Of a stretch of DNA of 64,000 nucleotides, positions 1 through 64,000 are shown piece after piece. Both the position numbers and the translations under genes were made by a program. The stretch comes from Diplonema papillatum (Eukaryota > Euglenozoa > Diplonemea > Diplonemida > Diplonemidae). The stretch is taken from positions 38,670 through 102,669 of the forward strand of contig JAPJBO010000824.1 of assembly GCA_030068145.1 (NCBI GenBank), read 5' to 3'. Under the pieces are notes generated by a model. It ran no database searches, was not told where the DNA came from, and saw only the letters and a list, made by a program, of their open reading frames with translations. Every line of letters starts with the position of its first letter. Position 1 is the first letter of the stretch.

Positions 1-3000
1 CCGTCCGGAGGCGAGTGCCTGCTCCTTCCGGCGGGCCTCCGCTTCGAGAAGGGAGGCCATGGCCTGCCGCTGGCGGAGGAGCGCTTCTTCGTGCTTGTCG
101 CGGGCGCGCTCGATCTTGGCCAGGAGCTTCTCCTGCCGGCAGTGCTCGGCGGCGTCCTGCTTCCGCTCGCTGACGACGACGCGGCCCCGGCGCTCGTCCT
201 GCTCGTCCTCGATGCGCCGCAACGACAACCGGGCAGTGGTAGACCACTTCTCTGCTTGAGACATGCGTCGCCCCTATATGGTAGTGTTTGACATCATTTC
301 GGAGGGTCAAAAAAATTTAGTAGGCTTCCTTCAAGGTAAAATTGCCTCCGCTACATCATCTCTCGTCTGCTAGCGTTATTTGTGGATTAGACGGTCGGTA
401 TTTTAAAGTCTTCGGTTGACCGTAGAGGCGTGGGTAGGGAGGAGGGTTGAAAGAGTTGAAAACACTGAGAACGTGCAGCTCGTTTCGGGCCTGCTCCCTC
501 CGGCGGGCCTCGGAGGCCATATATGGCCTGCCGCTGGCGGAAGAGCGCTTCTTCGTGCTTGTCCATGGGGCGCTTGATCTTGGCCAGGAGATTCTCCTGC
601 CGGCAGTGCTCGGCGGCGTCTTGCTTCCGCTCGCTGACGACGACGCGGCCCCGGCGCTCGTCCTGCTCGTCCTCGATGCGCCGGAACGACAACCGGGCAG
701 TGGTAGACCACTTCTCTGCTTGAGACATGCGTCGCACCTGTATGGTAGTGTTTGACATCATTTCGGAGGGTCAAAAAAAATTAGTAGGCTTCCTTCAAGG
801 TAAACTTGCCTCCGCTACATCATCTCTCGTCTTCTAGCGTTATTTGTGGATTAGACGGTCGGTATTTTAGAGTCTTCGGTTGACCGTAGAGGCGTGGGTA
901 GGGAGGAGGGTTGAAAGAGTTGAAAACACTGAGAGCGTGCAGCTCGTTTCGGGCCTGCTCCCTCCGGCGGGCCTCGGAGGCCATTGGCCTGCCGCTGGCG
1001 GAGGAGCGCTTCTTCGTGCTTATCCCGGGCGCGCTCGATCTTGGTCAGGAGCTTCCTGCCGGCAGTGCTCGGCGGCGTCTTGCTTCCGCTCGCTGACGAC
1101 GACGCGGCCCCGGCGCTCGTCCTGCTCGTCCTCGATGCGCTGGAACGACAACGGGGCAGCGGCAGACCACTGTAGGCAGACCACCCGAAGGCCGGATATT
1201 TCCTTAGCGGGAGCACTGCGCGCCTAGCACAACTCGCCTGATTTGGTAGGTTGCATGTCGTATGCTGCCAACGTTAACATAAGGAAAAGCAGACTTTCCC
1301 GGTACCTGTTGCGCATTGTTAGCAGGAAAAGCAGACTTTCCCGGTACCTGTTGCGCTTTGTTAGCAGGAAAAGCAGACTTTCCCGGTACCTGTTGCGCTT
1401 TGTTAGCAGGAAAAGCAGACTTTCCCGGTACCTGTTGCGCATTATTAGCAGGAAAAGCAGACTTTCCCGGTACCTGTTGCGCTTTGTTAGCAGGAAAAGC
1501 AGACTTTCCCGGTACCTGTTGCGCATTGTTAGCAGGAAAAGCAGACTTTCCCGGTACCTGTTGCGCTTTGTTAGCAGGAAAAGCAGACTTTCCCGGTACC
1601 TGTTGCGCATTGTTAGCAGGAAAAGCAGAGCGCGTTGTTAACACAAGAAGAAGCACAAGAAGAAGCAGTGTTTCCCAGCACCTAATACGCATTGGCGACG
1701 CAAGGAAAAGCAGAGTTTCCCGGAACACGTTGCGCATCGTAAACACAAATAAAAGCAGAGTTCACCAGTACCTGTTGCTCCTCGCGGATGCCACGGACGC
1801 GCTGCAGGGCCTGATTCTGCCGCCTGCGCAAGCTCTTCGCGACGGCCGAGGCCCGGGCTGCGTCGGAGCCGCGGCCGTGGTCGAGGATCGAGTCGCGGCG
1901 CTCTGCTTCGCGGCGGCGGGCAAGCGCCAGACGGTCTTCGATCTCCTTGATCTGGTGCAGCATCCACGCCTTGTTGTGCAGCAGCACCTGCTGCTCGGAG
2001 AACGAGCCGCAGTCGTCGAGCTCGCTCCGCGTCGGAACGTGGGCCTGCAGAACCTTCAGCCTGCGCACCAACCCTCTTTCCGCCGCCGGACCCCCCACCT
2101 CCTCCACGATCTCAAACCGCACGCGGTCGCACCTTCCTTGCTCTACGCTCTCGGTGCTCTCGTTTACTGTTTGTCCGCTCACTTCATTCCGAGTCTGTGC
2201 TGTCTCGCGCAGTCCTGTCTCATCAGGGGGCTTGATGTCCACAGGGTTCCCGTGCCCTGGTCCGAGTGTGGGAGACGTGGCTGGGTTGGTGTGGTTGGTG
2301 TGGTTGGCCTGGTTTCGGGGTTGGAGGTCGGGGGTGCCTTGGCCTTCGCCCGGGAGGCAAGCGGCGGCGCAGCGCGCCATGCTCCGCAGCGGGCGAACGG
2401 CGCGGCGCGTGACGCCGAGGGGCAGGCACTGCCGCACGGTGGCGCCGCCGGCGCAGGCGACCACGAGCAGCTTGCCGCCCTCCCGCACCGACACCGCACG
2501 CACCCGCTGCAGCCCCCGCTGCAGCCGCGCCGCGCCGCCGCCGCTGCCGCCGCCGGCCGCCGGCTTGCCGGCGGCCGTGTTCTTCATGTACAGGCCCAGG
2601 GGCTGCGTTTCGACGGGGCCGCGGTGCTTCTCGCCCCGGCCGCTGCCGTCTTTGTTGCTGTCGTTTTCTGCGCCGCTGCCGGTATTGTCGTCGTCGCTGC
2701 GACTGGCGCCGTCGTTGTTGTTGTTGTGGTTGCTGCGGTTGCTGTTGTTGATGCCGCTGCTGTTGGTGTTGTTGCTGTTGCTGCCGTCGTTGTTCTTGTT
2801 ACGGTTGCTGCGGTTGCTGTTGTTGATGCCGCTGCTGTTGGTGTTGTTGCTGTTGCTGCCGTCGTTGTTCTTGTTACGGTTGCTGCGGTTGCTGTTGATG
2901 CTGTTGATGCTGTTGTTGCTGGTGCTGTTGACGTTGCTGCTGTTGAGGTCACCGCATGCACCCTTGGCGCTGTCGTTGGCCGTGCCGCTGGCTATTCCGC

Positions 3001-4732
3001 CGGAATCTGGCAGCTCGCCTCTCGGCGACCCACCGGCTTCTTCGTCGGAGACGTCTATCCCGCACGAAGGCGCCCCGGGGCGTGACTCGCCACGATCCAC
3101 GGACACCGGAGGCTTGCTCGCACCCCGTTCCCCCGATTCATCCCGGCGCAAGCCCGCCATCTGGGTCGAGGCCAAGGGCAGCAGCACGAAGACAAGGGGT
3201 CCGACCTTCAACCGGCGCGGGTCGCCCGCCGCCCCCGCGCGCTCGGGATCCGCGAGGCCAAGGTCCGGCGCGTGGGTGCAGCTGAGGTGCGCGACGGCCT
3301 GGCTCGGGGTCAGCCACGCGGACAGGGCGGAGGGCGCCAGGTCCGCCGGCAGGATCGGTGCCAGCTGCAGCGGCTGCCGCTGCGCGGCCGGCGCCGTGCC
3401 CGGCTTCCGGGCGCAGCGCGGCGACCGCGGCTTCCGGACCGCCACGAAGCGCCGCTCGAGGCCGCCCCCAGGCTTCCCGGGGCCGGGCGCGGTAGTCCCG
3501 TCGGTCGGGCCGCCGCCTTCGCCGTCGCGCGGACTGCCGCGCGTGCCTTCCTCGCTGCTCCCGTTTTTGCCGCTGCTCTCGTCGCGTGTACTGTCGTGCT
3601 TGCTCTTTTCGTTGCTCTTCTCGATCGAGCCGTCGTGCCTGCCTTTGCCGTGGCCCTTGTCGCTTGGACTGCCGTGCTTGCCCTTTTCGTTGCTTTTCTC
3701 GCTCAAACTGTCCTTCCCACCTTCGTTGTCGCTCGCATCGCTTGGACTGTCGTGCTTGCCTCGGTGTTCGCCGTCTGCACCATCACGTTCCGCTGCTGAC
3801 GCAAAGTCGTTGGCTGGCTGTTGCTCCCGTTCGTCGCTGGCTACGGGGGATCCTGTTCGCTCAGCTCGTCGACTCGCCGGGTGACTGTTCTCATTCGCAA
3901 TGCTCCCCCGGTGTTTCTCGTCGTGGGGGCTCTTCACTCCGTCGTCGCTGTCTACATCCTCTCGTTCCCGTGAAGCAAAGTCATTGCCGGACGGATGATC
4001 CCGTCCACCGCTGACTGAAGCAGGTTCTGCATGTTCAGCTCGTCGACTCGCCGGGTGGCTGTCCTCATTCGCACTGCTCCCCCGATTTTCGTCGTGAGAA
4101 CTCTCCTCCCCGTCGTCACCCGGGTCTCCATCCTCTTTTTCCCCCGACGCAAGCTCATTGCCGGGCGGTTGCCCCCGTCGGTCGCCGACTAGGGGGGGTT
4201 CCGCCTGTCGTCGACTTGCCGGGTGGCTGTTCTCATTCGCATTGCCCCCCCGGTGTTCCTCGTGGGTGCTCTTCACCCCGCTCTCATCGCCGTCTGCATC
4301 CTCTCTTTCCCCCGACGCAAGGTTGCTGGGCGGATGCTGCTGGTCGGTGCTGGCTTGTTCTCCGGTGCTTTGATTGCCCGCTCCGTTCGCCTTCTCCTCT
4401 TTTCGCGCCGCTTTGCGTGCAATTCGGCCCCGTTGGATGGCTTGAATCCGCGTCGCCGCCGCTTGCTCGTCGGCAGTGGGTTCGGAGCGATTGCCTTGTT
4501 CCGACGTAGGATGATCCGCCGCGCCTGGACCTTCGATCCCGCCTCCGTGAGCACTCGTGCGTTGTCCCCCTGCTTGCGTCGTGTCGACAGTGGGCTGGCC
4601 TGGCGGTGGCTTTGCCGCTCTGCGGGTTGCCTTGCGCACGATCCGGCCCCGCTGCACCGCTTGAATTCGAGTGGCCGCGTCGCACTCTCTCTTCGCCGCG
4701 GGTGCGAGCGAACCAGTGCCGTCCCCGTGCAT
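1..4732 (-). CDS. IQ-motif, Asn-rich, coiled-coil protein (partial, runs off left edge)
   Basis: Exon 1 is 1772-4732 (987 codons, ATG at 4732). It ends in phase 0 at a CAG|GTACTG donor. Exon 2 is <1-249, after a GCAGAG acceptor, and keeps the frame into the window edge. Two IQ motifs, each containing the core AATRIQA(V/I)QRGRI, lie near residues 19-38 and 92-111 and predict calmodulin or myosin-light-chain-like binding. About four imperfect ~45-residue acidic repeats follow, each containing NE(N/D)SHPASRR. Next come a Ser/Lys/Asp-rich segment and an Asn-rich tandem repeat (encoded at 2690-2940). The C-terminal part of exon 1 and all of exon 2 are highly charged and helical, typical of a long coiled coil (for example QIKEIEDRLALARRREAERR). 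I do not recognise an orthologue; a cytoskeletal or flagellar scaffold is possible. The long open frames on the opposite strand here are antisense shadows. Confidence 0.75.
475..713 (-). pseudogene. Partial copy B of IQ-gene exon 2
   Basis: This is a tandem copy of exon 2 (1-249), displaced by about 464 bp, with the same acceptor region and similar intron flanks. The frame follows exon 2 through DEQDERRGRVVVSERKQDA and then loses the block encoding MASLLEAEARRK. After that it reads into non-homologous sequence ending in a stop. It sits inside the intron and would compete with the true exon 2 for the donor at 1771. Confidence 0.7.
935..1177 (-). pseudogene. Partial copy C of IQ-gene exon 2 (frameshifted)
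   Basis: This is the third and most decayed copy of exon 2. A 2-bp deletion near 1054, relative to copy A, shifts the frame just after the RQE of the AEHCRQE segment. The sequence on the acceptor side differs from that of the other two copies beyond 1173. It lies between copy B and the 42-bp repeat array in the same intron. Confidence 0.65.
1282..1617. repeat. 42-bp tandem array in the IQ-gene intron (8 units)
   Basis: Eight near-identical 42-bp units begin at 1282, 1324, 1366, 1408, 1450, 1492, 1534 and 1576. They differ mainly at one position (gcatt/gcttt). Degenerate units continue from 1618 to about 1770, where the last one overlaps the exon 1 donor. Read on the minus strand each unit contains CAACAG followed by GTACCGGG, a close copy of the true CAACAG|GTACTGG junction at 1772/1771. 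There are no unique spacers, so this is a minisatellite and not a CRISPR. Confidence 0.9.
2690..2940 (-). repeat. Coding tandem repeat for Asn/Ser-rich segment
   Basis: This is a tandem repeat of about 75-80 bp inside exon 1 of the IQ gene, rich in gttgttgct on the plus strand. It encodes repeats of the form NRSNRNKNNDGSNSNN followed by TNSSGINNS. The frame is kept throughout. It is likely a disordered linker prone to length variation. Confidence 0.8.
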
Positions 4733-6600
4733 CGCACAACACGGGCCCCAGCAGAGCCCAGCTGACCGCTTCCTCTTTTTCTTTTTTTCTTTTTACACCT
4801 GTAGTATAGTATTATACCAGGGCCCGAGCTTGACCTGGCGAGTTTTTGGCCAAACTCGGTCAAAGTCGCAGTGGTAGTCTAAAACTAGCACGCAACGTTA
4901 CCAGTAACGCCTCCCACAGCAGCTGGCAGTAGCTGGGAACCCCAGCTGCACACGCTGCTCTGTTCACTGTGCATCAACCCGTCTCAGATCGCACAGCGCC
5001 CTGTCACAGTGCTTCATGCAGAAGTGTGGCTTCGGAGCGCCGGTTCTGCCTGCCGAGGCTGGCCAGATCCGAAAAATGAGGTTGAAAAATTCTTGTCGAC
5101 CAAAATTTAGAGTTCCAAGCAAGATTGTTTTGACTGGTTACGATACTGGGTCACAAAGAGGAAGCAAAAGACGCACACCAAATGTGACATAAATCTGCTA
5201 AAACACCAGATTGGGAACCAAATTTGCAGCACCAACTTGTGTTGTCTTACTGGCTTGTTGAGGGGCTGCTCTTGCTATCGATCTCCAGTGCTGCACAGCA
5301 TTGCGACAAGCAAAGTATTCCTCCAGCAACGCGTAGTGCAGCCTCCTTGCTACAAAGAGTGTGCATCTTCACTAGTTGCTTCGGCCCCTATCATCCATAC
5401 CAGTTTAAGTTTTTCAAATAAATTTGCAAAAGGAGTCAAAGTTGTCAGCCAGACCCAACGGGGGCTGAGAGGGTCCTCCCTCCAGCTCCCAGGCCGAGGT
5501 TGCTGGACCCAGTTCCCCCCCCCAAAAAGAACTCTCCAAAAACTCAGAATCATAGTTTTTTTTTGCTGGCCGAGTTTACATGCACAAGCTCGGCCACTGG
5601 TATAGGTACCAGGGAAAGCCTGCTACACGGGAGCCAAGGTTCACGTGTTCGGCGGTACTGCAGAGCCACGGGCCTACGGGTCAAGTGGCTACCGGTTTCC
5701 CAAACTAAAACATCAAGGCTTGGTGCACCTTGGGGCTTGGCGCTCGCGCTGAACACAAGCTCGTCGAGACGAGGGCAGAGCGGACGGGGTTGTGGCGCTG
5801 TACTGCCTCCGACTCAAGCTTTGCAAGATGTGGTTGACCGTCACGTTCCTGGACCAGGAGCGGCCTTTTTATTTTTCTTGGTAAAAGTTCGCTTGATAAT
5901 CCGGAGAAGTCGGAGGTGTGCGTTCTTCGTAGTCGTAGAGAATCCTACCGCAGGGAATTGACTCTATAGACCACTTGAGCATTGGGGGCAAGCAAGTGCG
6001 AGCGCCATGAAGACAAAGACACGCGCTGCTCAAGGGCTGGTGTTACGTCGTCTGTCGGAAGAGTCAACGCTGATGGAGGATTAGCCGCACGCTGTGCCGC
6101 ATATGGGGCTTATGAACGTGGCGGGTGCTTTCGTATAAGGCTGCTAAAACTTGGTCCCAACATGGTCCCTCTCCTGCTCTCTCCTTCTCTCTCGAAATTG
6201 TCGGCGCGGTAGCGATGACAGCGAGAACACATATAGGTCGAGTCCCTGGGTCTGCTAAGGCGTGTCAACCACACCCTTTGACTTGTTTTATGCGTTCTCT
6301 CTATCTGCAGGTCTCACTGCACGCTTCCACTTATGTTTCGGCCTTCAATTCCCCGTTGATGTTCGCTGCTGAGTTGCAGGGATCGAAGGAAAGCCAAAAG
6401 CAATCATGTCCGTGACACATTTGGCGAGTGTAAAACTGGGCGGCAGTAAGACTTGGACTGAACGGGAGATGACCTCTTAGAAAAGAGGCCACAGGCCGAC
6501 GACGATACGAGCGGGGAGATGGACATACCGCAAGGCAACAGAACATTCTGGTTATGAACTACGCTGGAAACGAAGTGTTTACTTGTGTCCAGAGCCGGGG
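4733..6600. other. Intergenic, no gene seen
   Basis: This stretch lies upstream of the IQ gene. Short open frames show no family resemblance. A pyrimidine tract at 4770-4796 precedes the gene on the opposite strand and is not obviously functional. The only recognisable item is one copy of a ~260-bp dispersed repeat at 5606-5862. Confidence 0.5.
5606..5862 (+). repeat. Dispersed repeat family D, copy 1
   Basis: A block of about 260 bp starts at GGTACCAGGGAAAGCCTGC and ends near GACCGTCACGTTCCTGG. The same block occurs at 39716-39985 in the same orientation and at 48376-48644 inverted. It has no ORF and no obvious terminal inverted repeats. A non-autonomous short element is the simplest reading. 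Confidence 0.75.
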
Positions 6601-6624
6601 GCCCTCTGGCAGCTGCCAGCTTCT

Positions 6625-6832
6625 TCTTTTTCTTGCTTTTAACGAACGGTCTAAACGGCGTGTCGTCCGGCATGGCCAGGGCGCTCTAAGCAGGGCCGCG
6701 GGGTGGCCAGTGACTGCAGGCGCTGCCTGATCGGGGTGTACTCTCGTGCCATGAGGGCGCGCAGGATAGCTGCAGTTGGTGGGTGCGGGCCTTCGAGGAG
6801 CACACACAGGGAAGTGGCGGTAGTCTTTCTTA
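6625..6832 (-). pseudogene. Decayed copy 0 of F5/8-C gene 3' end, distal half
   Basis: This segment is homologous to the last ~65 codons of the gene ending at 8138, including the tail that encodes KSKKKKK. It carries many substitutions and indels and is the most diverged of four copies. The matching proximal half is at 7084-7280. The two halves are separated by an insertion of about 250 bp. Confidence 0.7.
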
Positions 6833-7083
6833 GATTTGCCCATTCGGTGCCTCAAAATGTGTCACTTGCAGGATTCGTTTTTTTGTGTTTCCGACGATCC
6901 CGAATGGACGTACATATTGGTGTCTTTCGACCTTTTGTATGCTTGTGAAGTTCAGCTTAAAAGTAGTAGTAGTTTTTCCTTTTTTTTTTTGAACCCGAAA
7001 AAGTCGCATGCAGGACTCGAACTCACGACCTTCGGACCTTCCTCTGTATTGTGACTGTGACATCCACATTTGGACGGTGGACC
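6833..7083 (-). mobile_element. Possible tRNA-derived SINE-like insertion
   Basis: This segment interrupts copy 0 of the F5/8-C 3' end. Read on the minus strand it contains GAGTTCGAGTCC (7006-7017), close to a pol III B-box, and further on a run of ten A (complement of 6980-6989). Part of the rest, including GTTTCCGACGATCCCGAATG, recurs at about 26430. No convincing A-box or tRNA fold was found, so the SINE label is tentative. Confidence 0.4.
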
Positions 7084-7280
7084 TAGTAGTGGCCTAAGGG
7101 GAGCTCTCAGGCTTCCTCGAGGCAAGGCAGGGGCCAGATTCCGCAGTTCCGCTTCCGGAGCAGGTCCCAGTCCCAGCCGGTCCATCGACCCTTCAAACCG
7201 CAAGGAGAAGCAACAGAACTTGTTGTGGCTATGAAAGGCGCTGGAAACGCAAGCCGGGGAGGCCCTGTGACACACAGCTG
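7084..7280 (-). pseudogene. Decayed copy 0 of F5/8-C gene 3' end, proximal half
   Basis: This is the continuation of the copy interrupted at 6833-7083. It matches the start of the terminal unit (RFEGSMDRL region) and the same flanking sequence, AGAACTTGTTGTGGCTATGA, that separates the other copies. Confidence 0.7.
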
Positions 7281-7703
7281 CTACTTCTTCTTTTTCTTGC
7301 TTTTGACGAACGGTCTAAACGGCGTGTCGTCCGGCATGGAGAGGGGGTCGCCCGCGAAGCAGGGCCGCGGGGCGGCCATTGACTGCGGGCACTGCCGTAT
7401 CGGGGTGTACTCCCGCGCCATGAGGGCGCGGCCGTACACTTCGAAGCACGACAGCTGCAGCTGGTGGGTGCCGACCGTGTTCGGGCCCTCGAGCAGCACG
7501 CGGAAGTACCGGTAGTAGTGGCCCAGGGGAAGCTCGCGGGCCTCCTCGAGGCACGGCAGGGGCCAGTACCCGCAGAGGTTGTTTTTCGGGAACGTTTTGT
7601 CGCCGGAGCAGGTCCCAGTGCAGCCGGTCCATCGACCCTTCAAACCGCAAGGAGAAGCCACAGAACTTGTTGTGGCTATGAAAGGCGCTGGAAACTCAAG
7701 CTG
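7281..7703 (-). pseudogene. Tandem copy 1 of F5/8-C gene 3' end
   Basis: This is a near-identical copy of the final ~125 codons of the gene at 8138-10468, including the stop and KSKKKKK tail. An 11-bp deletion near 7600, relative to copies 2 and 3 (it removes the bases encoding the RRHV segment), breaks the frame. It has no coding sequence upstream. It is a 3'-end fragment left by tandem duplication. Confidence 0.85.
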
Positions 7704-8137
7704 CTACTTCTTCTTTTTCTTGCTTTTGACGAACGGTCTAAACGGCGTGTCGTCCGGCATGGAGAGGGGATCGCCCGCGAAGCAGGGCCGCGGGGCGGCC
7801 ATTGACTGCGGGCACTGCCGTATCGGGGTGTACTCCCGCGCCATGAGGGCGCGGCCGTACACTTCGAAGCACGACAGCTGCAGCTGGTGGGTGCCGACCG
7901 TGTTCGGGCCCTCGAGCAGCACGCGGAAGTACCGGTAGTAGTGGCCCAGGGGAAGCTCGCGGGCCTCCTCGAGGCACGGCAGGGGCCAGTACCCGCAGAG
8001 GTTGTTTTTCGGGAACGTTTTGTCGCCGACGTGCCGGCGGAGCAGGTCCCAGTGCAGCCGGTCCATCGACCCTTCAAACCGCAAGGAGAAGCCACAGAAC
8101 TTGTTGTGGCTATGAAAGGCGCTGGAAACTCAAGCTG
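7704..8137 (-). pseudogene. Tandem copy 2 of F5/8-C gene 3' end
   Basis: This 434-bp unit is almost identical to the true gene end and its frame is intact through LRRHVGDKTFPKNN to the stop. It lacks the upstream 650 codons. It starts at the same breakpoint as copy 1, where the gene reads LSWRFEG and the copies read SLRFEG. Confidence 0.85.
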
Positions 8138-10468
8138 CTACTTCTTCTTTTTCTTGCTTTTGACGAACGGTCTAAACGGCGTGTCGTCCGGCATGGAGAG
8201 GGGGTCGCCCGCGAAGCAGGGCCGCGGGGCGGCCATTGACTGCGGGCACTGCCGTATCGGGGTGTACTCCCGCGCCATGAGGGCGCGGCCGTACACTTCG
8301 AAGCACGACAGCTGCAGCTGGTGGGTGCCGACCGTGTTCGGGCCCTCGAGCAGCACGCGGAAGTACCGGTAGTAGTGGCCCAGGGGAAGTTTGCGGGCCT
8401 CCTCGAGGCACGGCAGGGGCCAGTACCCGCAGAGGTTGTTTTTCGAGAACGTTTTGTCGCCGACGTGCCGGCGGAGCAGGTCCCAGTGCAGCCGGTCCAT
8501 CGACCCTTCGAACCGCCAGGACAACGGGAAGGTCCCGACGGCTATCGGGCTCGTGGAGGCGAACGAGTACGCCTGGGGGATCACGAAGACAGCGCCGAAG
8601 TCGAGCATAACCCACTGGCCAGGGCGGTCCTGGGTGCAGAAGTAAGGCACCACGCCGCCGTCGTCGGGGGCGAACCTGTCGACGATGGCCGAAACGCGGC
8701 TGGCAGCGCCGACCGAGGATGACACGACGCAGGCGATGGCCTTCGACAGATGCGCGTTCCCAGGCACCCCGGTGCCTGTGGACGCGCGCGAGACGAAGTG
8801 GACGACGCCCATGGGCTGTTCGAGGCGCCGCGGCCCGGCGGCCTGCGAGGGGGCGCGGCGGGTCCTCTTTTTCTTCTCGAACCCGAGGGCCGCGGCCAGC
8901 CGGTCCGGCGCCACCTTCCAGCCGATGGTCTTCTCGTTGAAGGCACCCGTGACCAGAGCGGCACCCTTGTCGACGGCTTCCCCGCCGTCCTCCGCGCACC
9001 ACTGGCAGAGCGCGCTGTCCCAGCAGCCGCGGCCTTCGCCGGGTGCTGCGGCGTACACGTCGGCGGGGGGTACGAACGGGTCATCGCCGACGGCCGGGAT
9101 TCCTGTGCAGGGATCACCGCGGCGCAGCCACGCGGGGGTGCGCCGAAGAGAGTTCTTCACGGGCCACGTGGCGCGCGCGGCGGCGCCGTCGAAGCCGCCG
9201 CAGGTGTCGGGCCCCGGCTCCCGGTCGGACGGCAGCCCGCACCGCCGGCAGCACGCGCCGGGGGGCGACTCGGAAGCAGCGGCGGGGGTCCGCGGCGGTC
9301 CCGCGCAGCTCTCGGCGGCGACCGCCTGAGCCGTCGATGGCCGCCGCCCCGCTGGGGGCTCGATGTCGGTTGTTTCTGCTGCCGTTGTTGTTGTTGTTGT
9401 TGTTGGGGGGGAGGGGTCGCCCGGGGGTTCTCCGCCGTTGGTTGCGTCCGGGTGCGGAAGGTCGAGGACGAGGAGGCACGGGGCGCGCAGGCCCATGAGG
9501 TGGGAGTGGAGCTCTTCGAGGCCGTACGAGGCGCTTTGCTTGTCGAGCGACGACGTGTTCCTGCTCCGGAAGCTGTCCTTGTCGACGACGAGATCGAACC
9601 GGTTCGCCCCGTGCTGGAACGCCCGGACAACCGCGCCGTAGAACGTCCTGCACTCGTCGATCCTCGACACGACGCGCCGGCCATCGGCCCGCGCCAGCAC
9701 GCTGAGCCCCAGGTCGTCTGCCCCGACCGGCTCCGCCTGCGGGATGGCGATCGTCGTCTCGAAAGAGCCACCCTTCGAACCCCCCCGGGCAGGCTTGCAC
9801 CCGCGGTCGACGAGTTGCGCCGCCGCCGACTTGTGCCCGACGGTGATCAGCACCTCCGGAGCTTCGCTCCCGTCGCTGAGCCCCGCCTGCTTGTGGAAGC
9901 ACGCGCTGCCGAGCAGAAACGATGCGAGCTGTCCAGGCCCGTGGATGGCCTGCAGCTGCTCGGCCCGCTCGGTCGCCCGGCGGCGCTGCGTGGACACCCG
10001 TTTGTGCTTCAGCGCCTGGCTGGTCGGCGGGGACAGCGCGTCGCCCCCCGGGTTGGCGACGACGCCGCCGGTGTGGATGGAGATAGACTCCACCGGTGGC
10101 TGGTGCACAACAGGTTCGGGGAGTGCGGCTTGGGCAGGGGCGCGGGCGTAGTAGCTGGGCGGGGGGCCCGTCGAGTCCGTTGCGGCGTCCGCCTTGCTGC
10201 CGCGGGGCGGCACAAAAACCGACTTCTGCAGGCGCTCCGAGAGCACCAGCACGGATTCGGCGCCGATGGTACCGGGTTGCAAGGGGGCGAGCTGCGGCTT
10301 CACGAGGCTCCGCTCGCGCGCCGCGAACACGGCCTTCACGTCGACGATCACGCAGCCCAGCGCGCCGGCCACCGCGGCCGCGACGACCGGTTCCGGGGGA
10401 AGCAGCGTCTTCAGCTGCAGCAGCTCGGACGCCGCCCAGGTCGCGTTGGCGGGCTGGTCCTTGAACAT
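8138..10468 (-). CDS. Protein with C-terminal F5/8-C (discoidin-like) domain and basic tail
   Basis: The protein is 776 aa, starting at an ATG at 10468 (MFKDQPAN). An in-frame extension to 10576 exists but lacks the codon bias of the rest. Approximate residues 575-730 resemble the galactose-binding-like F5/8-C fold seen in HECTD1- and BTBD9-type proteins: WRFEGSMDRLHWDLLRRH, then GHYYRYFRVLLEGPN, then QLSCFEVYG. The middle is disordered (poly-Thr near PSPPTTTTTTT). An upstream region with LSVLARADGRRVVSRIDEC may be another folded domain that I do not recognise. The C-terminus KSKKKKK could act as a nuclear signal. The gene appears to be a single exon in the window. Three decayed copies of its 3' end follow it. 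The function is unknown; a ubiquitin-ligase adaptor or protein-interaction role is only a guess. Confidence 0.7.
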   Translation of the reverse strand: MFKDQPANATWAASELLQLKTLLPPEPVVAAAVAGALGCVIVDVKAVFAARERSLVKPQLAPLQPGTIGAESVLVLSERLQKSVFVPPRGSKADAATDSTGPPPSYYARAPAQAALPEPVVHQPPVESISIHTGGVVANPGGDALSPPTSQALKHKRVSTQRRRATERAEQLQAIHGPGQLASFLLGSACFHKQAGLSDGSEAPEVLITVGHKSAAAQLVDRGCKPARGGSKGGSFETTIAIPQAEPVGADDLGLSVLARADGRRVVSRIDECRTFYGAVVRAFQHGANRFDLVVDKDSFRSRNTSSLDKQSASYGLEELHSHLMGLRAPCLLVLDLPHPDATNGGEPPGDPSPPTTTTTTTAAETTDIEPPAGRRPSTAQAVAAESCAGPPRTPAAASESPPGACCRRCGLPSDREPGPDTCGGFDGAAARATWPVKNSLRRTPAWLRRGDPCTGIPAVGDDPFVPPADVYAAAPGEGRGCWDSALCQWCAEDGGEAVDKGAALVTGAFNEKTIGWKVAPDRLAAALGFEKKKRTRRAPSQAAGPRRLEQPMGVVHFVSRASTGTGVPGNAHLSKAIACVVSSSVGAASRVSAIVDRFAPDDGGVVPYFCTQDRPGQWVMLDFGAVFVIPQAYSFASTSPIAVGTFPLSWRFEGSMDRLHWDLLRRHVGDKTFSKNNLCGYWPLPCLEEARKLPLGHYYRYFRVLLEGPNTVGTHQLQLSCFEVYGRALMAREYTPIRQCPQSMAAPRPCFAGDPLSMPDDTPFRPFVKSKKKKK

Positions 10469-10576
10469 TTCGTCTGCGGGTGTGCCGTGCGTTGCGGAAT
10501 TAGCGAAAGTCGCAAAAGAACATTTCCGGAGTTGGGGCTTGCACTGATAAACGAAGCAACGGACGATCAGCATCAA

Positions 10577-11700
10577 CTGACCAAAGGTGATGAAAATGAT
10601 AAGGCAAAAGTTTCTTGTTCTTCGCGTGTACAGGGTATAAACCTCTCTGGGGGGGGGGAAAATCTTAGTTTAATGTTTAGGCAGAGCACTGCCTCTCATG
10701 CATGGTTGATGCTAGCATCAAGTCTTCTTCGAGGAAGATGTCGTCTAGGAAAGGGATGCAAAATAGAAAGGGGGGGGGGGGGGGGGGTTCCTGTATTAGC
10801 ACTTTTTCGTTGGCTTCGTTTTCTCTTTCATGTGCAACCGTTGTTCCGGTAATGTTCCCGTCAGTACAGATGTACTATTAAAAAAAAAAAAACAGAAACA
10901 AGAGCTCGTCACTCGCACAACCGCGGCTGTTACAAAACTAAAGATGATGATGATGGGAAGAGAGAGTTGTTTTCGTTGAACGCAGTGCCGTTTTTTTACG
11001 TAAAGCTGGATTCAGGACGCAAGTGAAAACGCCACGGTTTGCGGCGGCGAGCTTCTCGTTTCCTCCAACATTTCATGTTTGGTAAATAAGAAATGACAGG
11101 AATTAGGAATTCTGATCAACCACCAAAAGACGCTGCCTGCGTCTCTTTAGCCTGCACAATACATTGCGCAAAAAGAAGATCGTTTTACCACGAAAGGAAC
11201 TCCTCGGGGGGTGGGGATTGCAAGACGGAATGGTCACCACCGCTAGTCCTGTCTGCACCGTGTTTCGGTCTTCTAAGCCACGGACACATGAGCGAACCCT
11301 CATCAGAGCGAAACCTCAGTATCTGCAGACTGTGAATTTGGGTTGTCATGCGGCTGTTCGTAGCCATCACAGCCAGGACCACTCATGCTACCAGAGCACA
11401 CAGGAAAATCCGAGAAGGCCCCTACGCATCTGAGCAATCAGATACAAAACTCGGGGCGCCGGCCCTGCTTGTGACTGCGACCGGCTAGTGAGGGGCATCT
11501 TGATTTGATGTCTAGGCAGAACCGTGACACGTCGCGGGAGAATCGCCAGGCAGTTCTATGCAGCTCCAAGAGATAGGGATGGTTTGGGTTAGAATGCAAC
11601 CTCAGTGGCGATAATCTGCACCGCCGCCGGCGCGGTTTTCTCTATAGGGATCGACCTGGTAGACCATGGTGGTAGTTGGTAGTGATGGGCCGTGCTTTAC
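10577..11700. other. Intergenic with dispersed repeats, no gene seen
   Basis: It contains a copy of repeat family J at 10658-10770 (also at 49262-49379 and 52703-52799, with the palindrome TGATGCTAGCATCA and the hairpin TCTTCTTCGAGGAAGA). It also contains a G homopolymer at 10771-10787 and a degenerate copy of family H at about 11205-11420. No coding signal is visible. Confidence 0.5.
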
Positions 11701-11747
11701 AGCGGCACGCAATGCCATGCGTTCCCGAGAAAGGGAGCTAACCGTTG

Positions 11748-12048
11748 AAAATACTCGACGTAGCTGCTTTGACTCCGAATGGCAGGGAGGAAATATAGAG
11801 GTAGAGGGGCAAATACAATACAAAGCACAATCTGGTTTGTTCTTCGCTTACACCGCCGTGTGTTGTTTTCTCTCTCAACTTCAGGACTTTGACCTGTTGT
11901 GTTTGTGTACTTTGTCGTGTGGGGGGTAGACCCGCATGTCCTGACGTCCGTCCAACACGTGGTTCGGTAGTTACAGCACTTGGGATCCCTTCGGTTCTTT
12001 GTCTGGCAGCAATGGTCGAGTATTTCCTTCCAAGCTGGCGCTTGTATA
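11748..12048 (+). repeat. Dispersed repeat family B, copy 1
   Basis: A non-coding element of about 300 bp begins AAATACTCGACGTAGCTGC and ends near CAAGCTGGCGCTT. Other copies are at 27868-28158, 34594-35080, 40733-41013 and, rearranged, 32043-32402. The start AAATACTCG and the CGAGTATTT before the end are inverted relative to each other, as in a short inverted-repeat transposon. Confidence 0.75.
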
Positions 12049-12162
12049 AAATTACCCTTCCTTTCCCCCAAAGTGACTTCACTGGGTTGTTCCTCCAACC
12101 CCTTGGTGAGACCTTTTCTTCCATCTCGCAAGTTACCATGTATTCGGTTGATTCATGAATGC

Positions 12163-14204
12163 CTACTGGACGACTCTTCCCTTCCTGCATGCGTGCTGCG
12201 TGAGCGAACGATCCCCGCAGCAAAAAATCCGCATACCAACAGATCTGACGATGTTGTGCAGCCGCTCTCCCTGCTGTTCGCGGATGGTGAGGAGCAACTT
12301 CCGCTCCTCCAACTGCGAACGCAGGGCGGCGTGCGTCGACAGCGACGCCGCGCACTGCTTGCGCAGGTGCTCCTGCCGGGTGGTTTGGTCGGAGTGCTTG
12401 ATGTCGGCCATCTTCCGCCTCACGGTCGCCGGGTCACTTAAAGCGGCCAGATCCAGCTTCGCCGCACGCAACTCGCGTTTCAACGCGAGAACGACAGCAT
12501 TCGTCCGCTTTTGCTCTTCACGCAGGCGGTCGACTTCATCCCGGTGCATATCTCGCTCGGCCACAACCCCCAGGGCCGCCCGTGACATTCTGTTGACGGC
12601 TTTCAATCCAACCGCGATGTCCAACTTCGCCCTCACGTTCACCCTGCTCGCTGGATCAAACCCACGCAAGGTGTCCTCTCGGACCACCCTGTTCAGGCAA
12701 GCACAGAGGAGGTTGACCTCCCCGTCGACGGCGTCGTCGCCCGTTTTTGCGGCTTGCCCGGTCGCTTTAAACCGGGCGGCCGCCGCTGCCGGCGGGCTGC
12801 CGCCGATCGCTTCGGGGGTGGGTTCGGACGCGGAGAACGCGCGGGACCCCGTTGCCAGCGGGGCGGCGCTGTGCGGGCGGTGCGAGGCGGGGTCCCTGCC
12901 GGCCTTCCGCAGCAGGCCTTCGGAAAGGCGGGCCCGGGCGCTGCCCGTTCTCGCGACGGGGACAAGCCTCGGCATCACCCGTGCTCCATGGCATCGCGAA
13001 GGGGCTGCAGGTCTGCCGACCAAGGGGTCTTCTCCCCAGACTGCAAACTGCTGACGAGCTCAGATACGGTGACCTGCATCGCTCCCCCCCCCGAAAACTC
13101 CCAGAACCCCGTCCAGGCTTTGGCTGTCTTCTTTTCAGGGGTCACTTTTTCCCCCCCTCTGAATGTAGTTTTGGTGGTAGACTCGGATAACATGTGAAAC
13201 CTCATAACAAGTCGACCGTGTGCCTGCTGGCAAGTAGCCCTATTCCTGACTGTTTCCTCTCAGAGTCCATCTGACATCATGAACACGTGTTTCTCGACCT
13301 GAAAGTTCTTAGTATTTATCGGCGTGTATTTTAAACCCACCCCTGTTTTGCAGCCTGCCTGGCGGCTTTGAACCGGGCTGCCGCCGATCGCTTCGGAAGT
13401 CGAGGTGGACGCGGAGAACGCGCGGGCCCCGTTGCCAGCGGGGCGGCGCTGTGCGGGCGGTGCGAGGCGGGTCCCTGCCGGCCTTTCGCAGCAGGCCTTC
13501 GGAAAGGCGGGCCCGGGCGCTGCCCATTCTCGCGACGGGGACAAGCCTCGGCATCACCCGTGCTCCATGGCATCGCGAAGGGGCTGCAGGTCTGCCGACC
13601 AAGGGGTCTTCTCCCCAGACTGCAAACTGCTGACGAGCTCAGACACGGTGACCTGCATCGCTCCCCCCCCCGACAACTCCCGGAACCCCGTCCAGGCGTT
13701 GGCTGTCTTGTTTCGAGATATTCTTCCCCCCCTCTAACAAAGTTCGGCGGTAGACTCGAATCACATGTGAAACATCATTACAAGTGGACCGTGCACCCTC
13801 CCTTGGCATGAGTTTTTGTTTGCAGGAGATGACCCGCGGCATCGTCAGTGAAGGGCCAAGTGTCGGCGTCTTCGGACAACGTCCTTGCTCCCATTGGCCT
13901 GACGGAGATAAACGCTAACATGGTCACGTCGGACACAGCGATCTTCTCTAACACGTGTGCGAGGCTTAAAGTGTCAAACTCACAAGCCGCGTCGAAAGGG
14001 AGATGTGCCCATCCTTGAGGGCGCAGCACAGCCCGATCCTGATTTACTGGGAGGGGACTTGAGGCCAAGTACACTTGTTGGGACCCGAAGGATCGTGAAC
14101 TAAGCCTGGATAGGACAAAGCCGGGGGCCTCCTCTGCAAAGGTCCGTTGCGGTCGTGCAAATCGCTCATCAAAGCTGGGTGTAGGGAAGAACAACTCCGG
14201 CGCA
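12163..14204 (-). CDS. Coiled-coil protein, unrecognised (5' end not found)
   Basis: Two exons are supported by matching phase. The upstream exon 13834-14204 starts after a TTCGCAG acceptor and ends in phase 1 at a GTCATC donor. The downstream exon begins at 13040 after TTTGCAG. It either ends at a GTATGC donor at 12237 or reads on to a stop at 12163. The first exon encodes an uncharacterised segment (for example FDTLSLAHVLEKIAVSDVT). The second has a Pro/Ala linker and then a strongly helical charged region (RDEVDRLREEQKRTNAVV, LEERKLLLTIREQQGERL) typical of a coiled coil. An in-frame ATG, if any, lies upstream of 14204 and was not located. An internal ATG is present at the MPRLVPVART segment. 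A structural or flagellar role is possible. A damaged copy of the second exon lies in the intron. Confidence 0.5.
13350..13740 (-). pseudogene. Damaged copy of the coiled-coil gene exon
   Basis: It repeats about 12760-13140, including the GTTTGCAG acceptor and the segment encoding VPVAR(M/T)GSARARLSEGLL. A 1-bp deletion near 13470 and a shortened Ala-rich segment break the frame. It lies in the intron between 13834 and 13040, so it is the first acceptor a splicing complex would meet. Confidence 0.75.
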
Positions 14205-15980
14205 CTGCGAACACGGCAGGGTAGGCTCGAGTTCTAATCAACGTCGCTTTTCTCCTGTCGGACGCGGAATATCAAAAGGTGAGGCGTTGAAAGGACACGG
14301 GTGATAAATAACATGTGAACGCTGATTCTGACTGACTGTGCCCGGCGCCCCCGCTGATTGGCGAGACGATGCGGGTGTGCACGGAAACAACGAAGCTAGG
14401 AACAACTGGTGGTTTGCGCAACAGGTACACGAAGTTGCAATGGAAAGTAGAGGCGAAAAGCAGAATTTTGCATCGTTTGATACCAAAAGAACATACGATG
14501 ACACGCGTTGGACGCCTCTCGCACAGGAAGGCACCACATAAAAACGGGTCCACAAAGGGGTAGAGTCGTCAGCAGTGATTCGCGCCACTTCCCCGTGCGA
14601 GCGAGTCTCGGAACAGGACTCAAAACTGTGACCCAGGTGGCTACTGCCGACCAAGACGGGCGGGGGCTTGCACCAGGAGTATGGAAGCCAGCTAGTCAGG
14701 CCAAGCTCATTGCACAGAAAAAGCTTGCCACATCTTCGGCTGAGATGTGCCGCCTGTGTAACGACGTTCAGCTGCTGCACGGGGCCCTGAACTTAAACAC
14801 ACCCACGCTCTCACTAAGTGGAGCGCCACGTTCAACCAGGTCATGGACACGCACGCACACACGAGTCTTCAGCATTGAGATCTTTGAATACATAACCCAA
14901 TGGAAGCACGAAGTCAGGCAGGAGAGACGGACTGCGCAGAATGAGCGCAAGACGAGCACCAAGAGACAGACCGGGACATTGGGACCGTGCAAAGTTGAAG
15001 AAGGAGTCCAGAAGCGAAGCAACAACACCAACGGGGCAACCCGAGGACAGCAAGGCAGACCTCCAAGGGCAGGGGGTACCTACGGCGGTGACGTAAGGAA
15101 GCTATTCCGAGTGTCGATGAAGACGGGGTCACACACTGCCGGACGCTAGCGGCTGTCAAAAGCATGCGTGACACAGCCGTGTGTTAGGTGAGATGGGTAG
15201 CATCGGCTCACTCTGTCAAAGGACCGTACTACATACGAGGGAGTGGCGGACGTCAGAGCGCATGCGTTTCCGCCGGCCACCGGACGCAGGATGCAGGCGC
15301 ACGCTGCGACGTACATTGCTGGATTCGCTCGTTGCGGCAAGAACTGGGGTCCAAAAATTTGGGTCCAAGGATTCTTGGGCCCCCTAGCCACCGTGGTTTC
15401 AAGCGCTGAGCGGCGCAGTAACGAGTTGCCGTCCGAGCCCCCAGGCGATGCGCGCAAGCGCGCGGCGACGATGGAGTGACCCCGAACTCCCTCAAGAACG
15501 GCCTGCCAAAGGAAGGAGCGAGGACGGTGCGCAAAACTAAGCCCTGCCGCCGGCTTGGGGCCCGGAAGACAAGGAGAAGAAATGCGTAGTTTTGTTTTGT
15601 GCGTGAAAGCTTTGCCTGTGCAGACGAGCGGGACTGACCTGCATTTCGGTACGTACTACTACCGTGTAGTAGCCAATTTGAGAACCGACAATGCGTTGTT
15701 AAACAGGGGGAAACGGTGCACGTGCTGAAAGGCACCCGCAGTGCTGCACGAAGGCTGCCGCGGTGTTGCTAGCAGAGGTGCGCCTCTTGGTGGCTTAGAC
15801 GTCGTGGAAAACGCAGTTGCTCTTCAGCAATGATAAGCTACCAAGAGGTTGCACACCTATGGCAATTGCTGGAGGGCAGCAATCTGTAGTGGGGGCACGA
15901 CGGCCAAGCCACCAAGAAGATCACACCAATTGACATTGCTCAACGGCATCTGCATGCGACGGGGCGCATCGGTCGAACCC
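14205..15980. other. Intergenic, one dispersed repeat, no gene seen
   Basis: The stretch 14895-15232 is an inverted copy of repeat family C, whose other copies are at 37978-38300 and 41650-41995. Short palindromic text occurs at 15350-15390 (GGGTCC and CTTGGGCCCC motifs). No open frame has recognisable coding content. Confidence 0.5.
14895..15232 (-). repeat. Dispersed repeat family C, copy 1
   Basis: A block of about 340 bp is shared, inverted, with 37978-38300 and 41650-41995. It contains the palindromic GACGCTAGCGTC-like core and the text TGACAGAGTGAGCC near one end. It has no ORF and is non-autonomous. Confidence 0.75.
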
Positions 15981-16882
15981 CTATACGATGGCCTCCATCT
16001 CCTTTTCCGCCTGCTCCACCACGTCGTCCTGCGGTGGCACTGGCAGGTCAACGTCATCGTCTGAGTCTAGCTCTACTACACCGGACTCTTCCCCTGCCGG
16101 GCCGGGGGGCAGCTTGTGTCGCTCCCGTCGCTCTGCCTTCGCAGCCTCCGCAACCTTCTGTTTGTGCAGCATCTTCTCGTCGGCCGTGGGCCCCGTCATC
16201 ACGTGGATCTCCTGCACCTCGTCGAGGGATTGCAGCACCGTTTGGAGGGTGGCCCTCGCCTCGCTGTGCTCGGCGATCGCTTCCATCGACCGCGCGAGCT
16301 TCGCCTTCGCGCCTACGCCGTCGAGGAACGCGACGCCGAGCTTCGAGAGCGACAGGCAGCGCACCGCGGACGCGGCGACGTTGAGGATGTCTTCAACCCG
16401 CTCTAAAGGCTTCCGTGGGCGTTCGTTGGTGACGGCCTGCGTCGCAGGGTCGATCTCATCGTCCTCCAAGTCTCCGATCACGCGCAGGAGCAGCGCCGTG
16501 CCGGCACCGGCGGCGACAAGCTGCTCGTGGGTCTCGGGGTCGTGCAAAATGTTCTTCAGGATGCACGTCACCGCATACCGCAGCTGCACGTCGCCGCTGC
16601 TCAAGAGCTCGACGAACTTCTCGAGCCCGACGGTGTCCTCGATCAGAAGCCGCCGCCCGGCTTTGCACTGCGCACAGTTTCCTGTTGCGGTTCGTGGGTT
16701 TGGTCACTCACCCGGGTTTGAATAACGAGCGGGAGCTTCCGGGTGTCTGGCGAGAAGTGCCAATTAGAAGGAAGTCAGGAGAGGTCTTGGTAACTGAGGC
16801 TGGAGAAAAAAGAATACTCTCCTCCTCGCCCGGTTCGCTCGGCACTCACTGCTCTCGTCCTTACTGCGCTGCGCGATGCAAT

Positions 16883-16941
<59 letters not shown>

Positions 16942-18106
16942 CGAGTTAAAGGGCAGGGACCATCTCTCCGGGGAGTTTCCGGTCTCCTCCCTTCTCTTCG
17001 TGCTGCTACGGCGGGCGTTAGTCGCTCCGGAGGCGCGCTGCAGGTTGCGGCTCTGCGACAGTGAGTAGCGGCGCGACTGAGTTGGCGCTGCAGCGGGCGC
17101 TCTGGCCGGCGGGTGGGCTCGTCTCGCGGGGGGATCGCCGCCTTGTACTCTTCTTTCTTTAGATTGATGCGTAACAAACGTAGAAAGGCCATGCAAAGAT
17201 TCTCGTGTGTATGCCACGAACTTCTTCGCGATGCCTCAGGACACTGGACTTGAAGAAAACGAGCAAGGGTGGGTGGGCAAGCGAGGGGTGAGGATACCGT
17301 GCTTTTCTCGGGTTGGCGACGGGGTAATAATTTGTGCAAGCGTGTTAGTTCTCGTCGGAATAGTACTAATCAACGATGACCTTCGATCGAAGACGACTAA
17401 GAAATTTGGCCGCACGACGGCCTGTTGGCGAATCTACGTTTTCGAAAAGAAGTGCGTAGTTTTGTTTTATTCTTTTACTTGTTTGTTGTCGACAACATAT
17501 TGTGGTGAAGATACGGGGGAGGGACTCCCCTCGGAGAGATCGCATACCGAGAACGGAGCCGACCCATTTGCTGCGATCCCGGCCGCCGCCCGCGAGGTCT
17601 TCGTCAGACGGGGCCACAATGAGCTTCGACTTGTCGATGTGGTCATCGACAAACCGGCGGACGAGCTGCGAAAGGTAGTAGCCTTCGAGGGTTCCCTCGG
17701 TCGTTTGCAACAGGGCGTCGACGGCGTCGACGGAGACGGAGGTCAGGTTGGCCAGCAGCATGAGGCTCAGCTCCTGCAGAGCAGGGGGCATCGCGCCCTT
17801 TTCCAGCAAAAGCATCGTCCTCGGCATCACGCGCGCCTCGAGCATGGCCCGAGAGCACGCGCCCTTGTCGGACAAGTTGATGAGCAAAGCGAGCACGTTG
17901 CCCAGGTACCCTTGCACCGCCTTCCCCGGCCGGAGCATCTCCGTGATCGCCTTCACGTCCTCGGCGCCGTTCTCGATGAACCAGTCGAGCACCTCGGCGC
18001 TCTGCAAGCACTGCGCCAGGACCCCCAACACCTCCTTCCGCACGTCCGGGCGCTCATTGGGCAGCAGCTGCAAGATCTCCTTGAAGTCCGAAAGCGAGAC
18101 CGCCAT
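15981..18106 (-). CDS. HGH1: HGH1 homologue (eEF2-folding chaperone cofactor)
   Basis: Two exons give a 412-aa protein. Exon 1 is 17548-18106 (ATG at 18106; the preceding GTG at 18115 is not a credible start). It ends in phase 1 at CTCG|GTATGC. Exon 2 is 15981-16660 after a GCAAAG acceptor; the phases match (559 and 680 nt). The protein is an armadillo/HEAT-like helical repeat: LLPNERPDVRKEVLGVLAQC, LALLINLSDKGACSRAML, LSLMLLANLTSVSVDA, then GRRLLIEDTVGLEKFVELL. The order matches the HGH1/FAM203 (BRP16) family, including the conserved segment after the central GR. The C-terminus is acidic (VELDSDDDVDLPVP). Family knowledge: yeast Hgh1 works with TRiC and Hsp90 in folding elongation factor 2 in the cytosol. 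The intron holds a GA microsatellite. Two truncated copies of promoter plus exon 1 lie upstream. Confidence 0.85.
16884..16935. repeat. (GA)n microsatellite in HGH1 intron
   Basis: About 26 GA dinucleotides lie within the intron that splits HGH1. A similar GA-rich tract lies at 34476-34594. Confidence 0.95.
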
Positions 18107-18162
18107 TCTCCACACCCAACGCTATGCTTTTCGTGTTCCCCCTCTGCGTTTCTTAGCATTAA

Positions 18163-18275
18163 TTAGAGTGAAGGTGCGCTTGAAACCCGGGGCTTTAAAG
18201 TCTCCGGGACCTTTGTCCAATGGGACATATCCTTTGTGCACTGAGTGTCATAAAGAGTGGTGGTTCCACCGTTAT
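18163..18275 (+). repeat. Family F element just upstream of HGH1
   Basis: It begins with AGAGTGAAGGTGCGCTTGAAA and continues through a CTCCGGGACC motif to AGAGTGGTGGTT. It starts about 60 bp upstream of the HGH1 ATG. The same family is found at about 18658, 19430, 19620, 26510, 26628, 26787, 30790, 36030, 55893 and 56384. In CFAP70 it also sits directly upstream of the start codon. Confidence 0.7.
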
Positions 18276-18391
18276 TGTGGCTTAAATTTCTCTCAACTCC
18301 CTCTGACAGAAAAGGCAGTTACCGTGATGCCTCTTCGAGACAGAAAAGGCAGTTGCCGTGGTGTCTCACTCGATGCTAGCTGCGCTTTCGA

Positions 18392-18610
18392 CGCGCCTCG
18401 AGCATGGCCCGAGAGCACGCGCCCTTGTCGGACAAGTTGATGAGCAAAGCGAGCACGTTGCCCAGGTACCCTTGCACCGCCTTCCCCGGCCGGAGCATCT
18501 CCGTGATCGCCTTCACGTCCTCGGCGCCGTTCTCGTTGAACCAGTCGAGCACCTCGGCGCAGCTGCAAGTTCTCCTTGAAGTCCGAAAGCGAGACCGCCA
18601 TTCTCCACAC
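18392..18610 (-). pseudogene. Truncated copy A of HGH1 promoter and exon 1
   Basis: It matches 17832-18115 but has an internal deletion that removes the codons for LLPNERPDVRKEVLG and following residues. The start-codon region and the upstream family F element are kept. Its exon portion stops at the GCGCCTCGAGCATGG boundary, followed by TCGAAAGCGCAGCTAGC. Confidence 0.85.
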
Positions 18611-18789
18611 CCAACGCTATGATTTTCGTGTTCCCCCTCCGCGTTTTTTTAGCTTTTATTAGAGTGAAGGTGCGCTTGAAACTCCGGGGCTTTGAAGTCT
18701 CCGGGACCTTCGTCAACATATCCTTTGTACACTGAGTGTCATTAAGAGTGGTGGGTTCACCGTTATTGTGGCTTAAATTTCTCTCAACT

Positions 18790-18950
18790 CCCTCTGACAG
18801 AAAAGGCAGTTGCCGTGATGCCTCTCTGTGACAGAAAGGGCAGTTGCCGTGATGTCTCTCTGTGACAGAAAAGGCAGTTGCCGTGATCTCTCTCTGACAG
18901 AAAAGGCAGTTGCCGTGATGTCTAGAAAAGGCAGTTGCCGTGGTGTCGCA
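18790..18950. repeat. Short satellite GAAAAGGCAGTTGCCGTGAT
   Basis: Five imperfect copies of a ~28-32-bp unit with the core AAAAGGCAGTTGCCGTGATG lie between the two HGH1 copies. Two more are at 18303-18362. The array abuts the truncation point of each exon copy. Confidence 0.85.
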
Positions 18951-18980
18951 CTAGTGTTCGACGCTAGCTGCGCTTTCGAC

Positions 18981-19285
18981 GCGCCTCGAGCATGGCCCGA
19001 GAGCACGCGCCCTTGTCGGACAAGTTGATGAGCAAAGCGAGCACGTTGCCCAGGTACCCTTGCACCGCCTTCCCCGGCCGGAGCATCTCCGCGATCGCCT
19101 TCACGTCCTCGGCGCCGTTAGGTGACCTCGGCGCTCTGCAAGCTCTGCGCCAGGACCCCCAACACCTCCTTCCGCACGTCCGGGCGCTCATTGGGCAGCA
19201 GCTGCAATATCTCCTTCAAGTCCGAAAGCGAGACATTCTCCACCCAACGCTATGCTTTTCGTGTTCCCCCTCTATCTGCGTTTTT
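18981..19285 (-). pseudogene. Truncated copy B of HGH1 promoter and exon 1
   Basis: This is the second upstream copy. It retains the LLPNERPDVRKEVLG segment that copy A lost but has a small deletion that removes the codons for VLDWFIE. It also has a 5-bp loss in the start region, so the ATG of MAVSLS is gone. It is truncated at the same 3' boundary as copy A. Confidence 0.85.
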
Positions 19286-19289
19286 TTAG

Positions 19290-20300
19290 CGTTTATTGTG
19301 GTTTAAAGGGTTCGGCGGTTTAGGGTCTCGGTTGACCATTGAGGCTGGGAGTCGGGTAGTGAAAATGATGTAGACATTATTCCCGGCGGCGATGCTTTAC
19401 TCCCCGGCTGCCACAGTAGGGTCCATATTTTAGAGTGAAAGTTCGCTTGAAACTCCGGGGTTTTAAAGTCTCCGGGTGACCTTCGTCGTTAAGGGGAGAT
19501 ATCCTTTGTGCTCTGAGTGTCGTAAGAGTGGTGGTTACACGAGGTAAGAGGATCGGTGGGTACCTTGGTTGTTGGTCATTGGTGGTTTGGATTTTGCGGG
19601 AAGTAAAATGGCTATTTATCAGAGTTTTATAGTTCGCTTGAGAATCCGGGATTTTAGAGTCTGCGGGTGACCTTTCGTCGAATGGGTTCTTTAAAGCTAA
19701 TGCGTGCTGGGTGGGTTTGGGGGGGCATGAATTATTACCGAAATTCCCGCAAAATCAATCTTTTCTCGAGACTCGCCTGAGGACTTTGCGCTGGAAGCAT
19801 CGGGCTTCGCTTGACGCCACGCACAGTCGGCTCCTACCCGTCGTCTGCTGCACCAGTGCGCGTTCACCTTTCCTGAGCTAATTCACCTACCCCCCTTGAA
19901 AGCGATCCGAGCTCGATTACGCGGTGCCGTGTAACTCACGCCACGGATGCCTGCAGCACGACATGCCGACGTGCGAAGACTGCAGGGGGGCTACCGGACC
20001 TGCGGAGTCGGCGGCCAGGACAGTGCAAGCGGGGGCATCACCACCGCCGGGCGCTACAGCAACAATCCGAGCACGACCCGCAGAAGGGACGGAAGCGCGG
20101 GCCTTCGCCCCCCCGGGGACGCAAGCTGCGAGCGCCGAGCCGACTCCACCATCCACCCACCGTATATACCTCCTAGAGCCCCTTAAGGTGCTACGTAGCT
20201 GGTGTGGAATTCTACGGGGCCTGCTACCTCGTCCTCAGGAGCTGATGTGGGTGGATACCACGACCTGAGGTGGATGTGTATCCATCCCGAGCATGGTATT
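19290..20300. other. Repeat-rich intergenic stretch
   Basis: It contains a family G element (GCGTTTATTGTGG and GGTTGACCATTGAGGC) at 19289-19360 and family F elements at 19430-19560 and 19620-19690. A fragment at about 20040-20130 resembles the gag-like ORF at 20712. No intact gene was seen. Confidence 0.5.
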
Positions 20301-20306
20301 GGTGGT

Positions 20307-20570
20307 GGTATACACACATACGTAGTATGGTGGTATACACACATACGTAGTATGGTGGTATACACACATACGTAGTATGGTGGTATACACACATACGTAG
20401 TATGGTGGTATACACACATACGTAGTATGGTGGTATACACACATACGTAGTATGGTGGTATACACACATACGTAGTATGGTGGTATACACACATACGTAG
20501 TATGGTGGTATACACACATACGTAGTATGGTGGTATACACACATACGTAGTATGGTGGTATACATACCAC
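20307..20570. repeat. 25-bp minisatellite (about 10 units)
   Basis: The unit contains GGTGGTATACACACATACG followed by TAGTAT. It is repeated about ten times with almost no variation. Such homogeneity suggests recent expansion. There are no unique spacers, so it is not a CRISPR array. Confidence 0.95.
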
Positions 20571-20711
20571 CCGAGGCACCGTAAAGGAATGCCGGCACCA
20601 ACACCGCCATTGAAAACGCCGCAGAAGGCGACAACACCAGGACAACGAAGCGGCGACGGATGGACTCGCCATCATCGAAGATAGAGACGTGCCCTCCGAG
20701 GCGGGGCAGAG

Positions 20712-21230
20712 GTGCAAATAAGCTACCAGCGACGAAGAAAGGTGGCACGAAACGTCCGCCCGAGACCGACGAGCCAGAAGGTAACAAGCGCCGGAAACAT
20801 GACACAGTGCGCTCTAAGAGGTAGTCACGAAAGAGAGAAGATGCTGATTGTCACCACAGGTTCTTTGCATTCTAACCCAAAGATTACGCGGAACCCGAGC
20901 ACGACCAGCAGAAGAGACGAAAGCGCGGGCTTCACCCCCGGAGACGCCCTAAGCGACACCGAAACCGAGACGCAAGCTGCGAGCGCCGGTGAAGAAGCAG
21001 CTGACGCCCCCACAAAGGAAGCGATGCCGGCGCCAACACCGCCATTGAAAACGCCGCAGAAGGCGACAACACCAGGACGGCCGCTGGCAACGAAGCGGCG
21101 GCGGAAAGACTCGCCATCATCGAAGATAGAGACATGCATTCCGAGGCGGGCAGAGGTGCAAGATGAGGTACCAGCGACGAAGAGAGGTGGCACGAAACGA
21201 CCGCCCCGAGACCGACGAGCCAGAAGGTAA
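20712..21230 (+). CDS. Gag-like or disordered basic ORF of a mobile element (doubtful)
   Basis: A 172-aa frame, Pro/Ala/Lys-rich, with APTPPLKTPQKATTPGRPLA and a very basic C-terminus (KRPPRDRRARR). A tandem duplication covers 20585-20840 and 21030-21290 at high identity, so the ORF spans the end of one copy and the second copy. No zinc knuckle or enzymatic domain is seen. It could be the tail of a gag-like polypeptide or a chance frame. Confidence 0.3.
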   Translation: MQISYQRRRKVARNVRPRPTSQKVTSAGNMTQCALRGSHEREKMLIVTTGSLHSNPKITRNPSTTSRRDESAGFTPGDALSDTETETQAASAGEEAADAPTKEAMPAPTPPLKTPQKATTPGRPLATKRRRKDSPSSKIETCIPRRAEVQDEVPATKRGGTKRPPRDRRARR

Positions 21231-21249
21231 CAAACGCCGGAAACATGAC

Positions 21250-24200
21250 ACGGTGCGCTCTAAGAAGTAATCACGAAAGAGAGCAGATGCAGATTATCGC
21301 CCAAAAAAAAAGATTACGCGGCGATTACGCTCAATTTTTCGCTCGATTACGCCGGCGATGCAGATTATCGCCAGAGATTATTTGCATTCTAACCCCAAAC
21401 TACAAGGTTCGACAACGTTCGATCGGGTAGGGGGTGAATTGGCTCACTTCCGCGAAGAAAAGGGCGAGCAAAGAACTCAGTTTCGTAGACAACGAGTAGC
21501 GGGAAACTAGAGAACGTCGATGGACACAGTAACGAGACGAATAAAATCGCAAAAGAAATGGAATACAAGGAAGAAGATAAAAAGCAGAAGAGTAAGTGAG
21601 AGAGAGAGAGAGAACGCGAAGAAAGGCAAAAAGGAATCCAACGCGGAAAAAGGGAAGAGCGAGAGAAAGAGAGAAGAGTGAGAAAGAGAGAAAGACAGAG
21701 AAAAGTGAGATAAAGAGACAAGCTAGAGCGCAGGGGCCATCTCTCCCGGAGAGTTTCCGATCTCATCACTACTGGAAAGGGAGATGTGCGTAGTGTTTTT
21801 TTTTTTTTTTTTTGTTAAAGGAGAAAAACACGAAAAGGACAGCAAACATTAAAAATACTCGGAGGCGCCGCCTGAGCTCATTTTGTGCCATGCCTGCGCT
21901 TCCCGGATGCTATCGCCCGGCATGCGTGTCAAAGCCGTTGGGTGGGATTGACGAGGGAGACCTCCAGCATTGTGTGTGTGAGTACTCAAACCTTGTAGCT
22001 GGCAGCGTGCGATACATGAAACTTACCAACGCAGGTGAGTTCTGCTAGTGCGCACAAACCCCCTGTCGACCCGATGGTCAAGGCCACCCTATATGTCACA
22101 CTATTATGGTTCGCTCACGCTAAGGCGGCACGCTCGAGAAAGCGGCCGTCAAAATACTCTAGGGACTGCCTTGTGCTCATTTCGACGGCGGCTAGAGGGG
22201 GAGAAAACAATACAACTACAAAGTGGGTCTTTTTTGTTTGAACGCTTACGCCCGCCACTAAACCCAGCTTTACCTGTGTTTCGTGTGGGCTACAGCACAT
22301 TTACCTCCTTTGTGATGGGAATATTGTTGCGACAGGGGGGAGTCATCGGCATGCCGATGAGTACCACACTATGCTTGCCTTTCGCGACGTGACACCGGAT
22401 GGGTCACTCTTGGCGCGCTTCCGTCGTGGGTGCTACCAGGGACGGCTGCAACTGCTGCTGGTAGCTTGTGACAAGTTCGTAGTCAGATCCGGAATCGGAG
22501 TCCCCGTAGCACATTTACCTCCTTTGAGACGCAACTGGCAGTCTCCTCAAGTATTTCCTACAAAGCAGGTGCTTACACAAAAATAATTCGCAGTTGGCGG
22601 CCACCCCGAGTATTTTTTCTCTACAGCGGGGTTTTCCAAAGAACAGTTCCTCTTTTTAAAACAAAAACAAAAACGCTTTTGAAAGAAGGATCAAAAGTTC
22701 GCTTGAAGCTTGTTACCGGGGAAGAAAAGGAAGAGATGTTAAACGGGGGGGCTTTGCCAAAAGGCTTTACTTTTCAGCGCTTTTCTGCAAGAAGTCTTTT
22801 GCTTTTGTGGGGAATTTCAGTTTTTGTATGTCTTACCACGGTTGAGTGCGCGAATTGGTGCCAGCAAACTGCCTACGTCAAGCTAAGGATACGCATTGAG
22901 ATACTTGGTACTTGGTACGAACCGTATGGATTCGCATGCACTTGAGTTAACCTGTTAAGCAGTGACTGCCAAACACCTCGTGACACCGCGCAAGTTAGTA
23001 TATCGCCGTTTTGTTTTCTCTTCGGTTGCTTCTTATGGAAGTCAAGAGAGAGATTTTTCGCTAAACAAAAGAGGAAAGAGAAAATAGATGCAGGACTGAG
23101 GAGCAACCGAAGTGAAGATCAAGAACAACAGGAAAAAAAAAAGAAGAAAAAAAGAGCTCGTCACTCGCCAACCGTGGCGCATACCATAAGATGATGAGAA
23201 AGAGTATTTAAATTTACAGCAACAGCCCAGACCAACACAGCAATGCCTGTGTTGTGCGTGGGCTACAGCACGTTTCTCGCTTTGGTGGATTCGGATTCTT
23301 AAACACTTCCTACAAAGCAGGCGCTTATTCAAAAAGAAAACGGAGATGTATCGGGGGGGGGGGGGGGGGGGGGAATTCCGCTGCTAGCTAGGGGTGGGGG
23401 GGAAATCTAGGGGGCGGAGGGGATCCCTTGCTAGCCTGGATTGGGTGGGGGGCGTCGTCAATTTTTTGTCAAAAAAACGAACAACTCAAAAACAAAAAAG
23501 AAAATCTGGTCCGGAGAAACGAAACGTGGTCGACGAGTGGCGAGCTTCTGGTGGTTCTTTTTTTGTTTTCTTTTGTGTTTTTCCAGCGTTTATTGTGGTT
23601 TAGAGGTTCGGTGTTTTAGGGTCTCCGGTTGACCATTGAGGCTGTGAGGCGGGTGGTATGAGGGTAGTAGGTATGCTTTTTTCAACGATCCCGTCGAGGC
23701 GTACAGATTGGCGGTAGGCTTTTCTCCCCCGCCTTCTTTTTTTGTCCCTCCGGATGACACACAGGGCAGCGGTGAGCCATCCGGAGGGACAAACAGCAGC
23801 TTCCCCGAACGCAACGAACAGCACTTGTAAATGGGAGCCACGGTGCTGCTTCTGCAAGCACTTTTGCGGGCACGAAAAGACAGAACGAGGAAACTTGGAC
23901 AGCTTCGTCGGAGAAAGAATGCACCCATGCAGAGGCACGATCTTCGCGGTTGTCAGGTCTAGTGTGTTGCACAGGGCGGGTTCAACTGGGACTGAGGCTG
24001 GACTCCACCGTGTAAGAGTCTCGTCTTGCTTCGTTATGCAAGTCCTCCGTGCGCGGTGGTGTCCGGAGAGGCGCACAACAAGGACGCGACAGCTGCGTCC
24101 ATTTTTGAGCAGGTTCCACAGGGATTGCAAGAACGTGCTTGGAATGGGTATGTGCCCAACACCGCACTGGTCCCGTCTGCGCCGTGTTTCGGTCCTTTAA

Positions 24201-24460
24201 GCCACGGACACATAAGGCGGACCATCATCAGCGCGGAACCTGAGTGTCTGCAGACAGGACAGCGGTGTCTGGTTTGTCACGCGGCTGTTCGTAGCTCGTC
24301 ACACCCAGGACCGCCCGTGCTACCAGAGCACAGGCGAATCCGAGTTTGCAGGTACTACAGGTAGGGGAGCTGAGACGGCAGTGTCCGCAGCCACCCACGC
24401 TGACCTGAGAAAACACTCGGAGGGGGCCGCCCCGCGAGTATTTCGACGGGGACTAGAATT
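21250..24460. other. Intergenic mosaic of short repeats, no gene seen
   Basis: It contains AG-rich low complexity at 21540-21720, a family I element (AAATACTC... to TACAAAGCAGGTGCTTA) at about 22154-22585, and a G homopolymer near 23346-23374. A family G element lies at 23586-23660, a hairpin at 23742-23794, and a family H block at 24128-24365 (GAACGTGCTTGGAATGGGTA to about AGCACAGGCG). Open frames lack family resemblance. Confidence 0.5.
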
Positions 24461-24638
24461 GAGCCGGTCCGTCCCTATCTCTTGAAACTGCATCGAAGTG
24501 CCTGCCGCTGTTTATCACAGTGAATCACGGTCCACCACGGTCTATCAGGTCCATCCCTAGTCCCTAGAGCTGCATCGAATTGCCCGGTGCTGTATTATTC
24601 GGTCTATCACGGTCTATCAAGAGGGGATGGACCGGCTC
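24461..24638 (+). mobile_element. MITE family A, complete copy 1 (178 bp)
   Basis: It starts GAGCCGGTCCGTCCC and ends GGGATGGACCGGCTC, giving imperfect terminal inverted repeats with a perfect GAGCCGGTCC. It is flanked by T and A. The interior has CACGGTC/TATCA sub-repeats and no ORF. A second complete copy, inverted, is at 37319-37495, and a partial one is at 28764-28928. No clear target-site duplication is visible. Confidence 0.85.
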
Positions 24639-24639
24639 A

Positions 24640-27600
24640 AGAATGGGGTGGCAAACAACGCAGCTGCGAAATGGTATGGTTATTTTTCCGCTGAACACTT
24701 GCGCCCACCACCAAGGCCAGATTGACCTGTGTTTTCGTGTGCTGCAGCACGTTCCTCCTCCAGATTTTGCAACTGCCGGCCGGCCTCAAGGATTTCCTAT
24801 AAAGCAGGTGAGTATGGGAGTTGCCCTGTACGCGTTCAGGTTGAACTGCTGCCGATGTTCCTTTTTAGCTCTCAGTCTTTGAGGTTTTAAATGCCCGGTG
24901 TGTTAGAGTCACCGGTTGACGAATGAGGCTGGGAATCGGGTAGCGAAGGGAGGTGTAGACTTATTCGCACACTTTCAATTTGGCTAGCCAAGGTTGGTAC
25001 TACTGTGACCTAAGACTGCATTCAGCAACAATGTAGTCTTTCTGTAACAACTATCTCCGAGAAGGCAGTTGCTGGTTATCGCAAAGAAGAAAAAGAGAGA
25101 GAAAAAACGCCCTCCTCCCTGTTGCAGGCCTATCCAGCATCCTGGGTCTGATGCCGGCCTTGAGCATGAAGAGATTTCTTTCCCGGGCTTCGCCCCACAG
25201 GGAAGTTTCCAGTGTAAACCCAGCGTTCTTACGGGGATGCCATTCACGCGGTACCATGGGATTGTCCCAATGGCTCTTATCCCAATGGTCCTTTGCCAGC
25301 AGAGAAGAAGGCTGTGGGGGGAGGCGCGGACTACGCTGCCCACACGCGCGGAAGCGCAGTTGGTGAACTAACGTCCTCCTTCAACCAGCTTGCGAGCTCC
25401 TTTTCCACCACACCTTGCTCAAGGACACGCCTCACACAAGCAGCCTTCCATGGGTCCGATAAATGCGAACCAGAGCGGCACCGGAATCGATCGAAAACGG
25501 ACGTCCCGAGCGAGGAGAAATCCTTCCTTCGGCACTCCCTGAGAGGGTTGCATTGAGTCCCATCCGCCGTTGGACCGCCTGTTCCATTTGACACGCGGTT
25601 CTGGTGGCAACTACTGGTGCAAAGCGTGCCAGGAACACCAGAACGTGAAAAGTCTACCTAGAACGAGGGCCTGTATGGCCGAACCATGGAAAGAAAGTGG
25701 GTGCCCAGCCCAGAAGCCCGCCGGATGCCAGGAAAAGGCTCGCCACGTTGTCTCTCCTCTTTTCTGTACGTTACAACAAGTAGTTACGTTCGTGGTTCGT
25801 TGGCGTGGCGGGGTTCAGTTTTTTTTCTTCTTTTTTTCAGACGGGAATACCCCAGGGTAAAGGGGGGGGGGTCGTCGAATAATAACATGACCCTGTGTTG
25901 TGTGTGGACCTGTGTTATTACTCGATTTGTCGATAATAAAAAAGTTTCGGGTAGCCGAACAGTAGCAGGATCAAATAGTGGTAGTGTTTTTAGACAACCA
26001 GACGTGTGTCCAATAACTGTTAATATTCGACCCCCCCCCTTTACAAAGCAGGTGCTTATACAAACAACAAAGACAAAAAAGAGGTTGCCCCCCCGATAAC
26101 CCTTGGTGCTCGCGACTAAAGGGGGCATCGCATCGGCTCAACCTGCCAGAGGTCCTGAGTCCCGGATCCGCATCCGCCTGCCGTCATCGAGAGAATACAT
26201 AGTGAAAAAAAAAAGAAACGCGAAACTGAACAACGGACGAAAGGGTAACAATAAGAAAATGCGTAGTAGAGAAACAAAGGAATTCGCGTTGCATTTCTTT
26301 TTCTTTTCTTCTTTTAGAGTGAAACTTCGGTTTTGTGGCAGTTGGGAGAAAACAATAAATAAAAGGGAAAGAAGCGGAGTGGAGCAGCGCTTTTTGCGGA
26401 GAGTGTGGGGTGTGAGTCTGTTTTGTGTTTCCGACAATCCTGAATGGACGTACAGGTTTTTTTTTTTTTTTTTTTTTTTCTCCTTTTCATTTTGAGAGTG
26501 TTGAAAGTTCGCTTGAAAATCTAAGTTTTCAGAGTCCTCCGGGTGACGGCTTTTTTAGCTTTTATTGTGGTTTAAAGGTTCGGTGGTTTAGGGTCTCCGG
26601 TTGACCATTGAGGCTGTCACTTTTTCAGAGTGAATGTTTCGCTTTGGGAATCCGGGAATTTTGAAGTTTCCGGAGTAACCTTCGTTAAACGGTTTCGATT
26701 TCAAAAAATACTCGGAGGGGCCGCCCTGTGCTGTGTCTCGACGGAGGCTAGAGGGGCAATACAATGCAACCACAACAGGTCTTTTTCAGAGTGAAAGTTC
26801 GCTTGAAACTCCGGGTTTTTAAAGCCTCCGGGTGACCTTCGTCGCTATGGGAAGACGTCCCTTGTGCTCTGAGTGTCGTAAGAGTGGTGGTTACACGAGG
26901 AGAGGATCGGTGGGTATCTTGGTTGTTGGTCATTTTTCGGCATTGTCCACATACCGTACTTACGGTAGGCCCTCCTGCAAAACCCTCAATGAGCATATAT
27001 AATTCCTGCTTCGAAACTTTGCAGCTGGCGGCTCCCTCGAGTATTTCCTACAGAGCGGGTGCGGCTCCCTCGAGTATTTCCTACAGAGCGGGTGCTTAAA
27101 CAAAAAATGCGTTTTTTGGGGGGGATTAGAGCGAGCGCGGTGTTCACCATTCCGAAGAAGGGTCTCTCTAACCCCCGAAAGTTCGCCCCCCACTTTCCTA
27201 CAAAAACTACAATCATCCCTGCACGGTGAAGTCCAGCCCCAGAATCTGGAGTTAAAGCTGGAGTTAAAAGCGGGTGTCACACCCGCTTTTCGGGTGTGGA
27301 TTTACACGCGTTTTGGTTGTGGCACACCCGCTTTTCGGGTGTGACTCGGGCTCACCTAGCTTCTGAGGCTGGACCTCACCGTGTGTGTTAAAAACGGGAG
27401 TGGGACGTTTTCTTTTATCACCGGTTGGTGCAGCAGCGCGCACAGAACAGACCGCAACAAGTGTTCCCAACGAGCCAACAAAAAAAAAAAAAAAACACAC
27501 CTCCCTCTCTATATCTCAGCGCGATAATTTTCGCCATCGTTCCCCAGTTGCTTGCCGACGCACAGTGCTCGTATCAACGTGGTCTTTTTTTTTTTTTTTT

Positions 27601-28760
27601 TTGAAAGGTTGGTTGCCTGTTTCCTATATACTTTCCGCACCGAGCATCTACTCTAACAAAGGCGCAGCCAGCTGAACGTTTGCCGCCATTATCTGTCACC
27701 GACGCAGCTTCAAGGGGAGGGGGAGGAGAAACGGATCTGGCGCTTCCTTTGTTTGTGCGCACTTCCTTCAAGCCTGTTTTGTTCATCTAACGGCAGTGAG
27801 GATAGTACGCTGCCATCGATCTGTTTTTGTTCTTGACAAATTGCATTTGTTAGACACAAAAACAAAAAATACGCGACGTAGCTGCTTTGACTCCGAATGG
27901 AAGGGAAGAAATATAGAGGTAGAGGGGGAAAAACAATACAAACACAATCTGATTTGTTCTTCGCTTACACCACCGTGTGTTGTTCTCTCACTAAGACTTT
28001 TGACCTGTAGTGCTTGTGTGATTTGTCGTGTTGGGGTAGACCCGCATGACCTCACGTCCGTTCAACACGTGGTTCGGTAGTCACAGCACTTGGGATCCCT
28101 TCTGTTCTTTGTCGGGCAAGATCGTCGAGCATTTCCTTTCAAGCTGGCGCTTATGTAAGAAAGCAAAAACAAAAATAAGACGCGTCACTGGCTCACCACG
28201 GTTGCAACCGGAAAATGATGAACTTGCCCTGGAGGTTTGATTCTTGGTGGTACCAGGAAGGCAAGGAAGCGCCGTGGATGGCTGCCCCGTGACGCGTTCT
28301 CATTTCCTGCAACATTGCATAAAAATAAATCAAAAAAAAATGCGTTCTTTCTGTTGTCTGTCAGCTGATTTTTTCTTTTCTTTCTTTTCTTCTCACAAGG
28401 AAGGGCGAGGAGGGGGTTTGGATTGCGGTCATGCTTTTTGAAACCCGGCTGCGCTTGGGAGCTGCTGGGGGGGGGGGGGGGGGCTCAAAAAGGGGGGCGT
28501 AAGTCAACTATTTCTGCAGTACCCGCCCCTTTGGGGGGGGCCTTTTTTTTTTTTTTTTTTTTTTCCTCTTCTTTTTTGTTCTTTCTTCCCCAGGGGGGGG
28601 GGTATTCCCATCCCCGAAATTCGGGAAAATCACGGTTTAAAAATCTGTAACATGGCCGGAAAGTTTTTTTTTTTTCCCACGTTGCGCAAGCCTTTTTGAG
28701 TGGCCTGTGATCCTGGTATGCGACCTTCGTGGGCGTGTTGCTGCTTCGCCCCCTCACTTT
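24640..28760. other. Intergenic mosaic, no gene seen
   Basis: It contains family G and F elements at 24880-24960, 26510-26700 and 26787-26945, and family I ends (TATTTCCTACAGAGCGGGTGC) duplicated at 27032-27085. Imperfect inverted text GGGTGTG/CACACCC lies at 27270-27350. Long T and G homopolymers sit at 26457-26480, 27584-27602, 28467-28483 and 28547-28564. Confidence 0.5.
27868..28158 (+). repeat. Dispersed repeat family B, copy 2
   Basis: This 291-bp copy is closely similar to 40733-41013, including CAACACGTGGTTCGGTAGT and the terminal CAAGCTGGCGCTTATGTAA. It has no ORF. Confidence 0.8.
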
Positions 28761-28763
28761 AGT

Positions 28764-28928
28764 GAGCCGGTCCGTCCCTATCTCTTGAAACTGCATCGAA
28801 GTGCCTGCCGCTGTTTATCGCAGTAAATCACGGTCCACTGCGGTCTACCAAGTCCATCCCTAGTCCCTAGAGCTGCATCGAATTGCCCGGTGCTGCAAGA
28901 GGGGATGGACCGTGATAGACCGAAGAAT
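28764..28928 (+). mobile_element. MITE family A, partial copy
   Basis: The left terminus (TGAGCCGGTCCGTCCC) and most of the body are intact. The right end is rearranged: after GGGATGGACC it reads into GTGATAGACCGAAGAAT instead of the GGCTC terminus. A further fragment lies at about 29673-29730. Confidence 0.8.
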
Positions 28929-31622
28929 CAGACGGAGACTGTGTGTAGAGGAGCAGACTGGCTTCGTTTTGTCTTCTTTGCTTACTTGCACGTGAAGGGT
29001 GCATTTTTGGAGCAACGGCGCGCATGAAAAGTTGGCGAAGCCACGGTAGAGCGCCGAGGTGTTAAAACTTCCAAACCCGGCTGCCCAGCCCTTGATTTCA
29101 GTGTGCGGGGCCAAGTTCAGCTAAATGAAAGATTCGTTTGCCACTGACATGTACTGCCCTGAAGTGTCCTAAAGCCCGGAGACCTCGCCACGTGTCCCGA
29201 CGGCTGCTGTGTCGACCCGGTCACAGCTGGCAACCTTCGAGAAAAAGGTGCGCGCGTCCTGGGTCCACCAGCAGACGCGGGCTGATCCCGCGAGGCTTGG
29301 TGGGAAATCCTTTGAAGAATTGTGGAAACGGGTTTTTGCCTGGAGGCTTTTCGTGTTATTCTGCAGATGCTTTGAGCTATCTTTGTGTCTATGCTTTCAG
29401 TCGTCTTCTTAATCATGGTTAAGCGCGCAAATGGTGTCAGCCGAAGCTGGTAAAGCTTCGGCGCCGCCCACGTTTTGTTTAGCATTGAGTTCTTTTAAGT
29501 ACATGAACCACATGGATTAGCATGCACTATTCTTTTAAGTTGTTTAGCAGCGGCTGCCAAACATCCCGTACCACCGCGCAAGGTGGTAAAACGCTCTTTT
29601 GTTTTCTTTTCGATGGCTTTTGATGGGGCTTGCAGGCCTGATGAGAGAATCATTGAGTCGCAGCTCTTGTGAAGCCGGTCCGTCCCATTAATTGCCTGCT
29701 GCTGGCTATCTCAGTCTGTCAGCAGTCTATCACAGGACGAGCTAAAAGGCGAAAGCATGCCCCAACACGTGCGAGAAATGTGAAGCGCGGGGTTTTGCCC
29801 AGAGGCTTTTCGTGTTATTCTCCAGATGCTTTGAGCTTTATCAGCGTCTAGACTTTCTGGCGTTATTTGTTTTCGTTACGACGTACGTCATTTGCGCACT
29901 TAGCCATAGTTAAGTGCGCAAATGGTGCCTTCCGCTTACTCCGTCACCTTTGGCGCATTTTTGCTGGGGTGCAAGCGCAACTTTTGCGATGGCTGGATAG
30001 CTAGTGGTCCATCGAAATGACGAACGGAATGCTGGCTTGCTCGTTTACGCCGAGCGGTGCGAGAAGCGGCAGTCGTAACGAGCCGGCTTGAGTCGGCGAG
30101 GGAAACTCCCCTGGTGTCAGCCGAAGCTGGCGAAGCTTCGACGCCACCCACGTCACCGACAAGAGACCGGACTTCTTCGACGCATATATTATGTCCCGTC
30201 CGCAAAGGAGTAAAGCAACAAAAGCGCGTGTCCGGTGAAATCGCTCGTCAAATCCACACCACATCACCCGGTCAACGATAGTCATGAGCAGCACGGCCTC
30301 AAGAGGTCTGGTCAACTATTCCCTGCAGTATTTTGCGTAACGTTCAAAAGGAAAAGAAAGGTGCGTGGTTTTGCTTTATTGTTTTACTTCTTCGAAATAA
30401 ATACTCGAGGGGCTGCCGTGTGCCTATTCGAAGGAGGCTAAGAGGGGAGAAACAATTCTTGTTGCGATAGTGGGGAGTCATCGGGCCGTACTATTCGCTT
30501 GGAAATTTCGCAACCGGCAGCCTCCTCAAATATTTCTTACAAAGCAGGTGCTTATACAAAAAGGACCCCCGAGAGGGGATGAAAACGAAAGACGAGGTTT
30601 CTATCTCTCTTGCAGAAAGAAAGGAAAATGGGGAAAGGGAGCGGAGGGCGGAGTGGATATTGCTATAAAAAAAAAGAAAGAAGGAAGTAAAACGTGCTTG
30701 GAATGGTGTGCCGCACGATCGTGTCACATCTGCCCTTTGCCTTTGCTCTTTGCCTTTGCTCCTGTAACTCCTGTACGGCCGAAATTATAGAGTGAAAGGT
30801 AGTTTGAGGTTTCGAGGTCTCCGGGTGATTTTCGTTTGGAAAGTCTTCGTGCGCAAGGTCGGAGCTTTACCATTCGTCGTACAACAAGATCGTAGATCTT
30901 TGATCATCTACATGGTAGGATCAGCAATAGCTAAGGATGTCGTCCACAAAACGGGAGGAAACAGGGTGGGAACCATGCAATGTTTAAGCAGAGCTCCACC
31001 CAGACTCTACAAGGAACATACCCCTGGGGGACTGGAGCCCTCTTTTTTATCGTGTGAATATACTTCGGTGGAATGCCCTTGTATCCAGGGCCTACGCTCC
31101 ACGTGTGGAACGTGTGGATTTCCAGCGTTTATTGTGGTTTAGAGGTTCGGTGTTTTAGGGTCTCCGGTTGACCATTGAGGCTGTGAGGCGGGTGGTTTGA
31201 GGGTAGTAGGTATGCTTATACACTTTAACTACGGCTAGCCATGTTTGTAAGTGTTGCGACCGACACCAAGAAGAAATTCGCTTTGAATTTAGCCTTGGGC
31301 CCCCCACGCGCAAGTGGTCACACGTTAATTCTTTTTGGATTTTGTTCCCCCACGTGTGGATCCACAGGTACCACATGTGGATTTTGATTTATTGGTTCAC
31401 ATGCAGGGCTAGTGGTCAAGGCCGCACAACCAGGTGTCGCCAAATCCAGTAGCTACCTAGCGACGCTATTTTTTTTTTTGCCGTCGCACATGAGGAGAAA
31501 GGTTTTTTTCCCCTCGGACCTTAAGCGCCCACAGGTGGACCACACGTATTTTCTCTGAGACCGAAAACGGAGCGTAAGCCCTGCTTGTATCCCTCTCAAA
31601 ACAAAAATTGTGCTCCCACTTC

Positions 31623-31680
31623 AAACAAATTTTCGTGCCCTTATATCCCAGATTGGGATATAAGGGCACAAAATTTGTTT
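31623..31680. other. 27-bp-stem hairpin
   Basis: The left arm 31623-31650 and right arm 31654-31680 are perfect reverse complements apart from one bulged base (a C at 31635). The loop is only 3 nt. The stem core is GTGCCCTTATATCCCA. It is not in a gene. It may be the collapsed inverted repeat of an element. Confidence 0.9.
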
Positions 31681-32548
31681 GGGGTGGGATGTTAAGGGAA
31701 ATTTACCGATATATTTCTTGGTCCTCCGTGACGAGAGTGGGACGACGTTTTTAAGCAGGTCCCCTCCTGATAGACTGTGGTATACCCGATGTACAATACA
31801 GAGCAACTTTGCACGGGGGGGGATTGCAAGAACGTGCTTGGAATGGGTATGTGCTCAACACGGGGTAGGTACGGTACGAGGAACGAGGCGGGCGCAGTCT
31901 GCCCCAGTTTCTTCAGAATCTGGAGGGGGGGGGGGGGGATTGGGGTTTGAAAGGGCCCGATGAACCCTGCAGCATACTGGGGTCAGTACTCGAAAAAAGC
32001 TTTTTTGTCCGTCTATTGAGCGAAAAGGCCGACTCCTCCTGGGAATACTCGACGTCGCTGCTTTGGCTCCGAATGGAACAGAGGAAAAAAGACGCGTCAC
32101 TGGCTAACCCGGAAAATGATGAGACGCTTTTGCCCTGGACGTTTGTTTCTTGGTACAGGGCGCAAGGAAACGCCGTGGAAGGCCTGTGACGCGTTCTTAT
32201 CCCTCCTCCAACATTGCATGGTTGGTAAAAATAAATGGGGTAGAGGGGCAATTAGACAGCGGCGGGCAATACAAAAACAATCTGATTTGTTCTTCGCTTA
32301 CACCACCGTGTGATATGTTTACGTAGTTGCAGCAGCACTTGGAATCTCGGTGTTTTGCCTGGCAGCGTCGTCGAGCATTTCCTTCCAAGCTGGCGCTTAT
32401 GTAACAGCTACCGCAGCGTTACCTATGACTGCAAGCCAAAGCGGGTGCCTGCAGTCCTGTGTGTAGTAGCCTGCCTTATGTAATTTTTTTGTCTGTATAT
32501 GCAGGCTTCGTACACTGGGAAAATGGAGCACAAGGCTCCGCAAGGAAA

Positions 32549-32808
32549 GAACAGTTGAGTTGCAGCTCTTGACAAAGAAAAAGAAGGTTAAATTGCCTCC
32601 TTGGAGAGAGTCACTCGGACCCATTGTTCCTTCTCCATCCGCCAATTTAAGCTGGTACCTTGGGAACGAGCTGACCGGCGAAGTTGGATTGGCAGGATCG
32701 CTTTTTCTCACGAACCGGGGGGGGTCGGTCCTGCTTTTGGCTCTGTAGGTTCTCCCGACTCACCAATTCGTGGTTAGCACAAACTCAAGAGGTCTAGTCA
32801 AGTATTCC
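32549..32808 (+). mobile_element. MITE-like family E, copy 1
   Basis: It begins near GAACAGTTGAGTTGCAGCTC and ends TCTAGTCAAGTATTCC. Other copies at 39076-39248 and 58296-58464 have cleaner termini, GAATAGTTGA and TCAACTATTC, which form short inverted repeats. This copy carries about 85 bp of extra interior sequence. Confidence 0.7.
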
Positions 32809-33387
32809 CTGCAGTGTTAGCATACTTTCAAGAAAAAACGATTCTGGGTTTGGCGGGTAGGCTTCTCGTCGTAAGCTAGGTGACAGATGCTTCCCTTGAG
32901 GTCGGGGGGTGGGTCGGTTTTCGTTTGCGACATCAAATTGGCCAGAGAATCAGCCCCAACGCTGCTCCCCCCTCCCCCCAGCCAGAACACGGGAGGGGGT
33001 GGGATTACAAGAACGCGCTTGGAAATGGTGACGTGCTCAACACGCTTTGGTCGTAAATTTGTAAATTTGTTGCAGTAGTGTGCTTGTCAGGCCGTCGACT
33101 ACCCTGAGCAACGCACTATACGCTTTGGTCCTATCATGTGATCCACAGTAGAAAACTTAACTTCCCATGATACGAAGAACTTCCCAAGTACTTCCCATGT
33201 ACACCCCAAATAGGGTAAAATGACGATTCTGGTGGTTAGTGTGGTACTCATTTGCATGAAAATGACTCCCCACTAACGCAACAACACGACGATTTCTGGC
33301 AACTTTTTTGCAGTTAGTACTTCCCGTAAACTTCCGAAGTACTTCCCGAGTACACCCGTTGTACACCCAAGTAAGGCCACCGGATGC

Positions 33388-33561
33388 GGGAACGTGTTCG
33401 TTAGACTTTGGCGGACACTTGCCGGCATAGCCCCCACCCCACCTTTATACTTTTTGGCGGACAGATGACGGCATGGCAAACCATGGCTTTGTCCTGTAGG
33501 CTACTGTCACCCCCTCCCCCATGCCGGACATTGTCCGCCAAAGTCTAACCGACACGTTCCC
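33388..33561. mobile_element. 174-bp MITE with ~40-bp TIRs
   Basis: The termini match as GGGAACGTG(T)TCGGTTAGAC-type inverted repeats continuing through TTTGGCGGACA and CCGGCAT, about 40 bp with a few mismatches. The element is flanked on both sides by TGC (33385-33387 and 33562-33564), consistent with a 3-bp target-site duplication. It has no ORF. It is the only copy in the window. Confidence 0.85.
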
Positions 33562-33564
33562 TGC

Positions 33565-34542
33565 CACAGTAGTGGTATTCTGCCGTCGAGCAGTCGTTCT
33601 TCTTAGCCTCTAAGCGCCCACGTCGGTGTCTCGTTGAGCCGTATAGCTGTAAAAGATAAACTCGATTTCGTCCTCGGCACCTATTCTTTTCGCTGCTCAG
33701 GAGAGCCGCGTCTAGAAGAGGTCAGGCGGCACGGGGCCTGCCGTCACCAATCGAGAGCCCGCTCTCGACACCACAACAACAACAACAAGAGGCCAAAATC
33801 ACTCCCCAAGCCCTGCATATTATTCTTTTCCTTGGTCCAGTCTCAGTGCCGCGGCGTAAAAGGGTAAGTAGAAAACGAACCAACTGTTAATGATCTTCGT
33901 GTGTTTGCCAGCAAGCAAGAGCGTGAGCGGTTGTGTGAGGAGCGAGAGGCCGCAGTGCGCTGTGGATAGACAGCGGCATGCGATGCAGTTTCAGGGGGTA
34001 TATAGTATTGGTAGTATTGGTAGTATTGGTAGCATTGGTCAGCTGAGTGTGTGTGGGCCTTCGAAGCGTGGATGATGCCTCTCGCGCTGCTCCCCTTGAG
34101 GTTCCTGGCTCATGCCAAAGCGCCGCCGCCCGGGATCATTGGTCAGCTTAGTGTGAGTCTGGTCAAAGAAATGTGGAAACATCAAGGGCAGCCCTTACAA
34201 AAGACCAGCCACGGCCAACGCCGCGTGGGTGCAGGCTTTTGATTAATCATCATGTTCCAAACCCGATGGCGCGTAACCTGGAAGCACCCAGAGGGTGTCC
34301 GTGGTACAAAGGTGCTGTGCTCTGCAGGACAAGCCAAACCCTGCGCTGCGAGACCCAGACGATCACTCGTAAGCGTGGACACGACGAGGAAAATAGAAGA
34401 AATGGGCAAACAGCGGCGATGAAAACGCGGTGCGAAAAACGATTTCCCCGCCAAAGGGGACGTCGCACAGAAATGAGAGAGAGAGAGAGAGTGGGTGTGT
34501 GTGACTGAGTGAGAGAGAGAGAGTGGGTGTGTGTGACTGAGT

Positions 34543-34580
<38 letters not shown>

Positions 34581-34590
34581 AAGAGAGAGA
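33565..34590. other. Intergenic, no gene seen
   Basis: It contains a short (GGTAGTATT)n run at 34003-34033, a repeated GTCAGCTTAGTGTG-type text (34036 and 34142), and a GA/GTGT microsatellite at 34476-34594. No coding signal is visible. Confidence 0.5.
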
Positions 34591-34593
34591 GAG

Positions 34594-35080
34594 AAATACT
34601 CGACGTAGCTGCTTTGACTCCCGGGAGTTGCCCGTGGGGCGCCGTTTCGTCGCCGTCGACGGAGAGCGCGCCGGCGGCGGTCGCAGCTCCGGCAAGCGGC
34701 AGCCTGTACCCCCCCCCGCGGCCTGCGGCGATCCAGCGGCGGCGGCGGCGGCGGTGTAGAGGTAAGGCGGCGGTGTAGAGGTAAGGGGCAAATACAATAC
34801 GAACACAATCTGATTTGTTCTTCGCTTACACCAGCGTGTACCTGTTGTGTTTGTGTGTCTGTCGTGTAGCGGTAGACCCGCATAACCTGACGTCCGTTCA
34901 ACACGTGGTTCGGTATTTGGATCCCTGTGTGTCTGTCGTGTAGGGGTAGACCCGCATAACCTGACGTCCGTTCAACACGTGGTTCGGTATTTGGATCCCT
35001 TCGGTTTTTTAGCGTTGTTTGTGGATTTTTGTCTGGCAGCTTTTTGTCGAGCATTTCCTTCCAAGCTGGCGCTTATGTAA
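34594..35080 (+). repeat. Dispersed repeat family B, copy with internal duplication
   Basis: Relative to other copies it has a GC-rich insertion at about 34620-34770. A segment of about 73 bp (GTAGACCCGCATAACC to TATTTGGATCCCT) is duplicated in tandem at 34853-35000. The termini match the family. Confidence 0.75.
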
Positions 35081-35084
35081 AAAA

Positions 35085-37318
35085 AGAAAGAAATGAGGAT
35101 TCTTGCTGAACGCGCACCCCCCCCCTGCAGACGCACTCGTGGTGTACGTGGGGGTACAGGACACCTCCTCCTTCGTAACTTGGCCCTTGCTGCGTTCGTG
35201 GGAAGCCACCAGCATGCTGATGAGCGCTCACGACGCGCAACTGGCGGGTGCTCGTTCAGAGGGAGAAGTCGACAGAAAAAAGAGGGTGGTCTTCGTCTTT
35301 TTCTCACGAAACGGGGGGAACGTTGTTGTTGGTGCTGGTTTTGTGGGATGAAGTAGGGGGAAGAAAATTTCTTTTTGCGGTGGTCTCCGCTGGCCTGGTA
35401 GTCCGTGCTACCTCCTTTCTTTTACACTCGTTCTTCTCTACTCACTACTGTACGTACTCTTTCGCTCTTTTTCTCTCTTTGGCTAGCCAAAACAAAAGAC
35501 TTCTGCGACCGACACGAAACGGGGGGAAGGGGAAGGGTCCTGCTTTAGGGCAAAGGGGTGCTGGAGTGTTCCTGATTGAGGGCAATGGGACCTGTGAGTC
35601 ACGTCACCAGACAGCTTTCGAGCTCATTGACATGGTCCTTTGGATGGGGACTGTCGAAAGAGGAAAGGTCTTGGCTTTGTGTTTGGCCAGACATCCGACC
35701 TCTTTCTCTCGTTGATGCTAGCATCCAGTCTTCTTCGAGGAAACGCAAGGTTTTGTTTTCGCTTCTTTGTGTCGGTGTCGACAACTTCCTTTATTCTGAG
35801 CGTCTTTTCTGCTCTTTCGTGTGCGGCGGTGTTTTGAAGCTTTCTTTCTTTGAACCCAAAAAGCAGCCACAAAAAAGAGCCCGACTAGCACCAACCCCAC
35901 AGGGAACCTAGAAACATCCGGAAAATCCCGAAAAACTTGCTCTAGATCGGTGTAGGCTGAAAAAACGGCAGGGAAACGTCCCACCAAAACTGGCGGGGCC
36001 CATGAAGGACCCATAACGGACCCTCTTATAGAGTGAAAGTTCGCTTGAAATTCCGGGTTTTTAAAGTCTCCGGGTGACCTTCGTCGTTAAGGGAAGATAT
36101 TCTTTGTGCTCTGAGTGTCGTAAGAGTGGTGGTTACACGAGGTAAGAGGATCGGTGGGTACCTTGGTCGTTGGTCATTGGTGGTTTCGGCCATTGCCCAC
36201 ATACCGTACTTACGGTAGGCCCTCCTCAGTATGGTGCCGCAGTAGGTGACTGTCTGTCTTCTTGGTACCGTCTGACCGTCTCTTTTCGTGTATTTGTGGT
36301 GCTGCTTATGGTTTGCGCAGGTTGAATATCCGTAACTATATCGTATTGCAATACGGGTGGGGTGCTACAATTAACGTAGCAAGGAGTCGCGAATAGAAGT
36401 AAATAAAAAAAAAAACTTTTAGAGTCAAGGTTCGCTTTTTGCAGGAGAAAGGAGGTGGATGACGACTTCGTTTCGTTCCATGGCAGACCCACCGGGGCTA
36501 GTCTTCATACGTGTGTAAGAAAAGTCGGGTTTTTGAGTCTTCGGCGTGAACTTGGAAAAGAATGAAGGGTGAAGGAGGCAGATGCATGTGCTTGGAATGG
36601 CCGTGTGCTCAACAACGCACAGGTCCTGGCTTGCACCGTGTTTTCGTCCTTTAAGCCACGGACTTAAGGCGGACCATCAACAACCTGTGTAGCATCTGCA
36701 GACTGGACAGCGGTGCGAGCGGGGAAAGGGGGAGGTGCCCATTCCTTTTTTTTGCACTGCAGACAGCCACCCCCCGGGCTGTCCGTTGTCTATTCACAGT
36801 TTCACTGAGGCAGTTGATGCACCCAAAAGTCGATAAGGATTTTGGGTTAGAATGCAAAGAAATCTGTAGCAACAACCTGCATCGATAAGAGAACCTTCAC
36901 ACAGCCTTCAGGGTGTGGTTGGTTCAAAGAAACAGTCAAGTTTTGGGTTAAGGCAGTCCCTCAACATTCCTTTGCGCGAGTGATATCAGTTGCAAAGACG
37001 TGTTCTTACTTCTCCCGTTCTTCAAGGCAGTTCTCGTTAGACAATACGAAGAGCAGATGCTCCGACGATCCTTCCTTTCCCGCCCCGGGTCGAATTGGGT
37101 CTACTAGTTGTCGTCCTTGCTTGACGGAACACAATCAATTGGAAGCAGGCTGACAATTTTTAGACTCTTTCTTTTCGATTCACAGGGATCGAGAGAGTAA
37201 AGGTCGGCCCCAAATCCGGGTAACTACCGTCGCACTTTTGTGTCGTGGTTGGCGATCTTCAGGTGGCCCAATGCGTCCAAACCTGCCACGCGACGAAATC
37301 GTGCACATCCACTACACT
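35085..37318. other. Intergenic mosaic, no gene seen
   Basis: It includes a fragment of family J near 35714-35750 and a long family F copy at 36030-36235, with the extended text ACACGAGGTAAGAGGATCGG. A family H copy is at 36588-36720. A segment at about 36765-36935 is shared with the elements at 49430-49755 and 53870-54382 (CTTCACACAGCCTTCAGGG). Confidence 0.5.
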
Positions 37319-37495
37319 GAGCCGGTCCATCCCCTCTTGATAGACCGTGATAGACCGAAGAATACAGCACCGGGCAATTCGATGCAGCTCTAGGGACTAG
37401 GGATGGACCTGATAGACCGTGGTCGAACGTGATTCACTGTGATAAACAGCGGCAGGCACTTCGATGCAGTTTCAAGAGATAGGGCGGACCGGCTC
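37319..37495 (-). mobile_element. MITE family A, complete copy 2 (177 bp)
   Basis: This is an inverted copy of 24461-24638 with both GAGCCGGTCC/GGACCGGCTC termini, flanked by T and A as in copy 1. The high similarity suggests recent spread. Confidence 0.85.
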
Positions 37496-37977
37496 ACACA
37501 CACAAGCAGGATTAGGGTTCCTTACTTTCGCGCACAAAGACGTGTTCTTCCCTTCTAGAGGATACTGTTTTCTCGTTTTCTCTCTTGACACTAGGAATCC
37601 ATCCCGTGAGAAGCGAAAGGCGCAACATCAATCCACTGAACACGAAGGGGCACCAAACCCACAATAATGTCCGAGTATCACGAACGAACACGTTCCCCAC
37701 AAAAGATGGCGCCATTGTGGGTCTGTGGTCCTTTGTTGTACTGATTGCAATTCAAGACAATTGATTCCCCACATCGCGAGACCCCCGGGTGCCAAGATGC
37801 AGTGCACACGTTACGCACACCAGAAGGGTACCAGAAGCCGGTGTCTATTGGCACAGACGGGGGGGAACGAGGAGCTGTGCAGCGAGTGGCACTCACGCTG
37901 CTTTCCAACGGCCTTTCGCGTTTGATACGTTTCGGACCGTGCTTCTTCGGTCATTTCTTGTTTCGATAGTGGTATTG

Positions 37978-38300
37978 TCCTTTGACAGAGTGAGCCAATG
38001 CCTCTCAACTCACCTTTGAGACACACAGCTGTGCCGCGCATGCTCTTGACAGACGCTAGCGTCCGGCATTGTGTATGCGTGTTACAGTCGTTGGGTGTGT
38101 AATGACAACGGGCTTCGTCGGTCACTCGAGTGGGGTTCGTTACTTCACCGCCGTAGGTAGGGAGGCCTGCTTGGCTGTCCTTGGACTGTGCTTCCATGCC
38201 GATGCTGCTTCGTTTTTGGACTTCTTCACGATCCCAACGTCCCGGTCTTCCCTTGGTGCACGGCTTGCGTTCCGTCTCTGTAGTCCGTCTCTGTAGTCCG
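37978..38300 (+). repeat. Dispersed repeat family C, copy 2
   Basis: It runs from TTTGACAGAGTGAGCC to GTCCGTCTCTGTAGTCC. It is shared with 41650-41995 in the same orientation and with 14895-15232 inverted. It carries GACAGACGCTAGCGTCCGGC near one end. Confidence 0.75.
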
Positions 38301-39075
38301 TTTCTTATTGCGCCAGTGGGGAGTCATCGGCGTGCTGATGGGTATAACACCCCTTTAAAGCAGGTGCTTATGCAACAAAGAATCCCGAGCACCGCATCAG
38401 GTTAAAAGAAGTCTATTTTTCGTTTGTCCCCCAGCGGCGGCTGCCGGCTATCCATCCCCCTAATCATCTCGTGTTCGCTCGGTTCTCTTTCTGGAGGACT
38501 GTGATGTTGGGCTGGATAGGGTGGAACGATAAGAATCCGACCGAAGAACCGCGAAAGTAGAAAGAGGGTAGGGCTTCGTCGGAGGACACGCCACGTTGTT
38601 GACTGAAGTCGAAGAAAAAGCGGTGGAGTGGCCAGTAGCGCACTACGCAAAGCAACGCCCGAAAGAAACGTTGATCCAATATACTGGTACCCCTCCATAC
38701 GCAGCTGGGGGCTAACTGCGTGTCTAAACGGGTCCTGACGGGGCTTGTATAACTTGCCACGGCGGCAAGAGAAAGTCCAGTGTCTTTTAGCGTTTATTGT
38801 GGTTTAGAGGTTCGGTGTTTTAGGGTCTCCGGTTGACCATTGAGGCTGTGAGGAGGGTAGTAGGTATGCTTATACACTATAACTACGGCTAGCTTTTGTA
38901 AATTGTAGCCCTCGCCGTTTCACAAACCCCGCACGAACCACGCAATACGGGGTTTGCGGGGGTACCGATATACCGTTAATAGTAATGAGACACCCCCCCA
39001 GAACTCTACCGGCAGGGCTTACGCTCCGTTTTCGGTCTACGTGTGGTCCACATGTGGGCGCTTAAGGTTCGAGGG

Positions 39076-39248
39076 GGAATAGTTGAGTTGCAGCTCTTGA
39101 CAAAGATAGATGGAAAAAAGAAGGTGTTTTTATTCTTCGCATTTTTCTCACGAACGGGGGGGGGTCGGTCCTGCTTTTGGCTTTGTAGGTTCTCCCGACT
39201 CCCCAATTCGTGGTCAGCACAAACTCAAGAGGTCTAGTCAACTATTCC
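39076..39248 (+). mobile_element. MITE-like family E, copy 2
   Basis: The termini are GGAATAGTTGA and TCAACTATTCC, an 11-bp perfect inverted repeat, 173 bp apart. The interior has GTTGCAGCTCTTGACAAAG and GGTTCTCCCGACTCCCC, shared with 32549-32808, 58296-58464 and the partial copy ending at 51058. Confidence 0.8.
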
Positions 39249-39715
39249 CTGCAGTATTGGCATACTTTCAAAAAAGAAATCTTTCCCCTCATGTGCGACG
39301 GCAGAAGAAATAGCGTCGCTACTGGACTTGGCGACACCTGGCTGTGCGGCCTTGGCCACTAGTGGGCCTAGACTCCCCTGCATGTGGACCAATAAATCAA
39401 AACCCACATGTGGTACCTGTGGATCCACACGTGGGGGAACAAAATCCAAAAAGAATTAACGTGTGGAAGTCCACACGTTCCACACGTGGAGCGTAAGCCC
39501 TGTCAACCGGTCCGGATATTGCTCGGTCTTCGTTCTCGTCTCCTTTTTCTTCGTTTTTTTTGTGTTTCCGGCGATAATTGCACAGTCAGTTGCCTGTGAC
39601 GGCGTTCGTTTTCTTGCCTTTCCCGACGACAGCAAGTGTCGGACTTGCCCACCCGAAGGCAGCAGGTTTCGTTCTAAGCAGGGTTCTCTTAATTTCTTTT
39701 TTTCTTCTCGTTTCC

Positions 39716-39985
39716 AGGTACCAGGGAAAGCCTGCTACACGGGAGCCAAGCTTCACGTGTTCGGCGGTACTGCAGAGCCACGGGTCTACGGGTCAAGTGG
39801 CTACCGATTTCCCAAACTAAAGCATCATGGCGTGGCGCACCTTGGGGCTTGGCGCTCGCGCTGAACACAAGCTCGTCGAGACGGTCAGCCACAGGGCAGA
39901 GCGGACGGGGTTGTGGCACACACTGTGCTGCCTCCGACTCAAGCTTTGCAAGCTGTGGTTGACCGTCAACGTTCCTGGACAAGGA
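39716..39985 (+). repeat. Dispersed repeat family D, copy 2
   Basis: This is about 270 bp, nearly identical to 5606-5862 but with a short additional CGGTCAGCCACAGGGCAG segment. It is inverted relative to 48376-48644. Confidence 0.8.
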
Positions 39986-40732
39986 GCGGCCTTTTTCTTT
40001 TTCTTCTTCTTTTCTTTCTCTCTCTCGTTTCATTTTCACGTTCTCGACTCCCTTTTTTTTTTGCATTTCCAATGTTCCTGTCGATCCCGAGGGAACGGGC
40101 GGTCCAGAATTTTGTTTGATTGTAAATGGCGGTGCTTCAAAACACTAAAGAAATTGTTCGCCGCAGGGGGAAGCTTGCAACACGGAGCAACGCGCGTGTT
40201 GAGCAACGCGCGTGTTTAGTATGGTGGTACTGCAAGATTCCATTTCCCAAGCTCCGCTGAACTCGTTGACAGTTGTTTGCAGCACCGCCTCTGCCTGCAC
40301 ACAACGGGCAACGGCAAGCGAAGAGAGTGCGGTTTCCGAGTTCTTTCGGCATGCGATGAGATGCTTCCCCCCCCCCCCCCCCCCGACGACAGCAAGCGTC
40401 AGACTTGCCCGAACCTGTTTTGCAAATCAAAGTTTTAAGGAACCGTGTTTTTTGTGCTCTTTTCTTTGTAGTACTAACAATCTTGCGGGTTGCCCTTCAA
40501 TGTATTGTGCAGGCTCAAAGACGCAGGCAGCGCGTTTTGGTGGTTGATCCGAATTCCTTACCCGAATGTACACAGGGTAAATACAAGTGGGAAAACGATC
40601 ACCCGGCACGCACAAACAAAACGAAGCGCCTGTCTTGTTATTCCGCGAGGTAAGGTGCGAAGTGGTGCCACCTTCCTTTTTCCCTCCTGAGGATGCGCGG
40701 TGGCCGCAGATTTTGAGTCGGGAAATACTCGA

Positions 40733-41013
40733 CGTAGCTGCTTTGACTCCGAATGGAAGGGAGGAAATATAGAGGTAGAGGGGAAAATACCACACAAACA
40801 CAATCTGATTTGTTCTTCGCTTACACCACCGTGTGTTGTTCTCTCACTAGGACTTTGACCTGTTGTGTTTGTGTGATTTGTCGTGTTGGGGTAGACCCGC
40901 ATGACCTCACGTCCGTTCAACACGTGGTTCGTAGTTACTGCACTTGTGATCCCTTCGGTTCTTTGTCTGGCAGTTATTGTCGAGCATTTCCTTCGAAGCT
41001 GGCGCTTGTGTAA
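40733..41013 (+). repeat. Dispersed repeat family B, copy 5
   Basis: This is a typical copy, AAATACTCGACGTAGC through GCTGGCGCTTGTGTAA, closest to 27868-28158. Confidence 0.8.
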
Positions 41014-41649
41014 AAAAATGGCCCGGCACACTGTGCACCCTCTGTTCGTTGTTGCCCGCGACGCAACGTCCTCCGATAGGCAACACCCATGGGGACAAAG
41101 TGGCAACCGTTAAGTCCTGCTGCGCAACAGTCCCGCTGCTGCGTACCCACACCCCCTCAAGAGCGAGAGGGATTTCCGGGCGAAGAATAGTCGTTGCAGC
41201 GCTTGCGGCAGCCGCCTCCCGGCTTTGGGTTCGATCAAATACTCGAGGGACTGCCTTGTGCTCATTTCGACGGAGGGTTTTGTTGACCGCTTACGCCCGC
41301 CACTAAACCCAGATGTACCTGCGTTTCATGTGGGCACTTGTTGTTGTCGATAGTGGGGCAGCATCGGCATGCTGATGACTCCCCACTCGCAACTGCTTGT
41401 ACAACAAAGAATTCGCTTCCCAAAATATCTGGCGTTCACCAAGAGACCCCAGGGCCGATGTCCCGATGCGCTCAACTGCCGCGGGGACAAAGCGGAATCG
41501 CTTCTCCAAAGGCTTTGCGCGCCCCGGGACGGACCAGCGGGCAGGTGTCGTGTCACCGCGAGGGCCACGTCTCCGCCGCCCCCGCCCGCGTGCGGTCGAA
41601 AGACCGCTGCGCGGACACGGTTTATCACAATTACCCGTCTTCTTGTTGC

Positions 41650-41995
41650 TTTAGTGGTATGGTCCTTTGACAGAGTGAGCCGATGCCTCCCATCTCACCT
41701 TTAAAACACGGCTGAGTCACGCATGCTCTTGACAGACGCTAGCGTCCGACATTTCGCACGCGCGTCGCAGTCGTTGGGTGGTGTTGACAAGGGGGTATCA
41801 TCGGACACTCGGATGAGCTTCGTTACTTCACTGCCGCAGGTTCCCCCCTGCCCTGGGAGGTCCGCGTTGGTGGTGTTGCTTCGCTTTTGGACTCCTTCTT
41901 CGACTTCGCACGGTCCCAACGTCCTGGTCTGCCCTTGGTGCACGTCTTGCGCTCAGTCGGCGCAGTTCGTCTCTCCTGCTTGACTTCGTGCTTCC
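41650..41995 (+). repeat. Dispersed repeat family C, copy 3
   Basis: This is the most complete copy of the family (about 345 bp). It is in the same orientation as 37978-38300. Confidence 0.75.
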
Positions 41996-42676
41996 TTCTT
42001 GTTGCTTTCGTGGGAGTCATTTGCATGCAAATGAGTACCACACTATTGCGCGGACACGGTTTATCACACTTACCCGCCTCGCGCAGCGCGATGAAAGCTC
42101 AATACCCCCACCCCACAATACCGCCCCCGCTCACCCCAGCCCCTCCCCGCCAAACCCGCACTCCCCCCCCCAAAGGCAAACCGAGTCAACCCAAGGATGG
42201 TGGTGGCACGCTGAAAGAAATGTGTGGACACGGGGGTGGGAGGAAAGGCTCCTTCGGCTTGAACCACCGGTAATTCCTCACATATAGTCCTGCTTCGCAG
42301 TCGGTCCGACATACCGACGCAAGCCAGATGGATTCGTTCTTCGTTCCGAGTCGGACAAAAGTCAGACGGCCGTCTAACTCGGACGGAGTCGGAAGAAAGT
42401 ACAAAAAACGTACGAAAAAGGCCAGGCAGGCGGCGGCCTCCTTGAAACCTGTCAGTCGTGTTTCATTCGCGGGGTAAGGAACTCTGATCCCAAAACAGTG
42501 CTGCCGCAAGTCTTTTCTAGCTTTCACAAAAAAACATACGTACTCCCGGCAACTGCATGGCAAGCCCGAGAGAACGAAAAGAAGTAAACGACGCGTGCCG
42601 CCACCGAACCCATTCATTCCACTCCAGCGGGGGCAGGGGTTGAAGGGGGGAGGGGGGGCGGCGGGGGTGTGTGCTT

Positions 42677-43025
42677 TCAAGTCAGAGGGATCCCGGAAAC
42701 GGCTGCGGTGGGTGAGAAGCTCGACGTGAGGGACTCCGCGTGGCCGATGCTGTCCGACGAGGCGCCGTCGGAAGACCTGTCGAACGACGTGGCCTTCTTC
42801 TTCTTCTTGCCGCCGCTGCTGTTGTTGGTGCTGCCGCCCTGCTGGTGGCCTGGCTTCGGCTTCTGCGCCGGCGGCTGGTACTGCTGCTGCTGGTGCGGCG
42901 GCGGCTGGTGCTTCTGCAGCAGCAGCTGCTGCTGCAGCTGCTGCTGCTGCTGGAGCTGCTGCTGCTGCTGCGCGAGCTGCTGCTGATGGTGGTGGTGGTG
43001 GTGGTGGTGTGGTTGCTGGAAGAGT

Positions 43026-43058
<33 letters not shown>

Positions 43059-44030
43059 GCGAGGACGGAGCCCGCCGCCGCTGCGAACGGCAGGGGCGAC
43101 CCGGTAGCGTGTGGGCCCGAGAGGGGCATTCCGGGGTATGCCATGGGGTACGGCCACTGATACGGGTACTGCAGCATGTTTACGGGCTGGTGGGGGCACG
43201 GGTGGTATGCGGACATCGGCTTCGCCGCCTCGCCCGCGCCCCCCGGGTGGGCCTGCGGCTGCGCCAGCTGCGACGCGTGCTGCGACGCGTCGCCCTGCAG
43301 CAGCGACGACCACTGCGCCACCTGCGCCGGCGGCAGGGGCAGGATGGGGGTCCCCATGGCAGGCTGGGCGTGGTGGAACCCAGCAACACCGCCGCCGCCG
43401 ACGTGAACAGCCGCCTCACTGTTCGGGGCGACAGGAGGCGACGGCGGTGACGGCGGCGCCGCGGTGTCGAGGTCGATTCGACGGCCGCGCTGCTGCTGGT
43501 TCTGCTGGCTCGGCTGCTGCTGCTGCTGCTGCTGCTGCGCCTTGCTGGCCTGCGCCTTCTTCTTCCCTTTCCCCTGCCCTTTGGCGGGCGGCGGCGCGCC
43601 GCTGGCGGCGGCTGCGGCCGTGGCAGGGTTGCCGGCCGAGGTCGCAGCCGCGTGGCCCGCCAGCAAAGCGCCTGCCTGGCTCGGCTGGCCGGCTGGGTTA
43701 GGCAGCACCACGGGGACCAACGCCTGGGCGTGGCCCTGGGCAGTGTACGCGGGGAGCTGGGCTGCGTTGGCAGGGTAGGAGAGCTGCGGGGCGGCGTGGC
43801 GCGAGGCATCCGGCGCCGGCTGCTGCAGCTGCTGCTGCTGCTGCTGCTGCGGCGCGGGCGGCAGAGCGCCGTCCGCCTGGGCTTGCTGGCCGAGCTGCGG
43901 CAGGGCAAGAGGGTAGTGCGCGTGGTGCTGCAGCAGCGCCATGGCATCGGGCACGTGCTGCTGCTGCTGCTGCTGCTGTTGCAGTTGCTGCAGTTGTTGT
44001 TGATGCTGTTGTTGTTGATGTTGTTGCAGT

Positions 44031-44062
<32 letters not shown>

Positions 44063-47000
44063 TTGCTGCTGGGCGAGAAGCTGCGCCTGCTGGTGGTGCG
44101 ACGTAAGGGCTGCTATTGCGTTTTGCTGCACTTGCGGGTACGGTTGCAGCGGTTGCTGCTGCTGCTGCTGCTGCGGCTGCGGCTGCTGCGGCTGCTGCGG
44201 TTGCAGCGCGTGCGGGTACAGCTGCTGCATGACGGTCGCCTGCTGGCCGTGCAGCGGGTTAGCGGGGAAGTACGAAGGCGAGACGTCGGAAGTAGGCATC
44301 GGGATGTGGATTCCGGGGAACCTGCCGACCTGCAGGGCGGGGTTCCAGTTCGGGTACCACAGCGGGGCGCCGGCGCCCGGCATGACAGGGGGGATAGCCT
44401 GCCCTTGCTGCAATGCACCTGCGGTGTCAACCTCGGTTTGGGCCGCGGAGGGCACTGTGTTGGCCATGAGGGACGGGGTCGCGTGCACCGCCACGTTGGC
44501 GGCGATGGCGGCTTGGTACTGCTGCTGCCGTTGAAACATGAAGGTCTGCTGCAGGCCCAAGCCCCCGCTGGGGTTGCCGGGTGCTGCGAGGGACTCTGGC
44601 AGGGCTTGGCCCGGGGTCACAAGCCCACCAACAGACACCTGCATGGGGCCTTGGACCGTCATAGAGCCAACATCCTTCACTGCATCCGTGTCATCATCCC
44701 CCGTAGGTTCAGCACCGGGCAGAGGCGCAGAGAGTAGCGTCGATGTACTCGACTCGTCTTGGCTGCTATTACTGTTCGCGCTGCTGTTGCTCAAACCGGA
44801 GTTGGTGGCTGGCTGCGACGGCTTGGAGGTCCACTCGACCAGGACCTTGCGCTCTCTCTGGAACACTGCGAAGTCCTTGATGACCTGCCGCAGCAGCGGG
44901 CACTTGGCGGTCGAAGACGTTGGTGTGGTGGTTGTGGTTGCTGGATTCGAAGAGAAGCTACTGGCCAAAGATGCGGGCTTCGATGATGCTCGCAGGTTCT
45001 CCAGCTTGAGATACATGTCCTTGAACGTCTCCGAGATGTCAGAGAAGCAGAAGCACTGTTCCGTGACCTGTATGAAAAAGTTGACGACTTCAGTAAGTAC
45101 GACTCACAAAATATTCAGACGGTTTCGTTGTTTTCGAGAACTGTATCTTATCAATCTCTGGTTCTGCATTATTTTCACCGCGGTGTTGTGTGCGCCGCTG
45201 CTAACCCTTTCATTACGTTTGTCGGGCATCGGATTGAGGAGGGAGGAGGGCGAAGAAAGATGCACATACGTTGTTCGTGGAGTTCAGAGGGTCTTGCACG
45301 CACCATATTTTGGCTTGCTTCGACTTCTGTGACATCCGCCGCATGGTGCCTTGTCGAACTCCTGTTGTATGTGGGTGCCTAGTTAATCTGTCTGTGGTTT
45401 TGTCCACTGTCACCGTGTCCCGCCTTCCACCGTAGCCCCCGTCTCCCTCGTACTGCATAGGTCTGGGCGCAGCACGTAGCTGTGGAATACGGTACGCTGA
45501 GTGTCCTGGTGGGGATGCGTCGGGAGATGCAACCTATTGATGCACAGCGCCATGGTACCATCAGGACGCTAGTGGGGGACCTCAGCCGTTTGAAGATCCA
45601 CGCGCTAAGCTGAAGCACATCACTCAGCGCAGGAAAAGAAAGCAACAGCGATGCTCTTAGTAACGGTGAGTGAACCAGGGCAGAGCCCAATCCTGAACCG
45701 GTGTTCTACGATTCTGGGGGACACAACTGGCGGAGGATGTAGTTCGTAGCTGTGAATGCAAGGATGTGGACCACGTCGCAGTAGTAGCACCAGCCGCCGA
45801 TCATGGAGAGCACCTAGGCTGCGGATCACCATCCTTGGTAGCAGCACGTGAGGTGTACGCCTTCCAAGTGGTGCATCTGGTCTCCTTAAGAACATGAAGT
45901 GGCATACCGAGCGGTTTGTTCATGTCGACCGTGGTGTTGGCGAAGTCGAAGGTGCCTCCTGTTCTGTAGTGGTCCAGGAAGCCGGCAAAAAGCTCGCCGA
46001 GGCGGGGCTCTACCCCTTGCTCACGCGCACGGCGGAGATACGCAAAGACCTGCCGCGAGGATGTGTCGTTTTTTTTACAGCATACGTTCGATGTAGTTGA
46101 GCTGGGCAGGTAAAAGGCAGAGAAGACGCCGGGGCAACACTAGTAGATGCAAGCCGCATTTTTTGTGAACAGCCCCTCGGCTGATGCGGAAGCCAGGGCA
46201 TGATGCTCAGTATGTCCCCACGCTTGACCGACGTTCCGTAGTGGTACACGCTTTGGTAACACGCACGAACTCGGATGACGGCACCAACGCAAGGTAGTGT
46301 GCAAAATATGCCAAACACGTAAAATTTTCGATGCAGGGATTGTCAGTGCGGACTTAGGTCTGGGCTCAGATCGAAGGTGCTGTGAGTGGCGCTCTCGGGT
46401 GCTACCCGCGGCTCCTAATTTCTTCCAGGCCTTCTTGCATGTTGTGCCCGCAATGAAGTGTCAGCTTGGAGCTGTTACGAACAAGAGGAATCCAACTGAA
46501 TAATAAAACACAGCTTTCCGCTACATCACAGCGGTGGCGAGTGGAATGTGGGACCGCATACCATTAGGCAAAGTCCGTACGAGCTGAGGCCGCCTTTGAC
46601 GACTTGGTTGTTCGAGGTGAGGACAAGGACCAGCTTCAGGATGAGGATCAGCGCACTGTGGATTCGATTTATATTTCGGACTAGCTTCAAGAACCCCGTC
46701 GTGGAAACAGCCCTTTTCGCTTTTTTTGGCCAACCTCGATAGAGCACTTCCTAGAGCACTCCCTAGGCATACATCCGATCCAACTCGTACGCGAGAATGA
46801 TTCTCGCATTCTCGCATGAAATTCTCGCATATTCTCGCATGCGAGAATGATACGAGTGAAATACGAGAGTGTGTAAACCACTCAAGAACCATGTATTTGA
46901 CCCGTATTCGAGGCTCCGACAGGAATACCAAGTGAAGATAGCAAAATAACGAAATAAGACTACGCCAACTGCAGCTTGCAGCTGGCATTGTGTCTTGCTT

Positions 47001-49118
47001 TCAAGACAAGGAGACCTCAACAATGTGATGTCGACAACAACTCTGGTTGCTCCATGGTATTGCTTTTAATGCTTGAACAATGGTCGAAAACACGCTTCAC
47101 AACAAGTGCTCCGCCACTGTGCCCGCAACTTCTCCAGCTGCGACTTCTTGTGTTTTCTTCTCACGATTTCCTCTGCCACAGCTCGTTTCGTGGAGCTGGC
47201 GGCTAGCATTCAATTGCCGCTGACTTAAGAGGCACCGGCATTTTGAGTGTTGGCCTCGGGGCCGCCTTTGCAGGTGCATTATTAGGTTGCAGGCTCTCTG
47301 GATGGCAGGTACGTCCGCGAGCCCTTGGAATCTAGCGAGCCCAGCGACAGCGAGTCAAGGAGACCTACTCCACAAATAACGCTAAAAGCACAGGCAAATC
47401 CGGTTTCCGAGTTCACAAACAGCTTTGAAAGCCTGCATCCACGAACAGCCGAAACGAACTGTGGCAGTGAAGGCAGAGGAGGAAAGGAAAGTTCACTACA
47501 CAGAGGAAGCAGCAGCTGGAGAAGTTCGGAGGCCCAGTGGTGGTGAAATGCGCCGCGGAAGCCTCGGAGACGACCTAAAACGTTGATTCCTGCCGGTTTC
47601 TCATGTGTTCAAGCATCCCGTACTGTGAGTAACCTCATTCTCGCATATTCTCACGTGCGAGAATATGCGAGAATCATACGAGAATTGCGAGAATATGCGA
47701 GAATTTTGCGAGAATCGGGGCCGCGACCCCCCAAATACGAGAATACGCGAGAATACGAGTCGTATCGGATGTATGCCTAGGGGGAAAAGCGTACGGACGA
47801 AAGGCGAGGGGGCCCTCCAGGAATGAATGACATCTGGTGAATCACTCGGGCAAGATCAAGAGTCTTGTCCCCCAAACGCAGTACTGGACGACCAGCATTG
47901 TTCTTCGCGTGCACAGGCTACGAACCTTTCTGGGGGAAAAGGTTTACCTGAATTGGCACTCGGGCGGCACAGCTGTCACCTGTCACACGTTCTAAACCAA
48001 GCTCAGCGGGAACAGAAACCTCGCGTAGAGCATAAGGGGTAACGCTTGCACGATACACAATCTTCCGTACCGATCTTCGGTTTAAAGAGATGACGCCGGA
48101 GGTGACAGAAAGACTACGACAAAGTGTCTGCCACGAACGTGTCGCCTCAGGCCTCGGGCGAGGGGTAAAAGTACTAGGATTTCTCGGGCTTGCAACGGGG
48201 GAATAACCTAGTACAGTCGTCGTCGGAATGTGTCAATCTTCGAGTACAGTCGTCGTCAGAATAGTGTCGATCTTCAAGTACAGTCGTCGTCGGAATAGTG
48301 TTACTCTTCGAGTACAGTCGTCGTCGGAATTTGTGTTAATCTTCTCGTACAGTAGCGAGAGAGAGAAAGGCCGCCAAGGGTCCAGGAACGTTGACGGTCA
48401 ACCACAGCTAGCAAAGCTTGAGTCGGAGGCTGCACAGTGCTACAACCCCGTCCGCTCTGCCCTGTGGCTGACCGTCTCGACGAGCTTGTGGTCAGCGCGA
48501 GCGCCAAGCCCCAAGGTGCGCCACGCCTTGATGCTTTAGTTTGGGAAGTCGGTAGCTACTTGACCCGTAGGCCCGTGGCTCTGCAGTACCGCCGAACACG
48601 TGAAGCTTGGCTCCCGTGTTGCAGGCTTTCCCTGGTACCTACGTACAGTAGCAACATGAAAGAAGAAGAAAAGGTGTGTACCGTGCATGGTAGCTCTCAT
48701 GGGCGGCTATGTTGTCGCGTACGAGGCTGACGGAGTCGGACCAGTGCGGGATGTCGAAGGTGATGTCGCCGCGGAGCTTGGTTTGAGGGCAGGTGAACTT
48801 CACGACGGGCACGCGGGCAGTCGAGACGACCGCGGTCGTGAGGAGGCCGCCCTTCTTGAAGGCCCGCGCGACCTTGTCGAGCATCTTCTCCCTCCCTTCC
48901 TTGACGCCGAGGACCACGAAGTCGATATCGCTGCTCGGCAGTGCGAGGTGCGTTGCCCAGCTACCATAGATCTCAACCGTGCAGCTTGGAAACACCTGCC
49001 TCACAAGCCGCTTAGTCTTCTTGATCAGCTCCTGCCGCGACAGCTGCTCTGGTGGCGTTAGCTCTAGGCTCGTTGCCGCGGCCGACAGTTCTTCGCCCAA
49101 TGCATCATAAAGGCTCAT
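42677..49118 (-). CDS. TRF4/PAPD5-type non-canonical poly(A) polymerase with polyQ tail
   Basis: Five exons join in phase to 1070 aa: 48682-49118, 46562-46712, 45908-46049, 45270-45361 and 42677-45067. Exon 1 (ATG at 49118, MSLYDALG) holds the nucleotidyltransferase motif YGSWATHLALPSSDIDFVV (Gly52-Ser53, Asp64 and Asp66). The third acidic residue is in RGDITFDI (Asp118). Exon 2 gives LILKLVLVLTSNN and GGLSSYGLCLM. Exon 3 continues with VFAYLRR and GELFAGFLDHY. Exon 4 has the signature WCVQDPLNSTNN, and exon 5 opens with TEQCFCFSDISETFKDMY. This is the PAP/TUTase core in family order. TRF4-class enzymes add short A tails to nuclear RNAs for exosome turnover. The rest of exon 5 (about 700 residues) is Gln-rich with poly-Gln, a poly-His run and a KKKKK stretch near the end. 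Donors are GTACAC, GTATGC, GTATGC and GTATGT. The exon 4 acceptor choice is the least certain. Confidence 0.85.
42900..44180 (-). repeat. CAG/CTG-rich polyglutamine-coding tract
   Basis: Many runs of CTG on the plus strand encode glutamine runs in the TRF4-type protein. There is a GTG run at 42987-43009 that encodes poly-His. The longest Gln tracts are near 43030-43060 and 43960-44080. The frame is kept throughout. Confidence 0.9.
46761..47783. mobile_element. 1-kb foldback/TIR transposon in TRF4 intron 1
   Basis: The left end CCCTAGGCATACATCCGAT (46761) and the right end, its exact inverse (47765-47783), delimit 1023 bp. Both terminal regions (to about 46860 and from about 47625) continue with GCGAGAATATGCGAGAAT-type sub-repeats in inverted orientation. 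The interior has no transposase-like frame; the 73-aa frame at 47325 is unremarkable. The CCTAGG at each end is itself palindromic and could be the target duplication. The element lies about 50 bp before exon 2. Confidence 0.85.
48211..48355 (+). repeat. ~35-bp tandem repeat in TRF4 intron 1
   Basis: About four imperfect units contain GTACAGTCGTCGTCGGAAT and TCTTCGA. It is intronic, with no coding role seen. Confidence 0.85.
48376..48644 (-). repeat. Dispersed repeat family D, copy 3
   Basis: This is an inverted copy of 39716-39985. It ends about 40 bp from the exon 1 donor of the TRF4-type gene. Confidence 0.8.
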
Positions 49119-49129
49119 CCCCGCACGGC

Positions 49130-50460
49130 TCAACGAGCACACGCACCCTCCAGAGCCAGGAGAGAGTACGGATGCTGCTTGAGAGGTGGGGGGGGGGGAA
49201 GGGGGCCCAGGATACACACCGTCTGTTTATCTTCTCTTTTCGTGTTCCTGTTGTTGTATGGGGGGGAAAATCTTAGTTTACTGTTTAGGCAGAGCACTGC
49301 CTCTCATGCATGGTTGATGCTAGCATCAAGTCTTCTTCGAGGAAGATGTTGTCTAGGAAAGGGATGCAAAATAGAAAGAGGTAAAAAGGGGTAAAAAGGG
49401 GAGTTGACGGCTCCCAAAGTGGGGTATGAAACCTTGAGGGACTAGTCCTCTTTATTGTTTTTCACCGCGGTGTTGTGTGCACCTCGTTCTTCGTCTCGGG
49501 TTTCGCTCGTGAACGCAGACCAATCCAGAGTTAGAGCTCATCAGTGGGTCCTTTGGACGGGGACTTTCGGTCCTGTTCCGGTGCTATCACAACTTTCTGG
49601 TTTCATTGTTCGTCGCATCCTTCCTTCGTAAGTTAAAAAAGGGGGTCGGGTTTTGTTGTGGCTCGTAACCAACCGCCACGGGGCACTGCTTTCACTTAGT
49701 GAAAGTGTTTACACCTTCTCAAGGGAGACGATGTAGCCATTCGAGACGAACTTGCTGGCACAGGGGGATGGGGATACTGCAAGAACGCGCTTGGAATGGA
49801 TATGTGCTCAACACCGCACTGGTCCCGCCTGCGCCGTGTTTCGCTATCATCAGCGCGGGACCTGAATGTCTGCAGACAGGACAGCGGTGTGAGTCTGGCT
49901 TGTCAGGCGGCTGTTCGTAGCTCGTCACAGCCAGGACCACCCGTGCTACTAGTTAAAAAACTCGGGGCCGACGTGCCGTGGCGCAGCTTTTCTGCCAGAA
50001 TTCGCTGCTTCCGCCGTGTTGTGTGCGCACGTTGCTGAGACACGAACGGAAACGAAAATGACTTCTCTTTCCCTTCGTTTTTTTTTTTTTTTTTACAGGA
50101 GCACCGCGCCGTGGAAAGCAAAGCCGGTGACGTGGGGGCCGTGTTCAACACAACAAGACTGCTCATTTTCTCGCGCGGCCAACCGTCGGCACACATTCAT
50201 TCCGCCCGCAGAGTCGCCGCTGACACGGCCACCCGGATGGATTTGGGCACCTTTCGGCCTCAGAATACGGTATAGGTCGCATACACACAATTTGCCAGAA
50301 TCGTTCTGCCAAAACCTTCCCCCTCTTGGACATCCGCATGTAGGACGAGCTTGCTGGCCATGGCCTGTGGTGTCGTTGTGAAGGACATTTTCTGTCCCCT
50401 GTGAGATCTTGCCTTCGTGTGTGCGACCCGCGTTCGACTTCCTCCCTGATTGTCTTTCTC
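49130..50460. other. Intergenic between TRF4-type gene and CFAP70, no gene seen
   Basis: It contains a family J copy (49262-49379), a mobile-element fragment (49430-49755) and a family H copy (49776-49952). An inverted AT-rich stretch surrounds a T run at 50078-50094. Frames at 50163-50828 on the minus strand are out-of-frame readings of the CFAP70 3' copy and its flank. Confidence 0.5.
49430..49755 (-). mobile_element. Mobile-element fragment with UCH-like remnant, copy 2
   Basis: It shares CATGAAACCTTGAGGGACTAG-type text with 53870-54382 and, at its other end, the minus-strand frame SNGYIVSLEK followed by a stop. The central part present at 54250-54382 is missing here. A third relic is at about 36765-36935. 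Confidence 0.55.
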
Positions 50461-50464
50461 AGCC

Positions 50465-50881
50465 CAAAGTGCCCATGTGTTGTTGGGTATTGGGGGGGGA
50501 GGGGTGGCCAGCCCGCGAAGAAAAAGCAAGGCTTGCGGCTTGTTTGCACTGAAAAAGGTTGCCGAGGGGGAATGGCACGAGACTCTCTATTATTCGAGGT
50601 ACTTGGCCATGGTTTCCAGCATCTCGCGCGCCTTCGCGCGGTCGGGTTCGTGGGGGGAAGCGTCGACGACGGCCGTGAACTCGCGGGCGGCCTCGTCGTA
50701 GCGTTTGAGGAGGAGCAGCGCGTTGGCGAGCATGAGATGGACCTTCGGGGCATCTTTAACGTGGAGAGACCGGGAGAGGGCGGCTTCCGCGAGATGGACC
50801 CGATTGCTCCGCAGGTAGTCAGCCCCAACCTCCGCGGGTGGTGCGTGGTTGGGAAGGCCGAGGCTAAGACCTGGTGGAAGA
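50465..50881 (-). pseudogene. Copy of the 3' end of CFAP70
   Basis: 50588-50881 repeats the last ~95 codons and stop of CFAP70 (51066-51360) at high identity. It then breaks off. The flank AAAGTGCCCATGTGTTGTTG at 50468 recurs between copy and gene at 50919, so the unit is a tandem duplication of about 450 bp. Confidence 0.85.
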
Positions 50882-50959
50882 GTGCCTTCTCAGGTCAGGG
50901 ATTCTGACCAACCTTCAAAGTGCCCGTGTGTCGTTGGGTATTGGGGAGAGGGGGCGATC

Positions 50960-51058
50960 ACGAACGGGGGGGGTCGGTCCTGCATATGACTTTGTAGGCT
51001 CTCCCGACTCCCCAAATCGTGGTTAGCACAAATTCAAGAGGTCTAGTCAACTATTCCC
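50960..51058 (+). mobile_element. MITE-like family E, partial copy next to CFAP70 stop
   Basis: It matches the right half of family E (GGGGGGTCGGTCCTGC to CAACTATTCC) and ends 8 bp before the CFAP70 stop codon. The 3' UTR or polyadenylation region of CFAP70 must therefore lie within or beyond this element. Confidence 0.7.
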
Positions 51059-51065
51059 TGCAGTA

Positions 51066-54000
51066 TTATTCGAGGTACTTAGCCATGGTTTCCAGCATCT
51101 CGCGCGCCTTCGCGCGGTCGGGCTCGTGGGGGGAAGCGTCGACGACGGCCGTGAACTCGCGGGCGGCCTCGTCGTAGCGTTTGAGGAGGAGCAGCGCGTT
51201 GGCGAGCATGAGATGGACCTTCGGGGCATCTTTAACGTGGAGAGACCGGGAGAGGGCGGCTTCCGCGAGATGGACCCGATTGCTCCGCAGGTACTCAGCC
51301 CCAACCTCTGCGAGGAGTGCGTGATCGGCAAGGCCGAGGTTAAGCGCCTGGTGGAAGGCCTGGTCGGCCTCTTCGTGCCGCGATTTCCCGTCGGACCGGC
51401 GGAGGCACACCAGCGTGACGTAAGCCCAGGTCTTCGGGTTCAGGTTGTTCAGCAGGTTGCTCTCGTTCAGCGCCTGCTCCGCGTGCTCGTAGCGCTCGAG
51501 TCGATAGCACGAGATGCCCAAACCCATCCAGGTCACCCCGCACGGCCACTTCCTCGCCGCGAGCACAAACGCGTCGGCAGCGTCCGAATACCGCCCTAGG
51601 GCGCTGTACAGGTTGCCCAGCCGTGCGTACACCTGCCCGGGGACCTGGGCCTCGTCGATTTCCATCGCCGCCGTGTAGTGGTCACGCGCGAGGACGCATG
51701 CGTCCATGCAGTGCTCCGACCCGTCGGGCTTTGCGACCGCGACTTCGCCCTGCCCCATGGCGGAGTAGACGTCGCCAAGCAGGATGTGGAGTTCGGCGGT
51801 GGGGACCCCGTTGAGCTTCACCGCCTCCTCCAGGCGCTCGCGCGCTTTGTCGTTCTCCTTCATTTGGAACTGCATCCGGCCTTCCACCACGAGCGCGCGC
51901 ACGGCCGAGCCGCCGGCCGCCCGGTTGACGTTGTCGATGCAGTGCTGCGTGAGCGGTTCTAGGTGAAGATCCAGGGTCACACCGGCGAGCTGAAGGTCGA
52001 GAGACTCCGGCGCCGCGGCAACCGTGCCCCCACCTTCGGCGGAAGCGCGTGCGGCTTGGGTGCGGGCGTGTTTACCCCAGTGCCTGTGTTCATCTTGCTG
52101 CTCCGGCGTTTCGGCCGGGTGGAGGAGGGCTACTTCGAAGTACAGCGCTAGGGCTCCCCAGGCGAGTGGGGAGGACATGTCGGCGTCGACGGCTGCTTGG
52201 AGGAAGACTTCGGACTCCTTCAGCCGCCCGTTGCAGAGGAGGAGCAGGCCGTAGCCGAGGAGGGAGGGGACGTGCGCCATTTCGATGGCGAGGGCCTCTT
52301 TGAAGGCCTGCTCGGCCTTGATCCCGTCGCGGATGCGCAGGCAGTACCGGGCGTAGTCGCCCCACGCGGCGGGCGACTCCTGCTGCCCGCCGGCAGCCGC
52401 CGGCGCGTGGACCAGCCGCTCTTGGTGGAACCGCTCGGCCATCGCTTCCTCCTGCACGGCTTCCGCCTCGGTCGCCAGCCGCAGCCACTTGTCGTTTCGG
52501 TCCTCGTCGGGTTTGAACGCCGCCGGCCCGAGCTCGTCCCTGTGGGTTTGTTTCGCTAGATAGGTGTCGTTCGACAGGTTATACTTTTTTTTTCGGTTGA
52601 CAACTTGTGTCAGACTAGGGTGGTTCTTATTTAGAGTTGTCGTTCGCTTGATATTTATGTATTCGCGAAGTTCAGCTGCGTGGTTGTGGATTTTCTGGGA
52701 TGACAATCTTAGCTTAATTTGTAGGCAGAACACTGCCTCTCGTGCACGATTGGTGCTGGCATCAGGTCTTCTTCGAAGAAAGATGTTATGCAGAAAGGGG
52801 GGAGTTTTCGTTGTATGTCTAGGCAAGACACTGCTGCCGGGAGCCTCCCGGACGAGGCCCGGCCGCACGGGTTTGGGGCCAGGCTAGTGGCCCTCGAGAA
52901 GAGAAGGACGGGGGTCTCCGGCCCATCGCCTGTGGAGAGGTCCTGAGGAGGATGGCGGCCAAGATCTTGGCCAGGGACAAGTCCGTGGTGCAGGCGGTCA
53001 AGCCCATCCTGGAGAGGTGCGGCCAGACCGGGGTCGGGATGAAGTCCGGCGCCGACGCCATGGTCTGCGCGATGCGGTGCGTGGGAGAGGCGTACCGGCG
53101 CGACGGCCAAGGGCGGGGGATCCTGAAGGTGGACCTGCAGAACGCCTTTAACAAGGTGAGCAGGGAGGCCATCTTGCAGGCAGTGGCCGAGAGCGCCCCA
53201 GGCCTCCTGCCATACGCGATAGCGGCGTACGGGCGCAGGTCACGGCTTTCCTTCGGGGAGGAAGTGGTCTGGTCCGAGTGCGGAGTGCAACAGGGGGACC
53301 CACTCGGGCCGTTGTTCTTCTGTCTCGTGTTGGAGAAAGTCCTGCGGAAGGTGGACTTGTCCCTGGCCGGGCGGCTGCCAACGTTTGCTGTTTTTTTTCG
53401 CGGTAGATCACGGTCGCAATGGGTTGCACCCGCTAAATTAAGGTGTCGCAGGGAAACACGTCATCTGAACTGGCAATGTAGCTCTGACCCGGCGTCCAAG
53501 AAAGGAATGCGTAGTTTTGTTTTATTCTTTTACTTTTTTGTATTGAGGTGTCATTCAGATGTAAATCCAAAGCCGCACACGTCATATTTTGTTAAGCAGC
53601 GGCTGCCAAAACTTGCCGTGACACCTGTGAAAGTGAAGGAGGAAAGGAGAAAAGGTTTCTAAAAAAGAAAGGAAACAAAGTACTTACCGAGACAAGGCTT
53701 TGTTCAGCGTGAAGTGCATCTGATCCAGCAAGTAGACGTACAGTTCGTTGTAGAATCTTTCCATGACCGCCCTGCGAGTGAGTTTAGTTTGACCGACGGC
53801 TTACCTATAATAGGGGGGGCACTCCCACGCACAAGACGAGCTAATGAATACTGCACCCCCGACGAACCATGAAACCTTGAGGGACTAGCCCCGGGGATAC
53901 TTTCACCGGGGTTGTGTATCCCTCGTTCTTCGTCTCAGATTTCGCTCTTGAACGCAGACCAATCCAAAGTCAGAGCTCATCAGTGGATCCTTTGGATGGG

Positions 54001-55836
54001 GATTTTCAGTCCTGTTCCGGTGCGAGCACAACTTGGTTTTGTGTGTTTCTCCTTCTCACAGTTTCACTGAGGGAGTTGATGCACCACGAAAGTCGATTAG
54101 AGAACTTCACACAGCCTTCAGGGTGTGGTTGGTTCAAAGAAAAAATCAAGTTTTAAAAAAAGGAGAGGGTTTGGATGCATGTGTGGCTCGTAACCAACCG
54201 CCACGGGGCATCACTTTCAAGGAGTGAAAGTGTTTAAGCTTTCTCCAGGGAAACGATGTAACCGTTTGTTGTGAACTTGATGGGGACACTTGCTGGTCGT
54301 CGTAACACACCCAGTCATTGTTTTCTCGCAGCACGGTGTACGCATGTACTTTCCCTGTGTGGACAATGAAGCCAGTTACCATGTAAGGGGGAGAGAGGTT
54401 TGAGAGGAAATGCAGACTTGGAGGTCCCCGGCTTCTTCGCGAACTTCTCCTTGACGATGCGGACGATGCAGTGCTTCAGCTTTTCGCGGTGGGCGTACGA
54501 CCGGCCGGAGCTTGAGAGGAAGTGGAGGAAGGTCTTGCGGTGGTCCTCCGACGCGTCGAACGGCGGCCGCGGGACTAGCGGGTCGCTGGCGTCGGGGCCC
54601 TCCCCCTGCTGCTGCTGGGCGGAGAACTGCCTGTAAGTCTGCGACGACGGAGCCGACGATTTCGAGCACGTCGTGGCCGAACGCCTTCGTCGCCTCCATC
54701 GCGACCTGCGCCGGCTTGACGCGCGCGGGGATGATGTCGGCCGGCACGATCGACGGCTTCAGCCGCTTCCCCGGCAGGGTTACGAGCGGCCTCTCGAACG
54801 AGACCCGCACGCACAGGCACGTCGCCCGCGCCTCGTACGGGTGCACCTTCTCCCCCGCCGGCCCTGCTGCCACCGGCTCGTCCTCGGCGGAGAGGAACGC
54901 GGGCGGTGCCACCGCGCCTTTGGCCGGCTTTTTGGGCGGCGGCTTCTTCCCTTTTTTGTCGTCGGCCTTCGCCGCGGGGTCCTCTGACGGGGCCAGCGGG
55001 AGGCAGTACACGAAGGTGGTCGTTCCGGGCTCGGCGAACGGGAGCAGCGGGAACTGGCCTTTCGAGGTGTAATACGCCTCGTTCGCGTCCTCCCAGTCGG
55101 GCTGCACCTTCGCGGGGTTCAGCGCCCGCCGGATGGTGAACTGCAGGCAACCGGTCGACGGCGTTTGCTCGACGGCTTGCTCGAGGAGGTTTTGGACGTG
55201 GGTGCTGGCCTTCGCGGGGAGGGGGAAGGTCCGGCTGTGGGTCGGCTGCTCGTAGGCGGCGTCGAGGGGGGGTGCGGGCGGGTCTTGGGCTTCGGGGGGA
55301 TCGTGCGTGTCCGGGGTGGAGTACCAGATGACGGCTGTTTGGGGGGTATCGAAGGATTGGGCGGACGAAGAAGCGCTGGCCGCGGTTTGCAACGCGGAGG
55401 AGGCTTCGGGGGCGGCGGACGCGGGGCTGGCGTCGTTGTCGCTGGGTTCCGGGCGGGCGACGGTTGACGGGACGCCGACGGCGGCGCTGCCGCTGTCGCT
55501 CTCGGCGCCGGTTCCAGCTCCGGGGCCTTTTATCTGCGCGGCAAGCTGCGCCGAGACCTGCCGGAGCCGGCCTCCTTTGAAGCAGTGTGCCTGCAGCAGG
55601 GTGGCCCCGCCGTCATCGCCGGCTGCTTCCTCCCGCAGGGCCACGTCCAGTTCCCACTGGAACAGGTTGTCGCGGTAGTCGGGCGGCTCCCCGGAGTCCG
55701 CGTGGCACCAAGTCTGGGGGAGGTTCTTCACCCAGAGGGCGTCGACGGTCAAGCTGTTCACCGGCGGGTCTTCCGGCTCGGCGTCGGGCGCCGGCCCCGC
55801 GGTTTCTTCGGGCGGTGGTTGCTGGCTGTCGTCCAT
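51066..55836 (-). CDS. CFAP70: CFAP70 (TTC18), ciliary axoneme TPR protein
   Basis: Three exons give about 991 aa: 54418-55836, 53688-53771 and 51066-52539, with matching phase-2 junctions (AA|GTCTGC, CG|GTAAGT). The start is the ATG at 55836 (MDDSQQPPPE). Exon 1 carries the N-terminal region (RALNPAKVQPDWEDANEAYY; CLCVRVSFERPL; KAFGHDVLEIVGS) and then HREKLKHCIVRIVKEKFAKK. Exon 2 encodes MERFYNELYVYLLDQMHFTL. Exon 3 is an array of TPRs (RYCLRIRDGIKAEQAFKEAL; ALGRYSDAADAFVLAARK). This order is characteristic of CFAP70, which in other flagellates is associated with the axonemal central-apparatus/outer-dynein region and motility. One extra base near 54635 shifts frame between the two halves of exon 1. 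Introns hold a reverse transcriptase fragment and a UCH-like fragment. Partial copies flank both gene ends. Confidence 0.85.
52703..52799 (+). repeat. Dispersed repeat family J, copy 3
   Basis: It shares CTTAG(C/T)TTAAT, GCAGA(A/G)CACTGCCTCTC and the TCTTCTTCGA(A/G)GAAGA hairpin with 10658-10770 and 49262-49379. It lies in CFAP70 intron 2, immediately before the reverse transcriptase fragment. Confidence 0.7.
52830..53389 (+). pseudogene. Non-LTR retrotransposon reverse transcriptase fragment
   Basis: Plus-strand frames give, in order, a LPDEARPHGFGARLVALEK-like start, then (after a frameshift near 52895) GGLRPIACGEVLRRMAAKIL. These are followed by KVDLQNAFNKVSREAIL (first catalytic Asp block) and CGVQQGDPLGPLFFCLVLE. 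These are conserved RT blocks of LINE-type elements. The YxDD block, endonuclease and 3' end are absent. Homology stops near 53389, where unrelated repeat sequence begins. It lies antisense in CFAP70 intron 2. Confidence 0.85.
53870..54382 (-). pseudogene. Mobile-element fragment encoding a UCH/USP-like C-terminal box
   Basis: The minus-strand frame from 54382 reads GFIVHTGKVHAYTVLREN then DWVCYDDQQV. This resembles the His box and Trp...Asp-Asp motif near the end of ubiquitin-specific proteases. A shift of frame then leads to IKFTTNGYIVSLEKA and a stop. Flanking text recurs at 49430-49755 and 36765-36935, so this is a repeat-borne fragment and not a CFAP70 exon. It lies in CFAP70 intron 1. 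Confidence 0.6.
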
Positions 55837-56035
55837 TTTGTCTTCTCTGTTAGTTTAGAGTCTTTTCGACCCCTTCTCCTTTCCTTCTGTTATAGAGTTG
55901 AGGTTCGCTTGAGAATCTGGGATTTTAGAGTCTCCGAAAGACTGTCGTCAAATGAGTTCTTTAAAAAGCAGCAATGTTTTGTAAGTATCTGAGTCTTCTC
56001 GGACCCAAATCCCCCTGGAACAGGTTGTGGCGGTA
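55545..56035 (-). repeat. 491-bp tandem unit 1 (CFAP70 promoter and first ~95 codons)
   Basis: The unit runs from GCTGCGCCGAGACCTGCC to the same text at 56036. It contains the CFAP70 N-terminal codons, ATG at 55836, upstream region and a family F-like element (GAGGTTCGCTTGAGAATCTG at 55898-55917). This unit belongs to the complete gene. Confidence 0.9.
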
Positions 56036-56526
56036 GCTGCGCCGAGACCTGCCGGAGCCGGCCTCCTTTGAAGCAGTGTGCCTGCAGCAGGGTGGCCCCG
56101 CCGTCATCGCCGGCTGCTTCCTCCCGCAGGGCCACGTCCAGTTCCCACTGGAACAGGTTGTCGCGGTAGTCGGGCGGCTCCCCGGAGTCCGCGTGGCACC
56201 AAGTCTGGGGGAGGTTCTTCACCCAGAGGGCGTCGACGGTCAAGCTGTTCACCGGCGGGTCTTCCGGCTCGGCGTCGGGCGCCGGCCCCGCGGTTTCTTC
56301 GGGCGGTGGTTGCTGGCTGTCGTCCATTTTGTCTTCTCTGTTAGTTTAGAGTCTTTTCGACCCCTTCTCCTTTCCTTCTGTTATAGAGTTGAGGTTCGCT
56401 TGAGAATCTGGGATTTTAGAGTCTCCGAAAGACTGTCGTCAAATGAGTTCTTTAAAAAGCAGCAATGTTTTGTAAGTATCTGAGTCTTCTCGGACCCAAA
56501 TCCCCCTGGAACAGGTTGTGGCGGTA
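56036..56526 (-). pseudogene. 491-bp tandem unit 2: CFAP70 promoter and 5' coding copy
   Basis: It is essentially identical to unit 1. Its ATG at 56327 opens a 145-aa frame that follows CFAP70 through GGRLRQVSAQL and then reads into the promoter of unit 1 (stop at 55890). If transcribed it could give a truncated N-terminal protein or provide an alternative upstream promoter for CFAP70. Confidence 0.85.
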
Positions 56527-56773
56527 GCTGCGCCGAGACCTGCCGGAGCCGGCCTCCTTTGAAGCAGTGTGCCTGCAGCAGGGTGGCCCCGCCGTCGTCG
56601 CCGGCTGCTTCCTCCCGCAGGGCCACGTCCAGTTCCCACTGGAACAGGTTGTCGCGGTAGTCGGGCGGCTCCCCGGAGTCCGCGTGGCACCAAGTCTGGA
56701 GAAGGTTCTTCACCCAGAGGGCGTCGACGGTCAAGCTGTTCACCGGCGGGTCTTCCGGCTCGGCGTCGGGCCC
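56527..56773 (-). pseudogene. Partial tandem unit 3 of CFAP70 5' coding sequence
   Basis: It has a few substitutions relative to units 1 and 2 (for example KNLLQT in place of KNLPQT). It breaks off after the codons for DAEPEDPPV, so it lacks its own start codon and promoter. Confidence 0.85.
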
Positions 56774-58295
56774 CGTATTCTGTCCTTCTGTGTTGCCGGT
56801 CTTTGACGTTGGGAGACGGGGCAGTGCACAAGTCTACGGAGGCCCGGTGGTGTGACATCCCGGGCTAGGCTTGTGGACTCGCAACAAGTATCTTCGCGGG
56901 TTATCCAAAGTGCAGCTCTTTTTCGCTCCTTTCTCTTGTCGACTGAGCAGCGTGTGAAGCGCACTAGCATTTCAGCGTGCATTGCTAGCTGCGCCGGACG
57001 TGTGGCATGCAACGGGCGCATCTTTGTGACATGCTACGGTTCTCTGCTACTGTGTAGCATGCTATGGCTGCTGCTACGGCTGCGGGACGTCCGCCGCCGC
57101 ATGCGCAACGAAAATGAAGGGCAAGAGAAAGAGAAAGAGAGAGAGAGAGAAAGACTAGAAGAACCCATCCGCTTCGTTGTCTCGTTACCTCTACTTCTTT
57201 CGCGTCGCCCTCTCTGGCAGCCGATTCGACGTGCGTGCCAGCCCGATGGCCCGAAAAACGTAGTTTCCGGGCGTGCACATATGGGTCAACGGGGGGAGGG
57301 CGCGGTTCTAAAGGGAAAATTCGTGACTTTGCAATTTGTCGGAAAAAACACCCGTGTTTCGTCGGAGTTCCTGGTGGTGCTGTGGGTAATTTAAACCCCA
57401 GAAAGCACCAAGAACCCCTTGAACCCCCACCTTCTCCGCGTTTGTTGGGGAAACTGGTATTCAACGATTTGGCGGACGTGCAGAATTTGCTGTGTGACAA
57501 TCGTGTCTTCTGGCTGGTCGTAGTCAGTGCTATGAAACATCCTTGTACTGACGGTCATGTTCAAGATACTAACATGATGATGATGGGCGAGGTGAAATTC
57601 GCTGAAATGCATTTTCTGAGCAGAAGAACATTTTGATGGCCAGAACGTCGCCAACGCATGCCTTTCTGCCAAGACCCGGGTGGTACCCTCGCCCATCCTG
57701 CTGATAGCTTTGGTCAAAGAAATCCAAAAAAGATGGCGAAATCAAGTTTTTCTTTTACCTTAGAACCGCGCCCTGGGGGACGGGGGGTGGCTTGGTCTCT
57801 TTTTTCTTCTTGCTGTTTAAAAAAAAAGTGTTGCTATTATTTTTTGCTTCTTTTGCCGACAGCCTTCTGTCCAGAACGCTGCGGGGAAGTAACGAACGGG
57901 TGAGATGGGGTGAGGCGATGATTGGAAAAAGGGGGGAGGGTTGCAAGAACGTGCTTGAACTGGTCATGTGATTATCACAGCGCTGGTCACATCTGCACGT
58001 ATAAGCCACGGACACATCAGGCGGGCCACAACAGCGGGGCGAGTCTGGGTTGCCAGGCGGCTGTTCGTCGCTACTCGTGCGATGATTTCAAACCCACAAC
58101 AGGCCACGGCACGAGCCAGAAAGAAGCTCCCCAACCGGACTTCTAACCGGAGCCGACAACAAGGCACCCCGGAAACCGTTCCTCCTCCCGACCTAACGGA
58201 GCTAAAGGATGGCCAGGTACATTCATGTTCCCGATGTTTCCCTCTCAAAAGGCTAAGGCCCAACCTCCGTTTGTTGTTTAGCTCTATACTTCAAA

Positions 58296-58464
58296 GAATA
58301 GTTGAGTTGCAGCTCTTGACAAAGATAGACGGAAAAAAGAAGGTGTCTTTATTCTTCGCTTTTTCTCACGAACGGGGGGGTCGGTCCTGCTTTTGGCTTT
58401 GTAGGTCCTCCCGACTCCCCAATTCGTGGTTAGCACAAACTCAAGAGGTCTAGTCAACTATTCC
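58296..58464 (+). mobile_element. MITE-like family E, copy 3
   Basis: The termini are GAATAGTTGA and TCAACTATTC. The copy is 169 bp and closely similar to 39076-39248. Confidence 0.8.
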
Positions 58465-59206
58465 CTGCACTATTGGCATCCTTTCAAAAAAAAAAAAAAA
58501 AAAGGCAGAGGGGGTTTCCAGGATGCTGAAAAGCTTCTGGGGGACTCCGGGTCAAACTCAAGAGTCGACTAAAAATGGGAAACCCAGGCTTCTTGAAGGG
58601 CTTTCTTCGGCAGCTGTTCACAGCAACTCGCACGATTCTTTTAGACAGGTCTTCACCTTGGAGGCACAGTCCTAACGCCAGCTTGGTTTTGAATTCTTTC
58701 GACTCGAACATACGTCGCCGTAAAGGGCTGAGAAGAGTGAACAGGGTCCCACGGCAGGACTGCGGTGTACTTAGACCAATGCATCTACGGCTGTCTCAGG
58801 CACTACCGGGGTCGTCAGCAGCTTCTTGCGGTGCAGTGTATTCGTGAAGCCACAGCCCAATCAGGTACCTGTGTGTGGGTGTTGCAGTTCGAGGGTCCAC
58901 AACAGAAGGTGTCCACGCGTCGTTCACCTGTCGGCCGTGACTTGCTGACAGCTTGCTCCTTGAAATGTATGCCTACTGGGGGGGGGTCAAATACAATAGG
59001 TACAATATTGTATTTGCTGGGGGAGGATAGAAAAAACCGGGTGTTCAAAAGTCTGGGTGCTGAAAGTCTGGTACAGGCACTTGGGCGGTCAACATTGGAG
59101 GAAATTTGGCAAAACCTTTGCGGGACGGAAAGAGCTATCCCTGGCGTGTATTGGCACCTTTTCTACACTCGATATGGCCTAAAATCTGGCCCCCAGAAGG
59201 CACTTC

Positions 59207-59290
59207 AGACTTTGGAAACCCCACTCCGCCAGGAATCGAACCAGCACCCTCAGCATCACATGTGGGTGTGGGAACCGCTGGACCAGGGCT
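59207..59290 (-). other. tRNA-like segment with A- and B-box matches
   Basis: The minus strand has TGGTCCAGCGG, which fits a pol III A-box, and 36 bp later GGTTCGATTCC, a perfect B-box. The acceptor and T stems do not pair well, so it is not a functional tRNA. It could be a tRNA relic or the head of a SINE. Confidence 0.4.
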
Positions 59291-59600
59291 AAAAAAAGCG
59301 GGCCATTTCTTTTGGGCTCGGGCAGAAATGATTGAACCCGAATCCGAGGAAAATGCCATCGACGGCGAATTCAAGCAGTAAGATCGGACTCCCGGCTTCA
59401 GGAGTGTTCCACATTGAACTTCTCTCGAAAAAGAAGCTGCTCTCGAGGAGGGAAGCCCGTGGAAACCCCTGCAAACAATAATATTGTAGTCCAAAACTAT
59501 GCTCACCGAAACCCCCTTTTCAGCGTACCTATTGTATTTGCCAATAATATTGTATTTGACTACCTACACGGTGGACCGGTCATGGTCATGACCGCATGTT

Positions 59601-59761
59601 TGACCGGTCAGTTTTTGACCGGTCAGCTGAGAAAGTTATGCGGTCATTGACCGCATACCATGCGGTCAATGACCGCACCCTTGCGGTCATTGACCGCACC
59701 CTTGCGGTCAATGACCGCAACATTGCGGTCAATGACCGCAATGTTGCGGTCATTGAACGCA
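59601..59761. repeat. Array of six 17-bp palindromes at 21-bp spacing
   Basis: TGCGGTCA(A/T)TGACCGCA occurs at 59639, 59661, 59682, 59703, 59724 and 59745; the last copy has one mismatch. The start-to-start distances are 22, 21, 21, 21 and 21. Two TGACCGGTCA palindromes precede it at 59601 and 59616. The shared half-site is TGACCG. The regular two-turn spacing suggests a protein-binding array or the terminal repeats of an element. Confidence 0.95.
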
Positions 59762-59769
59762 TCCTGTGG

Positions 59770-61500
59770 TAAGCCACAAGGATTCCTGCCTTTTTGGGTT
59801 GAAAATCACCCGGTCTCGGTCTCTCTCTTTTCTGGTAAACGTGCTTCTGCGTTTCGGGGGTCAGAAACGCTGGTTGGAGAAAAGGTATGTTGGGTGTCAC
59901 CTACAGGGCTTTTTTGTGGGATTTCTGAGGTCACAATCACACGGTGTGCTCCAGCACCGGGTGAACTGTGCAGTCCATTTTGCGGGTGTCACACCTGCAC
60001 CTGTGTAAAGTTTAGATGGCTTCGAAGTTGTAGACGTTGGAGTGCCGCGGTCTTGACCAGGACTCGTCTGGCCGCTCGCGCTCCGATCTGTGCCAAGCAG
60101 TCGGGGCGCGAGCGGAGGCACCAAATTTATGGCCTCATACGTCAAGAACCTTGTGCGCCCTGGACGCCCGCATACTCGAGGTTCTAAGCAGCGCCAGAAA
60201 CTCGCCCACAATCTGCGGAGCAGCGCCGTGGTCATGGACGGCATCGAAGATCGTCCTGAACTCCTTCACGCCCGGCGGCTTCGCCCGCCGTGGGTCCGGC
60301 GACTCCTCCTGAGGACAGCCATCATCCTACTCACGCTCTTTCATTGAGCGGGTCGTCGAGGACACACGCCGCCGCTTTGTTCTCCGCCAGCACGGACGCC
60401 ATGATGTTTAGGGGCACCCCATAGGCCCATTGTCGCCCATCAGCAACAGGCGACCACCGCCACCGTAGGGCCCGACGCCCATGCCTCGACACTTGGGCCT
60501 GTAGTCCGTGGCTCTCGGAGCAGGGAGCCCCGGGGCTGGTCGGTGCCCGGGGCTCAGCCCCGGAGCGCTCCAGGAGCCCGACAGGGACGGGCATAGAACA
60601 CACTTTCTACTGTTTTCCAGGTAGATCCGTTCCCAGCCGCGAGCGAGGCGACTCCTCGACTCGTCTGTGGGAGAGCGGCAGAAGAGGATAAAGGCCTCCC
60701 AGAGCTTGTATATCCCAGCACCTTTCTTTCTTGTCCTGCTCATCCGCACCCAGTTCACTTTGGTCGTCAACGCAAACCCGTCAACGCTCCGAATCTTCAT
60801 CGACGGGTGAAGATCAGAGCCAAAGGGGACAACTTTATCGGTCTCAGGGGTGAACACCGACGACCCCCTGCAGATGGCGCAGTACATGGCGCAGCTTGGG
60901 CGGCGGCCATCACTCGGACGGTGTTAGCGAGTTTTCAGATTTTTCTGGACTCGGTGCCGTCGCCGCCAAAGAACCTGGCAGACCAGATCACTGCCTGGGG
61001 AGCTTGGCCGACGGCCGCCGCCCAGGCTTTGATGTGGGCAAGGGGCGGTACGGACTCTTGCCGCTCCTCTATCTGCATCGTGCTGCGGCACCTCGATGGG
61101 ATCTCGGGCCCGAACTTCCTGCTTTTCCCGGGCCACGAGTACCAACAACTGCTCGGGACCTGAAGTCCTATTTCTTCCAATTCCCAGTAGGACGGCCGAC
61201 GCCGGGGAGCAACGGGCTACGAGATGAGGCCAATTTTCCGCGGCGGCGAGGAGACGATGGGAGTCTTGGAGACGCAGCTGAAGGCGAGCGGTGAGGCGTG
61301 GGGGATGGACCTTTTCCCGACGCACGGAAGAGAGAGGGCGGAGCGTGCAGCGAGATGGACGGCCTTCGACGACACCACGGAGAAGAAGAAGGGCAAGAAG
61401 GGTGTGGAAACAGGGGATTTCGGTGGAAATACCTTGGTTCTCATCGGTATTCTGGACCGGCCTTGTTTCTTTTGGAATGCAACATGTTCCTTTTGAACCT
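59770..61500 (+). pseudogene. Decayed mobile-element coding region (uncertain)
   Basis: Plus-strand pieces in different frames look coding. One reads TQFTLVVNANPSTLRIFIDG near 60735-60805. Another reads ARDLKSYFFQFPVG near 61150-61195, similar to the first block of a reverse transcriptase palm. A third reads MGVLETQLKASGEAWGMDLF from about 61258. Frames shift repeatedly between them. I could not assign a family. Minus-strand frames here are shadows. Confidence 0.3.
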
Positions 61501-61909
61501 CAACCCCCTCTGGATTATGTTTGTTGATTGAATTACCTCAGAATACGACTCCCAGTGCCCTTCTCTCATGGGGTTGGGCCAGTTTCGCTTGTTACTGGGG
61601 CCATGGTTTTGTATTGGGGTTTTTTGCTGTGTCTACCTTTTCTTGATTGTTAGACTCTATGTAGTGCAACAGCAGTGAATCGGAACTTGACAGATCGTGG
61701 GGTTCCACCGTTATCCACCGTTGTGTGGACCCCCAAACTGCAGACTGTAGGGGATTTCTTGTGGCGGCGGTCTGGATTTTGCGTCAGCAGGTGGACAACA
61801 ACAAGGAGAAAAAGAACTCGAGAACAACCGGCGATAAAACAAACATAGCATAACTTTGTGGGAACTTACAAAGGAAGGAAGGACAGATCAAGTCTTCGAT
61901 CAGAGCAAG
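61501..61909. other. Intergenic, nothing recognised
   Basis: This AT-richer stretch lies downstream of the 650-aa ORF. No repeat shared with the rest of the window was noticed. Confidence 0.5.
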
Positions 61910-63862
61910 TTATGTCATGTGCTGGCGGATGTGCCGTGTCCACGCACCCTTTGATCCAAGCTTTCTCCAGCACAGCTTGCATCGAAGAGGCTCATCGAAG
62001 AGAGCAGGATGCTTTTTTTGGACATGCTGACTCATTCCAGCTGCCTTTACTTTTACACGACATGCAGGGCATTCAGCCATGCAGTGGCATTGAATGCGGT
62101 CGCGATGTGCTGCGTCGATATGGGCAGCCATCGAGGATTCCACAGCTTTTTTGCCACAAAAGTCGCACGGCAAATATGTTTCCGTTTCTTCTTCCTCTTC
62201 CTCTTCGTCTTCTTCTTCGTCTTCGTCTTCTTCGTCGTCTGCTTTCTCCTCACACTCCTCTGCTGCATCGCTATCACCCGCTTCCTCCAATTCCTTCTGA
62301 GCTCTCTGCACGAGGTTCTTGGTGAGGTTCTTGTCTGGCACAAACAGCGGCAGTTGTGGGGGGGCTGTCGGCGCCTCGCAGTTGCACACACGAATCGTTC
62401 CAGTTCCACCCGCAAACCGGAACGCCGTATAGGGCCCCCCACGAAAGACGAAGTTGGTTTTCATTGCGGCAAGCTGCTCACAAAGAACGATAAGGGCTAG
62501 ATTGCTACGCGCATTGCGGTGCAGGCAATCGCAAATCAAAACTGTTTGTTTTCCGCGAAAGCCTGTCTGGGACAGATCCGCAACCTTCCACGGAAGTCGG
62601 CGGGCTCTCCGTTTTTCCTCCGCGCATGCCAGATCTACCTCGCAGGTTTTTGGGCTGCTGATCATGGGCACGTCAGCTTTCCGCTCTCCGTTTTCTGCCT
62701 CCTCAGCTTCATCCGAACACTGCAATGGAAGGGCATCCATGCGATCCCACCAATGGCTGAGGCTGTGGCAATACGCATTCGTTGTTGAGCCCTTTCGCAC
62801 GCTTTCCATGAGGTGGAGGAAGATGTGCGCAGATAAACGGGCACGCAAAAAGGGGATGCGGGCGGCAGTTTCTTTTTGACCCCAGTAACGCCAGGGTACG
62901 TCCGAATACCGGAATTCGGCAAGGTCGCTTAGGCTGATGAATAGCCAGCGAAATGTTGGTGATAGCTCTCGTTGCGCCATCATGGAGACTACCTTCCTCA
63001 CGTGCGCTCCGGTAGCATTCTGGCTGACATCGATGTTCAAAGTGCTGCACAGGTCTCGAAGTGCCGACGTACTCTCAGCATCCAGCTCCTTGAACAACGC
63101 CAACCCCATACCCTTTATGTCGTGCAGGGCTGGAGAAACGTAGTGTGCTGATGGTGCCACTGCGCTCAGCAGCGATGTGTAGCCAGCTGCAGCCATTTGG
63201 GCAAGGCTGAGGTGAGGAAAGCGATGTATGTACATGCTCCATTCGCTTGTTGGAACGGTGCATACTGCGCAGCGGTGGCCTCTTCCACCACACCCGTCAA
63301 GCCTCTGCCATCGGTCAAAGTGATCTCCGGTGATCTTTTCGATCCGAACCCGAGTCACACCGTGGCCGCGAACGATCTTTGCATTGTGAAGGCGCAAAAT
63401 TGCATGGTTGAGAAACCGGTTCTCGAAATGCTTAAATTGCGCTTTCTTCCGGTCGACGACAGTTACGGACGGGACAAAACCGCCGGTTTCTGGGTATACC
63501 AGGGACATCGACAGACGTGTGCGCGCGTTGCGCGATCTCAGCGAGTTTCTTGCTGTGTACCCGTCGGTATACAGTACGCCAACAAGCGGTACGGAAGACA
63601 ATCTTGCGGATTCACGCCACCCCTCCTCTTCCAAGACCTTGAACGCACCTGCTAAGCCCCGTTGCAGTCTCTCCTTTACTCGAGAGCGCGACTCCTTCTC
63701 CACTTTTCTGCAGCGCTTCACGGACACCCCGATACTCATGCTAGTACGCCGCTTGTGCGACTTATTGACAAGGTCTAGCTTTCTCTGGGAGGTCCGTGTT
63801 GCATAACGCTCTTCGATGAGAGTTTTGCCCACTTCTAACACAGCAGCGTTTGCGGATTGCAT
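61910..63862 (-). CDS. 650-aa zinc-finger protein, probable mobile-element ORF
   Basis: This is an uninterrupted 650-codon frame with ATG at 63862 (MQSANAAV). The first ~200 residues are basic and then contain VLYTDGYTARNSL. At about residues 195-215 is TGDHFDRWQRLDGCGGRGHR followed by CAVC, and at about 260 is ALHDIKGMGLALFKEL. After a mixed helical segment comes a Glu/Asp-rich run (about residues 545-570). Three C2H2 fingers follow: CDFC...HIDAAH, CPAC...HVQKKH and CKLC...HIRQH. The CxxC block followed by a LHD(I/L) motif is reminiscent of uncharacterised transposon-like proteins in other eukaryotes. I cannot name the family. Base composition is closer to 50% GC than in the host genes, and no introns or boundary copies are seen. 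A transposase or recombinase with a DNA-binding C-terminus is the working guess. Confidence 0.7.
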   Translation of the reverse strand: MQSANAAVLEVGKTLIEERYATRTSQRKLDLVNKSHKRRTSMSIGVSVKRCRKVEKESRSRVKERLQRGLAGAFKVLEEEGWRESARLSSVPLVGVLYTDGYTARNSLRSRNARTRLSMSLVYPETGGFVPSVTVVDRKKAQFKHFENRFLNHAILRLHNAKIVRGHGVTRVRIEKITGDHFDRWQRLDGCGGRGHRCAVCTVPTSEWSMYIHRFPHLSLAQMAAAGYTSLLSAVAPSAHYVSPALHDIKGMGLALFKELDAESTSALRDLCSTLNIDVSQNATGAHVRKVVSMMAQRELSPTFRWLFISLSDLAEFRYSDVPWRYWGQKETAARIPFLRARLSAHIFLHLMESVRKGSTTNAYCHSLSHWWDRMDALPLQCSDEAEEAENGERKADVPMISSPKTCEVDLACAEEKRRARRLPWKVADLSQTGFRGKQTVLICDCLHRNARSNLALIVLCEQLAAMKTNFVFRGGPYTAFRFAGGTGTIRVCNCEAPTAPPQLPLFVPDKNLTKNLVQRAQKELEEAGDSDAAEECEEKADDEEDEDEEEDEEEEEEETETYLPCDFCGKKAVESSMAAHIDAAHRDRIQCHCMAECPACRVKVKAAGMSQHVQKKHPALFDEPLRCKLCWRKLGSKGAWTRHIRQHMT

Positions 63863-64000
63863 GGTTTAATTATTTGTCTTCCTGTGATGAATGAGTCCTT
63901 CGATATCGTCTCTGGGCCCCTTATCCACGGACATGGTGTGACCAGATGAATATTGCGGAAGCACTTGATCAGCGCCAGACTAAAAGGAAGCTCGCAGCAG
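63863..64000. other. Right edge, upstream of the 650-aa ORF
   Basis: Only 138 bp are available. No terminal inverted repeat or coding signal could be identified. Confidence 0.4.

Follow-up and report, generated by a model that had tools for sequence, protein, structure and literature searches.

Why do several genes in this stretch of the Diplonema papillatum genome stand beside truncated tandem copies of their own ends, and is a process directed at gene boundaries needed to explain them? The window, that is, the whole stretch of 64,000 nucleotides that was analysed, covers bases 38,670-102,669 (the end) of the 102,669-bp contig C824, in a genome of 271 Mb and 2910 contigs. Coordinates with the prefix w are window positions, and those with the prefix C824 refer to the whole contig.

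Coding loci of the window and their partial copies

The coding scan placed almost all predicted coding of the window on the minus strand. Together with self-comparison it gave about eight coding loci in the 64 kb, five of them with partial copies alongside, at lags of about 430-590 bp and with 75-99% identity. The preliminary description had counted five of six genes, so that its five stand and its total was too low. One gene can be firmly named with good support, CFAP70: in a PDB search its C-terminal part was matched by chains of CFAP70 and FAP70 with solved structures (E 5.7e-37 and 1.5e-20), and the domain search added a TPR match. Less remains of the other names proposed earlier. The HGH1-like gene has a single Pfam match, DUF383 (E 0.0065), which falls short of the family's cut-off, and the IQ, F5/8-C and coiled-coil genes gave no Pfam match at E 0.01 in the pieces scanned.

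The window also holds a reverse-transcriptase fragment (Pfam RVT_1, w52901-53377), on the opposite strand between the two coding parts of CFAP70, a fragment of a mitochondrial poly(A) polymerase-like nucleotidyltransferase (Pfam PF22600, w48702-49049), a lone match of 81 bp to eukaryotic LSU rRNA, in its 5′ part (Rfam RF02543, w45601-45681), and two minisatellites, one of 25 bp (w20303-20564, 10.5 copies, 100% matches) and one of 42 bp (w1282-1629, 8.3 copies, 97%). A kinase search of the genome gave 133 matches, with the best candidates scored, and a search for the dinoflagellate spliced-leader pattern that tolerated one mismatch found nothing.

Outside CFAP70, the arrays of the window consist of the following features:

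w1-264, minus strand: intact start-codon end of the IQ-like open frame (ATG at 264-262), which runs outside the window to C824:38115
w370-489, unstranded: short sequence ahead of the IQ-like start codon, with a repeat at w832-953 and partial matches in other loci
w490-831, minus strand: second copy of the IQ-like 5′ end, ATG kept
w954-1171, minus strand: third copy of the IQ-like 5′ end, truncated (self-comparison)
w6611-8143, minus strand: copies of the F5/8-C 3′ end, two near and at least one decayed; intact end at about w8144-8524
w12793-13793, minus strand: two direct copies (w12793-13220 and w13374-13793, 91%) straddling the edge of the predicted coding segment w12247-12981
w17832-18269, minus strand: intact part of the HGH1-like 5′ exon, with a promoter-like motif at about w18163-18270, 57 bp upstream of the coding start
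w18392-19540, minus strand: two more copies of the HGH1-like 5′ part, with further motif matches
w20589-21301, unstranded: two direct copies, lag 435, 89%, without predicted coding

Self-comparison recovered all the arrays listed in the preliminary description. The IQ-like array (w17-1171) has three copies at a lag of 472 and 93% identity. Its unit had been taken for an internal exon; it is in fact the start-codon end, with the ATG at w262-264, and the other end of the same frame is copied too, with two copies of the 3′ end just outside the window (C824:36871-38545). In the F5/8-like array (w6611-8524; lag about 430, 93%, the outer copy 75%) three copies are good and one or more have decayed; in the two nearest the stop codon is preserved and the frame largely so, one of them having an indel near its start. 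The array at w12793-13793 has a lag of 581 and 91% identity. The three copies of the HGH1-like array (w17832-19540) include two that carry deletions and are 90-98% identical to the intact one. In each array the copy with a continuous reading frame is probably the ancestral one.

Two further coding loci of the contig lie outside the window: at C824:29367-30641 there is one copy of each end, and at C824:15344-15946 one edge is copied, upstream. With the IQ-like frame and CFAP70, the former makes three coding loci on C824 that are copied at both ends. No such array was found between 21.3 and 42.9 kb of the window, its middle part, which is rich in repeats. Direct local duplicates are far more numerous than inverted ones, and coincidence as a source of the copies is excluded, in agreement with the earlier view that they are too regular for chance.

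Structure and local origin of the CFAP70 arrays

At CFAP70 both ends are copied:

w50588-50880, minus strand: downstream of CFAP70, a partial copy of its 3′ end (self-comparison)
w50958-51068, unstranded: next to the CFAP70 stop codon, a dispersed element whose length is about 110 bp and whose ends are nearly constant
w51064-51357, minus strand: intact CFAP70 3′ end, parent of the 3′ copy (self-comparison, domain and PDB matches)
w55544-55836, minus strand: intact CFAP70 5′ end, parent of the 5′ copies; the ATG begins at 55836
w55887-55952, minus strand: promoter-like motif some 51 bp ahead of the CFAP70 start; a repeat of it lies another 491 bp upstream
w56010-56036, unstranded: 27 bp at the 5′ copy junction, 93% identical to exon w55652-55678
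w56035-56525, minus strand: second copy of the CFAP70 5′ unit, ATG and promoter-like motif kept
w56526-56775, minus strand: third copy of the CFAP70 5′ end, truncated (self-comparison)

By self-comparison the 5′ array (w55544-56775) has a lag of 491 and an identity of 99.5%, and the 3′ array (w50588-51357) a lag of 476 and 96%. That copies decay with distance, as the preliminary description held, was seen in the CFAP70 5′ array (99.5 then 98.4%), in the IQ-like array (92.9 then 89.3%) and in the HGH1 and F5/8 arrays. Its statement that frame or start is gone from most copies goes too far. CFAP70 copy 3, in which the first 14 codons are absent, and the HGH1 copies with their deletions fit it; IQ copy 2, the two F5/8 copies and CFAP70 copy 2, whose start codon and frame are intact with zero changes over 295 bp, do not. 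The 27-bp piece at the 5′ junction looks like a clear mark of templated filler, at this one junction.

What do the copies carry with them? The promoter-like motif was found by an iterated profile, for which the HGH1 upstream sequence was one of four seeds, and it has 26 occurrences in 302.7 kb. In six cases, at four loci and in two array copies, a coding start on the same strand follows 51-91 bp downstream of the match, where 0.43 such cases would be expected. Independent motif loci are CFAP70, L015 and the gene at C824:32327; the HGH1 match, as a seed, is not one. The motif may be a promoter. It also occurs within dispersed repeats. Other sites are:

C824:32932-32995 (L012:2932-2995) and L015:5195-5264: promoter-like motif, with coding starts 51-73 bp downstream

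CFAP70 copy 2 thus has both its own start codon and its own motif. An origin of the copies from mRNA or cDNA was judged unlikely, because the HGH1 and CFAP70 5′ copies include sequence from upstream of the start codon, with the motif.

The sequences between copies raise another possibility, namely that the copies are long target-site duplications made by a small mobile element inserted between them. Dispersed or promoter-like sequence does lie between copies at w370-489, w832-953, w50958-51068 and w55889-55966, and similar inter-copy sequence was seen in L013, L015, L024 and L027. The element of about 110 bp at w50958-51068 is present in at least 38 other places, 93-95% identical, among the matches listed in the genome search. 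However, in the one array tested it fills only part of the spacer, w50881-51063, and 39 bp of the CFAP70 3′ spacer are found again beyond the copy. At HGH1, CFAP70 5′ and L015 the intervening sequence is promoter-like, stands in gene orientation and lies 51-73 bp upstream of the coding start, and several other spacers have no detected dispersed repeat. For the promoter-like sequences and the partial fill of the spacer we set this explanation aside as quite improbable.

Substitutions in the copies were compared for ten usable pairs with changes (the L027 row had the wrong frame and was left out, and CFAP70 copy 2 has no substitutions). Pooled, 61 of 85 substitutions are nonsynonymous, where about 0.76 would be expected (range 0.71-0.80), in rows that share history and are not independent. 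The single counts are 13/17 and 12/15 for IQ, 2/2 and 10/12 for HGH1, 6/9 for w12793 and 3/3 for L015; four of the ten comparisons fall below expectation, with tiny numbers (F5/8 3/6 and 3/5, CFAP70 3′ 7/12, CFAP70 copy 3 2/4). The pooled substitutions look close to the unconstrained expectation; the preliminary description had suggested that the copies might feed new exons, promoters or small RNAs.

Genome searches were done with the CFAP70 5′, CFAP70 3′ and F5/8 arrays, the best 40 candidates being scored for each, and with the off-window stretch C824:28550-30000. For the coding parts of the first three, the only match outside C824 among the best 40 candidates was in contig C1137, which is identical to both CFAP70 arrays (1601/1601 and 821/821 bases) and, within the same number of candidates, has no match to the coding part of the F5/8 array. 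The remaining matches are short dispersed stretches within the queries, and C824:28550-30000 matches itself only. All four arrays tested, three of them in the window, are therefore of local origin. Judged by the offset of the matched stretches, C1137 appears to overlap the last 16.7 kb of C824 (w47320-64000).

Could the assembly have made the copies? The near identity of the CFAP70 5′ copies (99.5%) would allow it, but most other arrays of the window differ by 3-25%, and both CFAP70 arrays recur exactly in C1137. The latter is apparently a redundant contig, agreeing with the arrays and not certainly independent, as the same reads are possible. Since the coding parts copied in the three window arrays searched match, among the best 40 candidates, only here and, for CFAP70, in the identical overlapping contig, a simple assembly error is very improbable.

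Short direct duplications elsewhere in the genome

If such arrays surround these genes, we can ask how common they are elsewhere. Arrays were counted if the lag was 150-1500 bp, the length 100 bp or more and the identity 75% or higher. By this rule the 64 kb of the window contain 11, the remaining 38.7 kb of the contig 10, and a sample of 20 random 10-kb loci, 200 kb in all, 22. At 78% identity and with the contig joined there are 39, from which 5 transposon-internal and 6 simple-repeat arrays were removed, leaving 28: 16 on C824 and 12 in random loci. Per 100 kb this is 15.6 on C824 against 6.0 in random loci, a difference that would be expected, the place having been picked for this feature. 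Both filters, and a variant in which three minisatellites were dropped, were set after the data were seen. Short direct duplications are thus a background feature of the genome, and sampling supports the idea of the preliminary description that local duplication acts across it. At L009:227-5133 there are neighbouring, partly similar reading frames, which we take to resemble a retroelement with a tyrosine-recombinase-like part.

Seven of the 12 arrays kept from the random loci touch predicted coding. Five or six of these resemble outward copies of a coding-segment edge:

L015: outward edge copy at a SAM-domain gene (translation, domain search)
L017:609: outward edge copy at a cyclin
L017:6877: outward edge copy at an unnamed frame
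L027: outward copy of the end of an acyl-CoA dehydrogenase gene
L030:6807: outward edge copy at an ABC-transporter gene

The possible sixth is the L024 array, whose outer copy precedes a coding segment; the L021 array is a repeat inside a frame. Among the 19 coding-touching arrays the copy number is 1.27-1.91 in 11, 2.44-2.51 in three and 2.01-2.11 or 2.94-4.69 in five. As these are often not whole numbers, spacers or truncations must be common.

The position test used sequence that the preliminary description had not covered, the random loci and C824:1-38669 (238.7 kb), with 9 of the 21 arrays on its own contig. Of the 21, 9 straddle the edge of a coding segment, 4 are wholly inside coding and 8 are non-coding, while random placement (two-interval statistic) expects 2.3, 5.3 and 13.4, respectively. 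At a coding cut-off of 30 bits the straddling excess has P 0.0000 in 4000 draws (<0.001) and the non-coding count P 0.015; cut-offs of 25 or 40 bits, or removal of the three minisatellites, gave similar results. The coding scan is rough (a reversed-sequence control gave 43 segments above 35 bits against 76 real ones), and two of the four training segments of its model contained stops, in a wrong frame, before self-training.

A focus on gene or exon boundaries, as proposed earlier, is thus visible in the pooled unseen sequence and fades in the random loci alone. There, with a simpler null, 4 of 12 arrays straddle against 1.9 expected (P 0.097), or 4 of 9 against 1.1 without minisatellites (P 0.0145), and the 20 unfiltered arrays divide into 13 with no coding, 4 mixed and 3 fully coding. 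Counted per base in random loci, duplication covers 7.7% of the sequence far from coding, 11.6% of that within 1 kb of it and 9.1% of coding itself, while on C824 the three values are 5.2%, 30.5% and 27.5%. The enrichment at gene edges, from a small sample partly on the same contig, is suggestive and not established.

Gene ends might be duplicated preferentially, if breaks in open promoter or terminator chromatin were patched from the adjacent gene end. The straddling excess agrees with this, as do its presence in both young (at least 93% identity; 4/10, P 0.016) and old (5/11) arrays, the three loci of C824 copied at both ends, and the longer periods of coding-touching arrays (median 476 bp, n=19, vs 242 bp, n=9). 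Against it stand the straddling result and the weak per-base count in random loci alone, filters and cut-offs picked post hoc with much of the sample from one contig, and a G+C content of 67% in coding vs 53-55% elsewhere, which could bias formation or detection; we hold it unlikely. Differential survival is another possibility, which we entertain tentatively. Here duplications would arise evenly, and pairs with a conserved exon copy would diverge more slowly and be less erased by transposon turnover, as follows by reasoning from neutral theory; the lack of such arrays in the repeat-rich middle of the window agrees. However, young pairs are enriched much like old ones, and random-locus sequence far from coding is still duplicated at 7.7%.

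Origin of the arrays and comparison with known systems

From the observed copies, with their positions and identities, and the similar arrays in random loci, the most probable reading (about 0.72) is that ordinary short local duplications, made by break repair or template switching, have accumulated in this genome. Faulty repair of DNA breaks or replication template switching would duplicate local stretches of a few hundred bp. Where such a stretch crosses a gene edge, geometry alone would keep the gene intact and place a truncated copy outside it, upstream if the 5′ edge was crossed and downstream if it was the 3′ edge; selection would not be needed. Later rounds and small insertions could turn some pairs into arrays of 2.5 to 3 copies, which then decay. 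The 27 bp of nearby exon at the CFAP70 5′ junction are what template switching, or end joining with templated filler, would be expected to leave.

Three observations fit this reading less well. Many arrays, young ones included, have non-whole copy numbers (1.3-1.9, 2.4-2.5), so that plain tandem duplication needs an added insertion or deletion. In the four F5/8 and CFAP70 comparisons named above, nonsynonymous changes fall short of expectation, on tiny numbers. Position-blind duplication also does not predict the coding-edge enrichment in unseen sequence, which young arrays show too. This over-representation may be due to edge-biased breakage, to longer survival of pairs with a conserved parent or to G+C content. 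In this lineage, a repair process acting again and again at promoters and terminators might copy gene ends outward and leave a sizeable share of genes with truncated copies, of promoter plus start or of the gene's end, that could serve as spare promoters or upstream frames; this seems to us rather unlikely. Remnants of whole-gene tandem duplicates are also unlikely by reasoning, as 3′ pieces should then remain next to the 5′ end.

Should the enrichment at edges hold across the genome, the arrays would form a natural record of duplicating breaks relative to genes. The copies, many and graded in age, would also tell the birth and loss rate of truncated gene ends. If it fails, they still warn that annotation in such genomes may collect many false exons.

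A narrow search of the open literature found no title on gene-end-focused partial tandem copies; several known systems resemble parts of the picture. In nematodes and flies, incomplete copies are frequent among the young duplicates of genes (PMC3449122). Those were made through DNA, as the copies here probably were, whereas the units here are a few hundred bp long, directly beside the parent and often limited to a gene edge. Fill-in synthesis at breaks yields small tandem duplications (PMC8355091). The likeness lies in direct local duplication, for which a break-repair origin is probable here; there the duplications are small and insertions below 100 bp, while ours are 100-600 bp, often with a spacer between copies. 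Filler DNA at breakpoints has been described in flies (PMC4056370), and there, as with the 27 bp at CFAP70, a nearby stretch appears to be copied into the junction; in our arrays one junction shows it clearly. At the grapevine gene VvmybA1, a 408-bp promoter duplication is tied to berry colour (PMC7464560). Like the 5′ arrays described here it is a duplication of a few hundred bp at a gene's promoter, and the effect on colour belongs to VvmybA1.
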